DNA of 64,000 bases from Chryseobacterium joostei. Its GTDB lineage: Bacteria > Bacteroidota > Bacteroidia > Flavobacteriales > Weeksellaceae. The stretch covers positions 4,030,001 through 4,094,000 of the forward strand of contig NZ_CP033926.1 in NCBI RefSeq assembly GCF_003815775.1, given 5' to 3'. Position numbers and translations under genes: made by a program. Under the pieces are notes generated by a model. That model did not search any database. It was given only the letters and a program-made list of their open reading frames with translations, and was not told the origin of the DNA. Numbering within the stretch: position 1 is the first letter of the stretch; every line of letters begins with the position of its first letter. This document shows, in pieces, positions 1 to 64,000 of this stretch.

Positions 1-1
1 A

Positions 2-49
2 AACCTGAAAGAAGGGTCCTACTTTTTAGCATGGTATCAGGGAGATTAG
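2..49 (+). CDS. 3' end of an unidentified gene
   Basis: The first bases read as an open frame of 15 codons ending in TAG at 47-49, with a C terminus N-L-K-E-G-S-Y-F-L-A-W-Y-Q-G-D. A hairpin terminator follows about 35 bases later, as expected for a gene end. The fragment is too short to identify a product, and the frame choice is an inference. Confidence 0.45.
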   Translation, partial: NLKEGSYFLAWYQGD

Positions 50-83
50 AATAATATATGAGTTTAAAATACTTTAATAGACT

Positions 84-116
84 AAAAACCACTCACATCT
101 CTGTAAGTGGTTTTTT
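84..116 (+). terminator. Intrinsic terminator after the truncated first gene
   Basis: The stem AAAAACCACT / AGTGGTTTTT encloses a 12-base loop and ends in a run of T. It separates the truncated gene from the phosphatase gene at 342. Confidence 0.75.
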
Positions 117-341
117 ATATTTCTATGCCTGATCAGTATGGGCCATATCCAAATGTTTCTAGTTTTGATACATAGGATCAAAAAAGTATCATTAATAATA
201 AATAGTTCGGTATTTCTCTTGTAAATTTTAATTTTTAAAGAAAATATCGCATTAAACAAGTGTTTAAAAAAAGTGTAAGAATTAATTAAAATACAGTTAA
301 CAGCATTCTACAATAGATACCGTTGTTTTGCAGAAAAAATA

Positions 342-2093
342 ATGATGGAAAACAACAACCAGTTCAACAGAAGAAGGTTTCTCAAAAATTCACTATTGGC
401 AGCAGGAGGAATCTTCATTGCTCCTTTAATTGAAAGCTGTAGTGATGATTTTACAGAGAACAGTAACATCCCGAATGATCTTAAAAATACAGGATTTGAA
501 TCTGGTGTAGCAAGTTTTGATCCTACAGCAACGGGAGTGATTATCTGGACAAGATATTCTGTAGGTACCGATGCTGAAATTATCTGGGAAATAAGCAGAA
601 ACAGTAACTTTTCTGAGGTAATAAGAAAAGGACAAGCCAATGCTTCATCAGTCAATGATTTTACGATAGCAGTGGATGTACAAAACATTCCATCCAACAC
701 AAAATATTACTATAGATTCTATAACTATAAAACAAAGGAAAGCAGCGTAATAGGAGAAACCCTTACATTGCCTTCCAAAACAGATTCTGTAAACGAGGTG
801 AAAATGGCTGTGGTATCATGTTCCAACTTTCCTGCAGGACTTTTCAATGTTTACGGGGCGATTGTTCAATCTGAAGCAGATGTAGTGGTACATCTTGGTG
901 ATTATATTTATGAATATGCTCCGGGGCAGTACGGAACCAATCCTTACACCAACCAACTTGGCAGAGCACATAAACCAGCTAAGGAAATCCTTAACCTGAG
1001 TGATTACAGAGAAAGATACAGACAGTACAGGAGCGATAAAAATCTTCAGCTTCTTCACCAGAAAAAACCTTTCATCTGTGTATGGGATGATCATGAGTTT
1101 GCCAATGATACTTATAAATCCGGTGCAGAAAACCATCAGCCTAATGAAGGAGATTTTCAGGCAAGAAAAATGGCTGCATTTCAGGCGTATAGCGAATATA
1201 TTCCCCTGAAAACAGGAAAAGATCTAAGGATTTACAGAAGTTTTACCTTCGGAAATATTGTATCCCTTTACATGATGGATACGAGAGTAATTGCAAGAGA
1301 TAAACAAATGGAGTATTCAGATTATCTGGATAACGCGGGGAACTTTGATCAGATAAAGTTTAAAGCAGATTTTTTAAGTACAAACAGAAAACTGATAGGA
1401 AGCGAGCAGATGACATGGCTGGGATCTCAGATCAATTCTGATACTGCAAAATGGAAAGTTTTGGGACAACAAATTCTAATGACGAAAATGATGGTTCCTG
1501 CAGAGCTTCTGATGCTATTGAACCAAATTCTTGCAGAAATAAAACAATACGGAAGTGCACAACCCGCAACAATGCAGGCGCTTCAGACTACAATTACCCA
1601 ACTGATTGTTCTTAAAACAAGATACAAGCAGCAGGATCCAACACTTACTCTGCAGGAAATTGCAAGAATTACAACTACCTTACCTTATAATTTAGATGCG
1701 TGGGATGGATACTTTATGGAAAGAGAACAGCTATATTCAATTCTGGCAGGGAAAAAAGTGATAGTATTGGCTGGTGATACCCATAATGCATGGTTAGGAA
1801 AACTTACCAATGCTCAGGGTAATTTTATTGGAACCGAATTAGCATGCAGCTCCGTTTCCTCTCCCGGGCTTGAAGGATATCTTGGTATCACCTCCGATCC
1901 TACCAAGGCAATAGAATTGGCTCAGGCATTTTCATTGCTTATAGATGATTTAGATTATGCCAACCTTTACAAAAGAGGATATCTTCATGTAAAGTTTACC
2001 TCTGGAAGCTCTATGGCAGAGTGGAGGTTTGTAGATAATGTAATCTCTGAAACCTATAATGTTACAACCGAAAAAACATATACAATCTCATAG
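342..2093 (+). CDS. PhoD-family alkaline phosphatase, Tat-exported lipoprotein-like
   Basis: Predicted secreted metallophosphatase/phosphodiesterase of the PhoD family, releasing phosphate from organic esters outside the cytoplasm. The N terminus has a twin-arginine motif (RRRFLK) followed by a hydrophobic stretch ending in LIESC, so it may be Tat-exported and lipid-anchored. Family metal-binding motifs are visible: HLGDYIYEY near residue 182, DDHEFAND near residue 248 and AGDTHNAW near residue 477. A PhoD N-terminal beta domain occupies roughly residues 50-145. The length (583 aa) fits the family. Two ATG codons in a row (342, 345) are both possible starts. It appears monocistronic, with a terminator at 2130. 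Confidence 0.9.
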   Translation: MMENNNQFNRRRFLKNSLLAAGGIFIAPLIESCSDDFTENSNIPNDLKNTGFESGVASFDPTATGVIIWTRYSVGTDAEIIWEISRNSNFSEVIRKGQANASSVNDFTIAVDVQNIPSNTKYYYRFYNYKTKESSVIGETLTLPSKTDSVNEVKMAVVSCSNFPAGLFNVYGAIVQSEADVVVHLGDYIYEYAPGQYGTNPYTNQLGRAHKPAKEILNLSDYRERYRQYRSDKNLQLLHQKKPFICVWDDHEFANDTYKSGAENHQPNEGDFQARKMAAFQAYSEYIPLKTGKDLRIYRSFTFGNIVSLYMMDTRVIARDKQMEYSDYLDNAGNFDQIKFKADFLSTNRKLIGSEQMTWLGSQINSDTAKWKVLGQQILMTKMMVPAELLMLLNQILAEIKQYGSAQPATMQALQTTITQLIVLKTRYKQQDPTLTLQEIARITTTLPYNLDAWDGYFMEREQLYSILAGKKVIVLAGDTHNAWLGKLTNAQGNFIGTELACSSVSSPGLEGYLGITSDPTKAIELAQAFSLLIDDLDYANLYKRGYLHVKFTSGSSMAEWRFVDNVISETYNVTTEKTYTIS

Positions 2094-2129
2094 TTTCAAA
2101 AAGAACATATCTTATTTTCAATTTTGTAT

Positions 2130-2165
2130 AAGAGCTGCAGTTATCCCTGTAGCTCTTTTTATTTT
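2130..2165 (+). terminator. Intrinsic terminator after phoD-like gene
   Basis: The stem AAGAGCTGCAG / CTGTAGCTCTT has a 5-6 base loop and a following T run. It lies between the phosphatase stop (2093) and the better start of the next gene (2191), arguing against the longer reading of that gene. Confidence 0.75.
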
Positions 2166-2190
2166 ACCAATTTTTTTGTATCTTGAACAT

Positions 2191-2877
2191 ATGCAAGAGG
2201 ATAAAGGAAAAGAGTTTTTACCGTTAGTTTCTAAGCCATGGTTCTTCATGACATGGGTGACCCGATTTTTCGCAGTACTTTTATTATTGGTGATGTTTTT
2301 GGTGATTTTAGCTTTACCAGCTATCATTTGTGGGCAGTTAACATGGTTTATTATAGTGGTTATACTGTATTATCCTGTTTTAGGATTTTTGCTTTACCGT
2401 TTTTTTCTTTATCAAAAAAAAATCAGAAAGAGAATAGTCAAAAGAATTGTGGTTGATGACAAGGGGGTACATTATGAAAGAGCAGATGGAACAATGGATG
2501 AGGTTCTTTACAGCAATTTAAAAGAATACTCCTTTTCAGATCAATATGATGTAGGTGTCAGCCCAAGAAACAAACAGTATATGCTGAAAGTGAATGACGG
2601 TGGCCGTATAGCAGATGTTGATTTTGATGGAATGGATGCCGGCTACTATTATTACTTTACCAATCTGAGAGCCTTGCGTAGAAAGTATATCCAGGGAATT
2701 GTATACTTCAGACCAGATCTACGTATAAATCCTTTTGTTTTTGATGTATACTATATCAATCCTGTGGATTTTACTTTCGATTGGAAAACCTACTGGATTA
2801 GTTTACTGAAAGTAGGGGGAATATTGATAATTTTAACCTTAGGGAGTGCTTTTTTATTGTATAAATTAGTGAGCTAA
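2191..2877 (+). CDS. Small integral membrane protein with a PH-like middle part
   Basis: Not recognised. The reading frame extends upstream to an ATG at 2059, but that version overlaps the phosphatase gene and reads through its terminator. The ATG at 2191, preceded by a promoter-like TATCTTGA, is therefore preferred (228 aa). Two hydrophobic segments lie near residues 20-65, then a soluble strand-rich stretch (KRIVVDDKGVHYERADGT) resembling bacterial PH-like/YcxB-type domains, and a final membrane segment at the C terminus. It is probably a cytoplasmic-membrane protein of unknown role, transcribed alone. Confidence 0.7.
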   Translation: MQEDKGKEFLPLVSKPWFFMTWVTRFFAVLLLLVMFLVILALPAIICGQLTWFIIVVILYYPVLGFLLYRFFLYQKKIRKRIVKRIVVDDKGVHYERADGTMDEVLYSNLKEYSFSDQYDVGVSPRNKQYMLKVNDGGRIADVDFDGMDAGYYYYFTNLRALRRKYIQGIVYFRPDLRINPFVFDVYYINPVDFTFDWKTYWISLLKVGGILIILTLGSAFLLYKLVS

Positions 2878-3099
2878 TCTCTACAATAAACTAAAGAACA
2901 ATTTTTTGTGTAATAAAAGTAATAGGTATCTTCTTTCTGGATTTTAACCATTTTTTAAAGTAAAAGACACTCTGATTCGTTCTGAAAATTAAAATCATAT
3001 TCTTATATTTATTTTCTATTAAGACTTATTAACCAGATAGAAGCTGAGATCGTTTCTCAAAAAAAATATAATTTGGTTTAGAAATTAATTGAAAAACAA

Positions 3100-4680
3100 A
3101 TGGTAGAAAATTTTATTTATTACTTAGGGCTGGTACTGGTGATTATTAGTGCCATTATGCTGGCCAATCGTTTAAAAGTGGCATATCCCATTATTTTGGT
3201 TGTTGCCGGTTTGCTCATCAGTTTTATTCCTGGTTTGCCAACGATAAAAATAGATCCCGAGCTTATCTTTATTATTTTCTTACCCCCGCTATTGTATGAA
3301 GCTGCCTTTGCCGTTTCATGGAAAGAAATCTGGAAACTGAGGCGGATCATTACAAGTTTTGCTTTTATTGTAGTATTTCTTACAGCAATATCTGTAGCTT
3401 TTATAGCCAATTCCTTTATTCCCGGGTTTTCATTGGCATTGGGTTTTGTACTGGGAGGAATTGTTTCCCCGCCGGATGCCGTGAGTGCCGGAGCCATTTT
3501 AAAGTTTGTAAAAGTTCCAAAGAATGCATCTACCGTTTTGGAGGGCGAAAGTTTGTTCAACGATGCTTCTTCACTGATCATCTTTCGGTTTGCAATGGTA
3601 GCCGTAGCTACGGGACAGTTTGTATGGCAAGAAGCTGCATTAAGCTTTGGCTGGATGGTATTTGGAGGCTTGGGAATAGGAGTTGTGCTGGCTTTTATCT
3701 TTTTAAAAATTGAAAAAATATTTCCTACCGATGTCAATATGGACGCTATTCTCAGTCTGGTAGCTCCGTATGTAATGTATATTGCTGCGGAAGAAGTACA
3801 TGCTTCAGGGGTGTTGGCGGTTGTAAGTGGCGGGTTGTTTCTTTCCATAAGAAGACATGAAATTTTCAGAACATCAGAATCCAGATTAAGGGGCTCCAAT
3901 GTTTGGGAAAGCTTTGTATTTCTGATTAACGGAATTGTCTTTTTATTGATAGGATTGGATCTTCCTGAAATTATGATAGGCTTAGATAAGGAGGGAATAA
4001 GTTTATCTGAAGCTGTTGGCTACGGTCTACTGGTTACAGCAGTACTGATTATTGTTCGTTTTCTTGCTTCATTTGGAGCTGTTCTCGTTACATTAATTAT
4101 GCGGAATTTCATAGATGTTGCAGATAGAGATCCGGGAATGAAAGCTCCCATACTAATGGGTTGGACAGGGATGCGTGGAGTGGTTTCACTGGCGGCGGCT
4201 CTATCCATTCCTGTAGTGATGGAAAATGGACAGCCTTTTCCACATCGTGATCTGATCCTGTTTATAACCTTTGTCGTGATTCTGGTTACCCTTATCGTTC
4301 AGGGATTAACCTTACCTGCACTCATTCAGAAACTTAATCTGTCAGATTCCAACGGAGGATATATATCTGAAGAAGAATCAGAAAACTTCCTACGAAAGGG
4401 AATGCGCCGTGTAGCCATCAGCTACCTTAATGAAAATTATAAAGAAAGGAGAAATGAAAATGAGTATTTCAATAATTTGATGGACCGTTGGGAGCAGGAA
4501 GATCGAGATGATTCCGTTCATAAAGTATCTGATGAGGTCAAGGAAATTTACTTCAAAACATTGGAACAACAACGCATCTGGCTTCGGGAAGAAAACAGAC
4601 GCAATCCGAACATTGATGAAGAATATATAAGACATTATTTAACAAGGCTGGATCTGGAAGAAGAAAGGCTCAGAATGTAA
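3100..4680 (+). CDS. CPA1-family Na+/H+ antiporter
   Basis: Predicted sodium (or potassium)/proton exchanger of the cytoplasmic membrane. About twelve hydrophobic segments fill residues 1-400. The family motif GESLFNDASS, with the ion-binding Asn-Asp pair, lies near residue 150, and the conserved stretch GMRGVVSLAAALSIP near residue 356. A charged cytoplasmic tail of about 120 residues follows, as in NhaP/NHE-like proteins. The length (526 aa) is normal. The next gene starts 12 bases after the stop, so the two probably share a transcript. Confidence 0.92.
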   Translation: MVENFIYYLGLVLVIISAIMLANRLKVAYPIILVVAGLLISFIPGLPTIKIDPELIFIIFLPPLLYEAAFAVSWKEIWKLRRIITSFAFIVVFLTAISVAFIANSFIPGFSLALGFVLGGIVSPPDAVSAGAILKFVKVPKNASTVLEGESLFNDASSLIIFRFAMVAVATGQFVWQEAALSFGWMVFGGLGIGVVLAFIFLKIEKIFPTDVNMDAILSLVAPYVMYIAAEEVHASGVLAVVSGGLFLSIRRHEIFRTSESRLRGSNVWESFVFLINGIVFLLIGLDLPEIMIGLDKEGISLSEAVGYGLLVTAVLIIVRFLASFGAVLVTLIMRNFIDVADRDPGMKAPILMGWTGMRGVVSLAAALSIPVVMENGQPFPHRDLILFITFVVILVTLIVQGLTLPALIQKLNLSDSNGGYISEEESENFLRKGMRRVAISYLNENYKERRNENEYFNNLMDRWEQEDRDDSVHKVSDEVKEIYFKTLEQQRIWLREENRRNPNIDEEYIRHYLTRLDLEEERLRM

Positions 4681-4692
4681 AAAATACAAGAA

Positions 4693-5739
4693 ATGAATTT
4701 AGTAAAACAACTCGGGCAGTTTCCCGATGATAAAAGAAAAGACTATTTCAGTACACTTTCCAATTATGCCAATGGAAAATTTCAGAATATACTCACTACT
4801 CCTCCTTTATTAGAGGGAGAAAGTATGACCAAGGCATTGTTTCACAGCCTCTGTAAAGTAGAAAATACTTCACCAAGAACGGAGCTTCCGTTTGTAGTAA
4901 CAGACCTGAAAAATATAGCTTCCGAAGAAAACGTACTCATCTGGTTTGGGCACAGTTCTTATTTCATGCAGATTGATGGCAAAAAGTTTTTAGTAGATCC
5001 TGTTTTCAGTGGAAATGCATCCCCAATGCCTGGATCTATAAAGGCATTTCAGGGAGCAGATTATTACAAACCGGAACATATACCGGAGATAGACTTTCTC
5101 CTTATTTCTCACGATCATTGGGATCATTTGGACTATAAAACCGTTCAGGCTTTAAAGGATAAGGTTACTACTGTAATTTGTGGTCTGGGAACAGGCCAGC
5201 ACTTTGAATATTGGGGTTGGGAGCCGGAAAAGATCATTGAAAAAAACTGGTGGGATAGTATAGATATTGCGGATGGCTTTAAAATTACACTTACACCGGC
5301 AAGACATTTTTCCGGAAGACTATTGAACCGAAATATCTCACTTTGGACCTCCTTTGTTTTGAAAACCCCCACCAAGAATCTCTTTTTAGGCGGAGACAGT
5401 GGCTATGGAAATCATTTTACAGAGATAGGAGATAAATACGGACCTTTTGATTTAGCAGTAATGGAATGTGGGCAGTACAACGAGAAGTGGCCGTACATCC
5501 ATACTTTGCCCGATCAGCTTATTGGGGAAATACAGGAATTAAAAGCGAAAAACTTTATTCCGGTACATCATTCAAAATTCAAATTAGCCCAGCATGCATG
5601 GTTTGAACCTGTGGAACTAGCAGCTAAAAATGCAGAAGAAAATCAGCAGCCAATTACTTTGCCTTTGATGGGTGAAAAAGTAGATTTGAATCAATTAGGA
5701 AAGACAACTTGGAAGAAATGGTGGGAAGATTATAAGTAA
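4693..5739 (+). CDS. Metallo-beta-lactamase-fold hydrolase, NAPE-PLD/UlaG-like
   Basis: Cytoplasmic MBL-fold hydrolase. The zinc-binding HxHxDH motif is seen as SHDHWDHLD near residues 138-146, with later ligands in ARHFSG and GGDSGYGNHF and a final HHSKF. The N-terminal segment, WFGHSSYFMQIDGKKFLVDP, is typical of the branch that includes N-acyl-phosphatidylethanolamine phospholipase D-like and UlaG-like enzymes. The substrate is not determinable. It lies 12 bases downstream of the antiporter gene and ends at a bidirectional terminator. Confidence 0.85.
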   Translation: MNLVKQLGQFPDDKRKDYFSTLSNYANGKFQNILTTPPLLEGESMTKALFHSLCKVENTSPRTELPFVVTDLKNIASEENVLIWFGHSSYFMQIDGKKFLVDPVFSGNASPMPGSIKAFQGADYYKPEHIPEIDFLLISHDHWDHLDYKTVQALKDKVTTVICGLGTGQHFEYWGWEPEKIIEKNWWDSIDIADGFKITLTPARHFSGRLLNRNISLWTSFVLKTPTKNLFLGGDSGYGNHFTEIGDKYGPFDLAVMECGQYNEKWPYIHTLPDQLIGEIQELKAKNFIPVHHSKFKLAQHAWFEPVELAAKNAEENQQPITLPLMGEKVDLNQLGKTTWKKWWEDYK

Positions 5740-5782
5740 GAAAAAAATCTTTGTTGGGTTAATATAAAGATTCCCATAAAAA

Positions 5783-5815
5783 TAAAACCTGCTCATTATT
5801 GAGCAGGTTTTCCTT
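5783..5815. terminator. Bidirectional terminator between convergent genes
   Basis: The stem AAAACCTGCTCA / TGAGCAGGTTTT has a 4-base loop, with A and T tracts on the two sides. It lies between the MBL-fold gene (+) and the DUF4822-like lipoprotein gene (-). Confidence 0.85.
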
Positions 5816-5835
5816 ATTATCAAAAAAAATAATCA

Positions 5836-6693
5836 CTACTGAGGCTCGTTATGACTCACCTTAGTATGAATGATGTCGTAAAATACTGCCGGATTTGTTG
5901 CATCAGGAGTAATTCTATAGGTAAACGTAGTTTCGTTCAAAAGAAGAATATCCACAACACGGGTGAAAGTAACATTACCGTTATTATCTAAACCAACAAG
6001 GGTTCTTTTCTTTCCGTCAGGAGAGATAGACCATGTTCCCTGAGATCTCAATACATTGTTTAACCCGAAGATTTTGAAAGTACCGTTGGCTTTAAAGTAA
6101 GAGTATCCTACATAGCCAGCCACACTGGCATCGTTTAAAGCTACATTATTTCCGCTTTTATCTTTAGCTCCCGTAGTTTCCCAAGGGGTAGAAGCTAATG
6201 TTAGCTGTCCGTTACTGGGTTCAGCATGAGAAGTCTTCGTATGGATGATGTCATAATATACAGATGGATCAGCTGCATTAGGGCGAATTCTGTAAGTGAA
6301 TTCATTTTTATTTAAAACCAAGATCTCAACATCACGCGTGAAGATGGTAGAGCCATCCGGATTCAAGGCTGCAATGGTTCTTGTCTTTCCCTGAGGATCT
6401 ACAGACCAAGTTCCTCTGGATCTTAATACATCAGTCAGGCTGTAAATGGCAAACTTTCCGTCTGCTTTGAAGTAAGCAAAACCTACATAACCAGCTACAC
6501 TGGCATCAGCTAATGCTACATTATTACCGTTCTTATCCTTAGCTCCGGTAGTTTCCCATGGAGTAGAAGACAGAACCTGTGAGGGAGTCTGCTGTTCAAC
6601 AACAATTTCAGCATCATCATTAGAGCATGATACGAAAGAAGCAGATAAAAGAACTGCCGCAGACAGATAACATAGTTTTTTCAGTGTATTCAT
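5836..6693 (-). CDS. Lipoprotein with two tandem DUF4822-like domains
   Basis: Predicted outer-membrane or periplasmic lipoprotein: a signal peptide of about 22 residues ends in SFVSCSNDD with the lipobox cysteine. The rest is an internal duplication of about 120 residues (roughly 43-157 and 167-283), each copy beginning STPWETTGAKDK and ending near YDIIHTK. The copies resemble DUF4822; function unknown. A promoter-like TAAGTTTG lies 23-30 bases upstream (6716-6723, minus strand). The neighbouring minus-strand gene at 6811 is also a lipoprotein but has a gap of 117 bases, so co-transcription is uncertain. Confidence 0.82.
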   Translation of the reverse strand: MNTLKKLCYLSAAVLLSASFVSCSNDDAEIVVEQQTPSQVLSSTPWETTGAKDKNGNNVALADASVAGYVGFAYFKADGKFAIYSLTDVLRSRGTWSVDPQGKTRTIAALNPDGSTIFTRDVEILVLNKNEFTYRIRPNAADPSVYYDIIHTKTSHAEPSNGQLTLASTPWETTGAKDKSGNNVALNDASVAGYVGYSYFKANGTFKIFGLNNVLRSQGTWSISPDGKKRTLVGLDNNGNVTFTRVVDILLLNETTFTYRITPDATNPAVFYDIIHTKVSHNEPQ

Positions 6694-6810
6694 AAGGGTA
6701 TTTTTTAAGTCTTTGCAAACTTATCCCGAATAAACATCAATACATTGTATAAAATATCTCTTTTGTTGTAGAATATATAACAGACGGTATACAATGAAGG
6801 TGAATTGATA

Positions 6811-7689
6811 TTACCAACCTGTTACCAATAGATTTCTCGCCGCTTTCTCACTGCATTTCTGATATTTGGAATAGGCCAACGCAGCCTTACTTCTGATCTG
6901 TTCCCCAGATTCATTATTTACATATCCGGCTAATGCATCATGAAGAATATAAGCTTCCGGAGCCATAAGGTGGCTGGTCCATACCAAAGGATTGGCTTTG
7001 GTTTCCTTTAACAAAGGAGAGAAGAATTTTTTACTGTAACAAGCCAGAATGATGCAGTCTCGTGTTTTTCCATCCGTGTTTTTAAAAGACTCAGACAATT
7101 GAAAATCCATTAATCCATCATGTCCTATGTAAGAAACCAGACTTGAATTTCCATAAATACCGATACTGGTATTATTAACACGAACAATATCTTTCATCTG
7201 TCCCGAACTGCTGTAGAGAAAATCCTTTGTGCAGTTTTTGATATATTGTCCATCATAGGCATCAGCTACCAAATAATAGTTTTTCTTGGTGACATGTTGA
7301 AAAACAAGCCTCTCCATCCTTATCGAATCCTTTTTTTCAGACTTTAAAAATTTCCAGTCCTTACTTTTTTTAAAATACGTACGAACTCCATAGCCTGCTC
7401 CCCAATATAAATTTTGATCAGGATCCTGGCCATTTCCTATTTTTTCAGGAACAGGAACAATTCCCTGATATTTATTGTCGCACAAAGCTACAAGAACATG
7501 AATCGTTTTCGTATCCTTGTTAAAGTTGTCAACATTCTTCAGTTTTTCCTTTGATGCATTTCCAGATAAGTGAGTCTTGTTTGTAGACCGTTCTTTACCC
7601 TTGTTTTCACAGTTCATAAAACATAATCCTAAAGAAATTAACAGTAAGAAAAGCGAAACCTGATTTTGAATCTTCATCATTCTGTGCAT
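6811..7689 (-). CDS. Lipoprotein with a caspase-like (clan CD) His/Cys pattern
   Basis: Secreted or lipid-anchored protein of 292 aa: a hydrophobic signal ends in GLCFMNC. Not firmly recognised. Two hydrophobic strands, each ending in a possible catalytic residue, stand out: SLVSYIGHDG (His then Gly after a one-residue gap) and DCIILACYS (Cys after a hydrophobic strand). This resembles the His/Cys arrangement of clan CD cysteine peptidases, which is an inference from pattern only. The start could be the first Met or the Met-Met pair at codons 4-5. Neighbours give no further clue. Confidence 0.7.
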   Translation of the reverse strand: MHRMMKIQNQVSLFLLLISLGLCFMNCENKGKERSTNKTHLSGNASKEKLKNVDNFNKDTKTIHVLVALCDNKYQGIVPVPEKIGNGQDPDQNLYWGAGYGVRTYFKKSKDWKFLKSEKKDSIRMERLVFQHVTKKNYYLVADAYDGQYIKNCTKDFLYSSSGQMKDIVRVNNTSIGIYGNSSLVSYIGHDGLMDFQLSESFKNTDGKTRDCIILACYSKKFFSPLLKETKANPLVWTSHLMAPEAYILHDALAGYVNNESGEQIRSKAALAYSKYQKCSEKAARNLLVTGW

Positions 7690-7869
7690 TTTCCTTAAAA
7701 GTACAATAAACGATCAGTACAATACAATTATTTATCGAAGTTTTGTATGAAAATTTTCCAAAATAGATACTATTCAAACTGAAAATAAGTAGATTTTCAA
7801 AAACTTAAGTGTACTTCTCTAACTCGTATTTTTATGGTTGAAATTAATCTCCACTTCACAACAAAACTC

Positions 7870-7877
7870 TATTTTTG
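7870..7877 (+). promoter_or_regulatory. -7 promoter element TATTTTTG
   Basis: It matches the Bacteroidota consensus TAnnTTTG and ends 3 bases before the ATG at 7881. If used, the mRNA would be leaderless or would start inside the gene. Confidence 0.5.
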
Positions 7878-7880
7878 AGT

Positions 7881-8594
7881 ATGAATAACAGAAACCGCGG
7901 AAAAAATACTGGTGACGACAACTTATTCGGTTCAGAAAAACAGATCAGCAAGCTGAAACTGGCGGTTCAGGATATGCAGTATTTGCTAACGAGAGGGTAT
8001 GCAGAAAAAGCATCTTCTGAACTTGTAGGAAACAGATATAGGCTAAAAACAAGACAGATACAGGTGTTACGGGGTGCCTCAGCTTCTGATATACAAATTC
8101 ATAATAGAAAACTAAAGCAACTAAATGTTCCTGATCTAAAGGATAAAACCATTTATCTTGATGGCTTCAATGTCCTGATTTTATTGGAAAGTTTATTGTC
8201 TGACGCCTACATTTTTGAGGGTGCTGATGGTTGTTTTCGAGATCTTTCCGGGGTTCATGGGACCTATAAAAGAGTAAATCAAACTTTAAAAGCGATAGAA
8301 CTTGTTGCCGGATTCTTTCAAAAAAATCTAGTTCAGAAATTGGTTTGGGTTTTTGATCAACCCGTCTCCAACAGCGGAAGAATTAAACAAATTATTCTCG
8401 ATTTTGCTTTGGAAAACAAACTCAATTGGGAAGCTGAATTACAATACAATCCGGATAAATTTCTGGCAGAAAGTTCAGAAATAATCATTTCATCAGATGC
8501 ATGGATATTAGATCATTGCAAAGAATGGTTCAATCTTATTGGGTATTTGATTCAAGAAGAAAAACTGTCTGTTAATCTGATCAAAACAAGATAA
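7881..8594 (+). CDS. DUF434 family protein
   Basis: Conserved cytoplasmic protein of the DUF434/COG2454 type, recognised from LRGASASDIQIHNRKL, IYLDGFNVLIL with the Asp of a PIN/NYN-like first strand, and later WVFDQPVSNSGR and IISSDAWILD acidic positions. A nuclease-like role has been suggested by the fold pattern but is not proven. A TTG at 7875 could add two residues; the ATG at 7881 is the simpler start. The next gene begins 3 bases after the stop, so they form an operon. Confidence 0.8.
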   Translation: MNNRNRGKNTGDDNLFGSEKQISKLKLAVQDMQYLLTRGYAEKASSELVGNRYRLKTRQIQVLRGASASDIQIHNRKLKQLNVPDLKDKTIYLDGFNVLILLESLLSDAYIFEGADGCFRDLSGVHGTYKRVNQTLKAIELVAGFFQKNLVQKLVWVFDQPVSNSGRIKQIILDFALENKLNWEAELQYNPDKFLAESSEIIISSDAWILDHCKEWFNLIGYLIQEEKLSVNLIKTR

Positions 8595-8597
8595 AAA

Positions 8598-9254
8598 ATG
8601 AGTTTATTTAACAAATATATTCCCCTGATTTCAGATTCGTGGAAAGAAAAATATCAGGGTATTTTAAAAGAAGAGCATCTGAAAAGCCTGGAGGAAAATA
8701 TAAGGAAGTATAAAAATGATGCTTTAGAATGGGACTTCCCATATTTTAATGAAGAAATAACAATAAACAGAGCATGTAGTTTTGATAAGTTGATCAATAT
8801 CTTCGGGGCTACAGATTCTGATGAGGTCATGGCAAAACATCTGGAAGCCATTCCGTTTGAAGACTGGCTTATTGTTTTGGGGCAAAGGCTTACTTCAGCG
8901 AGCATTCGTGATGAAAATGCAATTCCTCCTCTTCAGAATGTATTAATTGATGCCTGTAAGGAACCTTTTAACAATGAAATTACGATTGCCCAACGAGCCT
9001 GGGAAAAGCATACCGGAAGAATAGAAGATCATTTCTGGGGTGAAGTCAAGGGAAATAATCAACAGAAACAGGAGAAAGTAATGCAGAAAATCCATTATAT
9101 TCTTGAAAATAAAACATGGTGGAACGTCTTCTTTCATTATAAACACGGACTTGTCTTTGAAGTAAGGGAAAAGCAGGGACACGGAATCCGATGGAGTCAC
9201 GGAGGAAAAAAGCTGATTGGCTTTCTGGAAAAATTTATCAATGAACAATATTAA
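8598..9254 (+). CDS. Conserved hypothetical protein
   Basis: Not recognised. A soluble 218-aa protein without signal or membrane segment. It is rich in Trp and charged residues, and its C-terminal half contains HGIRWSHGGKKLIGFL. It starts 3 bases after the DUF434 gene, so it is probably translated from the same message and may act with it. Confidence 0.75.
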   Translation: MSLFNKYIPLISDSWKEKYQGILKEEHLKSLEENIRKYKNDALEWDFPYFNEEITINRACSFDKLINIFGATDSDEVMAKHLEAIPFEDWLIVLGQRLTSASIRDENAIPPLQNVLIDACKEPFNNEITIAQRAWEKHTGRIEDHFWGEVKGNNQQKQEKVMQKIHYILENKTWWNVFFHYKHGLVFEVREKQGHGIRWSHGGKKLIGFLEKFINEQY

Positions 9255-9255
9255 C

Positions 9256-9291
9256 TACGCAAAAAGATCGCGCTCTTGGTTCGTAATTTTG
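9256..9291 (+). promoter_or_regulatory. Promoter with the Ro60-type inverted-repeat box
   Basis: The box TACGCAA-AAAGA-TCGCGCT (9256-9274) is followed by a -7 element TAATTTTG at 9284-9291. The distance from the first T of the box to the first T of the -7 is 28 bases. That is the same spacing and nearly the same box as upstream of the Ro60 gene (38440) and two Y-RNA promoters (40114, 40327). The expected transcript starts near 9297 and runs into the lipoprotein gene at 9398. Confidence 0.65.
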
Positions 9292-9397
9292 CAGCCATGG
9301 AAAATGACCAGAGATCAGCATCACATGATCACTATAGATTCTTAAGCGTTAATTGAAAATAATTTAACTTACGCTTTATAAAACCTAATCACATCTT

Positions 9398-10441
9398 ATG
9401 AAATATATTTTACTTTCCACTTTGGTTCTGTTTTCATGTAAAGGAAAAGAAGATAAGAAAACCATTGAAAAAAAGGATTCAATAGCAGTCGTAAAAACCA
9501 AGGAGTCTGTACCACAAGAAAATTTTGATGTCCTTAAAGTGCTGCTGGATGAAGAAGTAGGCAGAGAAAAGCCTGAAGAAATAGACTATAAAAACTACAC
9601 GGTTTCTTTCAAAAATGATGATGATCCGTATACGGTAACCTATCAGAAAATAGCTTCTGATGATTTTAATAATGACGGGATCATGGATTATATTGTGGAA
9701 AGGAACTCAGAGGGAATGTTGGGTGGAAACGCCAATACCAACTCAGAAATTCTGTATATCATCACAGGAAAAGATCATAAAATTAGTCAAAGACATGAGA
9801 TACAGGCATCCGCTCCCTTTTCATATAATGTTGTGGATGGATTATCTTATGAAGGCGGAAAGTTGAAAGCTTCAGCAATGCAAAACTACCGTTCCTATAA
9901 TAAACCCATAGATAGTTTGGAATCTACAGAACTCTCCTTTGTTTACAAGGATGGAAATGTCTATGAAGAATCCTATCTCAACAGCTGTGCTTTGGCAAAA
10001 TGGAAAAATAAAAAGATCTTCAATTCAGCTACCGAACACCGAAGAAGTATAGACAGACATAATTATACGGAAACAGTTGAGGACAAATACACATCAGACG
10101 GATTTAAAGCTTCCGCAGAGCTTTCGGGATGTGATAATTTGGAGATTATTTTTGAAGGAAACTATAAAATAAAAGAGATAAACCAAAAATCCATTGAGGA
10201 AAAGAGAAAACAGTTTTTGAGCTTTTTGGTTAAAAATACAAGTGTTCAGAAAGACCTTTCCGTAATTCAGAACTATTATCTTACGCATCAGCCCTCTGAA
10301 GAATCTGTCGCTGTAGGAAATCTTTCATTCTATATTTTCACTCATAAAAATAAAGGCGAAGTCAGCTTCCGACTTGTCATGACCGAAAATAATAATCCAA
10401 AACAAGAAGAAAACTGGGACATTGTAACCCGGAAAAAATAA
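9398..10441 (+). CDS. Lipoprotein of unknown function
   Basis: A short signal peptide ends in LFSCKGKEDKK, giving a likely lipid-anchored surface or periplasmic protein of 347 aa. Residues 85-97 read SDDFNNDGIMDYI, resembling the calcium-binding loop of FG-GAP/VCBS-like repeats, which suggests a repository or binding domain rather than an enzyme. Its upstream region carries the same operator-promoter as the Ro60 gene, so expression may be tied to the RNA-repair regulon. It is followed 23 bases later by tatD. Confidence 0.75.
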   Translation: MKYILLSTLVLFSCKGKEDKKTIEKKDSIAVVKTKESVPQENFDVLKVLLDEEVGREKPEEIDYKNYTVSFKNDDDPYTVTYQKIASDDFNNDGIMDYIVERNSEGMLGGNANTNSEILYIITGKDHKISQRHEIQASAPFSYNVVDGLSYEGGKLKASAMQNYRSYNKPIDSLESTELSFVYKDGNVYEESYLNSCALAKWKNKKIFNSATEHRRSIDRHNYTETVEDKYTSDGFKASAELSGCDNLEIIFEGNYKIKEINQKSIEEKRKQFLSFLVKNTSVQKDLSVIQNYYLTHQPSEESVAVGNLSFYIFTHKNKGEVSFRLVMTENNNPKQEENWDIVTRKK

Positions 10442-10464
10442 TATTTATAAACAAATTTAAAAAA

Positions 10465-11250
10465 ATGAATACATACATTGATATTGGTATCAATCTGACC
10501 AATAAACAATTCTATAATGAACACGAAGAAATTATCAACCGAGCCCTCGACAATGGGGTAGATCATATGATCCTAACAGGAACAAGTGTTCGTGGAAGTA
10601 AGGAATCCGCCGAAATCGCAGAAGACTATCCTGATATTTTATTTTCAACAGCAGGAATTCACCCTCATGATGCCAAATCTTTTCATAATGAAAGCATCAA
10701 CGAGTTGAGAAAACTATTGAAGCAGGATCATGTAATTTCCGTTGGAGAATGCGGACTGGATTTTGATCGAGATTTTTCTCCAAGACCCATACAGGAAAAA
10801 TGCTACAAAGCACATTTAGAATTAGCTATTGAAGTAAATAAACCTCTTTTTCTTCATGAAAGATCAGCCTTTAAAAGATTTAATGATATTACCGATGAAT
10901 ATCTTTCTAGGCTTCCGAAAGCTATTGTTCACTGCTTTACCGGAACATTGGATGAAGCTAAAACATATCTGGATAAAGGCTTTTACTTAGGATTTACCGG
11001 AGCCATCAGTGATGAGAAAAGATTTAAACATCTGGAAGATGTTATTAAATATGTTCCTCTCGACAGAATGATGATTGAAACAGATGCTCCTTTCATGCTG
11101 CCGAAGAATATGCCAAGAATGCAGAACAGAAGGAACGAACCCTCGTTTTTACCTTATGTTGCGCAAACCATTGCCCATCTGAAGAAAATGAGTATTTCTG
11201 AGGTTGCAGATGAAACCACAGAAGTTGCCAGAAATTTTTTCAAGCTATAA
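10465..11250 (+). CDS. tatD: TatD-family metal-dependent deoxyribonuclease
   Basis: Cytoplasmic TIM-barrel hydrolase with 3'-5' DNA exonuclease activity in characterised relatives. Family landmarks are all present: the N-terminal DIGINLTN, AGIHPHDA, GECGLDFDRDFS, LHER, HCFTGT, IETDAPFMLP and RRNEPSFLP. It is co-linear with the E. coli TatD sequence over its whole length (261 aa). The gene starts 23 bases after the lipoprotein gene and ends at a hairpin terminator. Confidence 0.92.
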   Translation: MNTYIDIGINLTNKQFYNEHEEIINRALDNGVDHMILTGTSVRGSKESAEIAEDYPDILFSTAGIHPHDAKSFHNESINELRKLLKQDHVISVGECGLDFDRDFSPRPIQEKCYKAHLELAIEVNKPLFLHERSAFKRFNDITDEYLSRLPKAIVHCFTGTLDEAKTYLDKGFYLGFTGAISDEKRFKHLEDVIKYVPLDRMMIETDAPFMLPKNMPRMQNRRNEPSFLPYVAQTIAHLKKMSISEVADETTEVARNFFKL

Positions 11251-11251
11251 A

Positions 11252-11288
11252 AAAGAGCTCTACTGATAAAGTAAAGCTCTTTTTTTAT
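11252..11288 (+). terminator. Intrinsic terminator after tatD
   Basis: The stem AAAGAGCT / AGCTCTTT has a loop of about 16 bases and is followed by a T run, just after the tatD stop. Confidence 0.75.
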
Positions 11289-11360
11289 AGCAAAATTGCT
11301 AATATGTTATTGAAAAGTGAGAGGTAAATAAGCAAATCGCTTGTTCTCCCTTTTACTTTC

Positions 11361-12071
11361 TTATAAACTCTTAATTGCTGATTCTAGCGCCAGTTCCATC
11401 ATTGGTTTCAAGGCAGTTTCTCTTTCGTCAGCAGAGATCTTCTCATGAGTCGGGATAATATCTGTTACCGTAAGGATAGTAGCTGCATTTTTACCTAAAT
11501 GCTGAGCATTGGCAAATAATCCGAAAGCTTCCATTTCTACTGCAGGGCAGTTGTATTTTGTGGCAATCTCAGGAGTGTTAGGATCTTTTCTGTAGAAAAT
11601 ATCACTACTGTGGATATTGATCGCCTTAGCATGTAATGATAGCTCATTAGAAGTTTCATTGATGGTATTGAAAATATTTCCCTGGTGAGGAAGAATTTCA
11701 TCCTCAATTCCCCATGCATATTTGGCATAAGTACTTTCGCTGGCAGCATTTTCAATATTTAAAATATCAAAAAGCTTAAGATCAGTATTGTACGCCCCAC
11801 AAGTTCCGATTCTGATGATTGTATCTACTTCATACTCTGTAAACAACTCGAAAGAATAAATTCCGATACTTGGGAAACCCATTCCACTAGCACCTACAGT
11901 GATCTCCTTACCTTTGTAAAGTCCTGTATAATAAAATATTCCTCTGGTTTTGCTTACCAGTTTTGCATTTTCTAAATAATTTTCAGCAATATACTGTGCA
12001 CGAAGCGGATCCCCCGGCTGCAATACTACTTTGGCAATTTCTCCTTTTTTTGCACTGATGTGAATACTCAT
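11361..12071 (-). CDS. deoD: Purine-nucleoside phosphorylase, DeoD type
   Basis: Phosphorolysis of purine (deoxy)nucleosides to base and (deoxy)ribose-1-phosphate in nucleotide salvage. The protein matches the hexameric DeoD type over its full 236 aa: LQPGDPLRAQYIAE, VGASGMGFPSIGIYS, RIGTCGAY, AVEMEAFGLFA, and TVTDIIPTHEKISADERE with the catalytic Asp and Arg. A -7 element (TATATTTG on the minus strand, 12091-12098) lies about 20 bases before the ATG. It appears monocistronic and divergent from the VOC gene. Confidence 0.93.
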   Translation of the reverse strand: MSIHISAKKGEIAKVVLQPGDPLRAQYIAENYLENAKLVSKTRGIFYYTGLYKGKEITVGASGMGFPSIGIYSFELFTEYEVDTIIRIGTCGAYNTDLKLFDILNIENAASESTYAKYAWGIEDEILPHQGNIFNTINETSNELSLHAKAINIHSSDIFYRKDPNTPEIATKYNCPAVEMEAFGLFANAQHLGKNAATILTVTDIIPTHEKISADERETALKPMMELALESAIKSL

Positions 12072-12293
12072 AATTTTATTTTGACTGGCACAAATATAAT
12101 AACTTTTATATTGATCATATCATTGCAGGGATGGAAACAACAGAGCAATTTCAGATGGCTGCAATGCATAAAATATTATCAATAAATGCTTTAAACACGA
12201 TTGTATATAAAGTATATTGAAAATGTCACATTCTGTAAAGTCAAAACTGAATATAGCCAATACAGAACAAGAATAGAATAACACAGAGCAAGT

Positions 12294-12321
12294 GTCACAC
12301 GATGTGACCCCGCTAATTTTG
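12294..12321 (+). promoter_or_regulatory. Palindromic operator and promoter of the VOC gene
   Basis: A perfect 6-bp inverted repeat GTCACA-CGA-TGTGAC (12294-12308) lies immediately upstream of a -7 element TAATTTTG (12314-12321). Another TGTCACA half-site occurs at 12224-12230. The position suggests a repressor or activator site; the regulator is not known. Confidence 0.6.
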
Positions 12322-12349
12322 CTGCATTCAATAGTATTAAAATAAAAAA

Positions 12350-12739
12350 ATGAAAATAGAACATATTGCTATTTGGGTGAAAGACCTTGAACAGTCCAGG
12401 GAATTTTATCAGAAGTATTTTGGAGCTGTATCCAATGAAAAATATCATAATCCTGTTAAAAACTTTGAATCCTATTTTTTAAGCTTTGATAATGGCTGTA
12501 GAATAGAAATTATGACCAGACCAGACATCAGAAAAACCGAAAACTCCTACCAATCTCAACAGTTTGGAATCATACATCTGGCATTTTCCACAGGAAGTAA
12601 AGAAAAAGTGGATGAACTTACCGAGACGTTGAGAAAAGACGGATATACAGTGGCTGGAGAACCACGTACTACAGGAGACGGCTATTACGAAAGCGTTATC
12701 CTGGATCCGGAAAATAATATTATTGAAATTGTTGCCTAA
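12350..12739 (+). CDS. VOC-family protein (glyoxalase/lactoylglutathione lyase-like)
   Basis: A small cytoplasmic metal-binding protein of two beta-alpha-beta-beta-beta units. Likely metal ligands are seen at IEHIAIWV (His5), CRIEIM (Glu), IIHLAFS (His) and NIIEIV (Glu near the end), the pattern of glyoxalase I-like enzymes. The length of 129 aa is normal. It could be an isomerase, lyase or resistance protein; the substrate is not predictable. The operator-promoter at 12294 probably controls it. Confidence 0.82.
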   Translation: MKIEHIAIWVKDLEQSREFYQKYFGAVSNEKYHNPVKNFESYFLSFDNGCRIEIMTRPDIRKTENSYQSQQFGIIHLAFSTGSKEKVDELTETLRKDGYTVAGEPRTTGDGYYESVILDPENNIIEIVA

Positions 12740-12868
12740 AACCATTGAGAGATACCATTTCAAAACTTTAGAGATTTCTTACTTTAAGGTTTTTTATTTT
12801 AAAATTAAAAAGATTCAGTATTTAACATTAATCCCCGAATTAAAATTTCATTCTCAACGAAATAGTTT

Positions 12869-12876
12869 TATTTTTG
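12869..12876 (+). promoter_or_regulatory. -7 promoter element TATTTTTG of the MoxR operon
   Basis: It matches TAnnTTTG and ends 4 bases before the ATG at 12881, implying a leaderless or very short-leader transcript for the whole operon. Confidence 0.55.
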
Positions 12877-12880
12877 TTAG

Positions 12881-13531
12881 ATGATGGAAACCAAATCACT
12901 GTTTTTGGATACGATCTTTCTACTCAGAAAGAATGAATGTATAACCCTTTTCTCAAACTTGCAGGAAATTTCCCTAGAAGAAGAGACAGAGGCAGGTGAT
13001 TATTTTGAAACAGAATTTGAAAAAGAAAGACTCGAGTTCTTATCAGATCAGTTAGTTTGTGATAAAACAACAGCAGTCTGGGCATCAAAAGTTCTGTATC
13101 ATAGCGCACAGTTGTATCTTATAAGAGAAAACACAGCAAAAGATCTTGAAAACCTCATCCCAAGGTTTCAGGGAACAAAAAATGTTTCCTCCATATTGTC
13201 AGCAGATTTATCATTAAGGTTTTTGCCCGAAGTGGTTACTGCCTTGAATTCCGTAGATCCTGAAGATACTCTGATTACACTTCTTGAAGATATCCTCACA
13301 GAATTTCACTACTCAGGAATCGGATATGATCTTCATCTGAAACATGTGAACTGGGAAGAAGAACTGAAAGACAAAACCTACCGGAAATTGTATCTGGAAA
13401 GAATTGTTGACAAAAGAGATTATAAACTGGCGGAAATTCCGTTCATCAATAAACTGCTCATTGCAGAATTTGGGATGCATAAAGATGCATTTTGGAGAGA
13501 ATTAAAAATAATAACCGAAGAAAATCAATGA
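12881..13531 (+). CDS. MoxR-operon accessory protein (possible bpX family)
   Basis: Soluble acidic 216-aa protein, not recognised by motif. It is the first gene of a run of six overlapping genes whose core is a MoxR ATPase and a vWA/beta-propeller protein. In described MoxR-vWA-beta-propeller ternary systems such genes belong to the bpX accessory families, so a bpX assignment is inferred from context. Its stop TGA overlaps the next ATG (ATGA at 13528), showing translational coupling. Confidence 0.75.
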   Translation: MMETKSLFLDTIFLLRKNECITLFSNLQEISLEEETEAGDYFETEFEKERLEFLSDQLVCDKTTAVWASKVLYHSAQLYLIRENTAKDLENLIPRFQGTKNVSSILSADLSLRFLPEVVTALNSVDPEDTLITLLEDILTEFHYSGIGYDLHLKHVNWEEELKDKTYRKLYLERIVDKRDYKLAEIPFINKLLIAEFGMHKDAFWRELKIITEENQ

Positions 13532-14661
13532 CTCAGAATATCAATAAACTCAATACTGTTCTAAACTACGTAAAAGACACTTTCGTAGGTAAAAATGATG
13601 TAGTAGACCTATTGGGAATCTGTCTTTTGGCAAGAGAGAATGCCTTTTTGTATGGCCCTCCGGGAACCGCAAAATCAGCCATTGTAAGAACATTGTCAAA
13701 AACGGTAAAAGACGGAAAAAACTTTGAATATTTATTAACCCGTTTTACAGAACCCAATGAGATTTTTGGTCCATTTGACATCAGAAAACTAAAAGAAGGA
13801 GAACTTCTGACCAATACTGAGGGGATGATGCCTGAAGCCTCCTTGGTTTTTCTGGATGAGATCTTCAATGCCAATTCCGCTATTCTGAACTCATTGCTGA
13901 TGGCATTGAACGAAAAGATTTTCAAAAGAGGAAAAGAAACAAAACACTTACCGGCTTTAATGTTTGTCGGAGCAAGTAACGTTCTTCCGGAAGATGAAGC
14001 CCTAAATGCTTTATTTGACCGTTTTCTAGTGAGAATAAATGTAGATTACGTGAATCCTGAATTATTACAACAGGTTCTTTTGGCAGGAAGAAAATTAGAA
14101 AATGAAGAAGAAACTGAAGTTCCCGAAATTCATGCCGATGAGGTAAGAGAATTGCAAAATCTTTGCAGAACAGTAGATCTTAAGCCCATTTATGAAGTTT
14201 ACCTGAATACCATCATGAGTTTAAGAAATACAGGAATTGCCATTTCGGATCGTAGAGCAGTGAAGCTTCAAAACCTTATTGCAGCAAGCGCTCTGATCTG
14301 TGGAAGAAATGAAGCTGTTCTTTCTGATCTTTGGGTTTTAAAACACATCTGGGATACAGAAGAACAAATTGAAATTCTTGAAGGGATTATCAACAGAACC
14401 ATAGAGAAAGACGATCATCCAAATTCTCATCCTCAGGCCATGCAGAATAAAACACCCAATCCGGAAGAGGTGATGAAAGATGTGAAAATTCTTGTGGATA
14501 AATGGAATGAAGGAATGTTGAGCTTTGAAGAGCAAAACGTGATCAAGGATAAACTAAGATACCTACAAACTCGCTGTGACTGGATTAGAAATCCTGAACA
14601 AAAGCAATATATTCAGCAGGAAATTGAAAGCTTATGGCAGAAAATTCTTCAAACAATATAA
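13528..14661 (+). CDS. MoxR/RavA-type AAA+ ATPase
   Basis: AAA+ ATPase of the MoxR class, related to RavA, expected to act as a ring-shaped chaperone with vWA partners. The Walker A motif is GPPGTAKSA near residue 50, the DE-box is LVFLDEIFNANSAILNSLL near residue 110, sensor 1 is VGASNVLPED and the arginine-finger region is LFDRFLVR. An earlier ATG at 13492 exists in frame, but the ATG at 13528, overlapping the previous stop, is preferred (377 aa). The C-terminal 100 residues are helical and may bind partners. It overlaps the next gene by 28 bases. Confidence 0.9.
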   Translation: MTQNINKLNTVLNYVKDTFVGKNDVVDLLGICLLARENAFLYGPPGTAKSAIVRTLSKTVKDGKNFEYLLTRFTEPNEIFGPFDIRKLKEGELLTNTEGMMPEASLVFLDEIFNANSAILNSLLMALNEKIFKRGKETKHLPALMFVGASNVLPEDEALNALFDRFLVRINVDYVNPELLQQVLLAGRKLENEEETEVPEIHADEVRELQNLCRTVDLKPIYEVYLNTIMSLRNTGIAISDRRAVKLQNLIAASALICGRNEAVLSDLWVLKHIWDTEEQIEILEGIINRTIEKDDHPNSHPQAMQNKTPNPEEVMKDVKILVDKWNEGMLSFEEQNVIKDKLRYLQTRCDWIRNPEQKQYIQQEIESLWQKILQTI

Positions 14662-15377
14662 AAGAATTCTGGGCAGAAATTCCCCGTACTGATGAAGACT
14701 TTCTTGGCTCTATAAGAGATTGGAAGAATATTCAGATTGCTGTGGATGATGAAACGATATGGCTCAAAGGCTTTACCGATGAACAAGCTGCTTCTTCAGA
14801 AATACATCAGTTACCCAACTTTTTGCTGTACGAGCTGCGTGATGGTCTTTTATTTAAAAAAGAAGCATTGGTTCCCAGTAAGAAAATGAGAACAGCCTTG
14901 CTTTGGATGCCTATAGATAAAGCATTACGCCTCAATTTTCCGATTTCTAACAATAACTATTTCGGAATTAGTGAAAAAGTTCAGATTAGGTTAATGGAAA
15001 GCGACGAAGAACATCCTGTAATTGCCTTGCTGTGCAAAATAGCAGATATTAAGGACCGTATTGCAGCAATACCCAAATTCAGGTTGGAAAAAATAGAGTG
15101 GGTTGTAATTGGGGATAAAGCTCTTTTTTTAGGAATACCCTTATTAAGCTTGCCAGGAAAAACCTTTTGGTTAAAGGACAATCACCTGTTGCCATCAGGG
15201 TTTGATTTTGAATTTAAAAACCTGAGTTTGCCTTTGCAGGAAAAATATAATAAAGAACTAGATGGATGGCTTCTATGGGATGAAAAAGGGAATTACCTTT
15301 CACTTAAGAAAATAGATTTCCGGGACCTGTCCGTAAGCTCATTCCGTCTTACTGAAAAATCAAGAGAATGGAACTAA
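14634..15377 (+). CDS. MoxR-operon accessory protein (possible bpX family)
   Basis: Soluble 247-aa protein without signal or membrane segments and without a recognised motif. It lies between the MoxR ATPase and the vWA protein, overlapping both (28 and 10 bases), the usual place of bpX accessory proteins in MoxR-vWA-beta-propeller systems. The function as adaptor or substrate selector is inference from this context. Confidence 0.72.
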   Translation: MAENSSNNIKEFWAEIPRTDEDFLGSIRDWKNIQIAVDDETIWLKGFTDEQAASSEIHQLPNFLLYELRDGLLFKKEALVPSKKMRTALLWMPIDKALRLNFPISNNNYFGISEKVQIRLMESDEEHPVIALLCKIADIKDRIAAIPKFRLEKIEWVVIGDKALFLGIPLLSLPGKTFWLKDNHLLPSGFDFEFKNLSLPLQEKYNKELDGWLLWDEKGNYLSLKKIDFRDLSVSSFRLTEKSREWN

Positions 15378-17746
15378 AGGCCTATTTCCAGTCCTATGAA
15401 AACTATTTTTGGGAATGGAAAACCGATGAAGATATTCCCGGAGATTCCGGATATAATGATAATAACCTCATTTCTGTACCGGGAGTGGGAGCTATTGCCT
15501 ATAGGCCCTACATTATTGAGATTTTAAAAGAGCTTCAGCCACAGGGTTGGCCCCCGTTCGGAGCTTTGTTGATGGTTTTGTATGCCATGCAGGATGGATA
15601 CATCAACTTTGCAGGTCCCTTAAGACATACCACAAAACTTTATAGTGTTGGAAACTTTGAATTCAATGCTGAAAAAGAAATTGAATTTTTAGAAAAAATA
15701 AAGGCTCTTCCTCCAATCTATAAGCAAAAGCAGAACAAGATTATTCTCTTGCAGACTTTGTTTAAAAGTGGACACAACAGAACCTCATCCACAACTGCTG
15801 AAGCAATTCTGAAAGTTTATTATAAAAGACCACAGGAGCTTGTCTATAGTGCAGATCAACAGCATGCAGGACCATCTACTTTGAATAAGGATCTTGCTGC
15901 CATGGATCTTAACAAAAGGTTTCCAACCACACAATCCATTATTGATGCAATGAAAGGGTTTATGGAAGAGCCGGAACTGGATGATAAAGTGATAGAGGAA
16001 GAAGCCACAGCAGATACAAATAAGGATTTTATCAGGGAATTGATTGAACAACCAAAGACATTTCAGGTGGGAAGCCTTATCAAAAGAATTTGGAGCGGAC
16101 TGAAGATCCCCATGCGTCACCTTTCTCCGGGAGAACAGCCGATAGGGGGAATTTCTGATATAACCAATAAAGGTGATTTTCACAGAATGCTTTTGTCGGA
16201 ATTTGCCAATGAAGATGATGTATTCATGAATCGGGTAGCCAATAATGAAGCACTGTACATTCAAAGGGAAATACCCCCTGAAGAAAATATCTTCGAAAGA
16301 ATAATTCTGATTGATACTTCCTTGAGAAACTGGGGTACACCAAAAGTGTTAGCCTTTGCATCGGCTATTGCTGTGATCAAGCATCCGAATGCACATTCTG
16401 AATGCCGGGTTTTTGCATTGGGGCAGGCAGGAATTCCAATTTCCCTGAATAAAGTTGAGGATGTTATTGAAAACCTTAATCAGGTGAGCCCAATTTTGGA
16501 AGTTTCAGAAGCTTTGGAGAAATTTTTTATTGAAGAGCGTACTGAGAAAGATATAGAAGTATTTTTCATTACCCATGAGGAAAATATTGCTGACGAAAAA
16601 GTTCAAAAAGTCATCCATCAGCACAGAGACAGACTTAAATTTTTGGTGACAACCAGTTCAGAGGGGGAAATCAACTTTTATAAACATCATAAAGGAGCAA
16701 GAAAACATATTCAGAAAATAAAACTTCCGCTTCAGGAATTGTGGGCAAACCCGCCACAACAAAAAACAGCAGGAATTAATTTGGATGGAAAGAAAACAGA
16801 ACTGCCACTGAATTATCCAATTTTATACCCAACACCGGTTAATAAAATTGCACAGTTTCTATACGAGGGCGAATTTTTTATACTGAGCTCTAAAAAACAA
16901 CTGCTGAAAACTTACCTTTCTGACAATTATTATGACAGACATTATTACGAATATTATAAAACCTATCATGGCTGTGAAATTTTGTTTGAAAATATCTCTG
17001 TAAAACCCACAGGAAGGTTTGCTTTGGCGAAAAATAGACAACAGCATTTTATCCTTTGCCAGTACCAGCCGGCCAAAAAATTAATATCAAAACTTAATTT
17101 AAATACAAAAGAATATTCTGAGCAAAATGTTACCGGACTTAATATTCCGGATTCTTATAATCTGATTTATTTTGGGAAGAGTTTTTATCTTCATCAATTT
17201 GCCAATCCTTTATTGTATAAAATAAATATAGAGGGAAATATTTCGGTTGAAACAATTTCCGGAAAGGATAAAGAAATAGAAAAGAACAATGCAAAAGCGG
17301 AAGCCGAAGTGGCTAAGCTGAGCCAAACCGGACTTAAAATTATCAACAGTTTTAATAAAATAGGAATTAATAGTCAGAATAATCTGGTTTTTTCAGGATG
17401 TGAAATAAGCAGTGTGTATGATAATACATTGAGCCTGTACAAAAATAGATTTGAAATAAAAATTTTTGCAGAGCAGAACAGAAACAAATTTACCTTTCCC
17501 GACGGCAGCGAAGTCATTGCAGATTACCGTGGGATGCTAACTTTCAGAAGTAGCAATAAAGGAATAGACGAATTTTATATGCCGGCTACATCGTATGGCT
17601 TTCTTTCTCTGGCTACCTATACAGAATTTAGTGGACCAGAATATTATCTTCCGGAACATACTTTACAGAAAGTAAGAACCGTAGAGGAAATGTATTTCCA
17701 ATACTTAAGACCATTTATAGATCAGATTTTGGATTATGGAGCTTAG
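15368..17746 (+). CDS. vWA-like / beta-propeller protein of the MoxR system
   Basis: Large cytoplasmic protein (792 aa). The first 300 residues form a helical domain. A degenerate von Willebrand A-like domain follows from about residue 310 (IILIDTSLRNWG, replacing the DxSxS metal site). From about 480 to the end, repeated strand patterns with turns at F-I-L-S, H-F-I-L-C-Q and Y-L-H-Q-F suggest a beta-propeller. This vWA-propeller composition next to MoxR is the hallmark of the MoxR-vWA-beta-propeller ternary systems, proposed in the literature as conflict or signalling modules. It overlaps both neighbours. Confidence 0.78.
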   Translation: MELKAYFQSYENYFWEWKTDEDIPGDSGYNDNNLISVPGVGAIAYRPYIIEILKELQPQGWPPFGALLMVLYAMQDGYINFAGPLRHTTKLYSVGNFEFNAEKEIEFLEKIKALPPIYKQKQNKIILLQTLFKSGHNRTSSTTAEAILKVYYKRPQELVYSADQQHAGPSTLNKDLAAMDLNKRFPTTQSIIDAMKGFMEEPELDDKVIEEEATADTNKDFIRELIEQPKTFQVGSLIKRIWSGLKIPMRHLSPGEQPIGGISDITNKGDFHRMLLSEFANEDDVFMNRVANNEALYIQREIPPEENIFERIILIDTSLRNWGTPKVLAFASAIAVIKHPNAHSECRVFALGQAGIPISLNKVEDVIENLNQVSPILEVSEALEKFFIEERTEKDIEVFFITHEENIADEKVQKVIHQHRDRLKFLVTTSSEGEINFYKHHKGARKHIQKIKLPLQELWANPPQQKTAGINLDGKKTELPLNYPILYPTPVNKIAQFLYEGEFFILSSKKQLLKTYLSDNYYDRHYYEYYKTYHGCEILFENISVKPTGRFALAKNRQQHFILCQYQPAKKLISKLNLNTKEYSEQNVTGLNIPDSYNLIYFGKSFYLHQFANPLLYKINIEGNISVETISGKDKEIEKNNAKAEAEVAKLSQTGLKIINSFNKIGINSQNNLVFSGCEISSVYDNTLSLYKNRFEIKIFAEQNRNKFTFPDGSEVIADYRGMLTFRSSNKGIDEFYMPATSYGFLSLATYTEFSGPEYYLPEHTLQKVRTVEEMYFQYLRPFIDQILDYGA

Positions 17747-19436
17747 AATTAAACCTTTCCCGAAAAATAATTATCCTAAAAAAGGGCTTTTAATCAAAGG
17801 CTCTTCACCTGTGATATGGCTTCAGGAAATGGAAACACTTGGGATTAATCTCAATCAGGTAAAATCCTATGCTATTCCGGCAGATCTTCCCAATGTGCTG
17901 TATGGATGTTTTCTGGTTTTTAACGATCATGCCCCACAGGAAATTGGTAAGAATGCTTATTTTCAATGTGTGGATAATAAATTTTTTATTCCTGAAAACA
18001 CAACGTTTTATCCGAAAATAAATCCTGAGGACTGGGAACTGGTAACTTCAGATTTTCTCATTATGCATCCTGACTTTGGATTGGTAAAACTATCAGAACA
18101 GATAGATTGGGTTGCATTGATTCAGGAACCGGGAAATAGTACGGAAATAGTCAGAAAACCATCGAATGGAGTTAAAATTCCTCACCAGATAGAAAGCTTT
18201 ATGGTTGAAATGGATGATGAAAAAATGCTTGAAGCTTTACAGAAACCTCAGACGGAAGAAGAATGGATGAATAACCTGCCTTTTGATATGAAAAAAGTAA
18301 TGGCAGGGAATAAAAAAGAGATTGAAAAATACTTAGAATATATTGAGAAATATCCTGAAAGAGCAGTAGAATTAGGTGTTCCTTTAGATATCATGGGGAC
18401 ATCCCGAGGCGATGGAACCGGAAAATTTACCTGGCTGGAAGGATTGTTTGGGGGAAATTCTGGTGATAAACAAGAAAGTAGGGGAACCCGAAATTTTCGC
18501 AGAATATTCTGGGCTGTTATTGTGATTGCCATTGTTTTAAAAATAGCGCTTCCATCAGATAAAAAAGAATCTGAACAGGAAGAAAACGTTGAGTCTTCAG
18601 GGAAAATTGTAACAGATGCTGTAAAAGCACCATCAGATATGATAGCCTTTCAGTCAGGCATCACGGAAATAGATCAAAAGATTGATTCTATATACCAACA
18701 GAAAAGAAAAGGACTGTCCAACGAACTTCTTAATGCAGGAATGCTGGAGGGGCAGACAGAAAAAGCAAAAGAGGAATATAAAAAGAAAGGCGGAAGAGAG
18801 GTAAGTGAAATAGGGCACGATATTCAAAAGCTTAACGGTAAGGAACAACAAAGCAGGGATTCCCTCAAAACAATTTATAAAAAGAAAATAACAAGGCATA
18901 TTGAAGAAAGAAGCGAAGACCTGAAACGTAAAATTTCAGACTCTCTTAAACAATATACCAAAGGAAAACCAGTGAATGGAGACGTAGTAAAATACCTTTT
19001 AAAGAAAAGACAGGTATTGATGGAAGACTCTTTAGGAAAGCTTTATGGAACTATTGATCTTGTAGATATGCAGCCACCATCACCTATAAAAGATTCAAAG
19101 GTAAAAGGAGTTGAGTCAGGAGATAGCCCTTTGAAAAAAGACACCCCTGTTTCAGATATTCTGTACATGGTGATCCTGATGATTGCAGCAGTGGGACTAT
19201 ATTCTTTTCTGTTTAAAAATAAATCCCTGAATCTTGGTGGCGATAATGTGCCGGGTTGGGTAAAGTTCCTTTTGACTGCGATACTTCTTGCCATGTTGGT
19301 ATATCTGTTCTATCCATTGGTGAAAATGTTTGGTTACAACTGGTTTGTGTGGGTATTGGTGATCTGTGTGATATTACTTCTCTACTGTTTATTCAGAGAT
19401 GATAAAACCATTTTAAACTCCGAAGATGATGAATAA
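17736..19436 (+). CDS. Membrane protein of the MoxR system, N-terminal bpX6-like domain
   Basis: 566-aa protein. Residues 1-140 form a soluble domain resembling bpX6-type domains of MoxR systems. A membrane segment lies near residue 262 (FWAVIVIAIVLKIAL), followed by a long charged coiled-coil-like region (residues 300-440) and three hydrophobic segments at the C terminus. It may anchor the ATPase/vWA machinery to the membrane. It overlaps its neighbours by 11 bases on each side. Confidence 0.72.
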   Translation: MELRIKPFPKNNYPKKGLLIKGSSPVIWLQEMETLGINLNQVKSYAIPADLPNVLYGCFLVFNDHAPQEIGKNAYFQCVDNKFFIPENTTFYPKINPEDWELVTSDFLIMHPDFGLVKLSEQIDWVALIQEPGNSTEIVRKPSNGVKIPHQIESFMVEMDDEKMLEALQKPQTEEEWMNNLPFDMKKVMAGNKKEIEKYLEYIEKYPERAVELGVPLDIMGTSRGDGTGKFTWLEGLFGGNSGDKQESRGTRNFRRIFWAVIVIAIVLKIALPSDKKESEQEENVESSGKIVTDAVKAPSDMIAFQSGITEIDQKIDSIYQQKRKGLSNELLNAGMLEGQTEKAKEEYKKKGGREVSEIGHDIQKLNGKEQQSRDSLKTIYKKKITRHIEERSEDLKRKISDSLKQYTKGKPVNGDVVKYLLKKRQVLMEDSLGKLYGTIDLVDMQPPSPIKDSKVKGVESGDSPLKKDTPVSDILYMVILMIAAVGLYSFLFKNKSLNLGGDNVPGWVKFLLTAILLAMLVYLFYPLVKMFGYNWFVWVLVICVILLLYCLFRDDKTILNSEDDE

Positions 19437-20448
19437 GCAGAAATTTATAGACAAATTTATGGCAGCCTTTGTGCTGTTGGCCATGTTCAAGATCATCGGA
19501 ATTGTTGCACAGCTGTTCCATGAAAGTTTCTGGAGTGTTATCGGAACCTTGATTATTTTCCTGATCATAGCCTTTATTATTTTTATGGTTATTGCTGCCC
19601 TAAAAGATAAAGAACAGAACGAACAGAATTCAAGAAGAAAAGCTGCCGGTGGAGGGAATTTCTATCTGGAAACCTCCTTGTTTGACAGGATCAGAAGTAA
19701 ATATGAAGAACTTGCTGAAAAATACATAGCAGAAAAAGATTATAAAAAAGCTGCAAAAGTCTATATGAACTTGCTTCAGGACAATTACAGAGGAGCAAAG
19801 ACATTAGAAAACGGGGAATTCTATAACGAAGCCGCCGCAGTATATCTTAAAAAATTAAAAAATAAATCAGACGCAGCAACCTGCTATGAAAAAGCAAAGC
19901 AATACAAAAAAGCAATAGATCTTTACAAGGAAATGGAGCAGAAAGAAAAAGTAGGAGATCTTTATAAAGAAATCAATGATCTTAAAAACGCCCATACCTA
20001 TTACCAGATGGTTGCAGATGATTATACAACCAATAAACAAATGGTAAAGGCTTCCCTTGTCTATCGTAAGAAAATGGAAAAAACAGACGAGGCTCAAAAG
20101 ATACTGTTAAAAGGTTGGGAAGAAGACAAAGATGCATTCAACTGTCTGAATAACTATTTTGCTAATATTTTTGATCTTAAAAAACTGGAAACAGAAATAC
20201 AGGAGCTATATGCAAAAACTCCGGCCTACAAAAAGATCATCTATCTTGATGCTCTAAAACATGAGTTTAAAAAAGATCCGAAACTACAGACCACTATCAG
20301 AAACATAGCCTATGAGATCATAGCTGAAAAAGTAGGAACCCGCTCAGAAATTGTAAATGAACTGAAATATTTTAATCCCGATGATGAGGTGATTCTAAAA
20401 GATATTTCGAGATTCAAGACAGGAAGAAATAAAATGTTCAGGAACTAA
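19426..20448 (+). CDS. Membrane-anchored TPR-like protein of the MoxR system
   Basis: Two membrane segments lie within the first 65 residues, followed by a soluble helical repeat region (about 85-220) with TPR-like pairs such as YIAEKDYKKAAKVYMNLL and YEKAKQYKKAIDLYKEME. It probably scaffolds partner proteins at the membrane. Last of the overlapping genes in the operon, it overlaps the previous gene by 11 bases. Confidence 0.78.
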   Translation: MMNKQKFIDKFMAAFVLLAMFKIIGIVAQLFHESFWSVIGTLIIFLIIAFIIFMVIAALKDKEQNEQNSRRKAAGGGNFYLETSLFDRIRSKYEELAEKYIAEKDYKKAAKVYMNLLQDNYRGAKTLENGEFYNEAAAVYLKKLKNKSDAATCYEKAKQYKKAIDLYKEMEQKEKVGDLYKEINDLKNAHTYYQMVADDYTTNKQMVKASLVYRKKMEKTDEAQKILLKGWEEDKDAFNCLNNYFANIFDLKKLETEIQELYAKTPAYKKIIYLDALKHEFKKDPKLQTTIRNIAYEIIAEKVGTRSEIVNELKYFNPDDEVILKDISRFKTGRNKMFRN

Positions 20449-20463
20449 AGTATAAAAAATAAT

Positions 20464-20715
20464 ATGGATAATACTGCTAAATATCTTCATTTTAGATATG
20501 ATAACAAAGATCCCTTTGAGATTGTACAGGAAATAATATCAAAAGGAAGATTACCATTGTTTGCAATAAAAGAAATTATGGAAAAGTTTCCTGCTTTTTC
20601 ATTGATAGATGCTAAAGAAGTTGTAATTATTGCCACTTCAGAATATAAAAGTCTATATGATTATCAAGGAAATTTATTCACAGAGCTTGAAAAACTGAGT
20701 GAAGTAATGAAATAA
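20464..20715 (+). CDS. Small hypothetical protein
   Basis: 83-aa soluble protein, not recognised, 15 bases after the TPR gene and therefore probably the last gene of the MoxR operon. It contains FALREI-like helical stretches (FAIKEIMEKFPAFSLIDAKE) and no signal peptide. Function unknown. Confidence 0.6.
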   Translation: MDNTAKYLHFRYDNKDPFEIVQEIISKGRLPLFAIKEIMEKFPAFSLIDAKEVVIIATSEYKSLYDYQGNLFTELEKLSEVMK

Positions 20716-20822
20716 AATTTTGTGTTTAAAAAAAGTACTATGTAATCATTAAAAAAACAATCACAGAACTTCATTTTATTACTCAGTCTTGTGAAAATTA
20801 TTAAATAATATCAAAAAAGATT

Positions 20823-20830
20823 TATCTTTG
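20823..20830 (+). promoter_or_regulatory. -7 promoter element TATCTTTG
   Basis: A perfect match to TAnnTTTG, 12 bases before the ATG of the tiny ORF at 20843. With the terminator at 21001 it defines a complete short transcription unit. Confidence 0.65.
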
Positions 20831-20842
20831 CGCCAGAAAATT

Positions 20843-20971
20843 ATGACAATACAAAGAGCACATATCAATGCAGAACTATGCGAAAGCCCATCAAAACTGG
20901 GATTATTCGGATATGATTTGATGATATGGAATGAGGCGAAATGTGCTGACTTTGGAAATTATTTACTGTAA
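20843..20971 (+). CDS. Tiny ORF, 42 aa, own promoter and terminator
   Basis: The frame encodes 42 residues beginning MTIQRAHINAELCESP and ending ADFGNYLL, with no similarity I recognise. Support for translation comes from position: a consensus promoter just upstream and a strong terminator 30 bases downstream. It could instead be the body of a small non-coding RNA. It opens the RNA island together with a similar unit at 21359. Confidence 0.4.
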   Translation: MTIQRAHINAELCESPSKLGLFGYDLMIWNEAKCADFGNYLL

Positions 20972-21000
20972 ACTCGTAAAAAATTAATCAAAATACTACA

Positions 21001-21038
21001 AAAACGCCTCGAAAAATCGAGGCGTTTTTTGTTTTTTA
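21001..21038 (+). terminator. Strong intrinsic terminator
   Basis: The stem ACGCCTCG / CGAGGCGT has a 6-base loop and is followed by two T runs. It closes the short unit that starts at 20823. Confidence 0.85.
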
Positions 21039-21118
21039 GGTCAGAAATTATTTAGAATGAAAAAAAATAACCATAAACATGAAAATTTTTCAATTAACAA
21101 TGAAACCTTAATACGATA

Positions 21119-21214
21119 AAATAGAGTGATAAGCAACCCGGTGAGAGACAGTCATTTAGGTATTTAAGATATCCGCAAAATATTGCGGACAGAAACTGTT
21201 TACTCTAAAATCCA
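21119..21214 (+). ncRNA. Structured RNA element, unknown family
   Basis: Paired ends TAGAGT / ACTCTA enclose a second helix ACAGT / ACTGT with a long 5'-side bulge (GATAAGCAACCCGGTGAGAG), and inside it a hairpin TCCGCAA / TTGCGGA. The asymmetric bulge between two helices resembles the layout of the Y-RNA-like elements further downstream, but the bulge sequence differs. It lies upstream of the second tiny ORF, so a leader or riboswitch is an alternative. Confidence 0.45.
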
Positions 21215-21280
21215 GATTTAACTAACTGATTTTCAGTAGTTTAATTTGAAAATTTATTTGTGAGTTTCGAAAATTCATAT

Positions 21281-21288
21281 TTACTTTG
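21281..21288 (+). promoter_or_regulatory. -7-like element TTACTTTG
   Basis: Same TTACTTTGCA sequence as in the Ro60 promoter (38468), but without the inverted-repeat box 28 bases upstream. It probably drives the unit containing the tiny ORF at 21359. Confidence 0.45.
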
Positions 21289-21358
21289 CAACCGAAAATT
21301 GAAAGCAACAGGTTTTCAGGATTCAACAAAAATAATTTAAAGACAAAACAAAAATAAA

Positions 21359-21484
21359 ATGAAACAATTGCCTAACATATTTAATCAATATTCAGAACTA
21401 TTCGGACAAGAGCCGGCAGGAGCTGTGTGTGTTTATGATAGCAGAATTGTGGATAAAAGGTGCTTATATACGTGGGTCAGTTAA
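21359..21484 (+). CDS. Tiny ORF, 41 aa
   Basis: Encodes 41 residues beginning MKQLPNIFNQYSELFG and ending RCLYTWVS. Not recognised. As with the ORF at 20843, it is preceded by a promoter-like element and followed by a strong hairpin terminator, and the tRNA array begins directly after that terminator. It may be a leader peptide, a toxin-sized peptide or a spurious frame. Confidence 0.38.
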   Translation: MKQLPNIFNQYSELFGQEPAGAVCVYDSRIVDKRCLYTWVS

Positions 21485-21508
21485 TGATCTTTCACGTCAA
21501 AATATACC

Positions 21509-21540
21509 AAGCGCCTCCCAAAAAGAGGCGCTTTTTTTAT
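21509..21540 (+). terminator. Strong hairpin with T run directly before the tRNA array
   Basis: The stem AAGCGCCTC / GAGGCGCTT is followed by a T run that ends exactly where the first tRNA begins (21541). It may be a terminator for the tiny ORF or a processing/attenuation hairpin for the array. Confidence 0.75.
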
Positions 21541-21614
21541 GGTTCCGTAGCTCAACCGGATAGAGCATGGGTTTTCTAAACCCAGGGTTAGAGGTTCGAA
21601 TCCTCTCGGAATCA
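21541..21614 (+). tRNA. tRNA-Arg (anticodon UCU)
   Basis: Full cloverleaf: acceptor GGTTCCG/CGGAATC, U8-A9, D arm GCTC...GAGC with GG in the loop, and an anticodon stem TGGGT/ACCCA. The loop TTTCTAA has TCT at 21575-21577, the T arm is AGAGG-TTCGAAT-CCTCT and the discriminator is A. No CCA is encoded. The most canonical member of the array. Confidence 0.87.
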
Positions 21615-21624
21615 CAGCATATAA

Positions 21625-21696
21625 GGTCTATTGAGGTAATGGCTAACCTGCCCGACTGTCTCTTGGGCACTGCGAGTTCGATTCTCGCATAGACCG
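21625..21696 (+). tRNA. tRNA-Asp-like (anticodon GUC)
   Basis: Acceptor GGTCTAT/ATAGACC is perfect; the D arm is AGGT...ACCT. The anticodon stem CCCGA/TTGGG has a G-U pair, and loop CTGTCTC holds GTC at 21658-21660 with U33. The T arm is GCGAG-TTCGATT-CTCGC. Discriminator G matches the known Asp identity base. The body is unlike ordinary bacterial tRNA-Asp, so it looks like a divergent extra copy. Confidence 0.7.
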
Positions 21697-21700
21697 CAAA

Positions 21701-21756
21701 GATTCATGGAAATTTCAGCTCCGACTGTCTCTCGGAAAAGAATGTTGAAGTGGATC
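21701..21756 (+). ncRNA. Hairpin displaying a stand-alone Asp anticodon arm
   Basis: The ends GATTCA / TGGATC pair, then ATTTCA pairs with TGAAG after a 5-base bulge. The tip is TCCGA-CTGTCTC-TCGGA: a 5-bp stem with exactly the 7-base anticodon loop of the neighbouring tRNA-Asp (21656-21662). There is no T arm or acceptor CCA, so it is not a tRNA. An anticodon-arm mimic or decoy is an inference. Confidence 0.5.
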
Positions 21757-21763
21757 TGCAAAA

Positions 21764-21835
21764 CTGGAAAGATAACGGTGGTTGTTTACCCGTCTTGGAC
21801 GCGGGAGGTCGCAAGTTCGAATCTTGCTTTCCAGA
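21764..21835 (+). tRNA. tRNA-Pro-like (anticodon UGG)
   Basis: Acceptor CTGGAAA/TTTCCAG includes C1-G72 with discriminator A, the bacterial Pro identity set. The anticodon stem CCCGT/GCGGG encloses loop CTTGGAC with TGG at 21796-21798. The T arm GCAAG-TTCGAAT-CTTGC is perfect. The D arm is reduced to 3 bp (AAC/GTT) and U8 is missing, so folding may depend on other contacts. No CCA is encoded. Confidence 0.65.
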
Positions 21836-21873
21836 CAAAATACAAATGAAGTTAATTGTTTCAGGAGAAAAGT

Positions 21874-21934
21874 AAAAGTTTGTCAAGAGCAGAAGATCTT
21901 TACGCCAAAACACGAAAATACAGACAAGCTTTTT
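21874..21934 (+). ncRNA. GCAGAAG hairpin RNA, copy R1
   Basis: The ends AAAAGTTTGTC / GACAAGCTTTTT pair, with a G-U wobble. The stem is followed at once by the shared core AAGAGCAGAAGATCTTTA, itself able to fold as AAGA/TCTT. One of four copies in the array; the outer stem sequence differs between copies while pairing is kept. Confidence 0.6.
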
Positions 21935-21993
21935 CTTATCTCAATAAAGAACAATTAGAATTAAAAAATATCATTTATAAAATTTTAGGTAAA

Positions 21994-22054
21994 AATAAAG
22001 TTTGTCAAGCGCAGAAGGTCTTATATCAAACAAAAAATTAGGACAGGCTTTATT
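21994..22054 (+). ncRNA. GCAGAAG hairpin RNA, copy R2
   Basis: The ends AATAAAGTTTGTC / GACAGGCTTTATT form a 13-bp stem with two G-U pairs. The core is AAGCGCAGAAGGTCTTA: two changes relative to R1 (A to C and A to G) keep the small AAG/CTT helix. It lies directly before tRNA-Cys. Confidence 0.6.
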
Positions 22055-22079
22055 TTTTTAATGAAAACTAAATAAAAAT

Positions 22080-22161
22080 GATGGTTCGCCGAAGTGGAAG
22101 AGTCGGGGCGGTCTGCAAAACCGTTGCTTAAGCTGAGTGGGTTTGAATCCCATAGCCATCT
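22080..22161 (+). tRNA. tRNA-Cys (anticodon GCA) on a class II, Tyr-like body
   Basis: Acceptor GATGGTT/AGCCATC; the anticodon stem GCGGT/ACCGT holds loop CTGCAAA with GCA at 22115-22117, and the T arm is GTGGG-TTTGAAT-CCCAT. Discriminator U is the Cys identity base. The long variable arm (TGCTTAAGCTGA) and the D-arm region CGCCGAAG...GAGTCGGGGC are shared with the tRNA-Tyr at 22360. Cys tRNAs are normally class I, so this appears derived from the Tyr tRNA by a GUA to GCA anticodon change. Confidence 0.75.
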
Positions 22162-22168
22162 CTATGAT

Positions 22169-22208
22169 AGAGCTTAGATGTTAATAAACTTTAGAAAAAC
22201 ATCGCTCT
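22169..22208 (+). ncRNA. Spacer hairpin with 5' bulge
   Basis: AGAGC and GATGTT on the left pair with AACATC and GCTCT on the right, 11 bp with a TTA bulge only on the left. It separates tRNA-Cys from hairpin R3. Probably a transcribed structured spacer. Confidence 0.45.
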
Positions 22209-22230
22209 TATGAAGATTATCCTTTATTAG

Positions 22231-22296
22231 AAAAGAAAATGTCTGTCAAGAGCAGAAGATCTTTAGTTAAACATTTAAAGACAGACCTTTTCTTTT
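22231..22296 (+). ncRNA. GCAGAAG hairpin RNA, copy R3
   Basis: Longest stem of the family: 17 positions (22231-22247 with 22280-22296), 16 of them paired. The core AAGAGCAGAAGATCTTTA is identical to R1. The stem sequence shares only the inner TGTC with R1, so conservation lies in structure plus core. Confidence 0.65.
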
Positions 22297-22309
22297 TAAA
22301 ACAGGAAAA

Positions 22310-22351
22310 GAGCATTAGGGCAGATTGTGTATTAATCATTGCTAATTGCTC
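22310..22351 (+). ncRNA. Spacer hairpin before tRNA-Tyr
   Basis: GAGCATTAG pairs with CTAATTGCTC (9 bp, one bulged base), with a small inner helix GATT/AATC. No shared sequence with the R family. Structured spacer of unknown role. Confidence 0.4.
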
Positions 22352-22359
22352 ATAAATAA

Positions 22360-22446
22360 GGAAGTACGCCGAAGTTGGAGAGTCGGGGCAGACTGTAAAT
22401 CTGTTGCTTTATTGCTGAGTAGGTTCGAATCCTACTACTTCCACCA
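22360..22446 (+). tRNA. tRNA-Tyr (anticodon GUA)
   Basis: Acceptor GGAAGTA/TACTTCC, anticodon loop CTGTAAA with GTA at 22395-22397, a long variable arm as in bacterial Tyr tRNAs, and the T arm GTAGG-TTCGAAT-CCTAC. Discriminator A and an encoded CCA (22444-22446) complete it. Position 8 is C rather than U. The D-arm region is nearly the same as in the tRNA-Cys at 22080. Confidence 0.85.
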
Positions 22447-22447
22447 A

Positions 22448-22521
22448 ACCGCTGATAATGTAATGGCAGCATGCAGGAAATGTACTCTTGTTGTTTAGGT
22501 TCGATTCCTAGTCAGTTGGTT
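22448..22521 (+). tRNA. Degenerate tRNA-like gene, apparent anticodon UGU
   Basis: The T arm TTAGG-TTCGATT-CCTAG and anticodon stem CAGGA/TCTTG are clear. The acceptor ACCGCTGA/TCAGTTGGT has a bulged T. Anticodon loop AATGTAC places TGT (Thr) at 34-36 but has A instead of the universal U33. It may be a decaying or non-decoding tRNA mimic; Thr identity is uncertain. Confidence 0.45.
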
Positions 22522-22528
22522 TTTAATA

Positions 22529-22600
22529 GCTCTATTCGTCTAACGGCTAGGACGCCTGCCTTTCGAGCAGAAAATAAGGGTTCGATTCCCTTATAGAGTA
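22529..22600 (+). tRNA. tRNA-Glu (anticodon UUC)
   Basis: Acceptor GCTCTAT/ATAGAGT, a D arm GTC...GAC typical of Glu/Asp tRNAs, and an anticodon stem CCTGC/GCAGA with one C-A mismatch. Loop CTTTCGA has TTC at 22562-22564, and the T arm AAGGG-TTCGATT-CCCTT is perfect. Base 37 is G where A is usual. Discriminator A. Confidence 0.8.
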
Positions 22601-22606
22601 CAGGAT

Positions 22607-22686
22607 GTGAATGAACTGGTCAATATTGAATTGATTATAACCATGAAAGTTCAAATTTGAAAATACATTGGCCAGTCACCATTCAC
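22607..22686 (+). ncRNA. Two-helix hairpin, Y-like layout
   Basis: GTGAATG pairs with CATTCAC and CTGGTCAAT with ATTGGCCAG, separated by an asymmetric internal loop (AA opposite TCAC). The inner part can form TTGAA/TTCAA. Sixteen pairs in all. No T-loop sequence. It sits between tRNA-Glu and hairpin R4. Confidence 0.5.
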
Positions 22687-22701
22687 CGAAAAATAGGAAA
22701 A

Positions 22702-22775
22702 GAGAAAGGTTTGTCGAGCGCAGAAGATCTTTACAAACAAAAACAGGCATAGTTTATAGTAGACAGAGCTTTCTC
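22702..22775 (+). ncRNA. GCAGAAG hairpin RNA, copy R4
   Basis: GAGAAAGGTTTGTC pairs with GACAGAGCTTTCTC with one mismatch and one wobble. The core is GAGCGCAGAAGATCTTTA, close to the other three copies. The loop after the core is longer than in R1-R3. Confidence 0.6.
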
Positions 22776-22795
22776 AAACCTAATTTATGATAAAT

Positions 22796-22833
22796 GATGA
22801 GTACAAGGTGATTTTAATATTATCAATTACTCA
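22796..22833 (+). ncRNA. Spacer hairpin before tRNA-Leu
   Basis: ATGAGT/ACTCAT outer pairs with an inner TGAT/ATCA helix. AT-rich; weaker than the other array hairpins. Confidence 0.3.
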
Positions 22834-22841
22834 TAAAAACT

Positions 22842-22917
22842 GCGGGAATGGTGGAATGGTATACACTCTTGATTTAGGATCAAGCTTTTGGGGGTTCGAA
22901 TCCCTCTTCCCGTACCA
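22842..22917 (+). tRNA. tRNA-Leu (anticodon UAG) with a short variable loop
   Basis: Acceptor GCGGGAA/TTCCCGT, anticodon stem CTTGA/TCAAG, loop TTTAGGA with TAG at 22875-22877, T arm GGGGG-TTCGAAT-CCCTC, discriminator A and encoded CCA. Bacterial Leu tRNAs normally have a long variable arm; here only about five bases separate the anticodon and T stems, so this is a class I form. Confidence 0.78.
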
Positions 22918-22935
22918 AAGTATCAATTATAATAG

Positions 22936-23008
22936 GGAAGAGTGGTGTAGAAGGTCTGCACGCTAGTCTGAAAAACTAGAGGTACAGGTTCAATTCCTGT
23001 CTGTTCCG
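22936..23008 (+). tRNA. tRNA-Phe-like (anticodon GAA)
   Basis: Acceptor GGAAGAG/CTGTTCC contains one G-G mismatch. The D arm is GTGT/GCAC, the anticodon stem CTAGT/ACTAG holds loop CTGAAAA with GAA at 22970-22972, and the T arm is ACAGG-TTCAATT-CCTGT. The discriminator is G, whereas Phe tRNAs normally have A, so charging is doubtful. Confidence 0.62.
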
Positions 23009-23032
23009 CAAAAAAAAATAAAAGTAAAGACG

Positions 23033-23055
23033 TAGAGGTTAGAACACAACCTCTA
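23033..23055 (+). terminator. Perfect hairpin at the end of the tRNA array
   Basis: TAGAGGTT/AACCTCTA, 8 bp with a 7-base loop and no T run. It is followed by a direct repeat of TATCAATTATAA-like sequence before the YkuK gene. More likely a processing hairpin than a true terminator. Confidence 0.4.
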
Positions 23056-23097
23056 GGAAATCAATTATAAAACTATCAATTATAAATATGTAGAAAA

Positions 23098-23583
23098 ATG
23101 GAAACGCAACAACAAACATGGCAGAATATGAATGGGAAAATTTTCCAACACTCTATCACACAGCTGGTAGAAGAAGCCATCATTCGCGAACAGGCAAACG
23201 GACACCGTCTGAAAGTATGTGTGGGATCAGACTCTCACGTATACGGAGAAGCCATTAATTATGCTACGGCAGTAGTGTTTATTCGTGAGGGAAAAGGAGC
23301 GTTTACCTTTATTAGAAAAGAAAGAGAAATACAGAGTATCAGTATCAAGGAGCGAATGCTGAATGAAGTCAACAAATCCGTTGAAATTGCATACGCCATC
23401 TGCTCTGTGTTGGACAATTATGGTGTGGAAATGGAGGTACACGCAGACATTAATACAGACCCAGACTTTAAGTCCAATGCAGCATTAGGAGATGCCATGG
23501 GATACATTCTGGGAATGGGATATGTGTTTAAGGCAAAACCCTTTGCTTTCGCCAGTTCCAACTGTGCTGATATGATGGTTTAA
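23098..23583 (+). CDS. RNase H-like YkuK-family protein
   Basis: 161-aa protein of the YkuK/DUF458 family with a predicted RNase H-like nuclease fold. The first strand carries VCVGSDSHVYG, with the Asp expected in the active site, and later acidic positions occur at EVHADINTDPDF and ADMM. It is the first protein gene after the tRNA array and probably shares its transcript, so a role in tRNA or hybrid processing is plausible but inferred. No close gene follows until 23655. Confidence 0.82.
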   Translation: METQQQTWQNMNGKIFQHSITQLVEEAIIREQANGHRLKVCVGSDSHVYGEAINYATAVVFIREGKGAFTFIRKEREIQSISIKERMLNEVNKSVEIAYAICSVLDNYGVEMEVHADINTDPDFKSNAALGDAMGYILGMGYVFKAKPFAFASSNCADMMV

Positions 23584-23654
23584 TTTTCTAAATAATAACT
23601 ATAAAAAGTAATCAAAATATTGAATATTTACTTTTTCAATTAAAAACTAACAAC

Positions 23655-24440
23655 ATGACTCATAATAGAATAGCCGTTATCGGTTTACACGAACATGAAT
23701 ATGAATATATAAGACAACATTACGAAGGCCTCATGATCTGGCACCAATCCATTCCTAAGATAAAAATAATTGACGGAATATTATATGTTGAAAAAGCTCA
23801 GGGAGTTGGAATGCTTCCGGTTGATAAGGTTATTTATCACGGAATTTTTGAAGATGATCTGGATTTTATTTCAGGATTAGCCCTGTGGAATGGTCCATGT
23901 TTTCCAAACGCCTACGGAATGCTTGAATGCAGATTGAAAATTCCTTGTCTGATTAAGGCAATGAAGTATTCAAAATTTAATTCCCAAAGAGGATTTATCT
24001 CTGCAGATACCTATATAAATACGAATTCTGAGTTGGTAGCCAAATGGGGAAACTGGCATTGTGGAGAAAACAAACATAAGTTTACAGGAAGTTGGGAAAG
24101 TACAGAAAACAGTGTCTTGGAACCTTATTTTGAAGGCGAAGCCGTAAGAATTTTAAACATTGGCGAAAAATCCTGGCAGATTAAACTTGAAGGAGAAACA
24201 TGGTTAAAATCCATTCATCCCGATAATGCCCAGTTTACAGAAATTGATACAGAACTTTTACAGGATACATTAATGTTGAAAGATAAAATTGGAATGGATG
24301 TCATCGCTAATGATTACATCGTTCAAAAAGATGGGACCAAGCATTTACTGGAGATTAATCATATCCCCAATATCACAAGATTTGAAGAAGTAAGATTGCA
24401 TTTTCTTGAAACTGTTGTGGATTGGATTCATGAAGACTAG
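23655..24440 (+). CDS. ATP-grasp-like protein
   Basis: 261-aa cytoplasmic protein. The C terminus (IANDYIVQKDGTKHLLEINHIPNIT) has the Glu-x-Asn metal/ATP signature of ATP-grasp enzymes, preceded by EGEAVRIL and an upstream Lys-rich segment (CLIKAMKYSKFNSQRG). This resembles the divergent CDC123/R2K-type ATP-grasp families, which have been noted in RNA-repair gene neighbourhoods; the specific family is not certain. Likely reaction: ATP-dependent amide or related bond formation. It precedes the cREC and RNA ligase genes. Confidence 0.68.
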   Translation: MTHNRIAVIGLHEHEYEYIRQHYEGLMIWHQSIPKIKIIDGILYVEKAQGVGMLPVDKVIYHGIFEDDLDFISGLALWNGPCFPNAYGMLECRLKIPCLIKAMKYSKFNSQRGFISADTYINTNSELVAKWGNWHCGENKHKFTGSWESTENSVLEPYFEGEAVRILNIGEKSWQIKLEGETWLKSIHPDNAQFTEIDTELLQDTLMLKDKIGMDVIANDYIVQKDGTKHLLEINHIPNITRFEEVRLHFLETVVDWIHED

Positions 24441-24469
24441 CTAAAGCTTAATAATCAAAAAATAAGGCA

Positions 24470-24838
24470 ATGAAAATGACAAAAAGATTATTATTTCTGG
24501 ATGATATACGATATCCGATTGAGGCTTATCATTATACCAAACAGGATATTTTCCTGAGAGAAGATTGGCATATAGTTCGGAACTACGAGCAGTTTGTCAA
24601 TAGAATTTTGGAAAAAGGACTTCCTGAAATGATCTCTTTTGACCACGATCTTGCCGATATGCATTATCTGAAACAGGATTCTCAGGAATTTATTGAAAAA
24701 ACAGGCTACGATTGTGCAAAATGGCTGGTAGAATATTGTATGGATAACTATTTAGGACTACCGAAATTCTATTGCCACTCCATGAATCCCGTAGGGAAGA
24801 AGAATATTGAGAGCCTTTTAAAAAACTTTAAAAACTAA
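24470..24838 (+). CDS. cREC protein (cyclic-phosphate processing receiver domain)
   Basis: 122-aa single-domain protein with the cREC pattern: LLFLDDIRYP at the N terminus, SFDHDLADMH in the middle, a helix YDCAKWLVEYC, and FYCHSMNPVGKKNI near the end. This receiver-derived family is predicted in the literature to process cyclic phosphate ends of RNA and is repeatedly found beside RNA-repair ligases. The next gene, the RNA ligase, starts 4 bases after its stop, strongly suggesting joint action. The start may be Met1 or Met3. Confidence 0.82.
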   Translation: MKMTKRLLFLDDIRYPIEAYHYTKQDIFLREDWHIVRNYEQFVNRILEKGLPEMISFDHDLADMHYLKQDSQEFIEKTGYDCAKWLVEYCMDNYLGLPKFYCHSMNPVGKKNIESLLKNFKN

Positions 24839-24842
24839 AAAA

Positions 24843-25856
24843 ATGATTTTCAAAACATATAACTCTATAGAAAACGCTTACCAGGCCCGCATGATCGATC
24901 AGATCAGGTTGCAGGGTTTTGGGGATGAGGTTTTCATCGTGCAGGAAAAAGTTCATGGAGCTAATTTCTCTTTCTTTACCGATGGAAAGGAAATTAAGAT
25001 CGCAAAAAGGACAGCTTTTATTGAAAAAGATGAAAAATTCTATAATGCACATCAGATGTTGGAACGCTACAAAAAAAATGTAATTGAGGTGTTTCAAAAA
25101 GTGAAAACAATGCACCCGAATGTGGAAACTGTAGTCATCTACGGTGAGTTATTCGGTGGCGGTTACAACCACAAAGAAGTAGAACCCGTAAAAGGTGCCG
25201 TGAGAGTACAAAAAGGTATTGAATATGCACCTTACAATGAATTCTATGCCTTCGATATTAAGTTGAATGGGGTTACTTATTTGGATACAGATATTGTTAA
25301 TCAAATTTTCGAGAAAACCGGATTTTTCTATGCTAAAACCTTATTTCAAGGGACTTTAGAAGAGGCTTTGAGGTTTCCGAATGTTTTCAATTCTAAAATT
25401 CCAGCTTGGTTGGGATTACCGGAATTGAATAATATGTGTGAAGGAACCATTATAAAGACTTTAAAAACCAAATATTTTGGGAATGGTGCAAGAGTCATTC
25501 TAAAAAATAAGAATGAAAAGTGGATCGAAAAATCTAAAATGGTTAAAAAGCAAGGGAAAACAATTCAGAAGCAAATTGTTTTTGGAGAAACAGCCCAAAA
25601 TATTTGGGAAGAAATCCAAAGGTATGTGACTGCAAATCGTTTGAATAATGTTGTGAGCAAAATTGGTGAATTCGAACCCAAAATGATGGGGAAGATCATT
25701 GGTCTTTTTGCACAGGATATTTTAGAGGATTTTGAAAAGGATTTTCCATCAGTTTTCACTACAATAGAAAAAGAAGAACAGAAAAGGATCAACAAAAAGT
25801 TGAATACTTTGGTTATAGATTTTATAAAAGAAGAGTTAATGACTCTTAAAGTTTAG
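24843..25856 (+). CDS. T4 Rnl2-type RNA ligase
   Basis: ATP-dependent RNA ligase that joins 3'-OH and 5'-phosphate ends in duplex-like contexts. Nucleotidyltransferase motif I is EKVHGAN with Lys36 as the adenylated residue, followed by AKRTAF, YGELFGGG (motif III), EGTIIKT (motif IV) and RVILKNKNEKW (motif V). The C-terminal helical domain (NRLNNVVSKIGEFEPKMMGK) matches that of T4 Rnl2, and the length (337 aa) equals the phage enzyme's. Together with cREC and exonucleases it suggests sealing of cleaved tRNA or other RNA. A terminator overlaps its stop. Confidence 0.93.
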   Translation: MIFKTYNSIENAYQARMIDQIRLQGFGDEVFIVQEKVHGANFSFFTDGKEIKIAKRTAFIEKDEKFYNAHQMLERYKKNVIEVFQKVKTMHPNVETVVIYGELFGGGYNHKEVEPVKGAVRVQKGIEYAPYNEFYAFDIKLNGVTYLDTDIVNQIFEKTGFFYAKTLFQGTLEEALRFPNVFNSKIPAWLGLPELNNMCEGTIIKTLKTKYFGNGARVILKNKNEKWIEKSKMVKKQGKTIQKQIVFGETAQNIWEEIQRYVTANRLNNVVSKIGEFEPKMMGKIIGLFAQDILEDFEKDFPSVFTTIEKEEQKRINKKLNTLVIDFIKEELMTLKV

Positions 25857-25886
25857 TTTCGGTAATTCATTATCGAAACTTTTTTA
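25855..25886 (+). terminator. Intrinsic terminator after the RNA ligase gene
   Basis: GTTTCG/CGAAAC with a 12-base loop followed by six T. It may partially separate the ligase from the RNase Z-like gene. Confidence 0.65.
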
Positions 25887-25949
25887 CGTGTAAATTCAAC
25901 CATAAAAGTCCAAAGAAATTTTGACAAAACGGTTTTTAAAAAGAAAAAA

Positions 25950-26894
25950 ATGTTACAAGCAGAAATAAAAAGTCTTTTAAAAGAAGACATCAGTATATTA
26001 ATAAAAGTTCCCAATTCAGGAAAGCATTATGTATGTGATTGTGGTGAAGCAAGCTTATTGACAGTGAAGGAGGCACAGTCTGTGTCAGCAATATTCATCA
26101 GCCATACACATATTGATCACTTTGCGAACTTTGACGGGATTTTCAGACATCAAATTGGAAGTGGAGAAAAAGTGGTCATCTGTGGACCGAAGAATATTCA
26201 TCAACAAGTTGAAGCAAGGTTAAAATCCTACACATGGAATTTAATAGATGAAAATGCCATTGAATATGAAATCAGGGAAATTGTTTCCAAGGAAGAAATT
26301 AATGTTTATACACTCCATCCACCTTACTGGAATACAGAATTCATAAAGACTCAGAATTTTCTTTTTGAAGATGAATGTGTGAATGTTGATTTTGCCATTC
26401 TTGATCATAAAACAGATTCCATTGCTTATCTGTTTAAAGAAAGAGATACCATTACTTTTCATGAAGAAGCTTCCGGCTTCAGAAAAGGAAAATGGATCAG
26501 CGAGTTAAAAATAGCTTTCGAAAACAATGATCCGGATCAGCAAATTGAGATAGAAGATACAATATACAAGGCGTCGGAATTATTCCATCTACTCACAAAA
26601 AATGAGGGATATAAGTTGGGCGTAATTATGGATCATGCTGTAGATGAAAGAAACTATGAAAAGATGAGAACTGTTTTTACAGAAGCTGATAAGGTATACA
26701 TCGAAACATTTTATAAAGATCTCGATCAGGAATTTGCCAAACTCAATTATCACAGTTTTGCATCTGCATCAGGAAAAATCATGAATGAATGCAAGGTGAA
26801 AGAAGCCATCCCGATCCACTTTTCAAGAAGATATACGGAAAGTGATCAACAGGAAATTGAAACTGCTTTTTATAAAGCATTTCGAGAAAGTTAA
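25950..26894 (+). CDS. RNase Z/ELAC-like MBL-fold nuclease
   Basis: 314-aa MBL-fold protein with the zinc motif FISHTHIDHF near residue 53 and a C-terminal IPIHFSRRYTES containing the last histidine, as in RNase Z-like enzymes. RNase Z cuts the 3' trailer of pre-tRNAs. The array tRNAs mostly lack an encoded CCA, so a dedicated 3'-processing nuclease would fit, but that link is inferred. The family also includes other hydrolases. Confidence 0.75.
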   Translation: MLQAEIKSLLKEDISILIKVPNSGKHYVCDCGEASLLTVKEAQSVSAIFISHTHIDHFANFDGIFRHQIGSGEKVVICGPKNIHQQVEARLKSYTWNLIDENAIEYEIREIVSKEEINVYTLHPPYWNTEFIKTQNFLFEDECVNVDFAILDHKTDSIAYLFKERDTITFHEEASGFRKGKWISELKIAFENNDPDQQIEIEDTIYKASELFHLLTKNEGYKLGVIMDHAVDERNYEKMRTVFTEADKVYIETFYKDLDQEFAKLNYHSFASASGKIMNECKVKEAIPIHFSRRYTESDQQEIETAFYKAFRES

Positions 26895-26929
26895 TTTAAA
26901 ATATTTATTAACAAACAACAATTAAAAAA

Positions 26930-27493
26930 ATGAAACCTAATATATTTTTTACAGCAGACCATCATTTTGGTCATGAAAATATTATAAAATTTTCCGAAAG
27001 GCCCTTTGAGTCTCCGGAACATATGAATGAAGAGCTAATCAAAAGATGGAACGAGAAAGTCGGAGTCGGAGATACCGTTTATCATTTAGGTGATTTCAGC
27101 TTAGGAAAACCTGATTTTACAAAAGAAATTTTGGATCAATTAAACGGAAATATCCACTTAATCAAAGGAAATCATGAAGGAGCAGCATTAACTTATCCTA
27201 AACGATTTGCCTCCATCAGAGATTATCACGAATTGAAAATAGACGACCCGGAGAATAATAACGGAAAACAGAAAATAATTCTTTTCCATTACTCAATGCG
27301 TACCTGGAACGGTTCACACCGTGGAGTATGGCAGTTATACGGGCATTCACACGGGACTTTACCTGATGATGAAATGGCGTTAAGCTTTGATGTTGGAGTG
27401 GATTGCCACGATTTTTACCCGATTTCCTACGAAGAAGTAAAGGAAATTATGAAAAGGAAAAAGTGGACGCCTCCATTCGGACCGCGAGAATAA
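26930..27493 (+). CDS. Calcineurin-like metallophosphoesterase
   Basis: 187-aa phosphoesterase. Metal motifs: TADHHFGHEN near the N terminus, YHLGDFSLGK, LIKGNHE, LFHYSMRTW and LYGHSHG. Small proteins of this type occur in phages and RNA-repair clusters and could remove phosphate or cyclic phosphate from RNA ends. The C terminus is EVKEIMKRKKWTPPFGPRE. It lies 35 bases after the RNase Z-like gene. Confidence 0.85.
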   Translation: MKPNIFFTADHHFGHENIIKFSERPFESPEHMNEELIKRWNEKVGVGDTVYHLGDFSLGKPDFTKEILDQLNGNIHLIKGNHEGAALTYPKRFASIRDYHELKIDDPENNNGKQKIILFHYSMRTWNGSHRGVWQLYGHSHGTLPDDEMALSFDVGVDCHDFYPISYEEVKEIMKRKKWTPPFGPRE

Positions 27494-27505
27494 TATTACA
27501 GGAAA

Positions 27506-27566
27506 GTTGTAAAGTATAAGAGTGTTAGAATTTAAATTTTACGGTCTAACCTCTTTACTGTACAAC
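27506..27566 (+). repeat. Long imperfect inverted repeat between two genes
   Basis: The arms 27506-27529 and 27545-27566 pair over about 20 positions (GTTGTA...TTAGA with TCTAAC...TACAAC) around an AT-rich loop. It lies in the gap between the phosphoesterase and first exonuclease genes. It could stabilise or cut the message, or be another structured RNA. Confidence 0.5.
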
Positions 27567-27583
27567 ATCCATTTTATAAAACC

Positions 27584-28129
27584 ATGAAAACAACCAATGA
27601 AATATTAATTGTCGATTTGGAAGCTACCTGTTGGGAAAACGACAGGATTCCAATCGGACAAAAAGTCGATATTATAGAAATAGGGATTTGCAAACTGGAT
27701 CTGATATCCAATGCTATTTCCCAAAAGCAAAGCATCTACATTATTCCTGAAAGATCAGAGATCAATAAATTCTGTACAAAACTCACAAGAATTACTCCGC
27801 AATTAATCGAAGAAAAAGGAATCTATTTCGAAGAAGCCTGTGAAAAGATCAGAGATGAGTACCATTCTGCCTTACTTACATGGGCGGGATATGGAAACTT
27901 CGACAGGGAGCAGATCATTGAACAATGTGACTGGCTTGGAACAGAAAGTCCCTTTTCAGAACAATATTTGAACGTGATGTATGAATTCAAAAGACATTTC
28001 AGACTACATAAATCAATAGGACTTAAAAGAGCCTTGGATTATCTGACGATGGATTTTGAAGGAAATCATCACAGTGGAGCCGATGATGCTTATAATACCG
28101 CTAAGGTCTTAAGTAAGATTTTAGCATAA
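27584..28129 (+). CDS. DEDDh 3'-5' exonuclease, copy 1
   Basis: 181-aa exonuclease of the ERI1/KapD-like branch. Exo I is IVDLEATCW with Asp and Glu, Exo II lies in TWAGYGNFDREQ with Asp, and Exo III is HHSGADDAYNT with His and Asp. Such enzymes trim 3' ends of structured RNAs. A paralogue follows 17 bases downstream, which suggests specialised substrates. Confidence 0.88.
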   Translation: MKTTNEILIVDLEATCWENDRIPIGQKVDIIEIGICKLDLISNAISQKQSIYIIPERSEINKFCTKLTRITPQLIEEKGIYFEEACEKIRDEYHSALLTWAGYGNFDREQIIEQCDWLGTESPFSEQYLNVMYEFKRHFRLHKSIGLKRALDYLTMDFEGNHHSGADDAYNTAKVLSKILA

Positions 28130-28146
28130 TTTAAAATTTAAAACAA

Positions 28147-28698
28147 GTGAAAACAACAGAAAATATATTAATTATAGATCTTGAAGCCACGTGTTGGGAT
28201 AACCGCCCGCCCAGAGGTCAGGAAAGCGAGATCATTGAAATAGGAGTTTGTATCATGAATGCAAAAACCGGAAAGATCTCTAAAAATGAGGGAATCTTAA
28301 TCAAGCCTCAGTATTCAAAGGTAAGCCCTTTCTGTACAGAGCTTACAACGCTTACACAGAGTTTGCTGGATAATGAAGGCATTATGCTGGATGATGCTTT
28401 TGATATTTTAAGAGCAGAATATGACTCCGAGGAATTAACTTGGGCAAGTTATGGAAACTATGACCTGAATATGCTTAAGGATCAGGCCAGAAGATTTTAC
28501 ACAGATTATCCGATGGGCGATGACCATATTAATGTGAAAACATTATTTGGAGAATTGCATCCAACAGTAAGAAAAAGTGTAGGAATGCAGAGAGCCTTGA
28601 ATGAACTGGGCTTTAAGCTGGATGGTACCCATCACAGAGGAGTAGATGATGCCAGAAATATTGCAAAGATTCTGCACTGGTGCCTGAAGAATTATTAA
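28147..28698 (+). CDS. DEDDh 3'-5' exonuclease, copy 2
   Basis: 183-aa paralogue of the preceding gene, with all exonuclease motifs: IIDLEATCWD, WASYGNYDLNML and HHRGVDDARN. It starts with GTG; no ATG lies nearby in frame. The two copies clearly differ in sequence, so the duplication is not recent. A terminator follows, ending the repair operon. Confidence 0.88.
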   Translation: MKTTENILIIDLEATCWDNRPPRGQESEIIEIGVCIMNAKTGKISKNEGILIKPQYSKVSPFCTELTTLTQSLLDNEGIMLDDAFDILRAEYDSEELTWASYGNYDLNMLKDQARRFYTDYPMGDDHINVKTLFGELHPTVRKSVGMQRALNELGFKLDGTHHRGVDDARNIAKILHWCLKNY

Positions 28699-28731
28699 AA
28701 GATAAGGTAGACTCAATACTATCATGATGAT

Positions 28732-28758
28732 GGACTCTCTGCAAAGGGAGTCTTTTTT
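28732..28758 (+). terminator. Intrinsic terminator ending the RNA-repair operon
   Basis: GGACTCTCT/GGGAGTCT with a 5-base loop, then a T run, just after the second exonuclease gene. Confidence 0.78.
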
Positions 28759-28820
28759 ATTTTGATATTGACAATTGATTTTAATTTTTATGATTTAAAT
28801 TTGATAAAACTTTTTATTCA

Positions 28821-30779
28821 TTGGAGGTACTTGTTGAATTACTTGAAAATACCAACAGAAGCGTGTTTTTGACAGGGAAAGCAGGAACGGGGAAGACTAC
28901 TTTCCTAAATGATTTTGTGAAAAAGACCCGCAAAAAACATATCATTGTTGCGCCTACAGGTATTGCAGCCATTAATGCTGGCGGGGTAACCATTCATTCG
29001 TTATTTGGAATTCCGTTCCGAACCTTTGTGCCTACTACAGAACACATTGATCCTAATTTGGCAATGAATATTAATGAACTCTTCCCTCATTTTAAATATC
29101 GAAAAGATAAGCTGGACTTGTTTCGCGAGATAGAACTCATTATTATTGATGAGGTTTCTATGCTAAGAGCTGATCTGCTGGATATTTTGGATCATTCCTT
29201 GAGGCGTGTAAGAAGAAATCAATTTCCATTTGGAGGAGCACAATTGCTGTTGATTGGAGATTTATACCAACTACCACCGGTTGTCAAAGATGATTCGGAA
29301 AAGATATTGTCAAAATATTATCAGACCCCATTTTTCTTTTCTGCACAGGCATTACAAAATATTCCCTTAATAACGGTAGAATTAACAAAAGTTTACAGAC
29401 AGCAAAACAAAGAATTTCTTGGGATTCTTGAGGCAGTTCGGCACGCAGATATTCGTAATATTGATTTTGAAAAATTGAACTCCCGATATAAACCGGACTT
29501 TGAACCTGAAAATGAAGCTTACATCCATCTTTGCTCCCATAATCGTATTGCTGATCATATTAATCAGAAAAAACTGAGAGAGTTGCAAGAAGCCTCTCAA
29601 TTTTATAAAGCCACTGTTATTGGAGAATTTAAAGAAACCCAATACCCCAATGATGAAATTATTGAATTGAAAGTAGGTTCTCAAATCATGTTCATTAGAA
29701 ATGATTCATCTCCTGAAAAAAAATTCTACAATGGCAAACTCGCAAAAATTTCCTGCCTAGAAGAAGATCTTATAAAGGCCGTATTCGAAGAATCTGGAGT
29801 AGAATTTACACTTACAAAAGAAGTCTGGGAACAAAAGAAATATACTCTCGACGCTGATAAGAATATAAAAACAGAAGTATTGGGAAGCTTTGAGCAATAT
29901 CCGATACGTTTAGCCTGGGCGGTCACCATTCATAAAAGTCAGGGACTTACATTTGACCGCGTTATCATTGATGCCGGAAGATCCTTTGCCAGTGGACAGG
30001 TATATGTGGCATTAAGCCGATGCAGAACCTTGGAGGGCATTGTTCTGAAATCTAAAATTACCCCGGAAGCTATATTTTGTGATTCCAGAATTGAAAAATT
30101 TCAGGATTCAACCAACGCTAATGATATATTAGAGAAGCTTCTTGAGAAAGATAAATATAGTTTTACACTTCTTAAAGTTCAGATGAAAATAGATGCAAGC
30201 TGGTTAAAAGATTTTGTGATAAATTGGATAGCTGAAGAAGTATCGGATGAAAAAATAAAAAAACAGGCAGAAAATTTTACAATAGAAAGCGAAAAACTTT
30301 TCTATATATCCGAAAAATTCAAAAAGATCATTCATCAGAAAACGCTGGGCTTTATAGCCGGAACAATCCCGTGGACTGAGATTGAAGATAAATGTAAAGG
30401 TGCTGTAAACTTCTTTTATAAAAAGGTAGCAGAAGATTTTTTATTGCCTTTAAAAGAGCTTTATTCGGAAACGATAAATAGAAAAGGACTTAAAAAATTT
30501 AACGAAGAAACTAAAATATTCCTCTATGATCTTGAAGATTATCTTGAAAAGCTGAAAGAATGCGGTCTTTTGGAAGTTCCTTTATTTGATAAAACACTGG
30601 AAGTAGACACTTCTGTAGTTGTTATGAAAAAACCTACTCATTTGATTACATTTCAACTATTTGAAGAGGGAATGCCTCCTTTTGAAATTGCAGAAAAGAG
30701 AAACCTTGCCCTATCAACAGTATACAGACATTTGGCGAAAATGGGATTAACTGAAGTAGAAAAGACTTTTAAAATGTAA
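28821..30779 (+). CDS. Pif1-like superfamily 1 helicase with C-terminal HTH
   Basis: 652-aa helicase. Walker A is FLTGKAGTGKTTF at residue 15, Walker B IIIDEVSML, motif III LIGDLYQLPP, and the C-terminal helicase motifs AVTIHKSQGLTF and VYVALSRC. A winged HTH-like tail (FEIAEKRNLALSTVYRHLAK) suggests nucleic-acid recognition. The start is TTG at 28821; the frame upstream contains no ATG before a stop. It has its own transcript after the terminator and may unwind structured RNA or DNA for the neighbouring enzymes. Confidence 0.9.
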   Translation: MEVLVELLENTNRSVFLTGKAGTGKTTFLNDFVKKTRKKHIIVAPTGIAAINAGGVTIHSLFGIPFRTFVPTTEHIDPNLAMNINELFPHFKYRKDKLDLFREIELIIIDEVSMLRADLLDILDHSLRRVRRNQFPFGGAQLLLIGDLYQLPPVVKDDSEKILSKYYQTPFFFSAQALQNIPLITVELTKVYRQQNKEFLGILEAVRHADIRNIDFEKLNSRYKPDFEPENEAYIHLCSHNRIADHINQKKLRELQEASQFYKATVIGEFKETQYPNDEIIELKVGSQIMFIRNDSSPEKKFYNGKLAKISCLEEDLIKAVFEESGVEFTLTKEVWEQKKYTLDADKNIKTEVLGSFEQYPIRLAWAVTIHKSQGLTFDRVIIDAGRSFASGQVYVALSRCRTLEGIVLKSKITPEAIFCDSRIEKFQDSTNANDILEKLLEKDKYSFTLLKVQMKIDASWLKDFVINWIAEEVSDEKIKKQAENFTIESEKLFYISEKFKKIIHQKTLGFIAGTIPWTEIEDKCKGAVNFFYKKVAEDFLLPLKELYSETINRKGLKKFNEETKIFLYDLEDYLEKLKECGLLEVPLFDKTLEVDTSVVVMKKPTHLITFQLFEEGMPPFEIAEKRNLALSTVYRHLAKMGLTEVEKTFKM

Positions 30780-31042
30780 TAGCCTGTAATATTGCTGGTT
30801 TTCAAGAGTTTTTCTATTTATTGAATCATAAATATCGGAAGGAACAATTGAGTCTTAACAAATAGAAATTAAGCAAATATTTTAACACATATATCTTCAA
30901 ACAGGGAATTGTTATTATTAATTTAAAATAAGAAATAGAAGTACTTTCAATACCTTAATTTTTTGTTAAAAAATTCACATTTTGGGGATAATTTACTGTC
31001 TGTCAATCAATTTTTGTTATTTTAGCCGGTAAGAATAAATTT

Positions 31043-33574
31043 ATGCTTATTGAGGAGGAGTTTAGGGCAATATATTTAAACTATAAAATAAAGGAAATTG
31101 TTCCGTTTCTTAAAAAGCTTACACAAAAAGATAAAAAAGAAGTCGCTTCCATTTTAAAAAATAATATTAATAAAGAATGGGGGCACAACAATATTTCTGT
31201 GTTAGCTACTTTGGTATGTTCTAAAACGAAGAATGAATATGAAAAGATAGGCCCGGGATATTATTCCATGCCCGTTAATCTTATTGATGAAATCTTTGAA
31301 ACTTACGTTCCGGAATGGATTGGTGAAAGCCTTCTATTTTTAAGTAATTTTGAATATATAAAGGTATTGGAGTGGGAACAGAAAGGCTATTTAAAGCTAA
31401 ATGATAATATAAGTGCTTCATTACTTTCCTCTTCATTAGCCTCAAATCATACTTTGGAAGAAATTCTTTTTACTTATCCGGTTACCATAGATTCTCATAT
31501 CTGGCTTTTATTTGAGTATGAATCTGATATAACTTATCATTCTCATGGCAGGAACTGGAAAGAAATATTGAAAACCCTTGTTCAGGATAATAAAATTACA
31601 CGCAGTAAGGTTTTAAAATCTAGCATTAGTGCCATTAATCTCAATTTTTCAAAAGATCATAACACTTGGTTTCTGGAGCTTTTTACCTATCTTGTACCAA
31701 CCGACAAGGAGATTATAGCACTGCAGGAAGAATTATTTGTTGTTTTTCATTCCGTGCAACATTCGCTATTTCCCGGAATACTAAAAATAGTCAGCCTGGC
31801 AATCACACAGAATGATTTTAAAACTGAAGAATTTCTACAGGCTACAGCATCATTGATGACCCTTACAACAAAAAATGTTGTGAATGCTCTGCTTCAGATC
31901 TTAGAAAAAATAGCCAAGAACAGTAAACCTCTTCATGAAGAGATTTGCATTCTCCTAATGCCTGTTTTTTTGAATAAAGACAAAGCACTTCAGACAAAGG
32001 GTGCAAAGATTCTTGCCAAATATGGTGATCCAAATTCTGTGAAAATACAGAACGAACTGATGTTGTATACAGGATCCATTCTTTCTGATGCACAAACCTT
32101 GCTGGAAAACTTCTTGGTAGAAAATGAAATTCCACAGAAAGCTACAGTCAAGGATTATGAAACAGTTTCATGGCATTTATCACAGCCTATTGCCCTTATT
32201 GAAACAGTAGATGACTTTATATTTTTGGCCTCCCAGATATTCAATAACAATGAAACCTATCATTTTGATTTGTTTTTAGATGCCTTGGTGAGATTTAATG
32301 ATGACTTTAAAGAAGAGCATTTTAATAAACTTGAACCAGCCTTTAAAGCTGCACTCAAGAGAAAAGAAGCAGAAGGACTTCATCATTTATGGGCTACCTT
32401 TCTGATTAATTATGGTCTATTAAAACAGAAAAAAAAGTTACAGGTTTTGGGAGAAGCACGCCTTGGCTTTCCAACCCTTGAAAATTGGAGTGAAAAGAAA
32501 ACCCCTTTTGTTTTCAAGGCATACCATCAGTTTTTGTTAGGCATATTTGAATTATTAAAACAAAATAAAAAGCTTCCGGTTCTTTCAGTTCCGGATCATA
32601 CGCCGTGCTGGATTACAATTCATTCCCTTGTTGATAAGTTGAGAATCTATCAACAACATAATGAGCAGCCCATTCCTTTTGATTGGCAAATTGCAATGCT
32701 TCGTGCTAAAAAAGAAAACCTAGAACAGGCAGAGCAGTATGCAAAAGAACAGCTCAATGAAAAATATTTTGAGCTTTTAAAACCTGTTTTTGATCAAAAC
32801 AATTTCAAAGATCAATATAAAAAGGAATTTTTGGAAGGAAACTTTGATTGGGAACTAGGTTACAGGAAAGTTTATAAGTGGAATACTACAGAAGAAATTC
32901 CACAACTATTGATATCTGTTGAAATCCAAAAAGAACTTTCCGAAAATGCGACTTTTTTGGATCATTTATTCAACTCCTATCATGGTGTTTATGATAATGA
33001 CCTGATTTATATTTTGTATTTTGCTCCTTATTTTTCAGGCCCTGTTGTGGCGAAGAAATACAATAAAGATTTGTCAAGCTCTGTTTATCAGTATGATATA
33101 AAAGGGAGTGTAGTATTTCTTGATGCATGGATGAAGCTGAATCTACCTTTCCAGCCTGTACATTATTTATTCCTCTCTGCAGGACTGTTTAATAAAGATA
33201 AGACTTTCTCTGGTATGGCTTTTGAAGTCTTAGTAAACAAGGCGGTTTCGGAGGATTTCGGAGTACGGGAACTAGGCGTATTGATTGGTAAAAAGATCAA
33301 TTTTGAATGGGCACCCGTAAAACGATTTACAGATGGTTTGTCAGGGTTTATCAATTTGAGTACCAGTCATAACCAAGCTTTTGAGAAATTGCTGATTTCC
33401 ATTCTTTCAGCGATTGAAAAACCAGTTTTTAACCTTAAAAAGCTTTTAGAGCTTTACTATGAACTGCTTAACCAAAATCAAACCAAGGTCGATAAAACGA
33501 TTATCAGTTTGCTTATAGAGTGGGAAAAAGAGAATAACCTGAAAAAAATTATACATCAAATTAAAAACCAATGA
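31043..33574 (+). CDS. DUF6493-like helical-repeat protein, copy 1
   Basis: 843-aa soluble protein without signal or membrane segments, built from alpha-helical (HEAT-like) repeats. It begins with the family-typical segment KIKEIVPFLKKLTQKDKKE and matches the Bacteroidota DUF6493 type by my recollection of that family. Function unknown; family members are found beside SWIM zinc-finger and TROVE genes, as here. Its stop overlaps the start of the next gene (ATGA). Confidence 0.72.
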   Translation: MLIEEEFRAIYLNYKIKEIVPFLKKLTQKDKKEVASILKNNINKEWGHNNISVLATLVCSKTKNEYEKIGPGYYSMPVNLIDEIFETYVPEWIGESLLFLSNFEYIKVLEWEQKGYLKLNDNISASLLSSSLASNHTLEEILFTYPVTIDSHIWLLFEYESDITYHSHGRNWKEILKTLVQDNKITRSKVLKSSISAINLNFSKDHNTWFLELFTYLVPTDKEIIALQEELFVVFHSVQHSLFPGILKIVSLAITQNDFKTEEFLQATASLMTLTTKNVVNALLQILEKIAKNSKPLHEEICILLMPVFLNKDKALQTKGAKILAKYGDPNSVKIQNELMLYTGSILSDAQTLLENFLVENEIPQKATVKDYETVSWHLSQPIALIETVDDFIFLASQIFNNNETYHFDLFLDALVRFNDDFKEEHFNKLEPAFKAALKRKEAEGLHHLWATFLINYGLLKQKKKLQVLGEARLGFPTLENWSEKKTPFVFKAYHQFLLGIFELLKQNKKLPVLSVPDHTPCWITIHSLVDKLRIYQQHNEQPIPFDWQIAMLRAKKENLEQAEQYAKEQLNEKYFELLKPVFDQNNFKDQYKKEFLEGNFDWELGYRKVYKWNTTEEIPQLLISVEIQKELSENATFLDHLFNSYHGVYDNDLIYILYFAPYFSGPVVAKKYNKDLSSSVYQYDIKGSVVFLDAWMKLNLPFQPVHYLFLSAGLFNKDKTFSGMAFEVLVNKAVSEDFGVRELGVLIGKKINFEWAPVKRFTDGLSGFINLSTSHNQAFEKLLISILSAIEKPVFNLKKLLELYYELLNQNQTKVDKTIISLLIEWEKENNLKKIIHQIKNQ

Positions 33575-36267
33575 AAGAAAGACTCTATGAAATTCTTAAT
33601 GAGGAAAAAATACATGAGATTATCCCTTTTTTGAAACAGCTAAGTGCAGAAGAAAAGAAGACATTAGTGCCTACGATAAAGAAAATGGGGCGTGAGATCA
33701 GTAAGATTGTCATGACCAAAAATTCTTATCATACCGCAGGATCTGTAAATCAACACTCAATTATTGATATTGCTTCATTTGTTTGCATGGATCAGAAAAA
33801 CTTCGGTAAAAATTACTGGAGCCTTTTCCGAAACATTGAACAGACAGAGCAAATATTGGAGTGGGGGTGCCCGGACTGGTTTTCAGACTTTATCAATGAT
33901 TCTATAGATGCTGAATTTACCGCATTTAATTATCAGCATATTTTAGGATGGACAGAAAGAGGCTATGTGCAGCCTAAACCTGAATTGCTGGGACATCACT
34001 TAAGTAATTATCCCTCTAATCTGGACCATCATCCGGAAACACTCAGTACTCACTTCTGGTATTTATGTGAATATCCATCCAAATCGTTGCCGTTCCGCAA
34101 AGAATGGTTTCCATTGGTACAAAAGCTTATTACAGAACAAAAAGTAGATAGAAAAAGATTCCTAAAAGAATGTCTTTTGGCGTCTAACAGAAACTTTAAT
34201 AAGAATGTAACCGGCTGGTTTATGGATGCTTTTACCGCATTAAAGCCAACCGAAGAAGAATTGGTGGAACTTCAGGATGAGTTGCTTGCCGGATTAACGT
34301 CTGCGCAGTCTAAGGCAGTCAATACCATTCTTATACATTTGAAGAAATTAGTAGAATTACCTGCTTTTAAAAGTGATGAATTTTCACACTATCTTCCCAA
34401 CTTACTGAGTTCAGAAATTAAAACAGTAGTTATTGCAGGCTTGGCTTTAACAGAAAAAATATTCCAGCACAAAAAGCTTGATCCCGAAATGTTGGGAATA
34501 GCTTTAAGTACTGCATTTGTAAGTAAAGATGATAGTATACAGTCGAAAGCAGCAAAAATTATTCTGAAATATATCCCAGCATCTGAAAATATAAAGGAGG
34601 CACTTTCTCATTATTCGGATAATATATTGAGTAATGTACGTCCTGTTTTAGCTAAATATATTGAAGACAAACAACAGGAGCTTGATGCCATAGCTTCAGA
34701 AAGAATATTACTGACGGCAAAGGAAAATAAAATCAAAGAGCTTGAAAGTTTTGAGGATTTAATGTTTTTCCTGCCATTAGCAATAGAAGACCCATACAGC
34801 TATCACTGTGATATTGCCTTGGATGGATTGATGCGCTTTGCTAATAAAAACGATGCCGAGTCTGTTAAATTAATAGAACCTGTATTTCTAAAAGCCTGTA
34901 AAACAATTGCCAGATGGGAAGTTCCCTATTTGAATGTTCTTCTGTGCAATCTGATTATAAATTACGGATTAAGTTTATTGGAAAAATATCCAATTCAGCT
35001 TAAAAATCTGGAGAAAATATATCATAAGACCTGTGAAGATGAAGCTTCAAGAGAGATTTATTCAAATTATCTTAAAAAACTAGGTCCAATAGAAAAAGTT
35101 GGAACAAAGGATCCTGTTACAAAAGCTTTCAAGGAGATGGCCGTATATATTTCTCAAAAGATAAAATCCGGAGAAAATATTCCCCTGTTATTTACAGTAA
35201 CTCATACCCCTTGTTGGATTTCTCCCGTTAGTCTGGTAGAAAGATTAGAAGCCTATCAAAACAAAAATATTGAGCCCAATCATTTGGATATGCAGCTGGC
35301 ATTGCAACGTTGTGCTCTGGACGATACTTCGGAAGCTTTGCAGTTGGTTGAGAAAAGATTAAAAGGTGAGTATAAAGAGCTGTTACTTTTCTTCTTTGGT
35401 AAAAACGAAAAACCAAAAGGAGAACTTATCCATTCATCATGGTGGATGACGGCCGGTATTACACGTTCACCGGAAACTGTTTTTAAGGAATTTAGTAGTT
35501 TCGGATATGATGATATTCCGGTAGAATTCCTTTCGGGAGCCTATCAATGGAAAACAATTGACAGCAAGAAAAATTCATATTATCCTGTGGAGTTGAACAT
35601 TGTTATTCCAAAATATCATCTTGAAAAAAGAAAAGAGCCTTTGTTTCTGGAGTTTTTTATTGCTGAACAAAAAGAACTTTCCGAAATTCCTGCAATGATG
35701 TGGTGCTTTCCGAATACACCGGCAAATACCTTGGCAAAAGTAATCAGAAACTGCCTTTTCTATTCGGGTATTGCTGAAGTTTATGAAAGAAACCTGGTTT
35801 TAAATACAGCACAGGCTTTTTATCAGATCAAAAGACCTCTGGATGAAATGGGTTATCTGTTTTTAGGAACCATCTTTTTGGATGGAGATAAAACCATCAG
35901 AGGAACTGCTGCTGAAATCTGGCTGGAACATGTTTCTCATCAAATGATGGATAATGCACAGCTAGGTAAGGTAATTGGTCTGCATGAAAAACTTGAGTGG
36001 GCGCCTGTTAAAAGATTAACAGACCTTATCCAGCATCATATGCTTAACGTAAGCAAAAACCATAACGTTGCTCTGGAAGAGTTGATATCCGGTATACTGC
36101 TTCAGATGGAAAATCCGGTTACCAATTTGAAGAAATTACTGGAAGTTTATCATGAGGTATTGGCTTTAAATCAATCGGAGGCGAAAGGAAATATAATAGA
36201 AAAACTGAACAGCTGGAAAGAAAATTCGAGCCTGAAAAAAATCTGCAATCTTCTTCTAAAAAAATAA
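33571..36267 (+). CDS. DUF6493-like helical-repeat protein, copy 2
   Basis: 898-aa paralogue of the preceding gene. Both share KIHEIIPFLKQLSAEEKK near the start, WEWGCPDWF/YVPEWIG-like Trp segments, DHTPCWI/THTPCWIS in the middle and EWAPVKR near the end. The copies differ strongly, suggesting an old duplication and perhaps a heterodimer. It overlaps copy 1 and precedes the SWIM gene by 3 bases. Confidence 0.72.
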   Translation: MKERLYEILNEEKIHEIIPFLKQLSAEEKKTLVPTIKKMGREISKIVMTKNSYHTAGSVNQHSIIDIASFVCMDQKNFGKNYWSLFRNIEQTEQILEWGCPDWFSDFINDSIDAEFTAFNYQHILGWTERGYVQPKPELLGHHLSNYPSNLDHHPETLSTHFWYLCEYPSKSLPFRKEWFPLVQKLITEQKVDRKRFLKECLLASNRNFNKNVTGWFMDAFTALKPTEEELVELQDELLAGLTSAQSKAVNTILIHLKKLVELPAFKSDEFSHYLPNLLSSEIKTVVIAGLALTEKIFQHKKLDPEMLGIALSTAFVSKDDSIQSKAAKIILKYIPASENIKEALSHYSDNILSNVRPVLAKYIEDKQQELDAIASERILLTAKENKIKELESFEDLMFFLPLAIEDPYSYHCDIALDGLMRFANKNDAESVKLIEPVFLKACKTIARWEVPYLNVLLCNLIINYGLSLLEKYPIQLKNLEKIYHKTCEDEASREIYSNYLKKLGPIEKVGTKDPVTKAFKEMAVYISQKIKSGENIPLLFTVTHTPCWISPVSLVERLEAYQNKNIEPNHLDMQLALQRCALDDTSEALQLVEKRLKGEYKELLLFFFGKNEKPKGELIHSSWWMTAGITRSPETVFKEFSSFGYDDIPVEFLSGAYQWKTIDSKKNSYYPVELNIVIPKYHLEKRKEPLFLEFFIAEQKELSEIPAMMWCFPNTPANTLAKVIRNCLFYSGIAEVYERNLVLNTAQAFYQIKRPLDEMGYLFLGTIFLDGDKTIRGTAAEIWLEHVSHQMMDNAQLGKVIGLHEKLEWAPVKRLTDLIQHHMLNVSKNHNVALEELISGILLQMENPVTNLKKLLEVYHEVLALNQSEAKGNIIEKLNSWKENSSLKKICNLLLKK

Positions 36268-36270
36268 ATT

Positions 36271-37614
36271 ATGGAAGATATGCTTACTTACAATTATTCC
36301 AGATCATCTGCACTGGTAAAGAAAGATGCTCTGGAAGAACTGTTTCTCTCCAAATATAGCGAGATACAGAAAAATACCGATGTTCCCTGCTTTTTCTGGG
36401 GGAACGTAGGACAACCTTTTATTTTGGCCCGTTGCCTAATTACACTTTCCAATATTGTAAAGTCAAGCTTTAATCTGTCACCATTTCAGATGGCATTGCT
36501 CAAAGATCCTATTGTGACCGCCGGAAATGAGAGGTTGCGATTTGAAGGCTTTTCTCATTGCGCAGGAGTGTATGCACGAGTGGATGTTCTTCCGGATGGA
36601 TTGGATGGGGAGTTTTTGGAAAACGGAACTACAAATGTAGATTTTAATCAACCCATGATAACCGCCCTTGGAAGTATTCGCCCCAATGAAAAAATTATGC
36701 TTTCTGTTGGTGACAAAGAATTCGGGTTATATAAAGAAGAAAAAAAAGTAGTGGAAAGAAAGGTTCCATTGCCTACAAAATGGATTAAGGGCTTAGGAAC
36801 AGTACAGATATACCTGTCTGAATCACAAAAGCAACATAGTTTTAATAAGATACAAACTCAGCAGCTATTCAGAGGAATGCCGAAAGGGACAGTAAAGTCA
36901 GACTATTATCTTATCGTAAGAGGAAATAAACCGATGTTTTCTCCTGTAAAATCTGCTGATGCTGTCTGCATTGGAGGACTTCACAGGTTAAGACTATTGG
37001 AACCATTGCTTCCTTATATAGATCATATGCAGGTATTTCCGCATCCTAATATGCAGTCTACCACCTGGCAGCTTTATATGGGAAATATAAAATTTAGTTT
37101 TTCCCTGTCAAGAGAGAGCTGGAGAGGGTTTTCAGGAGAAGGGGCTGTTTTGGATAGTCTTACAACAGAAGTATCAGATGAATGGATTGATGCTCTGGAC
37201 AAATATGCCTACGCTAACCAATCATTCAATGCAATGGTTCTAGCACTAGAGGAAAACATTAGCCTGAATAAAGCAGATAATATTACAGGAAGATTGGCTT
37301 CAATGGGATTGTTGGGATATGATCTTGACGATAATGAGTTCTTCTACCGCAGATTGCCCTTTAAGCTAAGCCGTATCTTAGAATTAAATCCACGTATGAA
37401 GAATGCTGAAAAACTGATTGAAGATGGAAAAGTTGAGATTTTAAGCAATCATAAAGAAAGAACAGAAGCCAGGGTACAAGGCACAGGAGTACACCATACC
37501 GTAATTATTGAAGACGAAAAGGAGCGTTGTACCTGCGAATGGTTCAGTAAATATCAAGGCGAAAGAGGTCCTTGTAAACACGTGCTTGCAGTGAAGAAAC
37601 TTGTAAATAGTTAA
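36271..37614 (+). CDS. SWIM zinc-finger protein
   Basis: 447-aa protein with a C-terminal SWIM zinc finger (CTCEWFSKYQGERGPCKH, the CxCx(n)CxH pattern). SWIM domains bind nucleic acid or protein. The first 390 residues are of unknown fold. Third gene of the DUF6493-DUF6493-SWIM operon, which ends about 0.9 kb before the Ro60 gene. A role in target recognition is inferred. Confidence 0.82.
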   Translation: MEDMLTYNYSRSSALVKKDALEELFLSKYSEIQKNTDVPCFFWGNVGQPFILARCLITLSNIVKSSFNLSPFQMALLKDPIVTAGNERLRFEGFSHCAGVYARVDVLPDGLDGEFLENGTTNVDFNQPMITALGSIRPNEKIMLSVGDKEFGLYKEEKKVVERKVPLPTKWIKGLGTVQIYLSESQKQHSFNKIQTQQLFRGMPKGTVKSDYYLIVRGNKPMFSPVKSADAVCIGGLHRLRLLEPLLPYIDHMQVFPHPNMQSTTWQLYMGNIKFSFSLSRESWRGFSGEGAVLDSLTTEVSDEWIDALDKYAYANQSFNAMVLALEENISLNKADNITGRLASMGLLGYDLDDNEFFYRRLPFKLSRILELNPRMKNAEKLIEDGKVEILSNHKERTEARVQGTGVHHTVIIEDEKERCTCEWFSKYQGERGPCKHVLAVKKLVNS

Positions 37615-37624
37615 TAATAGAAAT

Positions 37625-37696
37625 GTTGATAAGCGCAGAGGCGTAAAGAAAATGCTTGCGATTCTTAGAATCTATTGCGTCTTTGCGATTACCAAC
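37625..37696. repeat. Imperfect palindrome with CGCAAAGRCG-type core
   Basis: GTTGATAAGCGCAGAGGCG pairs with CGTCTTTGCGATTACCAAC (17 of 19 positions paired counting wobbles) over a 34-base loop. A related inverted repeat lies at 51427-51624. It probably belongs to a dispersed intergenic palindrome family and may act as a terminator for the SWIM operon and the convergent VOC gene. Confidence 0.5.
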
Positions 37697-37719
37697 ATAT
37701 TAGGCACTATACTTCTTGA

Positions 37720-38172
37720 TTAGCTTTGTGTCTGTTTTATCCATTCCTCATATGCCAAAACACCTAATTCAGGTTTTCCATCGCCCTCCAAAATAGAAAT
37801 AAACTCAAGCTGGTTACCATCAGGATCATTGAAATAGATGGCCAGTGCAGGCATCCAGGCAAATACCATAGGTTCAATGCTTCCGTTTTTCAAAAAGTTA
37901 TATGGCTTTAGATTCTTATTTTCCAAAAACTTCACAGAATAGTTTAAAATATCTTCTTTACTGCTGGAGAAAGCAAAATGTCTGGGTTGAAGATTCTCTT
38001 TTTGCTCCCACAATCCTAGCATAAACTCTTTCTCTTCTCCAATCCATAAAAATGCTATAGGTCTTGTTCCATCTCTATGAGCCAGCCTCAATCCCAATAC
38101 TTCTGTATAAAATTGAATGGCTTTTTCCAAATCACTTACCTGAACATGAGTTTCGTATAATCCTTTAATCAT
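37720..38172 (-). CDS. VOC-family (glyoxalase-like) protein
   Basis: 150-aa metal-binding protein starting MIKGLYETHVQVSDLEKA; a longer in-frame start at 38208 is less likely because the domain begins directly here. Two VOC modules are visible, with the second near DPDGNQLEFIS, containing the terminal Glu ligand. Convergent with the SWIM operon and probably unrelated to it. Confidence 0.8.
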   Translation of the reverse strand: MIKGLYETHVQVSDLEKAIQFYTEVLGLRLAHRDGTRPIAFLWIGEEKEFMLGLWEQKENLQPRHFAFSSSKEDILNYSVKFLENKNLKPYNFLKNGSIEPMVFAWMPALAIYFNDPDGNQLEFISILEGDGKPELGVLAYEEWIKQTQS

Positions 38173-38208
38173 AGCTTTAATTTTAATGAAGACAAAGCTA
38201 GAGAACAC

Positions 38209-38436
38209 ATGTGTAAAAACCGGAGATTACCGATTTCTTTATTTGAAATGAATGATAGAAGCTTTAAATGAATGATGTTGCTGTTCAATATTAATTTATA
38301 GTTCCAATATTTAATAAGAGTGGACTTTAGCCCCCTTAAAAAAAATCGTCTTCATCTGGCTTCAGCCAAAATCTTATTTTAAAATATATTTCTCACATTT
38401 TTCTTAAAATAAAAAATAAAATTTTCACAGAAAATA
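38209..38436. other. Intergenic region upstream of the Ro60 promoter
   Basis: AT-rich stretch between the divergent VOC gene and the Ro60 box. I see no ORF of note, no T-loop sequence and no strong hairpin in it. Confidence 0.5.
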
Positions 38437-38439
38437 AAC

Positions 38440-38475
38440 TACGCAAAATGATTGCGTAATACTGTTTTTACTTTG
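38440..38475 (+). promoter_or_regulatory. Ro60 promoter with inverted-repeat box
   Basis: A perfect inverted repeat TACGCAA-AATGA-TTGCGTA (38440-38458) followed by a -7-like element TTACTTTG at 38468-38475, 28 bases from box start. The same arrangement occurs at 9256, 40114 and 40327. This suggests that one regulator controls the Ro60 gene and the Y RNAs. Confidence 0.75.
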
Positions 38476-38536
38476 CATCAGAAATCAGAGAGGAAGTAAT
38501 AATCCTTTCAATGTTTAACAAAAAAAACAGTAACTC

Positions 38537-40054
38537 ATGAAATTTAATTTTTTGAAAAAAGAAAACAAAGTAGTCTTGAACTATGAGGGAGCAAAAGCAT
38601 ATGTGATGACCCCTGCAGAAGAATTGTATAGTGCTGTGGTTACAACAGGGCTTTCTAATATTACTTATGAAAAAGGGAATGAGAGATTGGAGAGAATACA
38701 GTCTCTGATTAAGAAAAATGATCCCGAATTTGTAGCAAAACTAGCTGTGTATGCTAGAAAAGATATGTACTTGCGTTCCATTCCATTGGTTTTGGCTACA
38801 GAGCTGGCAAGAGAAGCTTCAGGCTCAGACCTGGTAAGCAAAACAGTGGATGGAGTTGTTCAAAGAGCTGATGAAATCACAGAACTGCTGGCTTATTACC
38901 AGCTTGCCAATGAAAGAACAGAAACAAAAAAACTGAACAGGCTATCTAAGCAAATTCAGAAAGGATTGATAAAGTCATTCAATAAGTTTGACGAATACCA
39001 GTTTGCAAAATATAACAGGAAAGGAGAAGTAACATTGAAAGATGCCTTATTCCTGGTACACCCAAAAGCTAAGAATGAGAACCAGCAAACCATTTTTAAT
39101 AAAATTGCAGGTGATGTGTTAGAAGTTCCTTACACGTGGGAAGTTGAGCTTTCTGTGCTGGGACAGAAAAAATATACTGATCAAGAAGAAAGAGAACAGG
39201 CTTTCAAAATCAAATGGGAAGAATTGATCTTCAGCAATAAACTAGGATACATGGCAACCCTGCGAAACCTAAGAAATATTCTGGAGGCAGAAGTATCAGC
39301 AGATGCAATGAATAAAATTTGTCGTTATCTGGCTGATGAAAAAGCGGTTATTCATTCAAAGCAGTTGCCGTTCAGATTTCTGGCAGCATACAGGGAATTG
39401 AAAACCATTGATTCACCTTATTTGTCTTCTGTACTGGAAGCATTGGAAAATGCAGTTGTGGTAAGTGCTCAGAATATCAAAGGCTTTGGCTTCAATACTT
39501 CTGTGGTTATTGCAGCTGATGTCTCAGGTTCAATGCAGAAAAAGGTTTCTCCAAAAAGTAAAATCTTGCTGTATGACATTGGTTTGTTGATGTCAATGAT
39601 CTTACAGTCACAATGCAAAAATGTAGTAACAGGGATGTTCGGTGATCGTTGGTTACGGGTTCCAATGCCTAAAAATGGAATCCTAAGAAATGTAGATGCA
39701 TTCTATAAGCGTGAAGGTGAAGTGGGGTATTCTACCAACGGTTATCTGGTCATCGAAGATTTGATTAAAAGACGGGAAAAAGTGGAAAAAGTAATGCTGT
39801 TCACAGATACCCAAATGTGGGATAGCTCTGGAAACAAACATTCATTTGAAGATTCCTGGAATAGATATAAGGCCATAGCTCCTGATGCAAAACTGTATAT
39901 TTTTGACTTGGCTGGCTATGGAAGACAGCCGATTGATATCAAAAGAAATGATGTATACCTTATTGCAGGTTGGTCAGATAAAATCTTCGATGTATTGAAT
40001 GCTTTGGAAGATCAGAAATCTGCAATAGAAATGATTGAAAAAGTAGTGCTGTAA
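38537..40054 (+). CDS. TROVE-domain protein, Ro60 orthologue
   Basis: 505-aa ring-forming RNA-binding protein. Residues 1-310 form the helical TROVE (HEAT-like) ring with KNDPEFVAKLAVYARKDMYLRS and VLATELAREA. A vWA domain follows with the MIDAS motif DVSGSM near residue 328 and a later FTDTQMWD. Orthologues bind Y RNAs and misfolded RNAs and can direct exoribonucleases to structured RNA. The gene lies immediately upstream of nine Y-RNA-like elements and shares their promoter box. Confidence 0.94.
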   Translation: MKFNFLKKENKVVLNYEGAKAYVMTPAEELYSAVVTTGLSNITYEKGNERLERIQSLIKKNDPEFVAKLAVYARKDMYLRSIPLVLATELAREASGSDLVSKTVDGVVQRADEITELLAYYQLANERTETKKLNRLSKQIQKGLIKSFNKFDEYQFAKYNRKGEVTLKDALFLVHPKAKNENQQTIFNKIAGDVLEVPYTWEVELSVLGQKKYTDQEEREQAFKIKWEELIFSNKLGYMATLRNLRNILEAEVSADAMNKICRYLADEKAVIHSKQLPFRFLAAYRELKTIDSPYLSSVLEALENAVVVSAQNIKGFGFNTSVVIAADVSGSMQKKVSPKSKILLYDIGLLMSMILQSQCKNVVTGMFGDRWLRVPMPKNGILRNVDAFYKREGEVGYSTNGYLVIEDLIKRREKVEKVMLFTDTQMWDSSGNKHSFEDSWNRYKAIAPDAKLYIFDLAGYGRQPIDIKRNDVYLIAGWSDKIFDVLNALEDQKSAIEMIEKVVL

Positions 40055-40113
40055 AAGGCACTGCTTTTAATTTGAGCAGAATATTATTACTAAGTTTTAA
40101 TGTAAAATATAAC

Positions 40114-40149
40114 TACGTAAAAAGATTGCGTACCTGCAATTTAATTTTG
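40114..40149 (+). promoter_or_regulatory. Y-RNA promoter 1 with inverted-repeat box
   Basis: Box TACGTAA-AAAGA-TTGCGTA (40114-40132) and a -7 element TAATTTTG at 40142-40149; spacing of 28 bases as in the Ro60 promoter. It is expected to drive elements Y1 and Y2. Confidence 0.72.
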
Positions 40150-40163
40150 CAGTATAAATATTA

Positions 40164-40219
40164 CTGGTGCCGTTAGAAAGACATACTTCGATTCCAAAAC
40201 AGACAGAGTCTTTCACCAG
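40164..40219 (+). ncRNA. Y-RNA-like element Y1 (no tRNA module)
   Basis: Outer helix CTGGT/ACCAG, left-side bulge GCCGTTA, inner helix GAAAGAC/GTCTTTC, loop beginning ATACTTCG. The bulge and the ACTTCG after the inner helix are shared with the other elements. A stem of paired ends with a conserved bulge next to a Ro60 gene is the Y-RNA layout. This short version has no T or D arm. Confidence 0.7.
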
Positions 40220-40233
40220 ATTGCCCGGTAGCT

Positions 40234-40311
40234 AACCAATGCCGTTGATAAGAGTTTCATCGTCAACTTTTAATTGAATATCATTTACTCTTATCATTTT
40301 ATTGCTTGGTT
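40234..40311 (+). ncRNA. Y-RNA-like element Y2 (no tRNA module)
   Basis: Outer helix AACCAA/TTGGTT, left bulge TGCCGTT opposite ATTTTATTGC, inner helix GATAAGAG/CTCTTATC, loop beginning TTTCATCG. The helices are unrelated in sequence to Y1 but keep the pairing, while the bulge is conserved. Confidence 0.72.
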
Positions 40312-40326
40312 TTTAATAAAAATAAC

Positions 40327-40362
40327 TACGTAAAAATAATGCGCAGTAAGTATATAAATTGG
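40327..40362 (+). promoter_or_regulatory. Y-RNA promoter 2 with inverted-repeat box
   Basis: Box TACGTAA-AAATA-ATGCGCA (40327-40345) and a weaker -7 element TAAATTGG at 40355-40362; again 28 bases apart. It probably drives Y3 onward through the SUKH gene to the terminator at 42237. Confidence 0.6.
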
Positions 40363-40397
40363 TAACCATAAAACTAATAACTATAAATAACCATAAA

Positions 40398-40527
40398 AAA
40401 CAAGTGTCGTAAAATAGAGTTACTTCTTAAGGGACGGTAATATAGGTTCGAATCCTGTTCTGCAACAGCAGATAGTAGAAATGGTAATACCCCGTATTGA
40501 TCTCTGTTTGATTTAATTACCTTGTTT
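40398..40527 (+). ncRNA. Y-RNA-like element Y3 with permuted tRNA module
   Basis: Outer helix AAACAAG/CTTGTTT, bulge TGTCGTA opposite GATTTAATTAC, inner helix AAATAGAG/CTCTGTTT. Inside, in this order: an anticodon-like stem strand ACGG, T arm ATAGG-TTCGAAT-CCTGT, closed acceptor-like hairpin TCTGC-AACA-GCAGA, UA, D arm GTA...TAC with GG, and CCGT closing the anticodon-like stem. This is a tRNA opened at the anticodon and closed at the acceptor end, as described for bacterial YrlA-type Y RNAs. Confidence 0.78.
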
Positions 40528-40533
40528 AAATCA

Positions 40534-40676
40534 TATCAAGTGTCGTTTTGGAATCATACTTCGATTACACGTCATCAGGTCGCAGGTTCAATTCCTGTCA
40601 TTCTTGTTGTAAACGGGATGTAGCTCAGATGGTAGAGCAGATGGAAAAGAAAGATTCCTCCATTTTTACCTTGATA
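40534..40676 (+). ncRNA. Y-RNA-like element Y4 with permuted tRNA module
   Basis: Outer helix TATCAAG/CTTGATA, bulge TGTCGTTTT opposite TCCATTTTTAC, inner helix GGAATC/GATTCC, then ATACTTCG. The module reads CATC, T arm GCAGG-TTCAATT-CCTGT, an acceptor-like 6-bp helix (CATTCT with GGGATG) closed by a 10-base loop, UA, a canonical D arm GCTC-AGATGGTA-GAGC, and GATG. Strongly tRNA-like and closely related to Y6. Confidence 0.82.
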
Positions 40677-40681
40677 ATTTA

Positions 40682-40794
40682 TAAAAGAGTGCCGTAGAAA
40701 AGGCTTACTTCGGTAAATCTTATGATATTGGTTCAACTCCAAAACAGATCATGAAAATGATCTGGCGAGTCTTTTCAATCTTTTGCCTCTTTTA
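40682..40794 (+). ncRNA. Y-RNA-like element Y5 with T arm and GAAA hairpin
   Basis: Outer helix TAAAAGAG/CTCTTTTA, bulge TGCCGTA, inner helix GAAAAGGCT/AGTCTTTTC (9 bp), then TACTTCGG. It has a T arm TTGG-TTCAACT-CCAA followed by CAGATCAT-GAAA-ATGATCTG, but no D arm. It ends 15 bases before the SUKH start codon. Related to Y7. Confidence 0.75.
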
Positions 40795-40809
40795 AAAAAA
40801 ATAATAACA

Positions 40810-41649
40810 ATGAATATACCAAGTAACCTGACTGAATTCCTATACTGGGTCAAGGAACGTACAGAAAAACTTTGGTCTGTGGATGATGAAAATTGTCCTA
40901 AAGGATTTTATGGTGCCAAATGGCAGGGGCTTTCTAAAGAACAGATTGATCAAGTTGAAAAAAAATATAACATCAGGTTTATCCCTGAGCATAAAGAATT
41001 TTTAAAAATTCTTCATACGATTGACAAAAAAGAAATTTTTGAATATGAGGATGATGGAGAACTGATTACAGAAGAACGTAATTTCTTTTATAATTGGCTT
41101 GCTGATGAAAAAGAAGTTTTAGAAATAATAAAAAGTTCATATAGTTGGATGAAGTACGATGCGGATGAGGATAGCCAGGTTTGGCTTAGTTCATGGGGGA
41201 TAAAGCCTGCATCTTTGGAAAAGAGAATAGAAATTTTTGAAGAATGGTTTTCTCATGTTCCAGCTCTTTTACCTTTGACAGGACTCCGATATATTGTAAG
41301 TGATGAAAACCTTAAATGGAAGCCTGTTATTTCTTTAGGATCTTCTGATATTATTGTTATGGGTTGGGATTTAAGAACTTATTTATTAAATGAATTAAGT
41401 AACTATCTTGATATTCATATTGATGTATTTGATGAAGAAGACCAAATGTTTTACCCTGAACTTATTGATGAGGTAAAGAATATATTTGATGAAAATTTTA
41501 AGTATGATCAAACCAAAGATATTCCTTATCTGAAAGAAAGGATTCTCTATTTGTCTTCTGGATGGAGTAGTTTTGGTTTAAGCTATTATCCTGAAAATGC
41601 AGGAATTCATCCTATTGTTAAAACTGAGATGTCTGAAGAAGAAAAATAA
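40810..41649 (+). CDS. SUKH-family (SMI1/KNR4) protein inside the Y-RNA array
   Basis: 279-aa protein, starting at ATG 40810; an upstream in-frame ATG at 40783 lies inside Y5 and is unlikely. The SUKH signature is visible as GLSKEQIDQVEKKYNIRFIPEHKEFLKIL. SUKH proteins often neutralise toxins, including nucleases, or act as binding scaffolds. Its position between Y5 and Y6 means it is probably translated from the same transcript as the Y RNAs. No partner toxin gene is visible nearby. Confidence 0.82.
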   Translation: MNIPSNLTEFLYWVKERTEKLWSVDDENCPKGFYGAKWQGLSKEQIDQVEKKYNIRFIPEHKEFLKILHTIDKKEIFEYEDDGELITEERNFFYNWLADEKEVLEIIKSSYSWMKYDADEDSQVWLSSWGIKPASLEKRIEIFEEWFSHVPALLPLTGLRYIVSDENLKWKPVISLGSSDIIVMGWDLRTYLLNELSNYLDIHIDVFDEEDQMFYPELIDEVKNIFDENFKYDQTKDIPYLKERILYLSSGWSSFGLSYYPENAGIHPIVKTEMSEEEK

Positions 41650-41654
41650 ACTAT

Positions 41655-41799
41655 AATCAAGTGTCGTCTTAGAATCATACTTCGAGATTGAATAAACATT
41701 GGGTCGCAGGTTCGAATCCTGCCTTTTCCCTCGAAAAGGAGAGGTAGCTCAGCAGGTAGAGCAAATGCACAGAAGATTCTGAAAAATATTACCTTGATT
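41655..41799 (+). ncRNA. Y-RNA-like element Y6 with permuted tRNA module
   Basis: Outer helix AATCAAG/CTTGATT, bulge TGTCGTCTT, inner helix AGAATC/GATTCT, then ATACTTCG. Module: CATT, T arm GCAGG-TTCGAAT-CCTGC, a 7-bp acceptor-like helix (CTTTTCC with GGAGAGG) closed by an 8-base loop, UA, D arm GCTC-AGCAGGTA-GAGC, AATG. A duplicate of Y4 by sequence, with compensating changes in the helices. Confidence 0.83.
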
Positions 41800-41804
41800 T
41801 GTAT

Positions 41805-41904
41805 AAAGAGTGCCGTAAAAAAGACTTACTTCGGTTTAATTTGGTTCGACTCCAGAAAGTCATGAAAATGATTTTGTAAAAGTCTTTTTGAACTTAGCCT
41901 CTTT
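41805..41904 (+). ncRNA. Y-RNA-like element Y7 with T arm and GAAA hairpin
   Basis: Outer helix AAAGAG/CTCTTT, bulge TGCCGTA, inner helix AAAAAGACT/AGTCTTTTT, then TACTTCGG. It has a T arm TTGG-TTCGACT-CCAG and hairpin AAAGTCAT-GAAA-ATGATTTT. Same design as Y5; base changes in the hairpin keep pairing. Confidence 0.75.
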
Positions 41905-41916
41905 TTTATTAAAAAA

Positions 41917-42069
41917 AAAATAAGTGCCGTAGAATAGTGTTACTTCGATCATCACGACGGGGACACGGGTTCGAGTCCTGTCTCTTCCACAACAAAAAGC
42001 ACAATTATTATAGGAAGAGTAGCTCAGTTGGTAGAGCACGACATCACTTTTTGCTTGTTGCCTTGTTTT
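41917..42069 (+). ncRNA. Y-RNA-like element Y8 with permuted tRNA module
   Basis: Outer helix AAAATAAG/CTTGTTTT, bulge TGCCGTA opposite GCTTGTTGC, inner helix GAATAGTG/CACTTTTT with one mismatch, then TTACTTCG. T arm ACGGG-TTCGAGT-CCTGT, a perfect 7-bp acceptor-like helix CTCTTCC/GGAAGAG closed by a 24-base loop, UA, and a canonical D arm GCTC-AGTTGGTA-GAGC. The anticodon-like stem is short (about 2 bp). Confidence 0.8.
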
Positions 42070-42072
42070 ATT

Positions 42073-42204
42073 ATAAGTGTCGTTAGAAAAAGCTTCATCG
42101 TCACGCAATTTGGGGAGGAATAGCGAAGTCGGTAACTTCGGCAAGGTTATCCGGTTCGACTCCGGCAAGTGTAGCCCCGTGCTTTTTCTTGTTGTTACCT
42201 TTAC
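42073..42204 (+). ncRNA. Y-RNA-like element Y9 with unpermuted mini-tRNA module
   Basis: Bulge TGTCGTTA and inner helix GAAAAAGC/GCTTTTTC as in the others; the outer helix is weak (AAG/CTT plus a bulged extension). Inside, GGGG/CCCC closes a D-like hairpin GAAGT-CGGTA-ACTTC followed by a T arm CCGG-TTCGACT-CCGG. D precedes T here, unlike Y3, Y4, Y6 and Y8, and there is no anticodon arm. Confidence 0.65.
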
Positions 42205-42205
42205 A

Positions 42206-42237
42206 AAAAAGCCGATATATTATTTATCGGCTTTTTT
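42206..42237 (+). terminator. Terminator ending the Y-RNA array
   Basis: GCCGATA/TATCGGC within flanking A and T tracts, followed by seven T. It also overlaps the end of the minus-strand HTH gene, so it may work in both directions. Confidence 0.85.
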
Positions 42238-42570
42238 TATTGGATCTTTAAGCTCTTCCTCAAACATGAGTTTCCATTTTGTAAGAGTAGTTCTGCTTAT
42301 TTTATATTTTTTAGACATATAACTGGTAGAATGGCCATGTTTCTTTTGATACTGAAGAAGCTTAATCATTGTTTTCTTGTCATAGGTCTTAAGTTTTTGA
42401 TTATTTTTTTGGCCTTCTCTGGATGGTTTGAAAAGTCTGTCATTGAACTTAAGCACATCTTCACTAGTATCCAGCTTGCCAAGAAGTTCTTTAATCTTTG
42501 GATCTTTTAATTTTTCCGGATATTCTAGCGTAAGCATATCCTGGTAAATCTTTTTATAGTTGGGACGCAT
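42220..42570 (-). CDS. Helix-turn-helix protein, transposase-like
   Basis: 116-aa basic protein with a C-terminal HTH (YMSKKYKISRTTLTKWKLMF) of the kind found in transposase OrfA proteins and Chryseobacterium regulators. No catalytic transposase domain is nearby. It lies 11 bases downstream of a second HTH gene in the same orientation. Confidence 0.65.
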   Translation of the reverse strand: MRPNYKKIYQDMLTLEYPEKLKDPKIKELLGKLDTSEDVLKFNDRLFKPSREGQKNNQKLKTYDKKTMIKLLQYQKKHGHSTSYMSKKYKISRTTLTKWKLMFEEELKDPIKKADK

Positions 42571-42581
42571 TTCTTGTCAGT

Positions 42582-43010
42582 TTATCCGTTCATATTATCA
42601 CTTTTCTGAAGCCATCTGTGAAGAGTACTTTTAGGAATAGAGTATTCTTTAATCACTTCGCTCTGTGTCATTTCACCGGAAAGAATTCTTTTCATAATAA
42701 ATTCTTTAATTTCCTGAGTGTAAATATTTTTTCTGAAATAAGGGATTTTATCCGATTTTTGCTGATTTTTATTAACTGCTGCGGGTGGTGCATATAGAAT
42801 CAGATGTGAGCTGTAAAGTCTGAAAAAATCATATTCCAATAATTTACTCCACCTTAAAAGAAGATCCGTATCTATTGATTTGCTATTGTACATTTTTTCA
42901 ACAGCATTTTCATCTCTCCCCAGAAACTTACATATTCTCTCTACTGTTATTTCGCTTTCATCAACTCTCTCCTTAATAAACTTTCCAATATGGATTTCTT
43001 TGTATAACAT
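42582..43010 (-). CDS. Two-domain helix-turn-helix protein
   Basis: 142-aa protein: an N-terminal XRE-like helical part (residues 8-62), then a linker and a transposase-type HTH (SQSEVIKEYSIPKSTL-like segment near residue 115). It may regulate the adjacent RNA island or be a remnant of a mobile element; the sequence does not decide. Confidence 0.65.
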   Translation of the reverse strand: MLYKEIHIGKFIKERVDESEITVERICKFLGRDENAVEKMYNSKSIDTDLLLRWSKLLEYDFFRLYSSHLILYAPPAAVNKNQQKSDKIPYFRKNIYTQEIKEFIMKRILSGEMTQSEVIKEYSIPKSTLHRWLQKSDNMNG

Positions 43011-43637
43011 TTTTATTTAATATTATCTATTTATTAAAACTTATGCATGAGAAAACACAAAATAGGCAATATATATTATCACATATTACAGAATATAATT
43101 CACTTAAATTTGAAGTTGAAAAAGGGTAGGTGATTACTCAAGGATGTAGGATACCATAAATAAAAACCGTAAAATTTTTAAAACTGATAAGGATAGCTTA
43201 ATATCTTAAAAAAAGGTGTGAGCGTTGTCACTTTAGTGTACCTTTAGGTATATTGCTTATTCTCAATGGGTTTATAACTCTTCTTCTTTTTCAAACTTCT
43301 TTTTTCGACCATCTGTGTAAATAATATATAACCTATTAAAGCTTCTCTATGCAATTTTATTTACGCTAAGCTTTTATTTATTGTATGATTGTATGTGTAT
43401 TGACAACCAGTTTTTTATGCTTTGAATATTGTGTTTAGTACCTAATAATCTGCTTAATTGCTTTCAAATTTAAACAAAAATAAGAAGCTATGTTAGAAAG
43501 GAATATAAAAAAGTTTATTTATGGGCGTATTTTAAGTAAAATTAACATATTATGTAAACTAATGTGTGAATTATTATAAAGATAAAATGATGATGAAAGA
43601 AGAAAGATAAAAAATTGTATACCATTAACCAAGTATA
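43011..43637. other. Long intergenic region, no gene seen
   Basis: About 630 bases, very AT-rich. I see no ORF with a recognisable product, no tRNA-like T loop and no strong terminator. It forms the right edge of the RNA island and the HTH pair. Confidence 0.5.
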
Positions 43638-43645
43638 TACCTTTG
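43638..43645 (+). promoter_or_regulatory. -7 promoter element TACCTTTG
   Basis: A consensus TAnnTTTG, ending 7 bases before the ATG of the SulP gene, implying a very short leader. Confidence 0.65.
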
Positions 43646-43652
43646 CCGTTCA

Positions 43653-45191
43653 ATGAAAAATACCATAAGCTTATTCGATTTTTCGAAGAAAATTAATTAT
43701 AAAAATGAATTGCTGGCAGGCTTTACCGTAGCCATGACGATGATTCCGGAATCCCTGTCATTTGCAATACTGGCAGGGCTTTCTCCACTTACAGGATTGT
43801 ATGCTGCTTTTCTGATGGGATTGGTAACAGCTATTTTAGGTGGACGTCCCGGAATGGTTTCCGGAGGTGCAGGAGCTACCATAGTTGTGCTGATTGCCCT
43901 TATAAAATCCCACGGAATAGATTATCTTTTTGCCACTGTAGCGCTGGCTGGAATTCTTCAGATGCTGGTGGGTATTTTTAAGTTAGGAAAATTTGTAAGA
44001 CTCATTCCACAACCGGTTATGTATGGCTTTTTGAACGGATTGGCGGTCATTATTTTTATGGCTCAGGTGGAACAATTTAAAATTACAGACAGCAATGGAG
44101 TAGTAGGCTGGCTTCAGGGTACTTCATTGTATATTATGGCAGGCTTAACGGCTCTTACCATTGCCGTAGTCTATTTTTTCCCTAAGCTTACTAAAGCTGT
44201 TCCTGCATCCCTGGTGGCAATTATCGTAATATTTGCCGTGGTTTTAGGCTTTAATATCCCCACAAAAACAGTGGCGGATATTGCTCATATCAGCGGTAGT
44301 CTTCCAAGTTTTCATATTCCGCAGGTTCCTTTTTCCATTGATACCTTACAGATTATTTTTCCTTACGCACTTATCATGGCAGGCGTAGGTCTTATTGAAT
44401 CTCTGTTGACGCTGTCTATGGTAGATGAAATTACCAATTCAAAGGGAAATGCAAATAAAGAATCAGTAGCCCAGGGATTGGCCAATATTACCAACGGTTT
44501 TTTCGGTGGAATGGGTGGTTGTGCCATGGTTGCCCAAACATTAGTGAATCTTAATGCAGGTTCCAGGGCAAGGCTGTCGGGAATTATAGCTTCCATTATG
44601 ATTTTAATGATTATTCTGTTCGGAGCACCAATTATTGAAAGAATTCCGATGGCAGCATTGGTGGGAGTGATGATGATGGTTGCCATAAGTACCTTTCAGT
44701 GGGTTTCCATCAGAATTGTGAATAAAATGCCAAAGTCAGATATATTTGTCGGAATTACCGTAGCCCTTATTACTGTTGTTTTGCATAACCTGGCCTTAGC
44801 AGTGCTGGTAGGAGTCATTATCTCAGCCTTGGTTTTTGCTTGGGATAACGCCAAAAGAATTAGAGCAAAAAGATATACTGATAAAAATGGAATAAAGCAT
44901 TACGAAATATATGGTCCGTTGTTTTTTGGTTCAGCTACAGCTTTTGCAGATAAGTTCGATCCAATGAATGATCCGGATGAGGTGATGATAGATTTTAAAG
45001 AAAGCCGTATTGTGGATATGAGTGCCATTGATGCTTTGGATAAACTGTCCAAACGCTACAAGCAGCAAGGAAAAACACTTTTCCTTCGCCATCTCAGTGA
45101 AGACTGCCGTAAAATGCTGAAAAATGCCGAAGCCGTAGTAGAAGTTAATATACAGGAAGATCCTACATATAAGGTAATGCCGGAAAAATAG
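43653..45191 (+). CDS. SulP-family anion transporter with STAS domain
   Basis: 512-aa cytoplasmic-membrane transporter for sulfate, bicarbonate or a similar anion. About ten to twelve membrane segments occupy residues 20-395, including the family stretch TMIPESLSFAILAGLSPLTGLYAAF. The C-terminal STAS domain (from about 420) contains EVMIDFKESRIVDMSAIDAL. Monocistronic, with its own promoter and terminator. Confidence 0.92.
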   Translation: MKNTISLFDFSKKINYKNELLAGFTVAMTMIPESLSFAILAGLSPLTGLYAAFLMGLVTAILGGRPGMVSGGAGATIVVLIALIKSHGIDYLFATVALAGILQMLVGIFKLGKFVRLIPQPVMYGFLNGLAVIIFMAQVEQFKITDSNGVVGWLQGTSLYIMAGLTALTIAVVYFFPKLTKAVPASLVAIIVIFAVVLGFNIPTKTVADIAHISGSLPSFHIPQVPFSIDTLQIIFPYALIMAGVGLIESLLTLSMVDEITNSKGNANKESVAQGLANITNGFFGGMGGCAMVAQTLVNLNAGSRARLSGIIASIMILMIILFGAPIIERIPMAALVGVMMMVAISTFQWVSIRIVNKMPKSDIFVGITVALITVVLHNLALAVLVGVIISALVFAWDNAKRIRAKRYTDKNGIKHYEIYGPLFFGSATAFADKFDPMNDPDEVMIDFKESRIVDMSAIDALDKLSKRYKQQGKTLFLRHLSEDCRKMLKNAEAVVEVNIQEDPTYKVMPEK

Positions 45192-45213
45192 AAGATCAAA
45201 ATCTACAATAATT

Positions 45214-45251
45214 AAACAAGGATCATAATTCATTTTATGGTCCTTGTTTTT
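45214..45251 (+). terminator. Intrinsic terminator after the SulP gene
   Basis: AAACAAGGA/TCCTTGTTT continued by TCATAA/TTATGG, followed by T-rich sequence, just after the SulP stop. Confidence 0.75.
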
Positions 45252-45323
45252 GCTTCATGCTTCTTCAAATCATAAAATATCTTAAAACAGAAAACTAAAG
45301 TTATTCATTTATGATAAAAATTT

Positions 45324-45331
45324 TATCTTTG
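45324..45331 (+). promoter_or_regulatory. -7 promoter element TATCTTTG of the ter cluster
   Basis: Consensus match about 90 bases upstream of the first ter-cluster gene. Confidence 0.55.
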
Positions 45332-45421
45332 GGAAGAATAGAAAATTAAACACTTGTTGATGATTAAAAATTTTTAAATCTTTTTCAAGAAAGCTAAATA
45401 AAACTTTTAACTTAAAACATA

Positions 45422-46090
45422 TTGAAAACAGATATCGACATTCATAACCACTGTCATTTTTCCTTTGACCTGTGGCTCACCCTAATCAAATCTCATCCTG
45501 AATTTAAAACAAAAAGAGTTGAGCTGTTCTCCTCATTTTTTAATATAGATAAGTCTATAGATGAAGTTGCAAAAACCGTAAAATACTATGATGATCTTTG
45601 CAATACCATTAATGAGGTTACAGGAGGAAATATAGATACTTTTGAAATTTATCTTATGATCCTAGGATCATTGAATGTAGATATAAAGCTTTTAAACAAA
45701 GAAAAGCTGAATGAGTTTTATGTAAAAAGTGAAGAACTGTTCTTAGAATATAAGCCGGTTGTTATATTTGAAAATATCCATGATTTTTTTGATGAAATTA
45801 AAAATCAAGGTAAGACAATTAATATTCTAAGCAATACAGGGTTTATCAAAGGAACAACAATGCGAAAGTTTTTGATTCATGAAAACCTGGATCAGTACAT
45901 AGATTTTCACATTTATTCTGACGAGATGAACTGTTCCAAACCGAATCCGCTTATTTTTCAGGAAGTGAAGAATAACATTAAGGATCAGGACTTGCCAATG
46001 AGCCAGATTTTACATATCGGAGACAATCCGGTTGCTGACTATAAAGGGGCAACAGACTTCGGTTTCAGTGCATATTTACTTAAAAACTAA
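45422..46090 (+). CDS. HAD-family hydrolase of the ter cluster
   Basis: 222-aa haloacid dehalogenase-like phosphatase. The nucleophile motif is unusual (FSFDLWLTLI, with the Asp of the first strand), motif II is NILSNTG, a conserved Lys lies in CSKPNPLIF, and motif III is HIGDNPVADYKGA. HAD genes of this kind accompany TerD/TelA genes. The start is TTG; no ATG lies nearby in frame. Followed 8 bases later by the phosphoribosyltransferase-like gene. Confidence 0.8.
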   Translation: MKTDIDIHNHCHFSFDLWLTLIKSHPEFKTKRVELFSSFFNIDKSIDEVAKTVKYYDDLCNTINEVTGGNIDTFEIYLMILGSLNVDIKLLNKEKLNEFYVKSEELFLEYKPVVIFENIHDFFDEIKNQGKTINILSNTGFIKGTTMRKFLIHENLDQYIDFHIYSDEMNCSKPNPLIFQEVKNNIKDQDLPMSQILHIGDNPVADYKGATDFGFSAYLLKN

Positions 46091-46098
46091 AAATAAAC

Positions 46099-46923
46099 AT
46101 GAATAAAAGATACAGCTTACACCACATTCATTCGGCAGATGAGTTTACATTCTCACCTGCGGAATACAGCTATTTTAAGTATGGCGATAAGTCGTATGCT
46201 GAAAAATTTGCAAAAGAATTATTCGAGGGATTTATTTCCGAAAATGAAGAACTTTTACTCACAGGTAAAGAAATTGTAGTGCTTCCAAGCCCGTATATGG
46301 CTATTCCTACTGCATCCAACTTTCTATGTTTTTACTTTAAAAAGCATCTGGATTTTTATCTGTTTCAGAAAGGGCATAAGTCCAGTATTTTATCAAAAAT
46401 CAACCGAAATCATACCTATATTACAGATTATGGAAACCTTAATTTTGAGGATCGCAAAAATCTGATATCTAATGATACTTATTATATTGACAAGGACTTT
46501 TTACGAGGAAAACTTTGTATTTTTATAGATGATATAAAAATTACGGGAAGTCATGAATATACAGTACACAAAATCCTGGATGAATATGATGTGAAGGCAG
46601 ATTTTATGTTCCTGTATTATGCAGAACTGATGAATTTTGAGCTTGATCCTAAAATTGAAAACTTTTTCAACTATTATGCTGTGAAAAACGTAAGACACAT
46701 CACAGAGGTAATGAATAAACCAAGTTTTGAGTTTAATACAAGAATCGTAAAATATATTTTAGGCCTGGATTCAAGTAATTTTGACTATCTTACGTCTAAA
46801 GTAAAAAAGGGACAGATGGACCTCCTCTTGGAGCTGGCCATCAGTAACAATTATCATTTAATAAAAGAATATAAAAATAACATCAATACATTAACACAAA
46901 CGGAATTATATTATGGCTATTAA
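46099..46923 (+). CDS. Phosphoribosyltransferase-like protein of the ter cluster
   Basis: 274-aa protein with the PRTase PRPP-binding pattern in LCIFIDDIKITGSHEYT (two acidic residues then a turn). Similar PRTase-HAD pairs are known in ter clusters, where a role in nucleoside-like metabolite synthesis has been proposed. It overlaps the following terD by 11 bases. Confidence 0.72.
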   Translation: MNKRYSLHHIHSADEFTFSPAEYSYFKYGDKSYAEKFAKELFEGFISENEELLLTGKEIVVLPSPYMAIPTASNFLCFYFKKHLDFYLFQKGHKSSILSKINRNHTYITDYGNLNFEDRKNLISNDTYYIDKDFLRGKLCIFIDDIKITGSHEYTVHKILDEYDVKADFMFLYYAELMNFELDPKIENFFNYYAVKNVRHITEVMNKPSFEFNTRIVKYILGLDSSNFDYLTSKVKKGQMDLLLELAISNNYHLIKEYKNNINTLTQTELYYGY

Positions 46924-47470
46924 CTTACAAAAAGGACAAAGAGAAAATATTAACGCACCTAAATTCACTGTAGGTTTAGGATGGGATATCAATAATACTT
47001 CTACAGGAACCGGTTTCGATCTTGATGCATCTTTATTTTTGTTGGGTGACGACAAAAAATTAGTTTCAGATAACCACTTTATTTTTTATAACAACCTTGA
47101 ATCTCCGGACAAATCAGTGATTCATACAGGAGATAACCTTACAGGTGAGGGAGCTGGAGATGATGAGCAAATCAAAATTGATCTTACAAAAATTGATGAT
47201 GCTATCAAGGAAATTACAGTAGTAGTAACCATCCATGAAGCAGATGCAAGAAAGCAGAATTTTGGACAGGTTAGAAATTCTTTTATCAGAATCTTCAATA
47301 CCGATACAAATGAAGAAATCTTAAAATATGAATTGGATGAAGATTTCTCAATCGAAACTGCAGTAGAATTCGGAAGAATCTACAACAGAAATGGAGAATG
47401 GAAATTTGAAGCTGTAGGGGCTGGTCAAAGAGACGGCCTTGACAAATTTGTATCAATTTATCAGAAGTAA
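46913..47470 (+). CDS. TerD-family protein, copy 1
   Basis: 185-aa TerD/TerE-type protein: MAINLQKGQRENI start, GLGWDINNTSTGTGFDLDAS with calcium-binding acidic residues, and GDNLTGEGAGDDEQI. Members contribute to tellurite, phage or stress tolerance and bind calcium. A second copy is at 49620. Confidence 0.92.
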   Translation: MAINLQKGQRENINAPKFTVGLGWDINNTSTGTGFDLDASLFLLGDDKKLVSDNHFIFYNNLESPDKSVIHTGDNLTGEGAGDDEQIKIDLTKIDDAIKEITVVVTIHEADARKQNFGQVRNSFIRIFNTDTNEEILKYELDEDFSIETAVEFGRIYNRNGEWKFEAVGAGQRDGLDKFVSIYQK

Positions 47471-47475
47471 TCATC

Positions 47476-48645
47476 ATGGATAATCAAGAAAATCAACCAA
47501 TGGATCCTCTTGGGTCAATTGAACCTCTTAAAACATTTGAGCCTGCTCCAATGGCTACCCCGAACATGCCTGTTCAAAATGCAGCACCGGCGGTTCTGGT
47601 AGACAGAGACGGAAATGTAAACCTGGCTCAGATGAAGTCAGAAGAACGCCAGAAATATGAAGTTCTTGCGAACTCTATTGATGAAGCTAATCCGGGATCT
47701 ATTGTAAACTTCGGAGCAGAACTTCAGAAAACTTTAACCAACCAGAGTGATAGCTTCTTAGGAAATGTAAGAAGATCAAACTCAGGAGAAGTAGGCGGAC
47801 TTATTAATGATTTATTGGTAGAGCTTAACTATGTAGACGTAGATGAGCTTCACGGAAATAAAGTTAAAAGCTTCCTGAGCAAGTTACCTTTCATGAAGAA
47901 AGTAATTACTCAGGTGGAAAATTTGTTTGCGAAATATGATAAAATTATCAATAATATTGAGCAAATTTCTTATAAGGTAAATGCAGGAATCATTACTTCT
48001 ACAAAGGATAATGCTGTTCTACAGACTATTTTTGAAAGTAATGTGAACTCCATTAAGCAGATCGAAGATCTTGTGATTGCAGGAAATATAAGAATGGAAA
48101 GAGCAGCGGTAGAGCTTGCAGAAATGGAAGCCAATCCTCAAAGTTTCCAGGATTATCAGATTGCAGATAAAAGAGATTTCATTGCAAGACTAGACAGAAG
48201 AATGGCTGATCTTAAGGTAGTACGTGTTATCATGATGCAGTCGCTTCCACAGATCAGATTGGTACAGAATAATAACGTTTCTATTGCAGAAAAAGCACAG
48301 ACAATTCTTACCACAACTCTTCCTGTATGGAAAAACCAGCTTTCTCTTGCCGTTGCCATGTACAGACAGCAGCAAAATATTGAAATCCAGCAGAAAGTAT
48401 CTGCTACTACAGAAGAAATCTTAAGAAAGAATGCAGAACGTCTTGGTCAGAACTCTGTAAATGTAGCCAGAGCCAATGAGCAAACAATTGTATCTGTAGA
48501 AACATTGAGAGAAACAACTTCAATGTTAATCAATACTTTAAATGAGGTGAAACAGATCCAGAAACAAGGAGCAGATAACAGAAGAAAACTTGATCAGGAT
48601 CTTCAGACATTAGAGCATGAATTAAAAGCGAATGTCAGAGGTTAA
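47476..48645 (+). CDS. TelA-family toxic anion resistance protein
   Basis: 389-aa cytoplasmic coiled-coil protein of the TelA/KlaA family. A variable N-terminal tail precedes the helical core (FGAELQKTLTNQSDSFLGNVR, GGLINDLLVELNYVD, later ETTSMLINTLNEVKQIQ). It lies 5 bases after terD and fits the tellurite-resistance cluster. Confidence 0.9.
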   Translation: MDNQENQPMDPLGSIEPLKTFEPAPMATPNMPVQNAAPAVLVDRDGNVNLAQMKSEERQKYEVLANSIDEANPGSIVNFGAELQKTLTNQSDSFLGNVRRSNSGEVGGLINDLLVELNYVDVDELHGNKVKSFLSKLPFMKKVITQVENLFAKYDKIINNIEQISYKVNAGIITSTKDNAVLQTIFESNVNSIKQIEDLVIAGNIRMERAAVELAEMEANPQSFQDYQIADKRDFIARLDRRMADLKVVRVIMMQSLPQIRLVQNNNVSIAEKAQTILTTTLPVWKNQLSLAVAMYRQQQNIEIQQKVSATTEEILRKNAERLGQNSVNVARANEQTIVSVETLRETTSMLINTLNEVKQIQKQGADNRRKLDQDLQTLEHELKANVRG

Positions 48646-48661
48646 TTTATAGGATACTAAG

Positions 48662-49609
48662 GTGGAGGGAGATGCAGCAACCATATTGTCACAAAGCAAA
48701 AGAAGGTTAACAAGACTTAAACTTCTGGCTAATTTTTTTGAACATATTGACATAATATCCATTTACATCAAAACAGATATTATCCACAATTTGTTCCAGG
48801 AAAATGCGGCCTTGGATTACAATAAACTGGAGCTTTTCCACCTGCAGTATACCGACAGCCTCATTGAACTGCTTACTAAAATTAAAAGGCAGAAAGAAAA
48901 TGACATGTTGACGGTCATTAATGAAATCGACATCAACAAAAAATATATTTCAGGTTTTGAAGAAAGACGGGTAGATAGTTTTCAGACCGACAGGAAAATG
49001 TACAGTGGTGTATTTTCTCAACATCTTAAAAATTTGTATAAAGACCTTACAGAAGATATTTTTACGGTCAATTGGGATAATGTACTGTATTTTCATAAGA
49101 AATATGCTCAGGAATTTTACAGAACAAGTGCAGATGAATCTCTGCTGAAGACTGGAGCTTTTCCGGCGTATCAGTATAAAGATTATTCCATTGAAAGAAA
49201 ACTATTGGGAAGATTGAATATACAGGGATTTAAAGTCCGTTTTGTTTGTGGTTACCTCATCGGAATCCATGAATACGAGCTTTTCAAGATCTTTCAGTCT
49301 GATGATTATTTTATTTTTGATATCGATGATAAAAAGCTTTATCTTTTCGACAAGGAATTGGATAAGCTTGATATCTCTGAAAATCAATCGAATCAGAGTG
49401 CTATTATCGATCAGCTTAAAACAAAAAATGAGCAGCTGGAAAATAGCATGAATGAAAGAAAACGAAATCTGCCCATAGAAGTAGAGGGCGTTTTGAAAGA
49501 CTATATCCGAAACCTGGAAAATATAGATATTATGAGCAAAATATTCGCCTTTGATGAAGAAACAAATATTCTGCGTGCAATGCTTAATTTGAATTTGAAT
49601 AACAACTAA
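48662..49609 (+). CDS. Ter-cluster protein of unknown function
   Basis: 315-aa soluble protein, not recognised. The likely start is GTG at 48662, 16 bases after telA. It is helical at the N terminus, with a central YLIGIHEYELFKIF segment and a predicted coiled coil near residues 255-285. Its conserved place between TelA and TerD suggests a structural partner. Confidence 0.72.
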   Translation: MEGDAATILSQSKRRLTRLKLLANFFEHIDIISIYIKTDIIHNLFQENAALDYNKLELFHLQYTDSLIELLTKIKRQKENDMLTVINEIDINKKYISGFEERRVDSFQTDRKMYSGVFSQHLKNLYKDLTEDIFTVNWDNVLYFHKKYAQEFYRTSADESLLKTGAFPAYQYKDYSIERKLLGRLNIQGFKVRFVCGYLIGIHEYELFKIFQSDDYFIFDIDDKKLYLFDKELDKLDISENQSNQSAIIDQLKTKNEQLENSMNERKRNLPIEVEGVLKDYIRNLENIDIMSKIFAFDEETNILRAMLNLNLNNN

Positions 49610-49619
49610 ACATAAAAAG

Positions 49620-50228
49620 ATGGCTATCAACTTACAAAAAGGTCAGAGAATCAACCTTAAAAAAGAAAACGGAGCTGAGCTTTCCCAAGCTTGTGTAGGA
49701 ATCAACTGGGGAGCAATTGAAAAAAAAGGCCTTTTCGGAACTAAAAAAGAAGCAGTAGACTTGGATGGAAGCTGTATTTTATATGACTCCAACAAAAATG
49801 TTACAGAGGTAATCTACTTTGGAAATCTGAAATCCAGAAACGGATCAGTAAGACACAGTGGGGACGACCTTACAGGAGATGTAAATGGTGATGATGGATT
49901 AGATAATGAAGTAATTACAGTAGATTTCAGTAACCTGGAGCCTAATGTAGATCATGTTGCATTGGTGCTTAACAGCTATCAGGGGCAGGATTTCGGAACA
50001 ATTCCTTTTGCTTCTATCCGTATTTATGAGGGAACTCCTACAAACGTAAGAGAAGTTTTCGCTAAATATGATATTGCAAATGATGCTTCTTTTAAAGGTC
50101 ACGTTGCCATGGTAATGGGAGTGTTTTATAGAAGAAACGGAGAATGGAAATTCAATGCTATCGGAGATCCTACAGCGGATAGAAAGCTTGAGCAAACGAT
50201 CCAAACAGTACAGATGAATTATTTATAA
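49620..50228 (+). CDS. TerD-family protein, copy 2
   Basis: 202-aa TerD-type protein: MAINLQKGQRINLKKENG, GINWGAIEKKGLFG, VDLDGSCILYDS, GDDLTGDVNGDDGLDNE. Same family as the gene at 46913, but with a slightly longer loop region. Eleven bases after the unknown gene. Confidence 0.92.
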   Translation: MAINLQKGQRINLKKENGAELSQACVGINWGAIEKKGLFGTKKEAVDLDGSCILYDSNKNVTEVIYFGNLKSRNGSVRHSGDDLTGDVNGDDGLDNEVITVDFSNLEPNVDHVALVLNSYQGQDFGTIPFASIRIYEGTPTNVREVFAKYDIANDASFKGHVAMVMGVFYRRNGEWKFNAIGDPTADRKLEQTIQTVQMNYL

Positions 50229-50314
50229 TCATTTATAAATCAGAAAAGTAAATAAAATAGCAATATTTGTACTCAGTACATCTATTGCTTTTATCATATA
50301 ATAACATAACTCAA

Positions 50315-51358
50315 GTGGAACATCAAAGTATTTTAGAACTGCACCCTGGCTTGGTGTGGGGATTTGCGATAACAGTTGTTATCATGCTACTCCTGGACTT
50401 AGGAGTCTTCAACAAAAAAAGTCATGAAGTATCTTCCAAGGAGGCTACCATTTGGTCTATCGTATGGATCTCACTTTCAATGGTATTCTCAGGAGTCGTG
50501 TATTGGGTTTTCAATACAGACGGAACCCCCGAGAGTCATGCATTGGCAATAGAGAAATTTACACAGTATCAGGCTGCCTACTGGATAGAGAAAGCTCTTT
50601 CTGTGGATAACCTCTTTGTATTTATCCTTGTTTTCGGGTTCTTTAAGGTTCCGAAATTTCTCCACCATAAGGTCCTTTTCTGGGGTATCATTGGTGCGTT
50701 GATTTTCAGAGCAATATTTATTTTTGCCGGAGTAGGACTTATTAACCTTACTTATCTTCCTGAAATGAATATCTTCGGAGAAGCAGTAAAAATTAACGTG
50801 GTAATGGCCTTGTTCGGTTTATTTCTTGTGTATGCAGGAATCAAATCATGGGGTGACGGTGGCGATGATGAGGACGAGGATTATAGCAATACAGCCGGAG
50901 CCAGATTGATTAAAAGCTTCTGGAAAGTTTCAGATAACTATGATGGAGATAAATTCTTCACGATTCAAAACGGTATCAAGATGGCAACCCCTCTTTTGGT
51001 AGTAGTTGGTGTTATCGAATTTACAGACGTTCTTTTTGCGGTAGATTCTATCCCTGCGATTTTTGCAATCTCAAATGACCCGTTCATACTTTATACATCG
51101 AATATCTTTGCGATTTTAGGACTTAGATCATTGTATTTCCTATTGGCTAATTTTATTCATATGTTCAGCAAACTTCCATATGGTTTGGCTATTATCTTGT
51201 CATTCATTGGAGTTAAAATGCTTATTGCACCTTGGATCCATATCCCCTCACCTGTTTCTTTAGGAATTGTAGGAGGTGTATTGGTAATCTCGGTTCTTTT
51301 ATCTATCATCTTCCCTGAAAAAGAAGAAGAGAAGAAAGAAGAATTGGAAGAAAAGTAA
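50315..51358 (+). CDS. TerC-family membrane protein
   Basis: 347-aa integral membrane protein with about eight hydrophobic segments; conserved acidic membrane residues occur in SVDNLFVFILVF and EFTDVLFAVDSIPAIFA. The frame can extend to a TTG at 50267, but the GTG at 50315 (MEHQSILELHP) is the likely start. TerC proteins are linked to metal handling and the Ter stress system. Ends in a terminator. Confidence 0.9.
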   Translation: MEHQSILELHPGLVWGFAITVVIMLLLDLGVFNKKSHEVSSKEATIWSIVWISLSMVFSGVVYWVFNTDGTPESHALAIEKFTQYQAAYWIEKALSVDNLFVFILVFGFFKVPKFLHHKVLFWGIIGALIFRAIFIFAGVGLINLTYLPEMNIFGEAVKINVVMALFGLFLVYAGIKSWGDGGDDEDEDYSNTAGARLIKSFWKVSDNYDGDKFFTIQNGIKMATPLLVVVGVIEFTDVLFAVDSIPAIFAISNDPFILYTSNIFAILGLRSLYFLLANFIHMFSKLPYGLAIILSFIGVKMLIAPWIHIPSPVSLGIVGGVLVISVLLSIIFPEKEEEKKEELEEK

Positions 51359-51379
51359 TCTTATTTTTTAGAATATATA

Positions 51380-51413
51380 AAAGCCTCCGGAATTTATTTC
51401 TGGAGGCTTTTTT
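51380..51413 (+). terminator. Intrinsic terminator after terC
   Basis: AAAGCCTCCGG/TGGAGGCTTT with a T run, directly after the ter cluster. Confidence 0.85.
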
Positions 51414-51426
51414 GTTCACTAATTTT

Positions 51427-51624
51427 TTGAAAAAACGCAAAGGCACTAAAGATTAATATTGTTTTTAATGTACAGAAAATCAAAAATTTACAGCAAAACT
51501 GCTTATTAATTATTTGCATTATTCAGAATTATATTATTAGCTGTATTAAATTTTATCGGAGATAAAATCTTTGCGCCTTAGATATGTGATATCTATAAAA
51601 ATTTAGCGTCTTTGCGTTTTTCAA
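51427..51624. repeat. Long inverted repeat with CGCAAAGRCG-type ends
   Basis: TTGAAAAAACGCAAAGGC at the left matches the reverse complement of GTCTTTGCGTTTTTCAA at the right, about 150 AT-rich bases apart. An internal CTTTGCGCC adds a third related core. Similar cores form the palindrome at 37625. It may be a non-autonomous mobile palindrome. Confidence 0.5.
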
Positions 51625-51668
51625 CATCTCATTCCAACTTTCCAAAATAAAAAATCAAAATAAAATAG

Positions 51669-51706
51669 ACAGACTTGTCTGTATGTTGTTTTTTTTCATA
51701 CATTTG
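51669..51706 (+). promoter_or_regulatory. Operator and promoter of the TetR gene
   Basis: A perfect inverted repeat ACAGAC-TT-GTCTGT (51669-51682) just upstream of a -7 element TACATTTG (51699-51706). The location fits autoregulation by the TetR protein encoded downstream. Confidence 0.7.
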
Positions 51707-51725
51707 TTCCATAAAAGGAAGCAAC

Positions 51726-52253
51726 ATGAAATCTCCAAAAGAAAGAATAATAGAAACCACATTTCAATTGTTTGCCAGACAGGGTTATAACTCTACCGGA
51801 ATCAACCAGATTATCTCTGAAGCAGAAGTAGCCAAAGCCAGCTTCTATCAGCATTTTAAATCCAAAGAAGATTTGTGTGTAGAATTTTTGAAGGTGAGAC
51901 ATGAATATTGGTTCAATGAACTCAATAACTTCTTAGCAAAAGAAAAAGATTCAAAATCTAAAATCATCAAAGCTTTCGATTTTCTGATTTATATGAATGA
52001 AAAAGAAAATTTCAGAGGTTGCAGTTTCCTTAATATTTTATCAGAGATTCCTACAGATAACATTAAAATCCTAAATGTGATCCAATCCCACAAAGCTGAT
52101 CTTAGAAATTATTTTTTAGAAATACTAAATGATGATGTGCTTTCTGATCATATTTATATGCTTTTTGAAAGCAGTATCATAGAAAGCCAGCTTTTCAAAT
52201 CCAACGAGTTGATAGAAAAGTCCAGAAAAATAATCACCAATTTAATACAATAA
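51726..52253 (+). CDS. TetR/AcrR-family transcriptional regulator
   Basis: 175-aa regulator with an N-terminal HTH (FARQGYNSTGINQIISEAEVAKASFYQHFKSK) and a C-terminal ligand-binding helical domain. The start at 51726 is preferred over an in-frame ATG at 51675, which lies inside the operator-promoter. It probably represses itself and the NTF2-like gene, which starts 3 bases after its stop. Confidence 0.9.
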   Translation: MKSPKERIIETTFQLFARQGYNSTGINQIISEAEVAKASFYQHFKSKEDLCVEFLKVRHEYWFNELNNFLAKEKDSKSKIIKAFDFLIYMNEKENFRGCSFLNILSEIPTDNIKILNVIQSHKADLRNYFLEILNDDVLSDHIYMLFESSIIESQLFKSNELIEKSRKIITNLIQ

Positions 52254-52256
52254 ACA

Positions 52257-52670
52257 ATGGAACAGAAACATCCGCTTCCTCCTTTTACCCTTGAAACGGC
52301 AAAGGAAAAGATTCAAATGGCAGAAGATGCCTGGAACAGTCAGGATCCCGAAAAGGTTTCAAAAGCATATACCATTAATAGTGAATGGAGAAACAGGGAC
52401 ATATTCGTTAACGGAAGAGAAGAGATTGTAAGCTTTCTTCAAAAAAAATGGGAAAAAGAACTTCATTATAGGCTTAAAAAAGAATACTGGGCACACACAG
52501 AGAACCGAATTGCAGTTCGTTTTGAATATGAATATCAAACCAAAGACGGCAACTGGTTCAGAGCCTACGGAAATGAAAACTGGGAGTTTGATGAAAACGG
52601 TTTGATGGCGAAAAGATATGCAAGTATCAATGATTTGGCTATCAAAGAAGAAGACCGAAAATTCAAATAA
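52257..52670 (+). CDS. NTF2-like protein, DUF1348 family
   Basis: 137-aa protein of the DUF1348/NTF2-like fold: [58 protein letters not shown]. It is likely a small-molecule-binding or enzymatic cone-shaped protein of unknown substrate. In an operon with the TetR gene; ends at a terminator. Confidence 0.85.
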
Positions 52671-52676
52671 AAGAGT

Positions 52677-52706
52677 AAAGACTGTTGCAATGACAGTCTT
52701 TTTTAT
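52677..52706 (+). terminator. Terminator after the NTF2-like gene
   Basis: AAAGACTG/CAGTCTTT with a 9-base loop and a T run. Confidence 0.8.
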
Positions 52707-52730
52707 TGTTATTTCTAGCAATTATTCAGT

Positions 52731-53744
52731 TTACAATTCACTTTTCTTTCCATGCAGAAGTTTATTAATTTTTCGTCTTGTCTGCACAGATACCTTATAT
52801 GCTTCATCACGAAGTTTCTGTATTTTTCCAACAGGTTGAAAGATCGCTTTACTTTCAAACGGATTGAATGAAAGAAGCTCATTACTGCAGTCGCGCGGAT
52901 CCAGTAAAGAATCCTTATCTATTTTTACTTCCCCGATTTTAATGAAAGGCGAATTTTTCCATTCCACATTCAAATTATTGATAGGCTGGTCTTTCAAATC
53001 ATAACAAAGCTGAATCAAGACATCCGCCGTGAAATTATTATTTTGGAAATAATTTTTTAAAGCCTTTTTTGTATTTTGTTTCTTTCCGATATTTTTATCT
53101 ACTGACTTTGGGCTTAGTTTTATTTTCATCATATGATCTCCCAAACGATAAGCACCTACAGAGTGGTAATCAAAAGAAAGAATAAAGTCATTCTTTTTGC
53201 TGAGCAGCTTTAATCCATTTTTGATAAAGGAACCCGTTAAAATAGATGGAACCACTTTGATTATTTGAGTAACCAAAGGAAATAGACTGCTCCATTTTTT
53301 AATGTAAAAATGATTGATGGCAGTAAATAGTTTTAAAAAGATGGAAACGGAATTAACAGGGAACAAGGGAAAATTAACCAGCGGATAATTGGACAACAAA
53401 TTATTGTTCTCATCCCTTATCTGTACGGCAAATCCGTAGGCTGGAATATCCTTTTTGGAATTTTTAACCTTCAATTGAGCATTGGAAAACCTTATGATCA
53501 GATCAAATTTTTCTTTATCAAAAAATGGATGTAATGATTCCGGAATTCCCGGATCTATCCAGAATGTTCCCTTTGCTACTGCATAGGTCTTTGCATGAGC
53601 ATTTCTGGTAGCATAATTAACATCACTTATAGAAGAGGATTGCTCAACAAAATCTGCAATCGACTTTTTATTGATCTCCAGAAGTATTTTTTCCTCTTCA
53701 TTAAGCTCGTCGAACTTCTTGTTATATTTTATTGGATTTGGCAT
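52731..53744 (-). CDS. Catalase-fold heme protein-like
   Basis: 337-aa protein with catalase-like segments: RNAHAKTYAVAKGTFWID, FDLIIRFSNAQ, PAYGFAVQIRD, then SFNPFESKAIFQPVGKIQKLRDEAYKVS. Distant catalase-related proteins of this length are common; peroxidase or heme binding is likely, but true catalase activity is uncertain because the active-site His/Asn pair is not clearly seen. Monocistronic and convergent with the TetR operon. Confidence 0.75.
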   Translation of the reverse strand: MPNPIKYNKKFDELNEEEKILLEINKKSIADFVEQSSSISDVNYATRNAHAKTYAVAKGTFWIDPGIPESLHPFFDKEKFDLIIRFSNAQLKVKNSKKDIPAYGFAVQIRDENNNLLSNYPLVNFPLFPVNSVSIFLKLFTAINHFYIKKWSSLFPLVTQIIKVVPSILTGSFIKNGLKLLSKKNDFILSFDYHSVGAYRLGDHMMKIKLSPKSVDKNIGKKQNTKKALKNYFQNNNFTADVLIQLCYDLKDQPINNLNVEWKNSPFIKIGEVKIDKDSLLDPRDCSNELLSFNPFESKAIFQPVGKIQKLRDEAYKVSVQTRRKINKLLHGKKSEL

Positions 53745-53946
53745 TTAGTTTTTAAATTCAATTATAACACCAAGTTTCGGAATCTGTGTTAAGAGATTAT
53801 TACAATTATTTGAATTTTAATGAAAGACAGGAGTGAAATAATAAAATTAAACTTAGTATAGATATCGGATATCAACTAATTGAATGTTTAAGTAGTTGAA
53901 TTCTAATACTTCCCGTTTCTTGCTTCCTATTTCCGGTAACAAATCT

Positions 53947-53954
53947 TATCTTTG
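53947..53954 (+). promoter_or_regulatory. -7 promoter element TATCTTTG
   Basis: A consensus match 14 bases before the ATG of the FKBP gene. Confidence 0.65.
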
Positions 53955-53968
53955 TAAAAAATTATAAT

Positions 53969-54403
53969 ATGGGAGTAGCAGATATGTTATTTAAACGTAA
54001 AAAAGAATTAGCAGAAAAAAACCTTAATGATGGTAAGGAATATATGGAAGAGTATGGTAAGAGAGAAAGCGTGGTACAATTACCTAGCGGCTTACAATAC
54101 GAAATCATTACTGAAGGTGACGGGGCAAAGCCAGGACCTAAATCTACAGTAAAATGCCACTATCATGGAACTACTATTTCAGGTAAGGTTTTCGATAGCT
54201 CTGTAAAAAGAGGAACACCGGCATCTTTTCCTTTAAACAGAGTAATTAGCGGATGGACAGAAGCTCTTCAGTTAATGTCTGTTGGTAGCAAGTGGAGATT
54301 AATCATTCCTCCGCACCTAGCTTATGGAGATCAGGAAATCAGCAAAGAAATAGGTCCAAACAGTACGCTTGTTTTTGAAGTTGAGTTGCTAGGAATTAAA
54401 TAA
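53969..54403 (+). CDS. FKBP-type peptidyl-prolyl isomerase
   Basis: 144-aa isomerase with the FKBP core: LQYEIITEGDGAKPGPKSTV, KVFDSSVKRGTP, NRVISGWTEALQLMSVGSKW and IPPHLAYG, and a short charged N-terminal extension. No signal peptide, so it is cytoplasmic. Ends at a terminator. Confidence 0.92.
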   Translation: MGVADMLFKRKKELAEKNLNDGKEYMEEYGKRESVVQLPSGLQYEIITEGDGAKPGPKSTVKCHYHGTTISGKVFDSSVKRGTPASFPLNRVISGWTEALQLMSVGSKWRLIIPPHLAYGDQEISKEIGPNSTLVFEVELLGIK

Positions 54404-54422
54404 TCCGGCTTAAAAATAGATT

Positions 54423-54454
54423 AAAAATTTACCTGAATTCAGGTAAATTTTTTT
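54423..54454 (+). terminator. Terminator after the FKBP gene
   Basis: AAATTTACCTGAATTCAGGTAAATTT is nearly a perfect palindrome, with a T run. Confidence 0.8.
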
Positions 54455-54542
54455 ATTTGTACTATATTCGTATTGGTAAATTGTAATGCAGCAGATTGAC
54501 GATTTTAAATAATTTCCCAACTGATACACAAAAATAGATTGA

Positions 54543-55493
54543 ATGAAAAAACTTTTTTATCTTTTTATTGTTCTCGGTCTGCTTACTTCTTGTGTTTCCA
54601 AGAAGAATCAGATGATTCAGCAGAATATATTAACCCTTAAAGACAGCTATTGTAAGGCTCCTTTTAAATATAATTACAGCAACAGGGTACCATCCCACAA
54701 TTCAGATTCTATTTTACTGGCCAATAAGGAATTGAAAGCAATGTTTTCTGACCAAAGTATTCTAATCCTGAATGCACTGGATAATTTGGATGAGGTTCAT
54801 GACATTATGGATCTTAAAAAGGATTCATCCTTAGCTTCTCAGGTTAAAGTTTTGCAGCTTAAGACTAAGATAAATAGTAAAATTACCATTGCCCTTACAG
54901 AATTGGATGCAGTAGCCGCAGAATTTGACTGCGAAGGAGAAAGGGTAGCCCAAATAGGAAACTATGTAGATAATCTTAATTCTTCAAGAAATAACAAATT
55001 GATCTTATATTCAATCATTGCAGGGGCCGCAGCTTCCATAGCCGGTGGAATTGTAAAAGATGAGGGCTGGAGCAATGCCATTGATATCAGTGGAGGGGTT
55101 CTTGGAGCAGGGTTTGGTTTGGCAACACTTAATCCAAAAGGAAAAAAAGTAGAATTTATCCATCAACGAAACCTTTTGAGAGATATTTGGAGAGAAAAGC
55201 TGGAGTCTCCGAACTTTCCACCTTTCATCTGGTATATGTATACAGAGAAGAAATTTTCCAATAGAGAAGAGCGTTCCATTATCGGAAATATGAAAGAAAG
55301 ATGGCTTCATTATCAATTTGATGATGATAAAATTAAGGCCGATCAGTCTGTTATTTTTAGTGATGGAGGTTATTACAGGGCAGATGATCTTCATAATAGG
55401 GCTGCAATGCTTAATCAGATGCAGTCTGCAACAAGAACCATCAATCAAAATATCAACTATTTACTGCTGGATTTGGATAAATTAATCCTTTAA
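54543..55493 (+). CDS. Lipoprotein of unknown function
   Basis: 316-aa protein with a signal peptide ending LLTSCVSKK. A glycine-rich hydrophobic segment (IIAGAAASIAGGIVKDEG) near residues 160-176 may interact with the membrane. Not recognised. Its stop precedes the Rrf2 operator by 12 bases. Confidence 0.75.
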   Translation: MKKLFYLFIVLGLLTSCVSKKNQMIQQNILTLKDSYCKAPFKYNYSNRVPSHNSDSILLANKELKAMFSDQSILILNALDNLDEVHDIMDLKKDSSLASQVKVLQLKTKINSKITIALTELDAVAAEFDCEGERVAQIGNYVDNLNSSRNNKLILYSIIAGAAASIAGGIVKDEGWSNAIDISGGVLGAGFGLATLNPKGKKVEFIHQRNLLRDIWREKLESPNFPPFIWYMYTEKKFSNREERSIIGNMKERWLHYQFDDDKIKADQSVIFSDGGYYRADDLHNRAAMLNQMQSATRTINQNINYLLLDLDKLIL

Positions 55494-55505
55494 GAAAAAA
55501 TTAAC

Positions 55506-55546
55506 TGTAATAATATTTGTTACATTTAAAAATTTGTTTACCTTTG
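55506..55546 (+). promoter_or_regulatory. Rrf2 operator 1 and promoter
   Basis: An inverted repeat TGTAAT-AATATTT-GTTACA (55506-55524) lies upstream of a -7 element TACCTTTG (55539-55546). A further palindrome TGTAATTACA ends at the ATG (55550-55559). A near-reverse-complement copy of the first site lies at 55989. Confidence 0.7.
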
Positions 55547-55559
55547 CAATGTAATTACA

Positions 55560-55970
55560 ATGAATAATACAAGATTTGCTACGGCAGTACATATCATGAC
55601 CTTATTGGCAAAAAGTCCTCAGGAATTTCTCACTTCTGAATGGATTGCCGGTAGTATCAATGTAAACCCTGTTATTGTTCGTAAGGAGATCAGCGTATTG
55701 AGAGAAGCAGGCATGATTGTTAGCAGACAAGGAAAAGTAGGAGGAACTCAACTTGCAAAGAGTGCTGATGCAATTACTATTTCCGAGATTTATAGAGCCG
55801 TAAAGAATACAGAGGTTTTAGGAAAGAAAAATCAAAATCCTAATCCTGCCTGTAGCGTTGGAAAAGAAATTAATACTCATTTAAATACATTATTTGAAGA
55901 AACTGATCAATTGGTTATAAAATTTTTAGGAGATAAGTCATTACAAGAATTCACGGACCAATTCGAATAA
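55560..55970 (+). CDS. Rrf2-family transcriptional regulator
   Basis: 136-aa winged-helix regulator: FATAVHIMTLLAKSPQEFLTSEWIAGSINVNPVIVRKEIS, GGTQLAKSADAITISEIYRAV. A single Cys (NPACSVGKE) is present; the three-Cys iron-sulfur pattern of IscR is absent, so it probably senses redox or another signal directly. Matching operators before this gene and the next (55989) suggest control of the oxidoreductase-hydrolase operon. Confidence 0.88.
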   Translation: MNNTRFATAVHIMTLLAKSPQEFLTSEWIAGSINVNPVIVRKEISVLREAGMIVSRQGKVGGTQLAKSADAITISEIYRAVKNTEVLGKKNQNPNPACSVGKEINTHLNTLFEETDQLVIKFLGDKSLQEFTDQFE

Positions 55971-55988
55971 AATTTTTTTAACTATAAA

Positions 55989-56007
55989 TGTAACAATATT
56001 TATTACA
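55989..56007 (+). promoter_or_regulatory. Rrf2 operator 2
   Basis: TGTAACAATATTTATTACA: TGTAA/TTACA ends with AT-rich centre, almost the reverse complement of operator 1, 24 bases before the ATG of the oxidoreductase gene. Confidence 0.7.
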
Positions 56008-56030
56008 ATTTAATTTAAAAATAAAACATT

Positions 56031-56684
56031 ATGAAAAAAGTAGCAGTAATCGGTGCAACCGGATTTGTAGGATCACACATCGTAAAAGAATTAGCAGACA
56101 GAGGGTATGCTGTAGAAGCTTTAGTAAGAGATGCATCTAAAGTACAAACACAAGACAATGTGACAGCAAAAAGCGTTGATGTAAACAATGTAACAGAATT
56201 AGCAGATGCTTTGAAAGGAAATGATGCTGTTATCAGTGCTTTCAATGCAGGATGGACTAACCCTAATCTTTACAATGATTTTCTGAACGGATCTGAAAAC
56301 ATCGAAAAAGCAGTAGAAACATCAGGAGTAAAAAGATTAATCGTAGTAGGAGGGGCAGGAAGCCTTTATACACCAGATAATGTGCAAATTGTAGACACAC
56401 CAGACTTCCCGGACGCTTACAAGCCTGGAGCAACTGCAGCAAGAGATTACTTAAACAAGATCAAGGAAAATAATACATTGGACTGGACTTTCTTTAGCCC
56501 TGCTGTGGAAATGAACCAAGCTAACGTAGGTGAAAGAACGGCACAATACAGAACTTCATTAGAAACACCTGTATTTGATGAAAACGGAAGAAGCCGTCTT
56601 TCTGTAGAAGATGTAGCAGTAGTTTTGGTTGACGAATTGGAACAGAACAACCACATCCGTGAACGTTTTACAGCAGCTTATTAA
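56031..56684 (+). CDS. NAD(P)-binding Rossmann-fold protein
   Basis: 217-aa protein of the atypical SDR / NAD(P)H-binding type: VAVIGATGFVGSHIVKELADRG (nucleotide-binding Gly motif), AVISAFNAGW, LIVVGGAGSLY. It lacks a clear YxxxK active site, so it may be a quinone- or flavin-reductase-like protein. Likely controlled by the preceding Rrf2 regulator; 15 bases before the next gene. Confidence 0.87.
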   Translation: MKKVAVIGATGFVGSHIVKELADRGYAVEALVRDASKVQTQDNVTAKSVDVNNVTELADALKGNDAVISAFNAGWTNPNLYNDFLNGSENIEKAVETSGVKRLIVVGGAGSLYTPDNVQIVDTPDFPDAYKPGATAARDYLNKIKENNTLDWTFFSPAVEMNQANVGERTAQYRTSLETPVFDENGRSRLSVEDVAVVLVDELEQNNHIRERFTAAY

Positions 56685-56699
56685 TTTAAAAGAACAAAA

Positions 56700-57872
56700 A
56701 TGTTAAAAAGAAAATTATTATCACTCATCGCTATTTTAGGGTTCATAAGCATATTCGCAGGTAACCTTAAGGTGAAAGTCTATAACCCCGGAACCAAGGC
56801 AATTTTTCCAATTACTTCCACCATTATTTATGGAGATAAAGATGCCATGCTTATTGACGCTCAGTTTCAGAAGCAATATGCCGAGCAGTTGGTAAAAGAA
56901 ATAAAGGCAACAGGGAAAAACCTGAAAACTGTTTTTATTTCTCACAGTGATCCTGATTTCTATTTTGGACTGGATGTGATTAAAAAAGCATTTCCAAACG
57001 TAAGAATTATTTCTACAGCACAAACGGCTTATCTTATTTCTGCTTCAAAGGACGATAAACTTGCTGTGTGGAAACCACAGTTGAAAGCAGACGCACCATC
57101 AGAAATTATTATTCCGGAAGCAGTAACTTCTATTCCTGATCTTGAGGGAAATAAAATTGAAATCAAGCAAAATTCTGAGGATCCGGCACACAGCTTTCTT
57201 TGGATTCCATCTATCAAAACAGTGGCTGGAGGAATTTCAGTTTCTGTAGATTCACATCTTTGGATGGCAGATACCCAGAATGTAAAGGCGATTGACCAAT
57301 GGATTTGGCAAATTGATGCAATGAAGACCTTAAAACCTGAACAGGTGGTTCCATCGCACTTTGCAAAACAATCTCTGTCTCCGGCATCTTTAGATTTTGT
57401 AAAAGGTTACCTTGAAAACTATAAGAAAGCTGTTACAGAAAATAAAACCTCATCTGCAATTGTAGATTTTATGGTGAAACAATACCCGAATCTTCCCGGA
57501 AAAGATGAGTTGGGAATGGGAGCAAAAGTATTTCTGGGAGAAATGAACTGGGATTTAAAATCACCATATCCTGCAATAGGTAAAAAAGTAGAAGTTGATT
57601 TTGGAGCTGTAAAATTCCTTTTGGATTTTAAAGATAACAAAACAATGACATTTACCGGAACAGCAGGGAGTTCAAAAAATAGCACAGACACAGTAGAATA
57701 TACAGCTGTGGAAGTGGCAAAGAATGTGTTTATGGTGTATTGGCATGAACCTCATTTAGGATTCAATGTTACCCATATTCAGGATTACAACAAAAATATA
57801 GTGTATTCTAATATTGCTGGTCCGGATGGTACATTTACCCATCCGAAAGGAACAATCAAGATTTTACAGTAA
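56700..57872 (+). CDS. Secreted MBL-fold hydrolase
   Basis: 390-aa protein with an N-terminal hydrophobic segment (KLLSLIAILGFISIFAG), so periplasmic or membrane-anchored. MBL-fold features: TSTIIYGDKDAMLIDAQF and FISHSDPDFYFGLDVI, where His-x-Asp-x-Asp replaces the usual HxHxDH, and PSHFAKQ. The altered motif could change metal binding. In an operon with the oxidoreductase gene. Confidence 0.8.
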   Translation: MLKRKLLSLIAILGFISIFAGNLKVKVYNPGTKAIFPITSTIIYGDKDAMLIDAQFQKQYAEQLVKEIKATGKNLKTVFISHSDPDFYFGLDVIKKAFPNVRIISTAQTAYLISASKDDKLAVWKPQLKADAPSEIIIPEAVTSIPDLEGNKIEIKQNSEDPAHSFLWIPSIKTVAGGISVSVDSHLWMADTQNVKAIDQWIWQIDAMKTLKPEQVVPSHFAKQSLSPASLDFVKGYLENYKKAVTENKTSSAIVDFMVKQYPNLPGKDELGMGAKVFLGEMNWDLKSPYPAIGKKVEVDFGAVKFLLDFKDNKTMTFTGTAGSSKNSTDTVEYTAVEVAKNVFMVYWHEPHLGFNVTHIQDYNKNIVYSNIAGPDGTFTHPKGTIKILQ

Positions 57873-57904
57873 AAAGTATTGTAGCATACAATCTGTAAGA
57901 GAAT

Positions 57905-57942
57905 AAAATAGGCTGTCTTAAAAGTGAGACAGCCTATTTTAT
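57905..57942. terminator. Bidirectional terminator
   Basis: AAAATAGGCTGTCT/AGACAGCCTATTTT with a short loop, between the convergent MBL-fold and M23 peptidase genes. Confidence 0.85.
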
Positions 57943-57943
57943 T

Positions 57944-58978
57944 TTATAGATTCATAAATAACTTCGGATTCACCGGAGTATTATTCTTGTGTACTTCATA
58001 ATGGAGATGGGGACCTGTAGAACGTCCTGAGTTTCCGGATTTTGCAATCACCTGACCTACTTTTACCTTATCGTTCACTTTAGAAACAAGCTGTGATAAA
58101 TGTCCGTAAAGAGTAGCTAACCCATTTCCATGAGAAACAATGACACAATTTCCGTAACCCCCTTTTTGTCCTGAGAAAATGATTGTTCCCGCAGCAGCAG
58201 CTCTTACATCAGAGCCAAAAGCTACAGCAATATCCAGCCCTTTGTGGAACTGCATCTGATCTGCTTCAGCAGGAGCGTTATTTCTTTCAACAGGAGCAGA
58301 CTTAGAGGCTGCGGTACTGGCAATAGTTTTTAAAGTAGAGCCAGAAGTGCTGGACGTAGAAGCAACTGGAGCTGCTTTTGGAGTTACCATTACCTTTACT
58401 TCTCTCTTATTTCCATAGCTGTCGGTAAGCTCAACAATTTTTTCAACAGGTTCAGCTTTTACTTCTGGTTTAGGAGCAGCCGGAGCTGCAGCTTTTGTTT
58501 CCGTTGCAGCACCCGTTTTTACAGACGCATAAACAGTTCGGAATGGTATAGGATTTTTTCTTATTCCAAAATTAGAGGAAATATATCCATCTGTTGGCAT
58601 TCCCAAGGGAACCTGCATCAGTTTTTTCTGTAGATCCATCAGATACTGGCTGTATCGGTTGGCTTGCTTAGAAAGATAGATGGAATTGGCAATACTGTCT
58701 TGATCAAGCATCATTAGCTTTTCATTCGAAATGTCCTTAGATTTAAGGAAAGAGTTTAGTTGAGCAACAGTTTGATCTACCAGGGTAAGATCTGTTTTCA
58801 TCTTTAGATAATCTACACTGTCTTTTTCAGTGTTTATTTTTACAAGGTTTACTTCATAATTTTTATCATCCCTTTCAGAGAAGAGTTTCGCAATAAAGAC
58901 GCCTTGTGCAAAAACTACTAGCAAAAGTCCTCCCAGGAGAATGTTTACGTTCTTCTTGCTGCTTAGAAATTTTTTCAT
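57944..58978 (-). CDS. M23-family cell-wall endopeptidase
   Basis: 344-aa membrane-anchored peptidoglycan hydrolase. An N-terminal membrane segment (NILLGGLLLVVFAQGVFIAKLF), a coiled coil (residues 40-120), a proline/alanine-rich linker with many PKPE/KAAAP runs, and a C-terminal M23 domain with HKGLDIAVAFG and HLHYEVHKN zinc motifs. It probably cleaves stem-peptide cross-links during growth. It ends against the shared terminator. Confidence 0.9.
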   Translation of the reverse strand: MKKFLSSKKNVNILLGGLLLVVFAQGVFIAKLFSERDDKNYEVNLVKINTEKDSVDYLKMKTDLTLVDQTVAQLNSFLKSKDISNEKLMMLDQDSIANSIYLSKQANRYSQYLMDLQKKLMQVPLGMPTDGYISSNFGIRKNPIPFRTVYASVKTGAATETKAAAPAAPKPEVKAEPVEKIVELTDSYGNKREVKVMVTPKAAPVASTSSTSGSTLKTIASTAASKSAPVERNNAPAEADQMQFHKGLDIAVAFGSDVRAAAAGTIIFSGQKGGYGNCVIVSHGNGLATLYGHLSQLVSKVNDKVKVGQVIAKSGNSGRSTGPHLHYEVHKNNTPVNPKLFMNL

Positions 58979-59178
58979 ATTTCTTTTCTTAGAATTATTT
59001 AAAACGGTTTTGAAGCTGCAAATTTAATTAAAAATAAGTTTTGTGAGTTATTATTAATTAAAATTCAGTTTTTTCTGTATCTAACGTTGAATTAGATATT
59101 TAATTGTGTTGATGCGTTATTTTTTTCAGAAAATGGTTTTTGTCATTGCTTTAGGCATCCCATTAAATCTTTGTTTAA

Positions 59179-59186
59179 TATATTTG
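59179..59186 (+). promoter_or_regulatory. -7 promoter element TATATTTG of gpsA
   Basis: A consensus match 17 bases before the ATG at 59204. An in-frame ATG at 59171 lies upstream of this element and is therefore not the start. Confidence 0.65.
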
Positions 59187-59203
59187 CAGTTCACAATCCA
59201 ATT

Positions 59204-60244
59204 ATGGCTAAAAAGAAAACAAATTCAGAATCTTCGAATCCAAAAAAGACTAAAAAGGACATTTCTGTAGGGGTAGTAGGAAGCGGAAGTTTTGCAACCG
59301 CTATCGTAAAAATGCTTGTTGAAAACTGTAAAGTAGTGCATTGGTGCGTAAGAAGTGAGTTCGTAAAGGGAGCAATTGAACTTCGTGGGCATAACCCAAC
59401 TTACCTTACCGCTGCTACTTTTAACCTTAAAAGCTTAAAGCTGACAACGGATATCAATGAATTGGTTTCTGCCTGTGACGTCATTGTTTTGGCAACACCA
59501 TCCATCTACCTGTCTGATACAATGGATAAAATGACCTGCGATTATTCTGATAAAATGTTTATTTCTGCAATTAAAGGAATTATCCCTAAGGTTAATGATG
59601 TGGTGGCGCATTATCTGCGTGATGAATTTAAGATTGGTTTCAGAAATCAGGCGGTTATTGCAGGCCCGTGTCATGCAGAAGAAGTAGCTATGGAAAGACT
59701 TTCATATCTTACAATTGCTACTGTGGAAGATGAAATCGCAGAAAAACTGGAAGAAGTCTTCAGTTCAGATTTTATCAAAGTACAAACCAGTAAAGATATT
59801 CTTGGAAACGAATATAGTGCGATTCTTAAAAATATCTTTGCAATAGGAGCAGGAATAGCAAGCGGATTAGGATATGGAGATAACTTTACAGCAGTTTTCG
59901 TTTCCAATGCAATCCGTGAAATGGAAACGTTCCTGGAAGCCATTTATGAAGCTCCAAGAGATGTGAATGAAAGTGCTTATTTAGGAGACCTTTTAGTAAC
60001 AGCCTATTCACTGTTCTCAAGAAATAGAAACCTTGGGAACCTCATCGGAAAAGGATATACTGTGAAATCTGCAATCCAGTCTATGAACATGGTGGCAGAA
60101 GGATATTATGCTGCAGATTCAATCTACAAAACAGCAAAACAAAAGAACCTTAAATTGCCAATTATTGACACCGTATATGCTATCCTTTATGAAGGAAAAA
60201 GTGCTGAAAAGCAATTTAAAAAACTAACAGCAAAATTGAATTAA
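59204..60244 (+). CDS. gpsA: NAD(P)H-dependent glycerol-3-phosphate dehydrogenase
   Basis: Makes glycerol-3-phosphate from dihydroxyacetone phosphate for phospholipid synthesis. GVVGSGSFATAI is the dinucleotide-binding motif, AIKGIIP and the catalytic Lys region SKDILGNEYSAILKNIFAIGAGIA follow, then YLGDLLVTAYSLFSRNRNLG. 346 aa from the preferred start; a short Lys-rich extension (AKKKTNSESSNPKK) precedes the domain. Confidence 0.92.
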   Translation: MAKKKTNSESSNPKKTKKDISVGVVGSGSFATAIVKMLVENCKVVHWCVRSEFVKGAIELRGHNPTYLTAATFNLKSLKLTTDINELVSACDVIVLATPSIYLSDTMDKMTCDYSDKMFISAIKGIIPKVNDVVAHYLRDEFKIGFRNQAVIAGPCHAEEVAMERLSYLTIATVEDEIAEKLEEVFSSDFIKVQTSKDILGNEYSAILKNIFAIGAGIASGLGYGDNFTAVFVSNAIREMETFLEAIYEAPRDVNESAYLGDLLVTAYSLFSRNRNLGNLIGKGYTVKSAIQSMNMVAEGYYAADSIYKTAKQKNLKLPIIDTVYAILYEGKSAEKQFKKLTAKLN

Positions 60245-60294
60245 AAAAATAAGGCTTTAATCACTAAAACCTTATTTCAGAATATTGTAAATCT

Positions 60295-60326
60295 AAGCTT
60301 AGGCACTCCGGTGCTTAAGCTTTTTT
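60295..60326. terminator. Terminator between gpsA and the secreted-protein genes
   Basis: AAGCTTAGGCAC/GTGCTTAAGCTT (12 bp, one G-U) with a TCCG loop and a T run. Confidence 0.85.
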
Positions 60327-61101
60327 ATTGGCTCATTTTGGTAATCAGAAGGGCTAAAGATGATCTTACGTTAAGATTACTTGCTGTAAACCCGTTTCCT
60401 GTATCAAATTCAAACTTTTGTTTGATAGTTGTAGGAGCTGTTAGTTTTATAAAATAACTTCCCTGGAAAAAAGTAAAAGAACTTGATAATTGACACATTC
60501 TATTCACTTCCGTAATTACTGTTCCGGTTGCGGCATTAGTAAGATAAGACCTTGTACACGTAAAGTTTTGAGAAAGATATTGTGTATTAGCTGTACCGTT
60601 ATTGTTGTTCGCATTGCTGGAATCTACAGAATATCGGATAATATATGTACCAGCCGGTAATGTAATGGTAGAGGTGTCTGCTCCCAAAGAAGCTCCTGTA
60701 ATTTTATTGGAGGCTACAGTAAAACTGGTTAATGTATTATTAGTACTTCCGGTAGGAATTAGGATGCTTGGGCTAATGATCAGCGACATATTTTGAGGCT
60801 CAGAACCTGAAAGAATTATACGCTGCCATTGATCTCTTATCCAGATATAATACCCTTTAGGAAAAGGGGAAGCTCCTCCGCTGTTATAAATAATGAGGCC
60901 GTCTGTAGGATTGGTAATTGGAGATGAAGTGCTGTTGAGGACAATAAGATCATATTGAGGAAAAAGAACCCCTTTATTGGATGAATTGATGTCCAGAACA
61001 CTGCTTGCATTGGGAGTGTTTGTGTTAATACCTACCTGTGCGTATGCGTTTGTGCAGAAAAGTAGGATAAAAAGACAAGCGGTATAGATATATGTTTTCA
61101 T
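60325..61101 (-). CDS. Secreted Chryseobacterium-type surface protein 1
   Basis: 258-aa protein with a cleavable signal ending AYAQVGINT. The N-terminal region GINTNTPNASSVLDINSSNKG, followed by PTDGLIIYN and GYYIWIRDQW, is typical of a Flavobacteriales exported protein family; the C-terminal half is a beta-rich domain. Last gene of a three-paralogue unit; function unknown. Confidence 0.78.
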   Translation of the reverse strand: MKTYIYTACLFILLFCTNAYAQVGINTNTPNASSVLDINSSNKGVLFPQYDLIVLNSTSSPITNPTDGLIIYNSGGASPFPKGYYIWIRDQWQRIILSGSEPQNMSLIISPSILIPTGSTNNTLTSFTVASNKITGASLGADTSTITLPAGTYIIRYSVDSSNANNNNGTANTQYLSQNFTCTRSYLTNAATGTVITEVNRMCQLSSSFTFFQGSYFIKLTAPTTIKQKFEFDTGNGFTASNLNVRSSLALLITKMSQ

Positions 61102-61112
61102 TTTTCAATAGA

Positions 61113-61934
61113 TTATTGGTTAAGAGCTGATCTTTGGATGTCAATCTTTGCGTTGGTGATAATAATCTCCCCATTATTTGGAGTTGTTCCTCCGGCTCCC
61201 GATTGATAGGTTCCACCTGCATCATGGGCAATGGCTGGAACTAAAATGATGGGAGTAGCTGAAGTAGCAACAAAAGAAAAGCTCAGATTTAAAGTATGCG
61301 TTTTATTACTGGCTATCGATTGTGCATTGATGCTAATTGTTTTCCCATACTGGTTCCCATTTGACGGATCTATAAGCTTTACTAGATATTGGTGCAAATG
61401 AACAGGTGTTCCGCCAATTCCGGCTGTGGAGCTTTCAATGGCAGTTCTTATGTTTAAACATAGATTAACGAGGTAACCACTGTTTCCAGGAAGAGTAATT
61501 ATTCCATTAGAATTGTTATATAAGGCGCCAATGTCATTTGATACAACTGTAAAAGCGGCATCATTGAAATTTTTGTACGTTCCGTTGGCAAAACCTCCTA
61601 ATATATTATAATCAGTAGTTCGCTGAAGCATCATATAGCTTACAAGATTATAAGTGTCAGCCAGCTGAGTCCATCGGTTGTTTTTCCAAATATAGAAACC
61701 AGGGCTAATTGAGTTTCCCTTGTTGTATACTACCAGTCCCTCAGCAGGATTATTCACCGGAGAAGTATTACTCAATATATCTACAATGTCTACCTTTGGA
61801 AGAAGAACACCCTTATTCGTAGATTGAGATACTTCCAAAACAGCTGAGCTATTAACAGTAGTTTTCCCAATAGCAACCTGTGCATATATTATTTGCGCTA
61901 TGATTAATAATAGCAGGGTATATATTCTTTTCAT
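61113..61934 (-). CDS. Secreted Chryseobacterium-type surface protein 2
   Basis: 273-aa paralogue: signal IIYAQVAIGKTTVNSSAVLEVS, then LLPKVDIVDILSNTSPVNNPAEG and PGFYIWKNNRW. Same layout as its neighbours, 11 bases upstream of copy 1's start. Function unknown. Confidence 0.78.
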   Translation of the reverse strand: MKRIYTLLLLIIAQIIYAQVAIGKTTVNSSAVLEVSQSTNKGVLLPKVDIVDILSNTSPVNNPAEGLVVYNKGNSISPGFYIWKNNRWTQLADTYNLVSYMMLQRTTDYNILGGFANGTYKNFNDAAFTVVSNDIGALYNNSNGIITLPGNSGYLVNLCLNIRTAIESSTAGIGGTPVHLHQYLVKLIDPSNGNQYGKTISINAQSIASNKTHTLNLSFSFVATSATPIILVPAIAHDAGGTYQSGAGGTTPNNGEIIITNAKIDIQRSALNQ

Positions 61935-61946
61935 ACGTTGATGTTT

Positions 61947-63059
61947 TTAAAGTTGGGATATTTTAATATAAGATCCTGTAGGAATTACATTCACTAAATC
62001 ATAGAAAGTGCTGTTTTGCATTCTTCCTAATCGCAGTCTTAGTCCCCCTATAATATTTGCATTGGCATTGGCGGGTACACTATAATAGTATGACCAAGTT
62101 GCCAGGTGATTGGTATTCACTTTGGAAACAATAGGAACTTCTTTTCTTGTATTGGCCCCCCCGGTAAAAGTATTGGTCGTGTTGTTATAGGTATCGTTGG
62201 TAAAATCTATAAAATATCCCATCAAATAATAAGTACTGCCTGTAAGAGGAGCTGTTCCTCCCTGTCCAGCGGGACTTTCCTGAGGAGAGTTTAGATTAAG
62301 ATTTACCTCTACCAGATAATTTCCTTGTGGAAGAACTAAAGAATAGCCTCCTAAAGAAGTATTTTGTACCACTTTAAAGCCATTAATGTTAGAAACACCT
62401 GAAATTGCTGGTGGATTAACCATTAATAGAGCATTGGTACCTGCTACAGCATTGTCTAATACAGATAATGATCCTGTAAAATCCAAATAAGCTACCTTGG
62501 GTGTATTTTCTGCATCAATAGTGCTTTGCCATTGATTGGGAGTAGTGGCAGTACTAAAAATATGCAGTGCCTTGTTGTTACTGTTACTTCCTCCGTTAAA
62601 TCCTATAAGACCATTAGCCGGTGAAGCTACTGGAGAGGTAGTACTCGTCAGATTGGCAATATTAAGGTTGGGGAGCAGTAAGCCTTTATTTCCTCCTGAT
62701 ATGGTTATTTCCGGAGAGGTGGTGTATCCGCTTCCTCCGTTATTAACCGTAATACCTGTTACAGATCCGTTGGTAAGAGTTGCTGTAGCGCGGGCCTTAG
62801 AGCCTCCGTTTACTATTGAGCCACCTCCGTAAAAATTAATAGTTGGTGGAGTTGTATAACCACTTCCGCCATTAGTGATGGTAACACCGGTTACGGCACC
62901 TCCTGATATAGTAGCGGTAGCGGTAGCCGGAACTCCATTAAAGTTCTCAATATGCAGAATTGCACTGGGGTATGGTGTAGACGTGTTGATTCCTACACTT
63001 CCGCTTTGGGCTAATGCCATGGTAGCGAAAAATGTACTAACGAAGTTAATAATTTTCAT
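61947..63059 (-). CDS. Secreted Chryseobacterium-type surface protein 3 with Gly-rich repeats
   Basis: 370-aa paralogue and first gene of the unit. Signal ALAQSGSVGINTSTPYPSA; residues 35-130 contain two copies of a Gly/Thr-rich unit (GVTITNGGSGYTTPPTI and GITVNNGGSGYTTSPEI), a beta-strand repeat absent from copies 1 and 2. Probably cell-surface or matrix related. Confidence 0.78.
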   Translation of the reverse strand: MKIINFVSTFFATMALAQSGSVGINTSTPYPSAILHIENFNGVPATATATISGGAVTGVTITNGGSGYTTPPTINFYGGGSIVNGGSKARATATLTNGSVTGITVNNGGSGYTTSPEITISGGNKGLLLPNLNIANLTSTTSPVASPANGLIGFNGGSNSNNKALHIFSTATTPNQWQSTIDAENTPKVAYLDFTGSLSVLDNAVAGTNALLMVNPPAISGVSNINGFKVVQNTSLGGYSLVLPQGNYLVEVNLNLNSPQESPAGQGGTAPLTGSTYYLMGYFIDFTNDTYNNTTNTFTGGANTRKEVPIVSKVNTNHLATWSYYYSVPANANANIIGGLRLRLGRMQNSTFYDLVNVIPTGSYIKISQL

Positions 63060-63557
63060 CTTTACTATGTTTATAAGATAATTTTAATTAAATACCTAGT
63101 GGAATATGTATTAAATCAATTGAAAGGTACGTAAAAAAAATGACCGTTTTATGGTTTTTGTGTAGAATTATATCTACAAAATTAATTATTTTTCAATAAA
63201 AAGTGATATTTAATGTATATTATATAATATTTTTCACGTATTGTTGATAAAATATATTCTCGTAAATAGCTATGGCTAAAGTATTTATTATAATAAACTT
63301 AAATTTTTATAAAATTAAGATATTGAAATAAAGTTTAATTAGTTACCATTCAGTGAATTAAAAATATATATTATTTTAATTTTTTTTAATAATATCATAT
63401 ATCATCAATCATTTCAATGATGCTTTATTGAAAATTTCGATGGTTTTTTGTTGTGTACTAAAGAAGTGTTTTTGCCGGAAAAAATAACGTGTTAAAATCG
63501 TTAAACGCGTTCCTCTTTTTAAAACTTTTCCCGAAATTTGAAGTAAAATTTAAAATT
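63060..63557. other. AT-rich intergenic region before mqo
   Basis: Divergent gap of about 500 bases. It must hold promoters for the secreted-protein unit and for mqo, but no clear consensus element, repeat or ncRNA stands out by eye. Confidence 0.5.
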
Positions 63558-64000
63558 ATGTCACAATCGCTTACAAGCAGAACACCGAAACCTAAATACG
63601 ACGTTGTACTGATAGGGGGCGGAATCATGAGTGCCACGCTAGCCACGCTGCTCCATGAATTTGATCCAAATCTTGAAATTGCTATCTTCGAAAGACTTGG
63701 AAGATTTGCCAAGGAAAGTACAGCAGCATGGAACAACGCCGGAACAGGGCACTCCGCATTTTGTGAGCTAAATTATACGCCTGAAAAGCCTGACGGAAGC
63801 ATTGATATTAAGAAAGCAGAAAGTATTGCTGAGCAGTTTGAAATTTCAAAGCAGTTTTGGGCCTATTTGCTAAGCAAAGGTTATATTCAGGATCCAAAGG
63901 ATTTTATCAATTCCTGCCCACATATGAGCTTGGTATTTGGTGAAAAAGATGCCGAATATCTTAAAAAACGTTATGATAAAATGTCTGAATCTGTCCTTTT
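63558..64000 (+). CDS. mqo: Malate:quinone oxidoreductase, 5' part
   Basis: The first 147 codons are present; the gene runs off the window. The FAD-binding motif [19 protein letters not shown] is followed by [34 protein letters not shown], characteristic of Mqo, which oxidises malate and feeds electrons to quinone at the membrane. Confidence 0.92.

Follow-up and report, generated by a model that had tools for sequence, protein, structure and literature searches.

What could bring an array of odd tRNA genes, a set of RNA-repair enzymes and a Ro60/Y-RNA unit together on a bacterial chromosome, and what would turn them on? We addressed this in 64,000 nt of Chryseobacterium joostei (NZ_CP033926.1, positions 4,030,001 to 4,094,000, forward strand; hereafter the window), in which an earlier note had described a 21-kb RNA island, and checked gene calls against Pfam and NCBIfam profiles (Table 1). 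We estimate at roughly two in three the probability that the locus is an inducible tRNA-emergency island under two tandem ribosome-mediated attenuators sensing any shortage of charged tRNA. Sensing most likely falls to two near-pangram leader peptides, encoded by short ORFs that use nearly all 20 amino acids.

Table 1. Features of the island and its surroundings, in window coordinates.
Feature	Position	Strand	Remarks
Promoter 1, -7 box TATCTTTG	20823..20830	+	in 24/24 aligned loci
Leader 1	20843..20971	+	42 codons, 19/20 amino acids (without V)
Antiterminator segment GAGGCG inside leader 1	20933..20938	+	pairs with terminator 5' arm
Intrinsic terminator T1	21003..21026	+	31 nt past leader 1 stop
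Structured, conserved element separating the two proposed attenuators	21117..21210	+	21 loci aligned
Promoter 2, -7 box TTACTTTG	21281..21288	+	conserved 5' UTR downstream; 24 loci aligned
Leader 2	21359..21484	+	41 codons, 19/20 amino acids (without H)
Antiterminator segment AGGTGCT inside leader 2	21458..21464	+	7/7 pairs in 77/78 loci
Intrinsic terminator T2	21509..21533	+	24 nt past leader 2 stop; directly before tRNA array
tRNA array Arg, Asp, Pro, Cys, Tyr, Glu, Leu, Phe	21541..23009	+	interspersed hairpins, degenerate tRNA-like elements
YkuK-like RNase H-fold protein	23098..23583	+	PF04308, 106 bits
Possible TTL/ATP-grasp-like protein	23655..24440	+	TTL E=0.09, below cut-off
cREC, predicted cyclic-phosphate-processing domain	24470..24838	+	PF20274, 80.6 bits; PMC7824862
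T4 Rnl2-family RNA ligase	24843..25856	+	TIGR02307, 218.6 bits (cut-off 197.15)
RNase Z-like metallo-beta-lactamase	25950..26894	+	Pfam 27.8 bits (cut-off 27)
Calcineurin-like phosphoesterase	26930..27493	+	metallophosphoesterase 27.4 bits (cut-off 27)
DEDDh exonuclease 1	27584..28129	+	PF00929
DEDDh exonuclease 2	28147..28698	+	PF00929
Terminator-like site after DEDDh exonuclease 2	28733-28752		score 11
PIF1-like helicase	28821..30779	+	variable block
Two DUF6493/7824/7825 proteins and SWIM protein	31043..37614	+	variable block
Glyoxalase-fold gene	37720-38208	-	absent from the earlier note
Motif ACTACGCAAAATGATTGCG before Ro60	38438..38456	+	similar copies precede Y RNAs (40112, 40325)
Ro60/TROVE protein	38537..40054	+	PF05731, 108.9 bits, above cut-off
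Nine Y-RNA-like elements	40160..42200	+	TG[CT]CGT motifs, stems, Rfam YrlA
Weakly SUKH-like gene inside Y-RNA array	40783..41649	+	20.6 bits, below cut-off 25.4

Both leader ORFs lie directly upstream of the tRNA array, each followed within at most 31 nt by an intrinsic terminator, and stop-to-terminator gaps in relatives are similar to the two found in the window. Leader 1 was found in 79/86 loci and leader 2, by pattern, in 77/86. Leader 1 contains on average 19.53 distinct amino acids (57 unique sequences) and leader 2 18.93 (72 unique sequences); the corresponding values are 16.5 in random 42-mers and 16.15 in 5746 windows of 42 aa from real proteins. The union of the two leaders covers all 20 in 76 of the 77 genomes. 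The first 27 codons of leader 1 alone hold a mean of 18.48 (48 unique), ten of them having all 20, as about 1 in 200,000 random 27-mers would. Leader sequences drift and the amino-acid set is retained: column shuffling cuts this mean to 17.67, and none of 2000 shuffles reached the observed value. The gain over column shuffles in the sensing zones was +0.82 for leader 1 and +0.42 for leader 2 (50 zones of 30 codons), with a maximum of +0.33 among 158 control windows; for full-length leader 2 it was small (+0.10, reached by 131/2000 shuffles, with controls up to +0.18). When leader 1 was evolved neutrally along a tree in simulation, 0, 4 or 14 of 150 runs attained the zone content of the real sequences, according to the root used. 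All 129 unique leaders contain Cys, an argument that we discarded because a Cys codon of leader 2 overlaps the conserved antiterminator.

The arrangement around these ORFs would suit a transcriptional switch. Promoter 1 carries what is presumably a Bacteroidota-type -7 box; the two leader ORFs were absent from the earlier note, yet the start it gave to the island, 20823, is the first base of this box. In 70/79 loci all six bases of the segment inside leader 1 can pair with the 5' arm of the terminator, and in 79/79 at least 5/6 can. Compensatory changes (GAAGCG:CGCTTC or GAAGTG:CGCTTC) in three loci provide covariation for a mutually exclusive antiterminator, and registers slid by 1-3 nt gave no 6/6 case. 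The segment of leader 2 is nearly invariant. In five divergent loci (L147, L149, L152, L153 and L154) antiterminators were indistinguishable from shuffles, bar one marginal case (49/1000). We infer that the leaders are translated, and most amino acids are encoded upstream of the antiterminator segment in the two tandem attenuators. With plentiful charged tRNAs, ribosomes would cross this segment, the terminator would form and the island would stay off; if any tRNA were cut, damaged or uncharged, a ribosome would halt upstream, the antiterminator would form and transcription would go on into the divergent spare tRNAs and the repair genes.

When we simulated ribosome stalls in nine leaders, halts 15 to 30 codons upstream left the antiterminator formed, and a ribosome at about codons 27-38 (leader 1) or 32-41 (leader 2 of the window) blocked it. 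Once the ribosome stood at the stop codon, the segment was free again in the nine leaders (P 0.71-1.0), so that keeping the island OFF depends on suitable spacing between ribosome and polymerase or on further ribosomes behind the first. The permissive zone contained all 20 amino acids in only 2/9 leaders (16 and 17 in those of the window, 15 in L106 and 12 in L120), and Trp lay outside it in several.

Divergent relatives retain the layout: the leaders of L058 have 20 and 19 distinct amino acids, L147 and L149 combine two leaders with a tRNA array and Rnl2, and L153 has a leader with 19 in 37 before an Rnl2 of 48% identity. A prediction set in advance also held, both leaders being present in the three Rnl2-less Chryseobacterium loci (3/3), with 19-20 distinct amino acids. 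Tested singly, five of ten divergent leaders were not unusual (P 0.06-0.62), and some distant leaders are not near-pangrams. L150 has one leader and one tRNA; the leader search gave none in L056, and neither leader nor tRNA was found in L151, which has Rnl2. Comparable leaders in deeper relatives lie within about 8 kb of RtcB (located upstream in L147) and of PNKP, Rnl1 and RlaP (L153). DUF434 also occurs near such leaders. Among cREC genes outside the island, six loci from outside the genus (L255, L257-L260 and L263, with only 3 kb upstream for L257) gave three ORF-plus-terminator matches, all judged unrelated to the leaders: the single match in L258 is a 57-aa ORF that uses the full set of 20 and by eye resembles a double-glycine bacteriocin precursor, while L259 gave two, with 17 and 14 distinct amino acids and about 5 kb apart.

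The array itself is as odd as had been claimed: its eight ARAGORN tRNAs, six of which reach the Rfam gathering score, are 53-76% identical to the main set, the Leu tRNA lacking a long variable arm and the 83-nt Cys tRNA having one. Across loci, array tRNAs retain the anticodon and the main-set discriminator base. Excluding types seen fewer than five times, the discriminator is kept in at least 97% of copies for 13/20 isoacceptor types and at least 90% for 17/20: for instance, Pro has A73 with C1:G72 in 68/68, Cys U73 in 59/59, Trp G73 in 49/49, Asp G73 in 43/43 and His C73 in 66/67. The Phe discriminator is not fixed (A 42, G 20, C 1), and the 1:72 pair is unlike the main set in array Lys, Asn and Gln tRNAs. 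Ala, Gly and Val tRNAs were called in 0/75 arrays, though the leaders encode these residues; Thr calls look spurious. Around the kept anticodons, neighbouring loop bases differ from the main set, suggesting working yet nuclease-resistant tRNAs.

Among the downstream genes, the ligase carries an invariant K36-V-H-G in seven sequences, which we take to be the nucleotidyl-transfer lysine motif. The metallo-beta-lactamase scores 213.7 bits against the ribonuclease Z subfamily PRK02126, below its cut-off of 315, and few relatives have the TTL/ATP-grasp-like gene (11/80 loci, counting identities of at least 45%). In this operon, which may end at the terminator-like site after the exonucleases, cREC would clear cyclic phosphates, Rnl2 would seal, and the RNase Z-like and DEDDh nucleases would process or trim. 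Neither RtcB nor RtcA was found among 20 proteins tested between 14634 and 41649. We counted Ro60 as a TROVE and vWA protein with TROVE alone above cut-off (vWA_Ro60 23.2 bits against 27.7; NCBIfam Rsr 18.4 against 900). Beside it, the nine Y-RNA-like elements already proposed stand up: nine TG[CT]CGT motifs lie at 40168-42078, and terminal bulged stems with a tRNA-like part were found, the strict stem being present in 8/9 against 0.09 expected from shuffles. The same search over the other 41 kb of the window gave two matches; it replaced a loose pattern with 2 matches against 1.26 expected, neither in the array. Three elements match Rfam YrlA at 31-33 bits, all below the gathering score of 69. 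Ro60 and the Y RNAs appear to have their own common promoter motif, and this unit, under its own promoters, would probably deal with misfolded or broken RNA.

Profile matches, tRNA and Y-RNA calls and kept linkage bear out the existence of the island and its gene families, and most of the earlier gene labels, those of the ATP-grasp-like and SUKH genes remaining weak. Rnl2 occurs in 99/296 genomes of the family (3/33 genera) and Ro60 in 124/173 of the genus. Gene order is alike in most of 20 relatives examined, and Chryseobacterium keeps the tRNA array, YkuK, cREC, Rnl2, RNase Z-like and DEDDh nucleases, Ro60 and Y-RNA array. The proposed role against RNA damage with spare tRNAs gains from the kept discriminators and anticodons and from RtcB, PNKP, Rnl1 and RlaP near leaders of relatives. 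The accompanying idea of one 21-kb unit, or a single operon, finds no support, because terminator-like sites (21003, 21509, 28733 and 42209), separate promoter motifs and a PIF1/DUF6493/SWIM block absent from several relatives split the island; the array-repair operon, this variable block and the Ro60/Y-RNA units look separable. We set aside a viral origin, viral contigs having given no Rnl2 relative with the patterns used.

Several other readings have to be weighed. The odd Leu and Cys tRNAs, the low identity to the main set and the tRNA mimicry described for bacterial Y RNAs (PMC8394870) would suit array tRNAs that act as decoys for anticodon nucleases, or as ligands of Ro60, and do not function in translation; we find this doubtful, given that discriminators are kept (Pro, Cys, Trp, Asp, His) and that the altered loop bases around kept anticodons point to working, nuclease-resistant molecules. 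The leaders could instead be general sensors of translation speed, responding to antibiotics or any elongation block, with their rich content a side effect of small unconstrained peptides. PA5471.1 is described as acting so for ribosome-targeting drugs, and also when the CCA-adding enzyme is lacking (PMC13041342), and in our simulation the antiterminator forms also without any ribosome, so any translation failure would induce. The sensing-zone content of both leaders, higher than in random, real-protein and column-shuffled controls, makes this unlikely.

Starvation for any amino acid would stall a leader just as tRNA loss would, and there are reported clues that amino-acid operons of a flavobacterium are under leader-peptide attenuation (PMC9723704). 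That the leaders sense general starvation and not tRNA damage is nevertheless improbable, since they precede tRNAs and RNA-repair enzymes rather than biosynthesis genes, and in deep relatives lie near RtcB, PNKP, Rnl1, RlaP and DUF434. We give very little credence to untranslated ORFs, i.e.: accidental peptides in a structured RNA or riboswitch. Leader 1 differences at codon positions 1:2:3 (11237:15007:16007) are not synonymous-dominated, the leader 2 tail is kept as RNA across a frame change in two loci (L124 and L126), and the open frame was found partly by construction, since the searches demanded it; against this, leader 1 has 42 codons in 74/74 loci of the tree-based simulation set, and the amino-acid set is kept as single residues change.

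For the tRNA-emergency island we lean toward its widest form, a universal alarm in which near-pangram tandem leaders, selected for the set of codons present and not for peptide sequence, would free nuclease-resistant backup tRNAs together with RNA repair and clearance machinery. If true, this would be a new sensing principle, in which a single short ORF reads the state of the whole tRNA pool, and an inducible translation backup kept on the chromosome. Cells could in this way detect tRNA-cutting toxins and phage-defence nucleases that are unpredictable, and the odd extra tRNAs of some bacteria and the partners of a Bacteroidota Ro60/Y-RNA unit would be accounted for. Similar alarms could then be sought by looking for a near-pangram ORF followed by a terminator, and the system might serve as a reporter for shortage of any tRNA.

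Near-pangram leaders, this island and the attenuation of an RNA-repair operon did not come up in our literature searches; the island may overlap with gene neighbourhoods that Burroughs and Aravind treated in their 2016 survey of RNA-repair systems. Known leaders such as those of trp, his and ilv are enriched in a single amino acid or a few. Those attenuators and PA5471.1-armZ share with the arrangement here a short ORF, an intrinsic terminator, an alternative antiterminator and the readthrough that an upstream halt would give, whereas here two tandem leaders, each with nearly all 20 amino acids, precede tRNA genes. PA5471.1, described as reacting to stalled ribosomes, also in a mutant without the CCA-adding enzyme (PMC13041342), is a precedent for the switch. 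Dense tRNA clusters are also reported as tRNA array units in Mycobacterium and Firmicutes (PMC5966550). cREC adjoins RNA ligases in RNA-repair systems of phages and cells (PMC7824862), as it does here, and RlaP, PNKP and Rnl1 lie near the L153 leaders; leader peptides such as those proposed here are unmentioned in the consulted part of that source. Phage-encoded tRNAs facing anticodon nucleases are likewise extra tRNAs with anticodon-loop bases unlike the host set (PMC10264068), whereas our array is chromosomal, kept in many species of one genus, apparently inducible and linked to RNA repair. Finally, the Salmonella rsr-yrlBA-rtcBA operon, induced by damaged tRNA, also unites Ro60, Y RNAs and an RNA ligase (PMC7790460). 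It uses RtcB/RtcA and the activator RtcR, whereas this island, without RtcA or RtcB among the tested proteins, uses Rnl2 and cREC, carries spare tRNAs and probably has ribosome stalling as its means of sensing.

We propose that the two short ORFs upstream of the tRNA array, leader 1 and leader 2, are best explained as attenuators that would sense a shortage of any charged tRNA, a reading drawn from their sequences and predicted structures.

Features of the leader region (positions in the window)
Feature	Position	Remarks
Leader 1	20843-20971	ORF directly before the array
T1	21003-21026	intrinsic terminator behind leader 1
K/N-rich mini-ORF	21057-21119	precedes the structured element; conserved
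Structured element	21117-21210	between the two putative attenuators; GTGATAAGC...GAGAGACAGTCATTTAGGTATTTAAG plus TCCGC/GCGGA hairpin; conserved
Leader 2	21359-21484	ORF directly before the array
T2	21509-21533	intrinsic terminator behind leader 2

A fixed-rule search of 21 related loci (labelled L) found both leaders in 18, one in two (L053 and L060, where leader 1 is nevertheless visible as an ORF) and none in one (L056). Among the best 80 of 137 loci from a genome scan, at least one leader was present in 74 of the 77 that carry YkuK; none was found in L074, L135 and L138, with at most 5.4 kb searched upstream of Rnl2. Of a pool of 86 loci, 79 yielded leader 1 and 77 yielded leader 2; the second search pattern missed leader 2 of L071 and L058. 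A detector of near-pangram ORFs (peptides using almost all 20 amino acids) preceding terminators, run on 3.47 Mb counting both strands, returned the known leaders in 131 hits and 15 others: leader 2 of L071 and of L058, five leaders in the Flavobacterium-type MAG loci L147 (2), L149 (2) and L150 (1), and eight unrelated or overlapping frames. Pangram content by itself is not specific, as illustrated by a 57-aa ORF of L258 (1676-1849, reverse-complement coordinates) that has all 20 amino acids, precedes a terminator and by eye resembles a double-glycine bacteriocin precursor. The inter-leader alignment showed both-sided changes in 5 of 33 predicted pairs.

Unique leader 1 peptides (n=57) contain on average 19.53 distinct amino acids, with all 20 in 33 of them, and unique leader 2 peptides (n=72) contain 18.93; in 76 of 77 genomes no amino acid is missing from the two leaders taken together. 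Random 42-mers of island composition average 16.5 (P of reaching 20: 0.007) and real 42-aa windows (n=5746) 16.15. The first 27 codons of leader 1 are the part that matters for stalling, and here (48 unique sequences) the mean is 18.48 with all 20 residues in ten, against 14.11 for random 27-mers, which reach 20 about once per 200,000.

To break residue combinations while keeping each alignment column, we permuted residues inside columns. The mean of full leader 1 fell from 19.53 to 19.13 (0 of 2000 shuffles reached the observed value) and that of leader 2 from 18.93 to 18.83 (131 of 2000), gains of +0.40 and +0.10 over the shuffle, compared with a maximum of +0.18 (maximum z: 4.08) in 106 same-locus windows of 42 aa from seven proteins. 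For the sensing zones, leader 1 fell from 18.48 to 17.67 (0 of 2000) and leader 2 from 17.24 to 16.82 (z: 4.6; 50 unique 30-codon zones of 67 unique), while 158 same-locus windows of 27 aa gave a maximum gain of +0.33, a maximum z of 3.64 and a maximum mean content of 17.19. A tree-based neutral simulation, in which 0, 4 or 14 of 150 runs reached the observed zone content according to which ancestor was assumed, is less decisive evidence for selection on the amino-acid set than the shuffles. Tested singly, five of ten divergent representatives gave P<0.05 and the other five 0.06-0.62; Fisher combination, assuming independence, gave 2e-5, likewise without the L147 pair, which had been chosen for having at least 18 distinct residues. 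In L131 the usual proline of SPS is gone and a proline is present elsewhere in the leader.

Leader 1 GAGGCG can pair with CGCCTC in the 5' arm of T1, at 6/6 positions in 70 of 79 loci and at least 5/6 in all 79; three loci carry the compensatory combinations GAAGCG:CGCTTC or GAAGTG:CGCTTC, and registers slid by 1-3 nt never gave 6/6. In leader 2 the nearly invariant AGGTGCT segment pairs with AGC[GA]CCT in 77 of 78. For transcripts ending before the terminator 3' arm and free of ribosomes, the antiterminator pairing had a probability of 0.83-1.0. We simulated halted ribosomes on nine leaders: the pairing stays formed with halts at 15 to 30 upstream codons and is blocked at about codons 27-38 of leader 1 and 32-41 of the window's leader 2. 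In leader 1 of L101 and L124, every one of the 20 amino acids falls within the 27 codons of the permissive zone; the zone contains 18 and 19 in L058, 16 and 17 in the window, 17 in L131, 15 in L106 and 12 in L120. With a ribosome at the stop codon the antiterminator segment is free again (P: 0.71-1.0), so the OFF state needs the polymerase to pass the terminator while the ribosome is still on the blocking codons. In the trp leader the polymerase-ribosome lag is roughly 70-100 nt, and a similar lag would fit the OFF state here. Leader 1 codons 15-20 (window 20885-20902) form a conserved-looking CCC...GGG hairpin, possibly a polymerase pause hairpin, both sides of which, by eye, appear replaced by GCCT...AGGC in L131.

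As far as sequence goes, the case for attenuation is strong in Chryseobacterium and weaker in distant relatives. L147 and L149 (Rnl2 identity 64-65%) have two leaders, then a tRNA array and Rnl2, and L150, the third Flavobacterium-type MAG, yielded only a single leader and a single tRNA; downstream lie a Band-7 protein (L149) or a DEDDh-like ORF recognized by eye (L147 and L150), and in L147 RtcB precedes the leaders by about 4.5 kb. In L152, Rnl2 is preceded by two leaders, of which one uses 19 amino acids in 31 codons and the other 16 in 30, and by three tRNAs. L153 and L154 (48%) have two leaders before Rnl2 with no tRNA called in between, in a locus that also carries Rnl1, PNKP, two RlaP and a DUF434 protein, and L151 has Rnl2 with neither leaders nor tRNAs found. 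The best leader-terminator pairing could not be told from that of shuffled leaders in L147, L149, L152, L153 and L154, save for a marginal leader 2 of L153 (49/1000). Chryseobacterium loci with cREC and lacking Rnl2, used to test a prediction made beforehand, had both leaders in 3 of 3 cases (19-20 amino acids), followed by 15, 10 and 3 called tRNAs; the pair was found in 0 of 6 cREC loci outside the genus.

Among 75 arrays, 65 have 9-16 called tRNAs, of types Glu, Leu, Pro, His, Arg, Phe, Tyr, Asn, Gln, Cys, Lys, Ile, Trp and Asp, less frequently Thr, Met and Ser; Ala, Gly and Val were never called. The window's eight array tRNAs are 53-76% identical to the same-anticodon tRNA of the main set, the 38 distinct ordinary tRNA sequences of this genome. 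Discriminators follow the main set in Pro (A73 with C1:G72, 68/68), Cys (U73, 59/59), Trp (G73, 49/49), Asp (G73, 43/43), Asn (G73, 58/59) and His (C73, 66/67), and match in at least 97% of copies in 13 of the 20 tabulated types (those with at least 5 copies) and at least 90% in 17; Phe is variable and the Thr calls look spurious. Lys, Asn and Gln carry a 1:72 pair unlike that of the main set. Taking this one genome as reference, anticodon-loop neighbours differ in Pro, Glu, Asp, Ile, Leu, Phe, Gln, Tyr, Cys, His, Arg(TCT) and Ser, and are the same in the commonest Lys, Asn, Trp and Met forms. Phage tRNAs have been proposed to be nuclease-resistant working spares (PMC10264068), and the array tRNAs could likewise be working spares, for which we infer both charging and resistance. 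Array tRNA-Leu(TAG) (22842-22917) lacks the long variable arm of main tRNA-Leu, and tRNA-Cys (22080-22162, 83 nt) has one. Inter-tRNA hairpins with GTnnGTCRAGMGCAGAAGRTCTT lie at 21866, 21988, 22229 and 22697; strict copies occur in 59 of 73 arrays and nowhere else in those loci.

The island itself, on a chromosome of a 4.89 Mb genome, is confirmed as an observation: all components named in the earlier note are present, two of its labels being weak (TTL/ATP-grasp-like, E=0.09; SUKH-like, below cut-off). Its interpretation, a system that senses, degrades or repairs damaged structured RNA with spare tRNAs and Y-RNA decoys, is supported in part and here extended. Rnl2 matches occur in 99 of 296 family genomes and 3 of 33 genera, the closest named relative among the loci found being Chryseobacterium aurantiacum (Weeksellaceae; 95% Rnl2 identity); of 173 genomes of the genus, 124 have Ro60. 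Most of 20 fetched relatives share the order bpX3, TPR, leaders and tRNA array, YkuK, cREC, Rnl2, phosphoesterase, DEDDh, variable block, glyoxalase, Ro60. Within 10-kb flanks of the best 80 of 137 loci we counted YkuK in 77, DEDDh2 in 77, cREC in 71, phosphoesterase in 67, the upstream neighbours bpX3 in 65 and TPR protein in 70, and, from the variable block, PIF1 in only 11; Ro60 (31) and the DUF6493 proteins (31 and 39) are undercounted because they can fall beyond the flank. The bpMoxR/bpX0-bpX3 'ternary system' genes lie directly upstream of the island (13492-20448). A DUF434+DUF5616 protein and an unassigned neighbour occupy 7875-9254, and a relative of this protein stands directly upstream of the leaders in L153.

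Nine Y-RNA-like elements share the 5' motif TG[CT]CGT. Eight form the stem as strictly defined, with its one-base bulge and covarying Y:R pair (C:G in five, U:A in three), and the ninth has U opposite C; shuffles predict 0.09 strict elements, and the search returned 2 hits in the remaining 41 kb of the window. Two to ten such elements follow Ro60 in 7 of 8 oriented relatives (nine in L057, one perhaps spurious), and none was found in the 856 bp searched after Ro60 in L052. An element pair is duplicated on either side of the SUKH-like gene (40535-40793 and 41656-41905). Allowing up to 2 mismatches, the motif ACTACGnAAAAnnATTGCG matches 13 genomic sites (reversed control: 2); 6 sites have at most 1, four of them in the window: before Ro60, before two Y-RNA stretches and at 9254. 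Given the copies before Ro60 and Y-RNA stretches, Ro60 and the Y RNAs probably form a second unit that is co-inherited and separately controlled.

We found no description of near-pangram leaders in the literature searched, most subscription journals lying outside its scope. By mechanism, the PA5471.1 leader of Pseudomonas comes closest (PMC13041342); by gene content, it is the rsr-yrlBA-rtcBA operon of Salmonella, where tRNA fragments work via RtcR (PMC7790460). The island and the Salmonella operon have their theme in common, yet differ in ligase, putative sensor and spare tRNAs.
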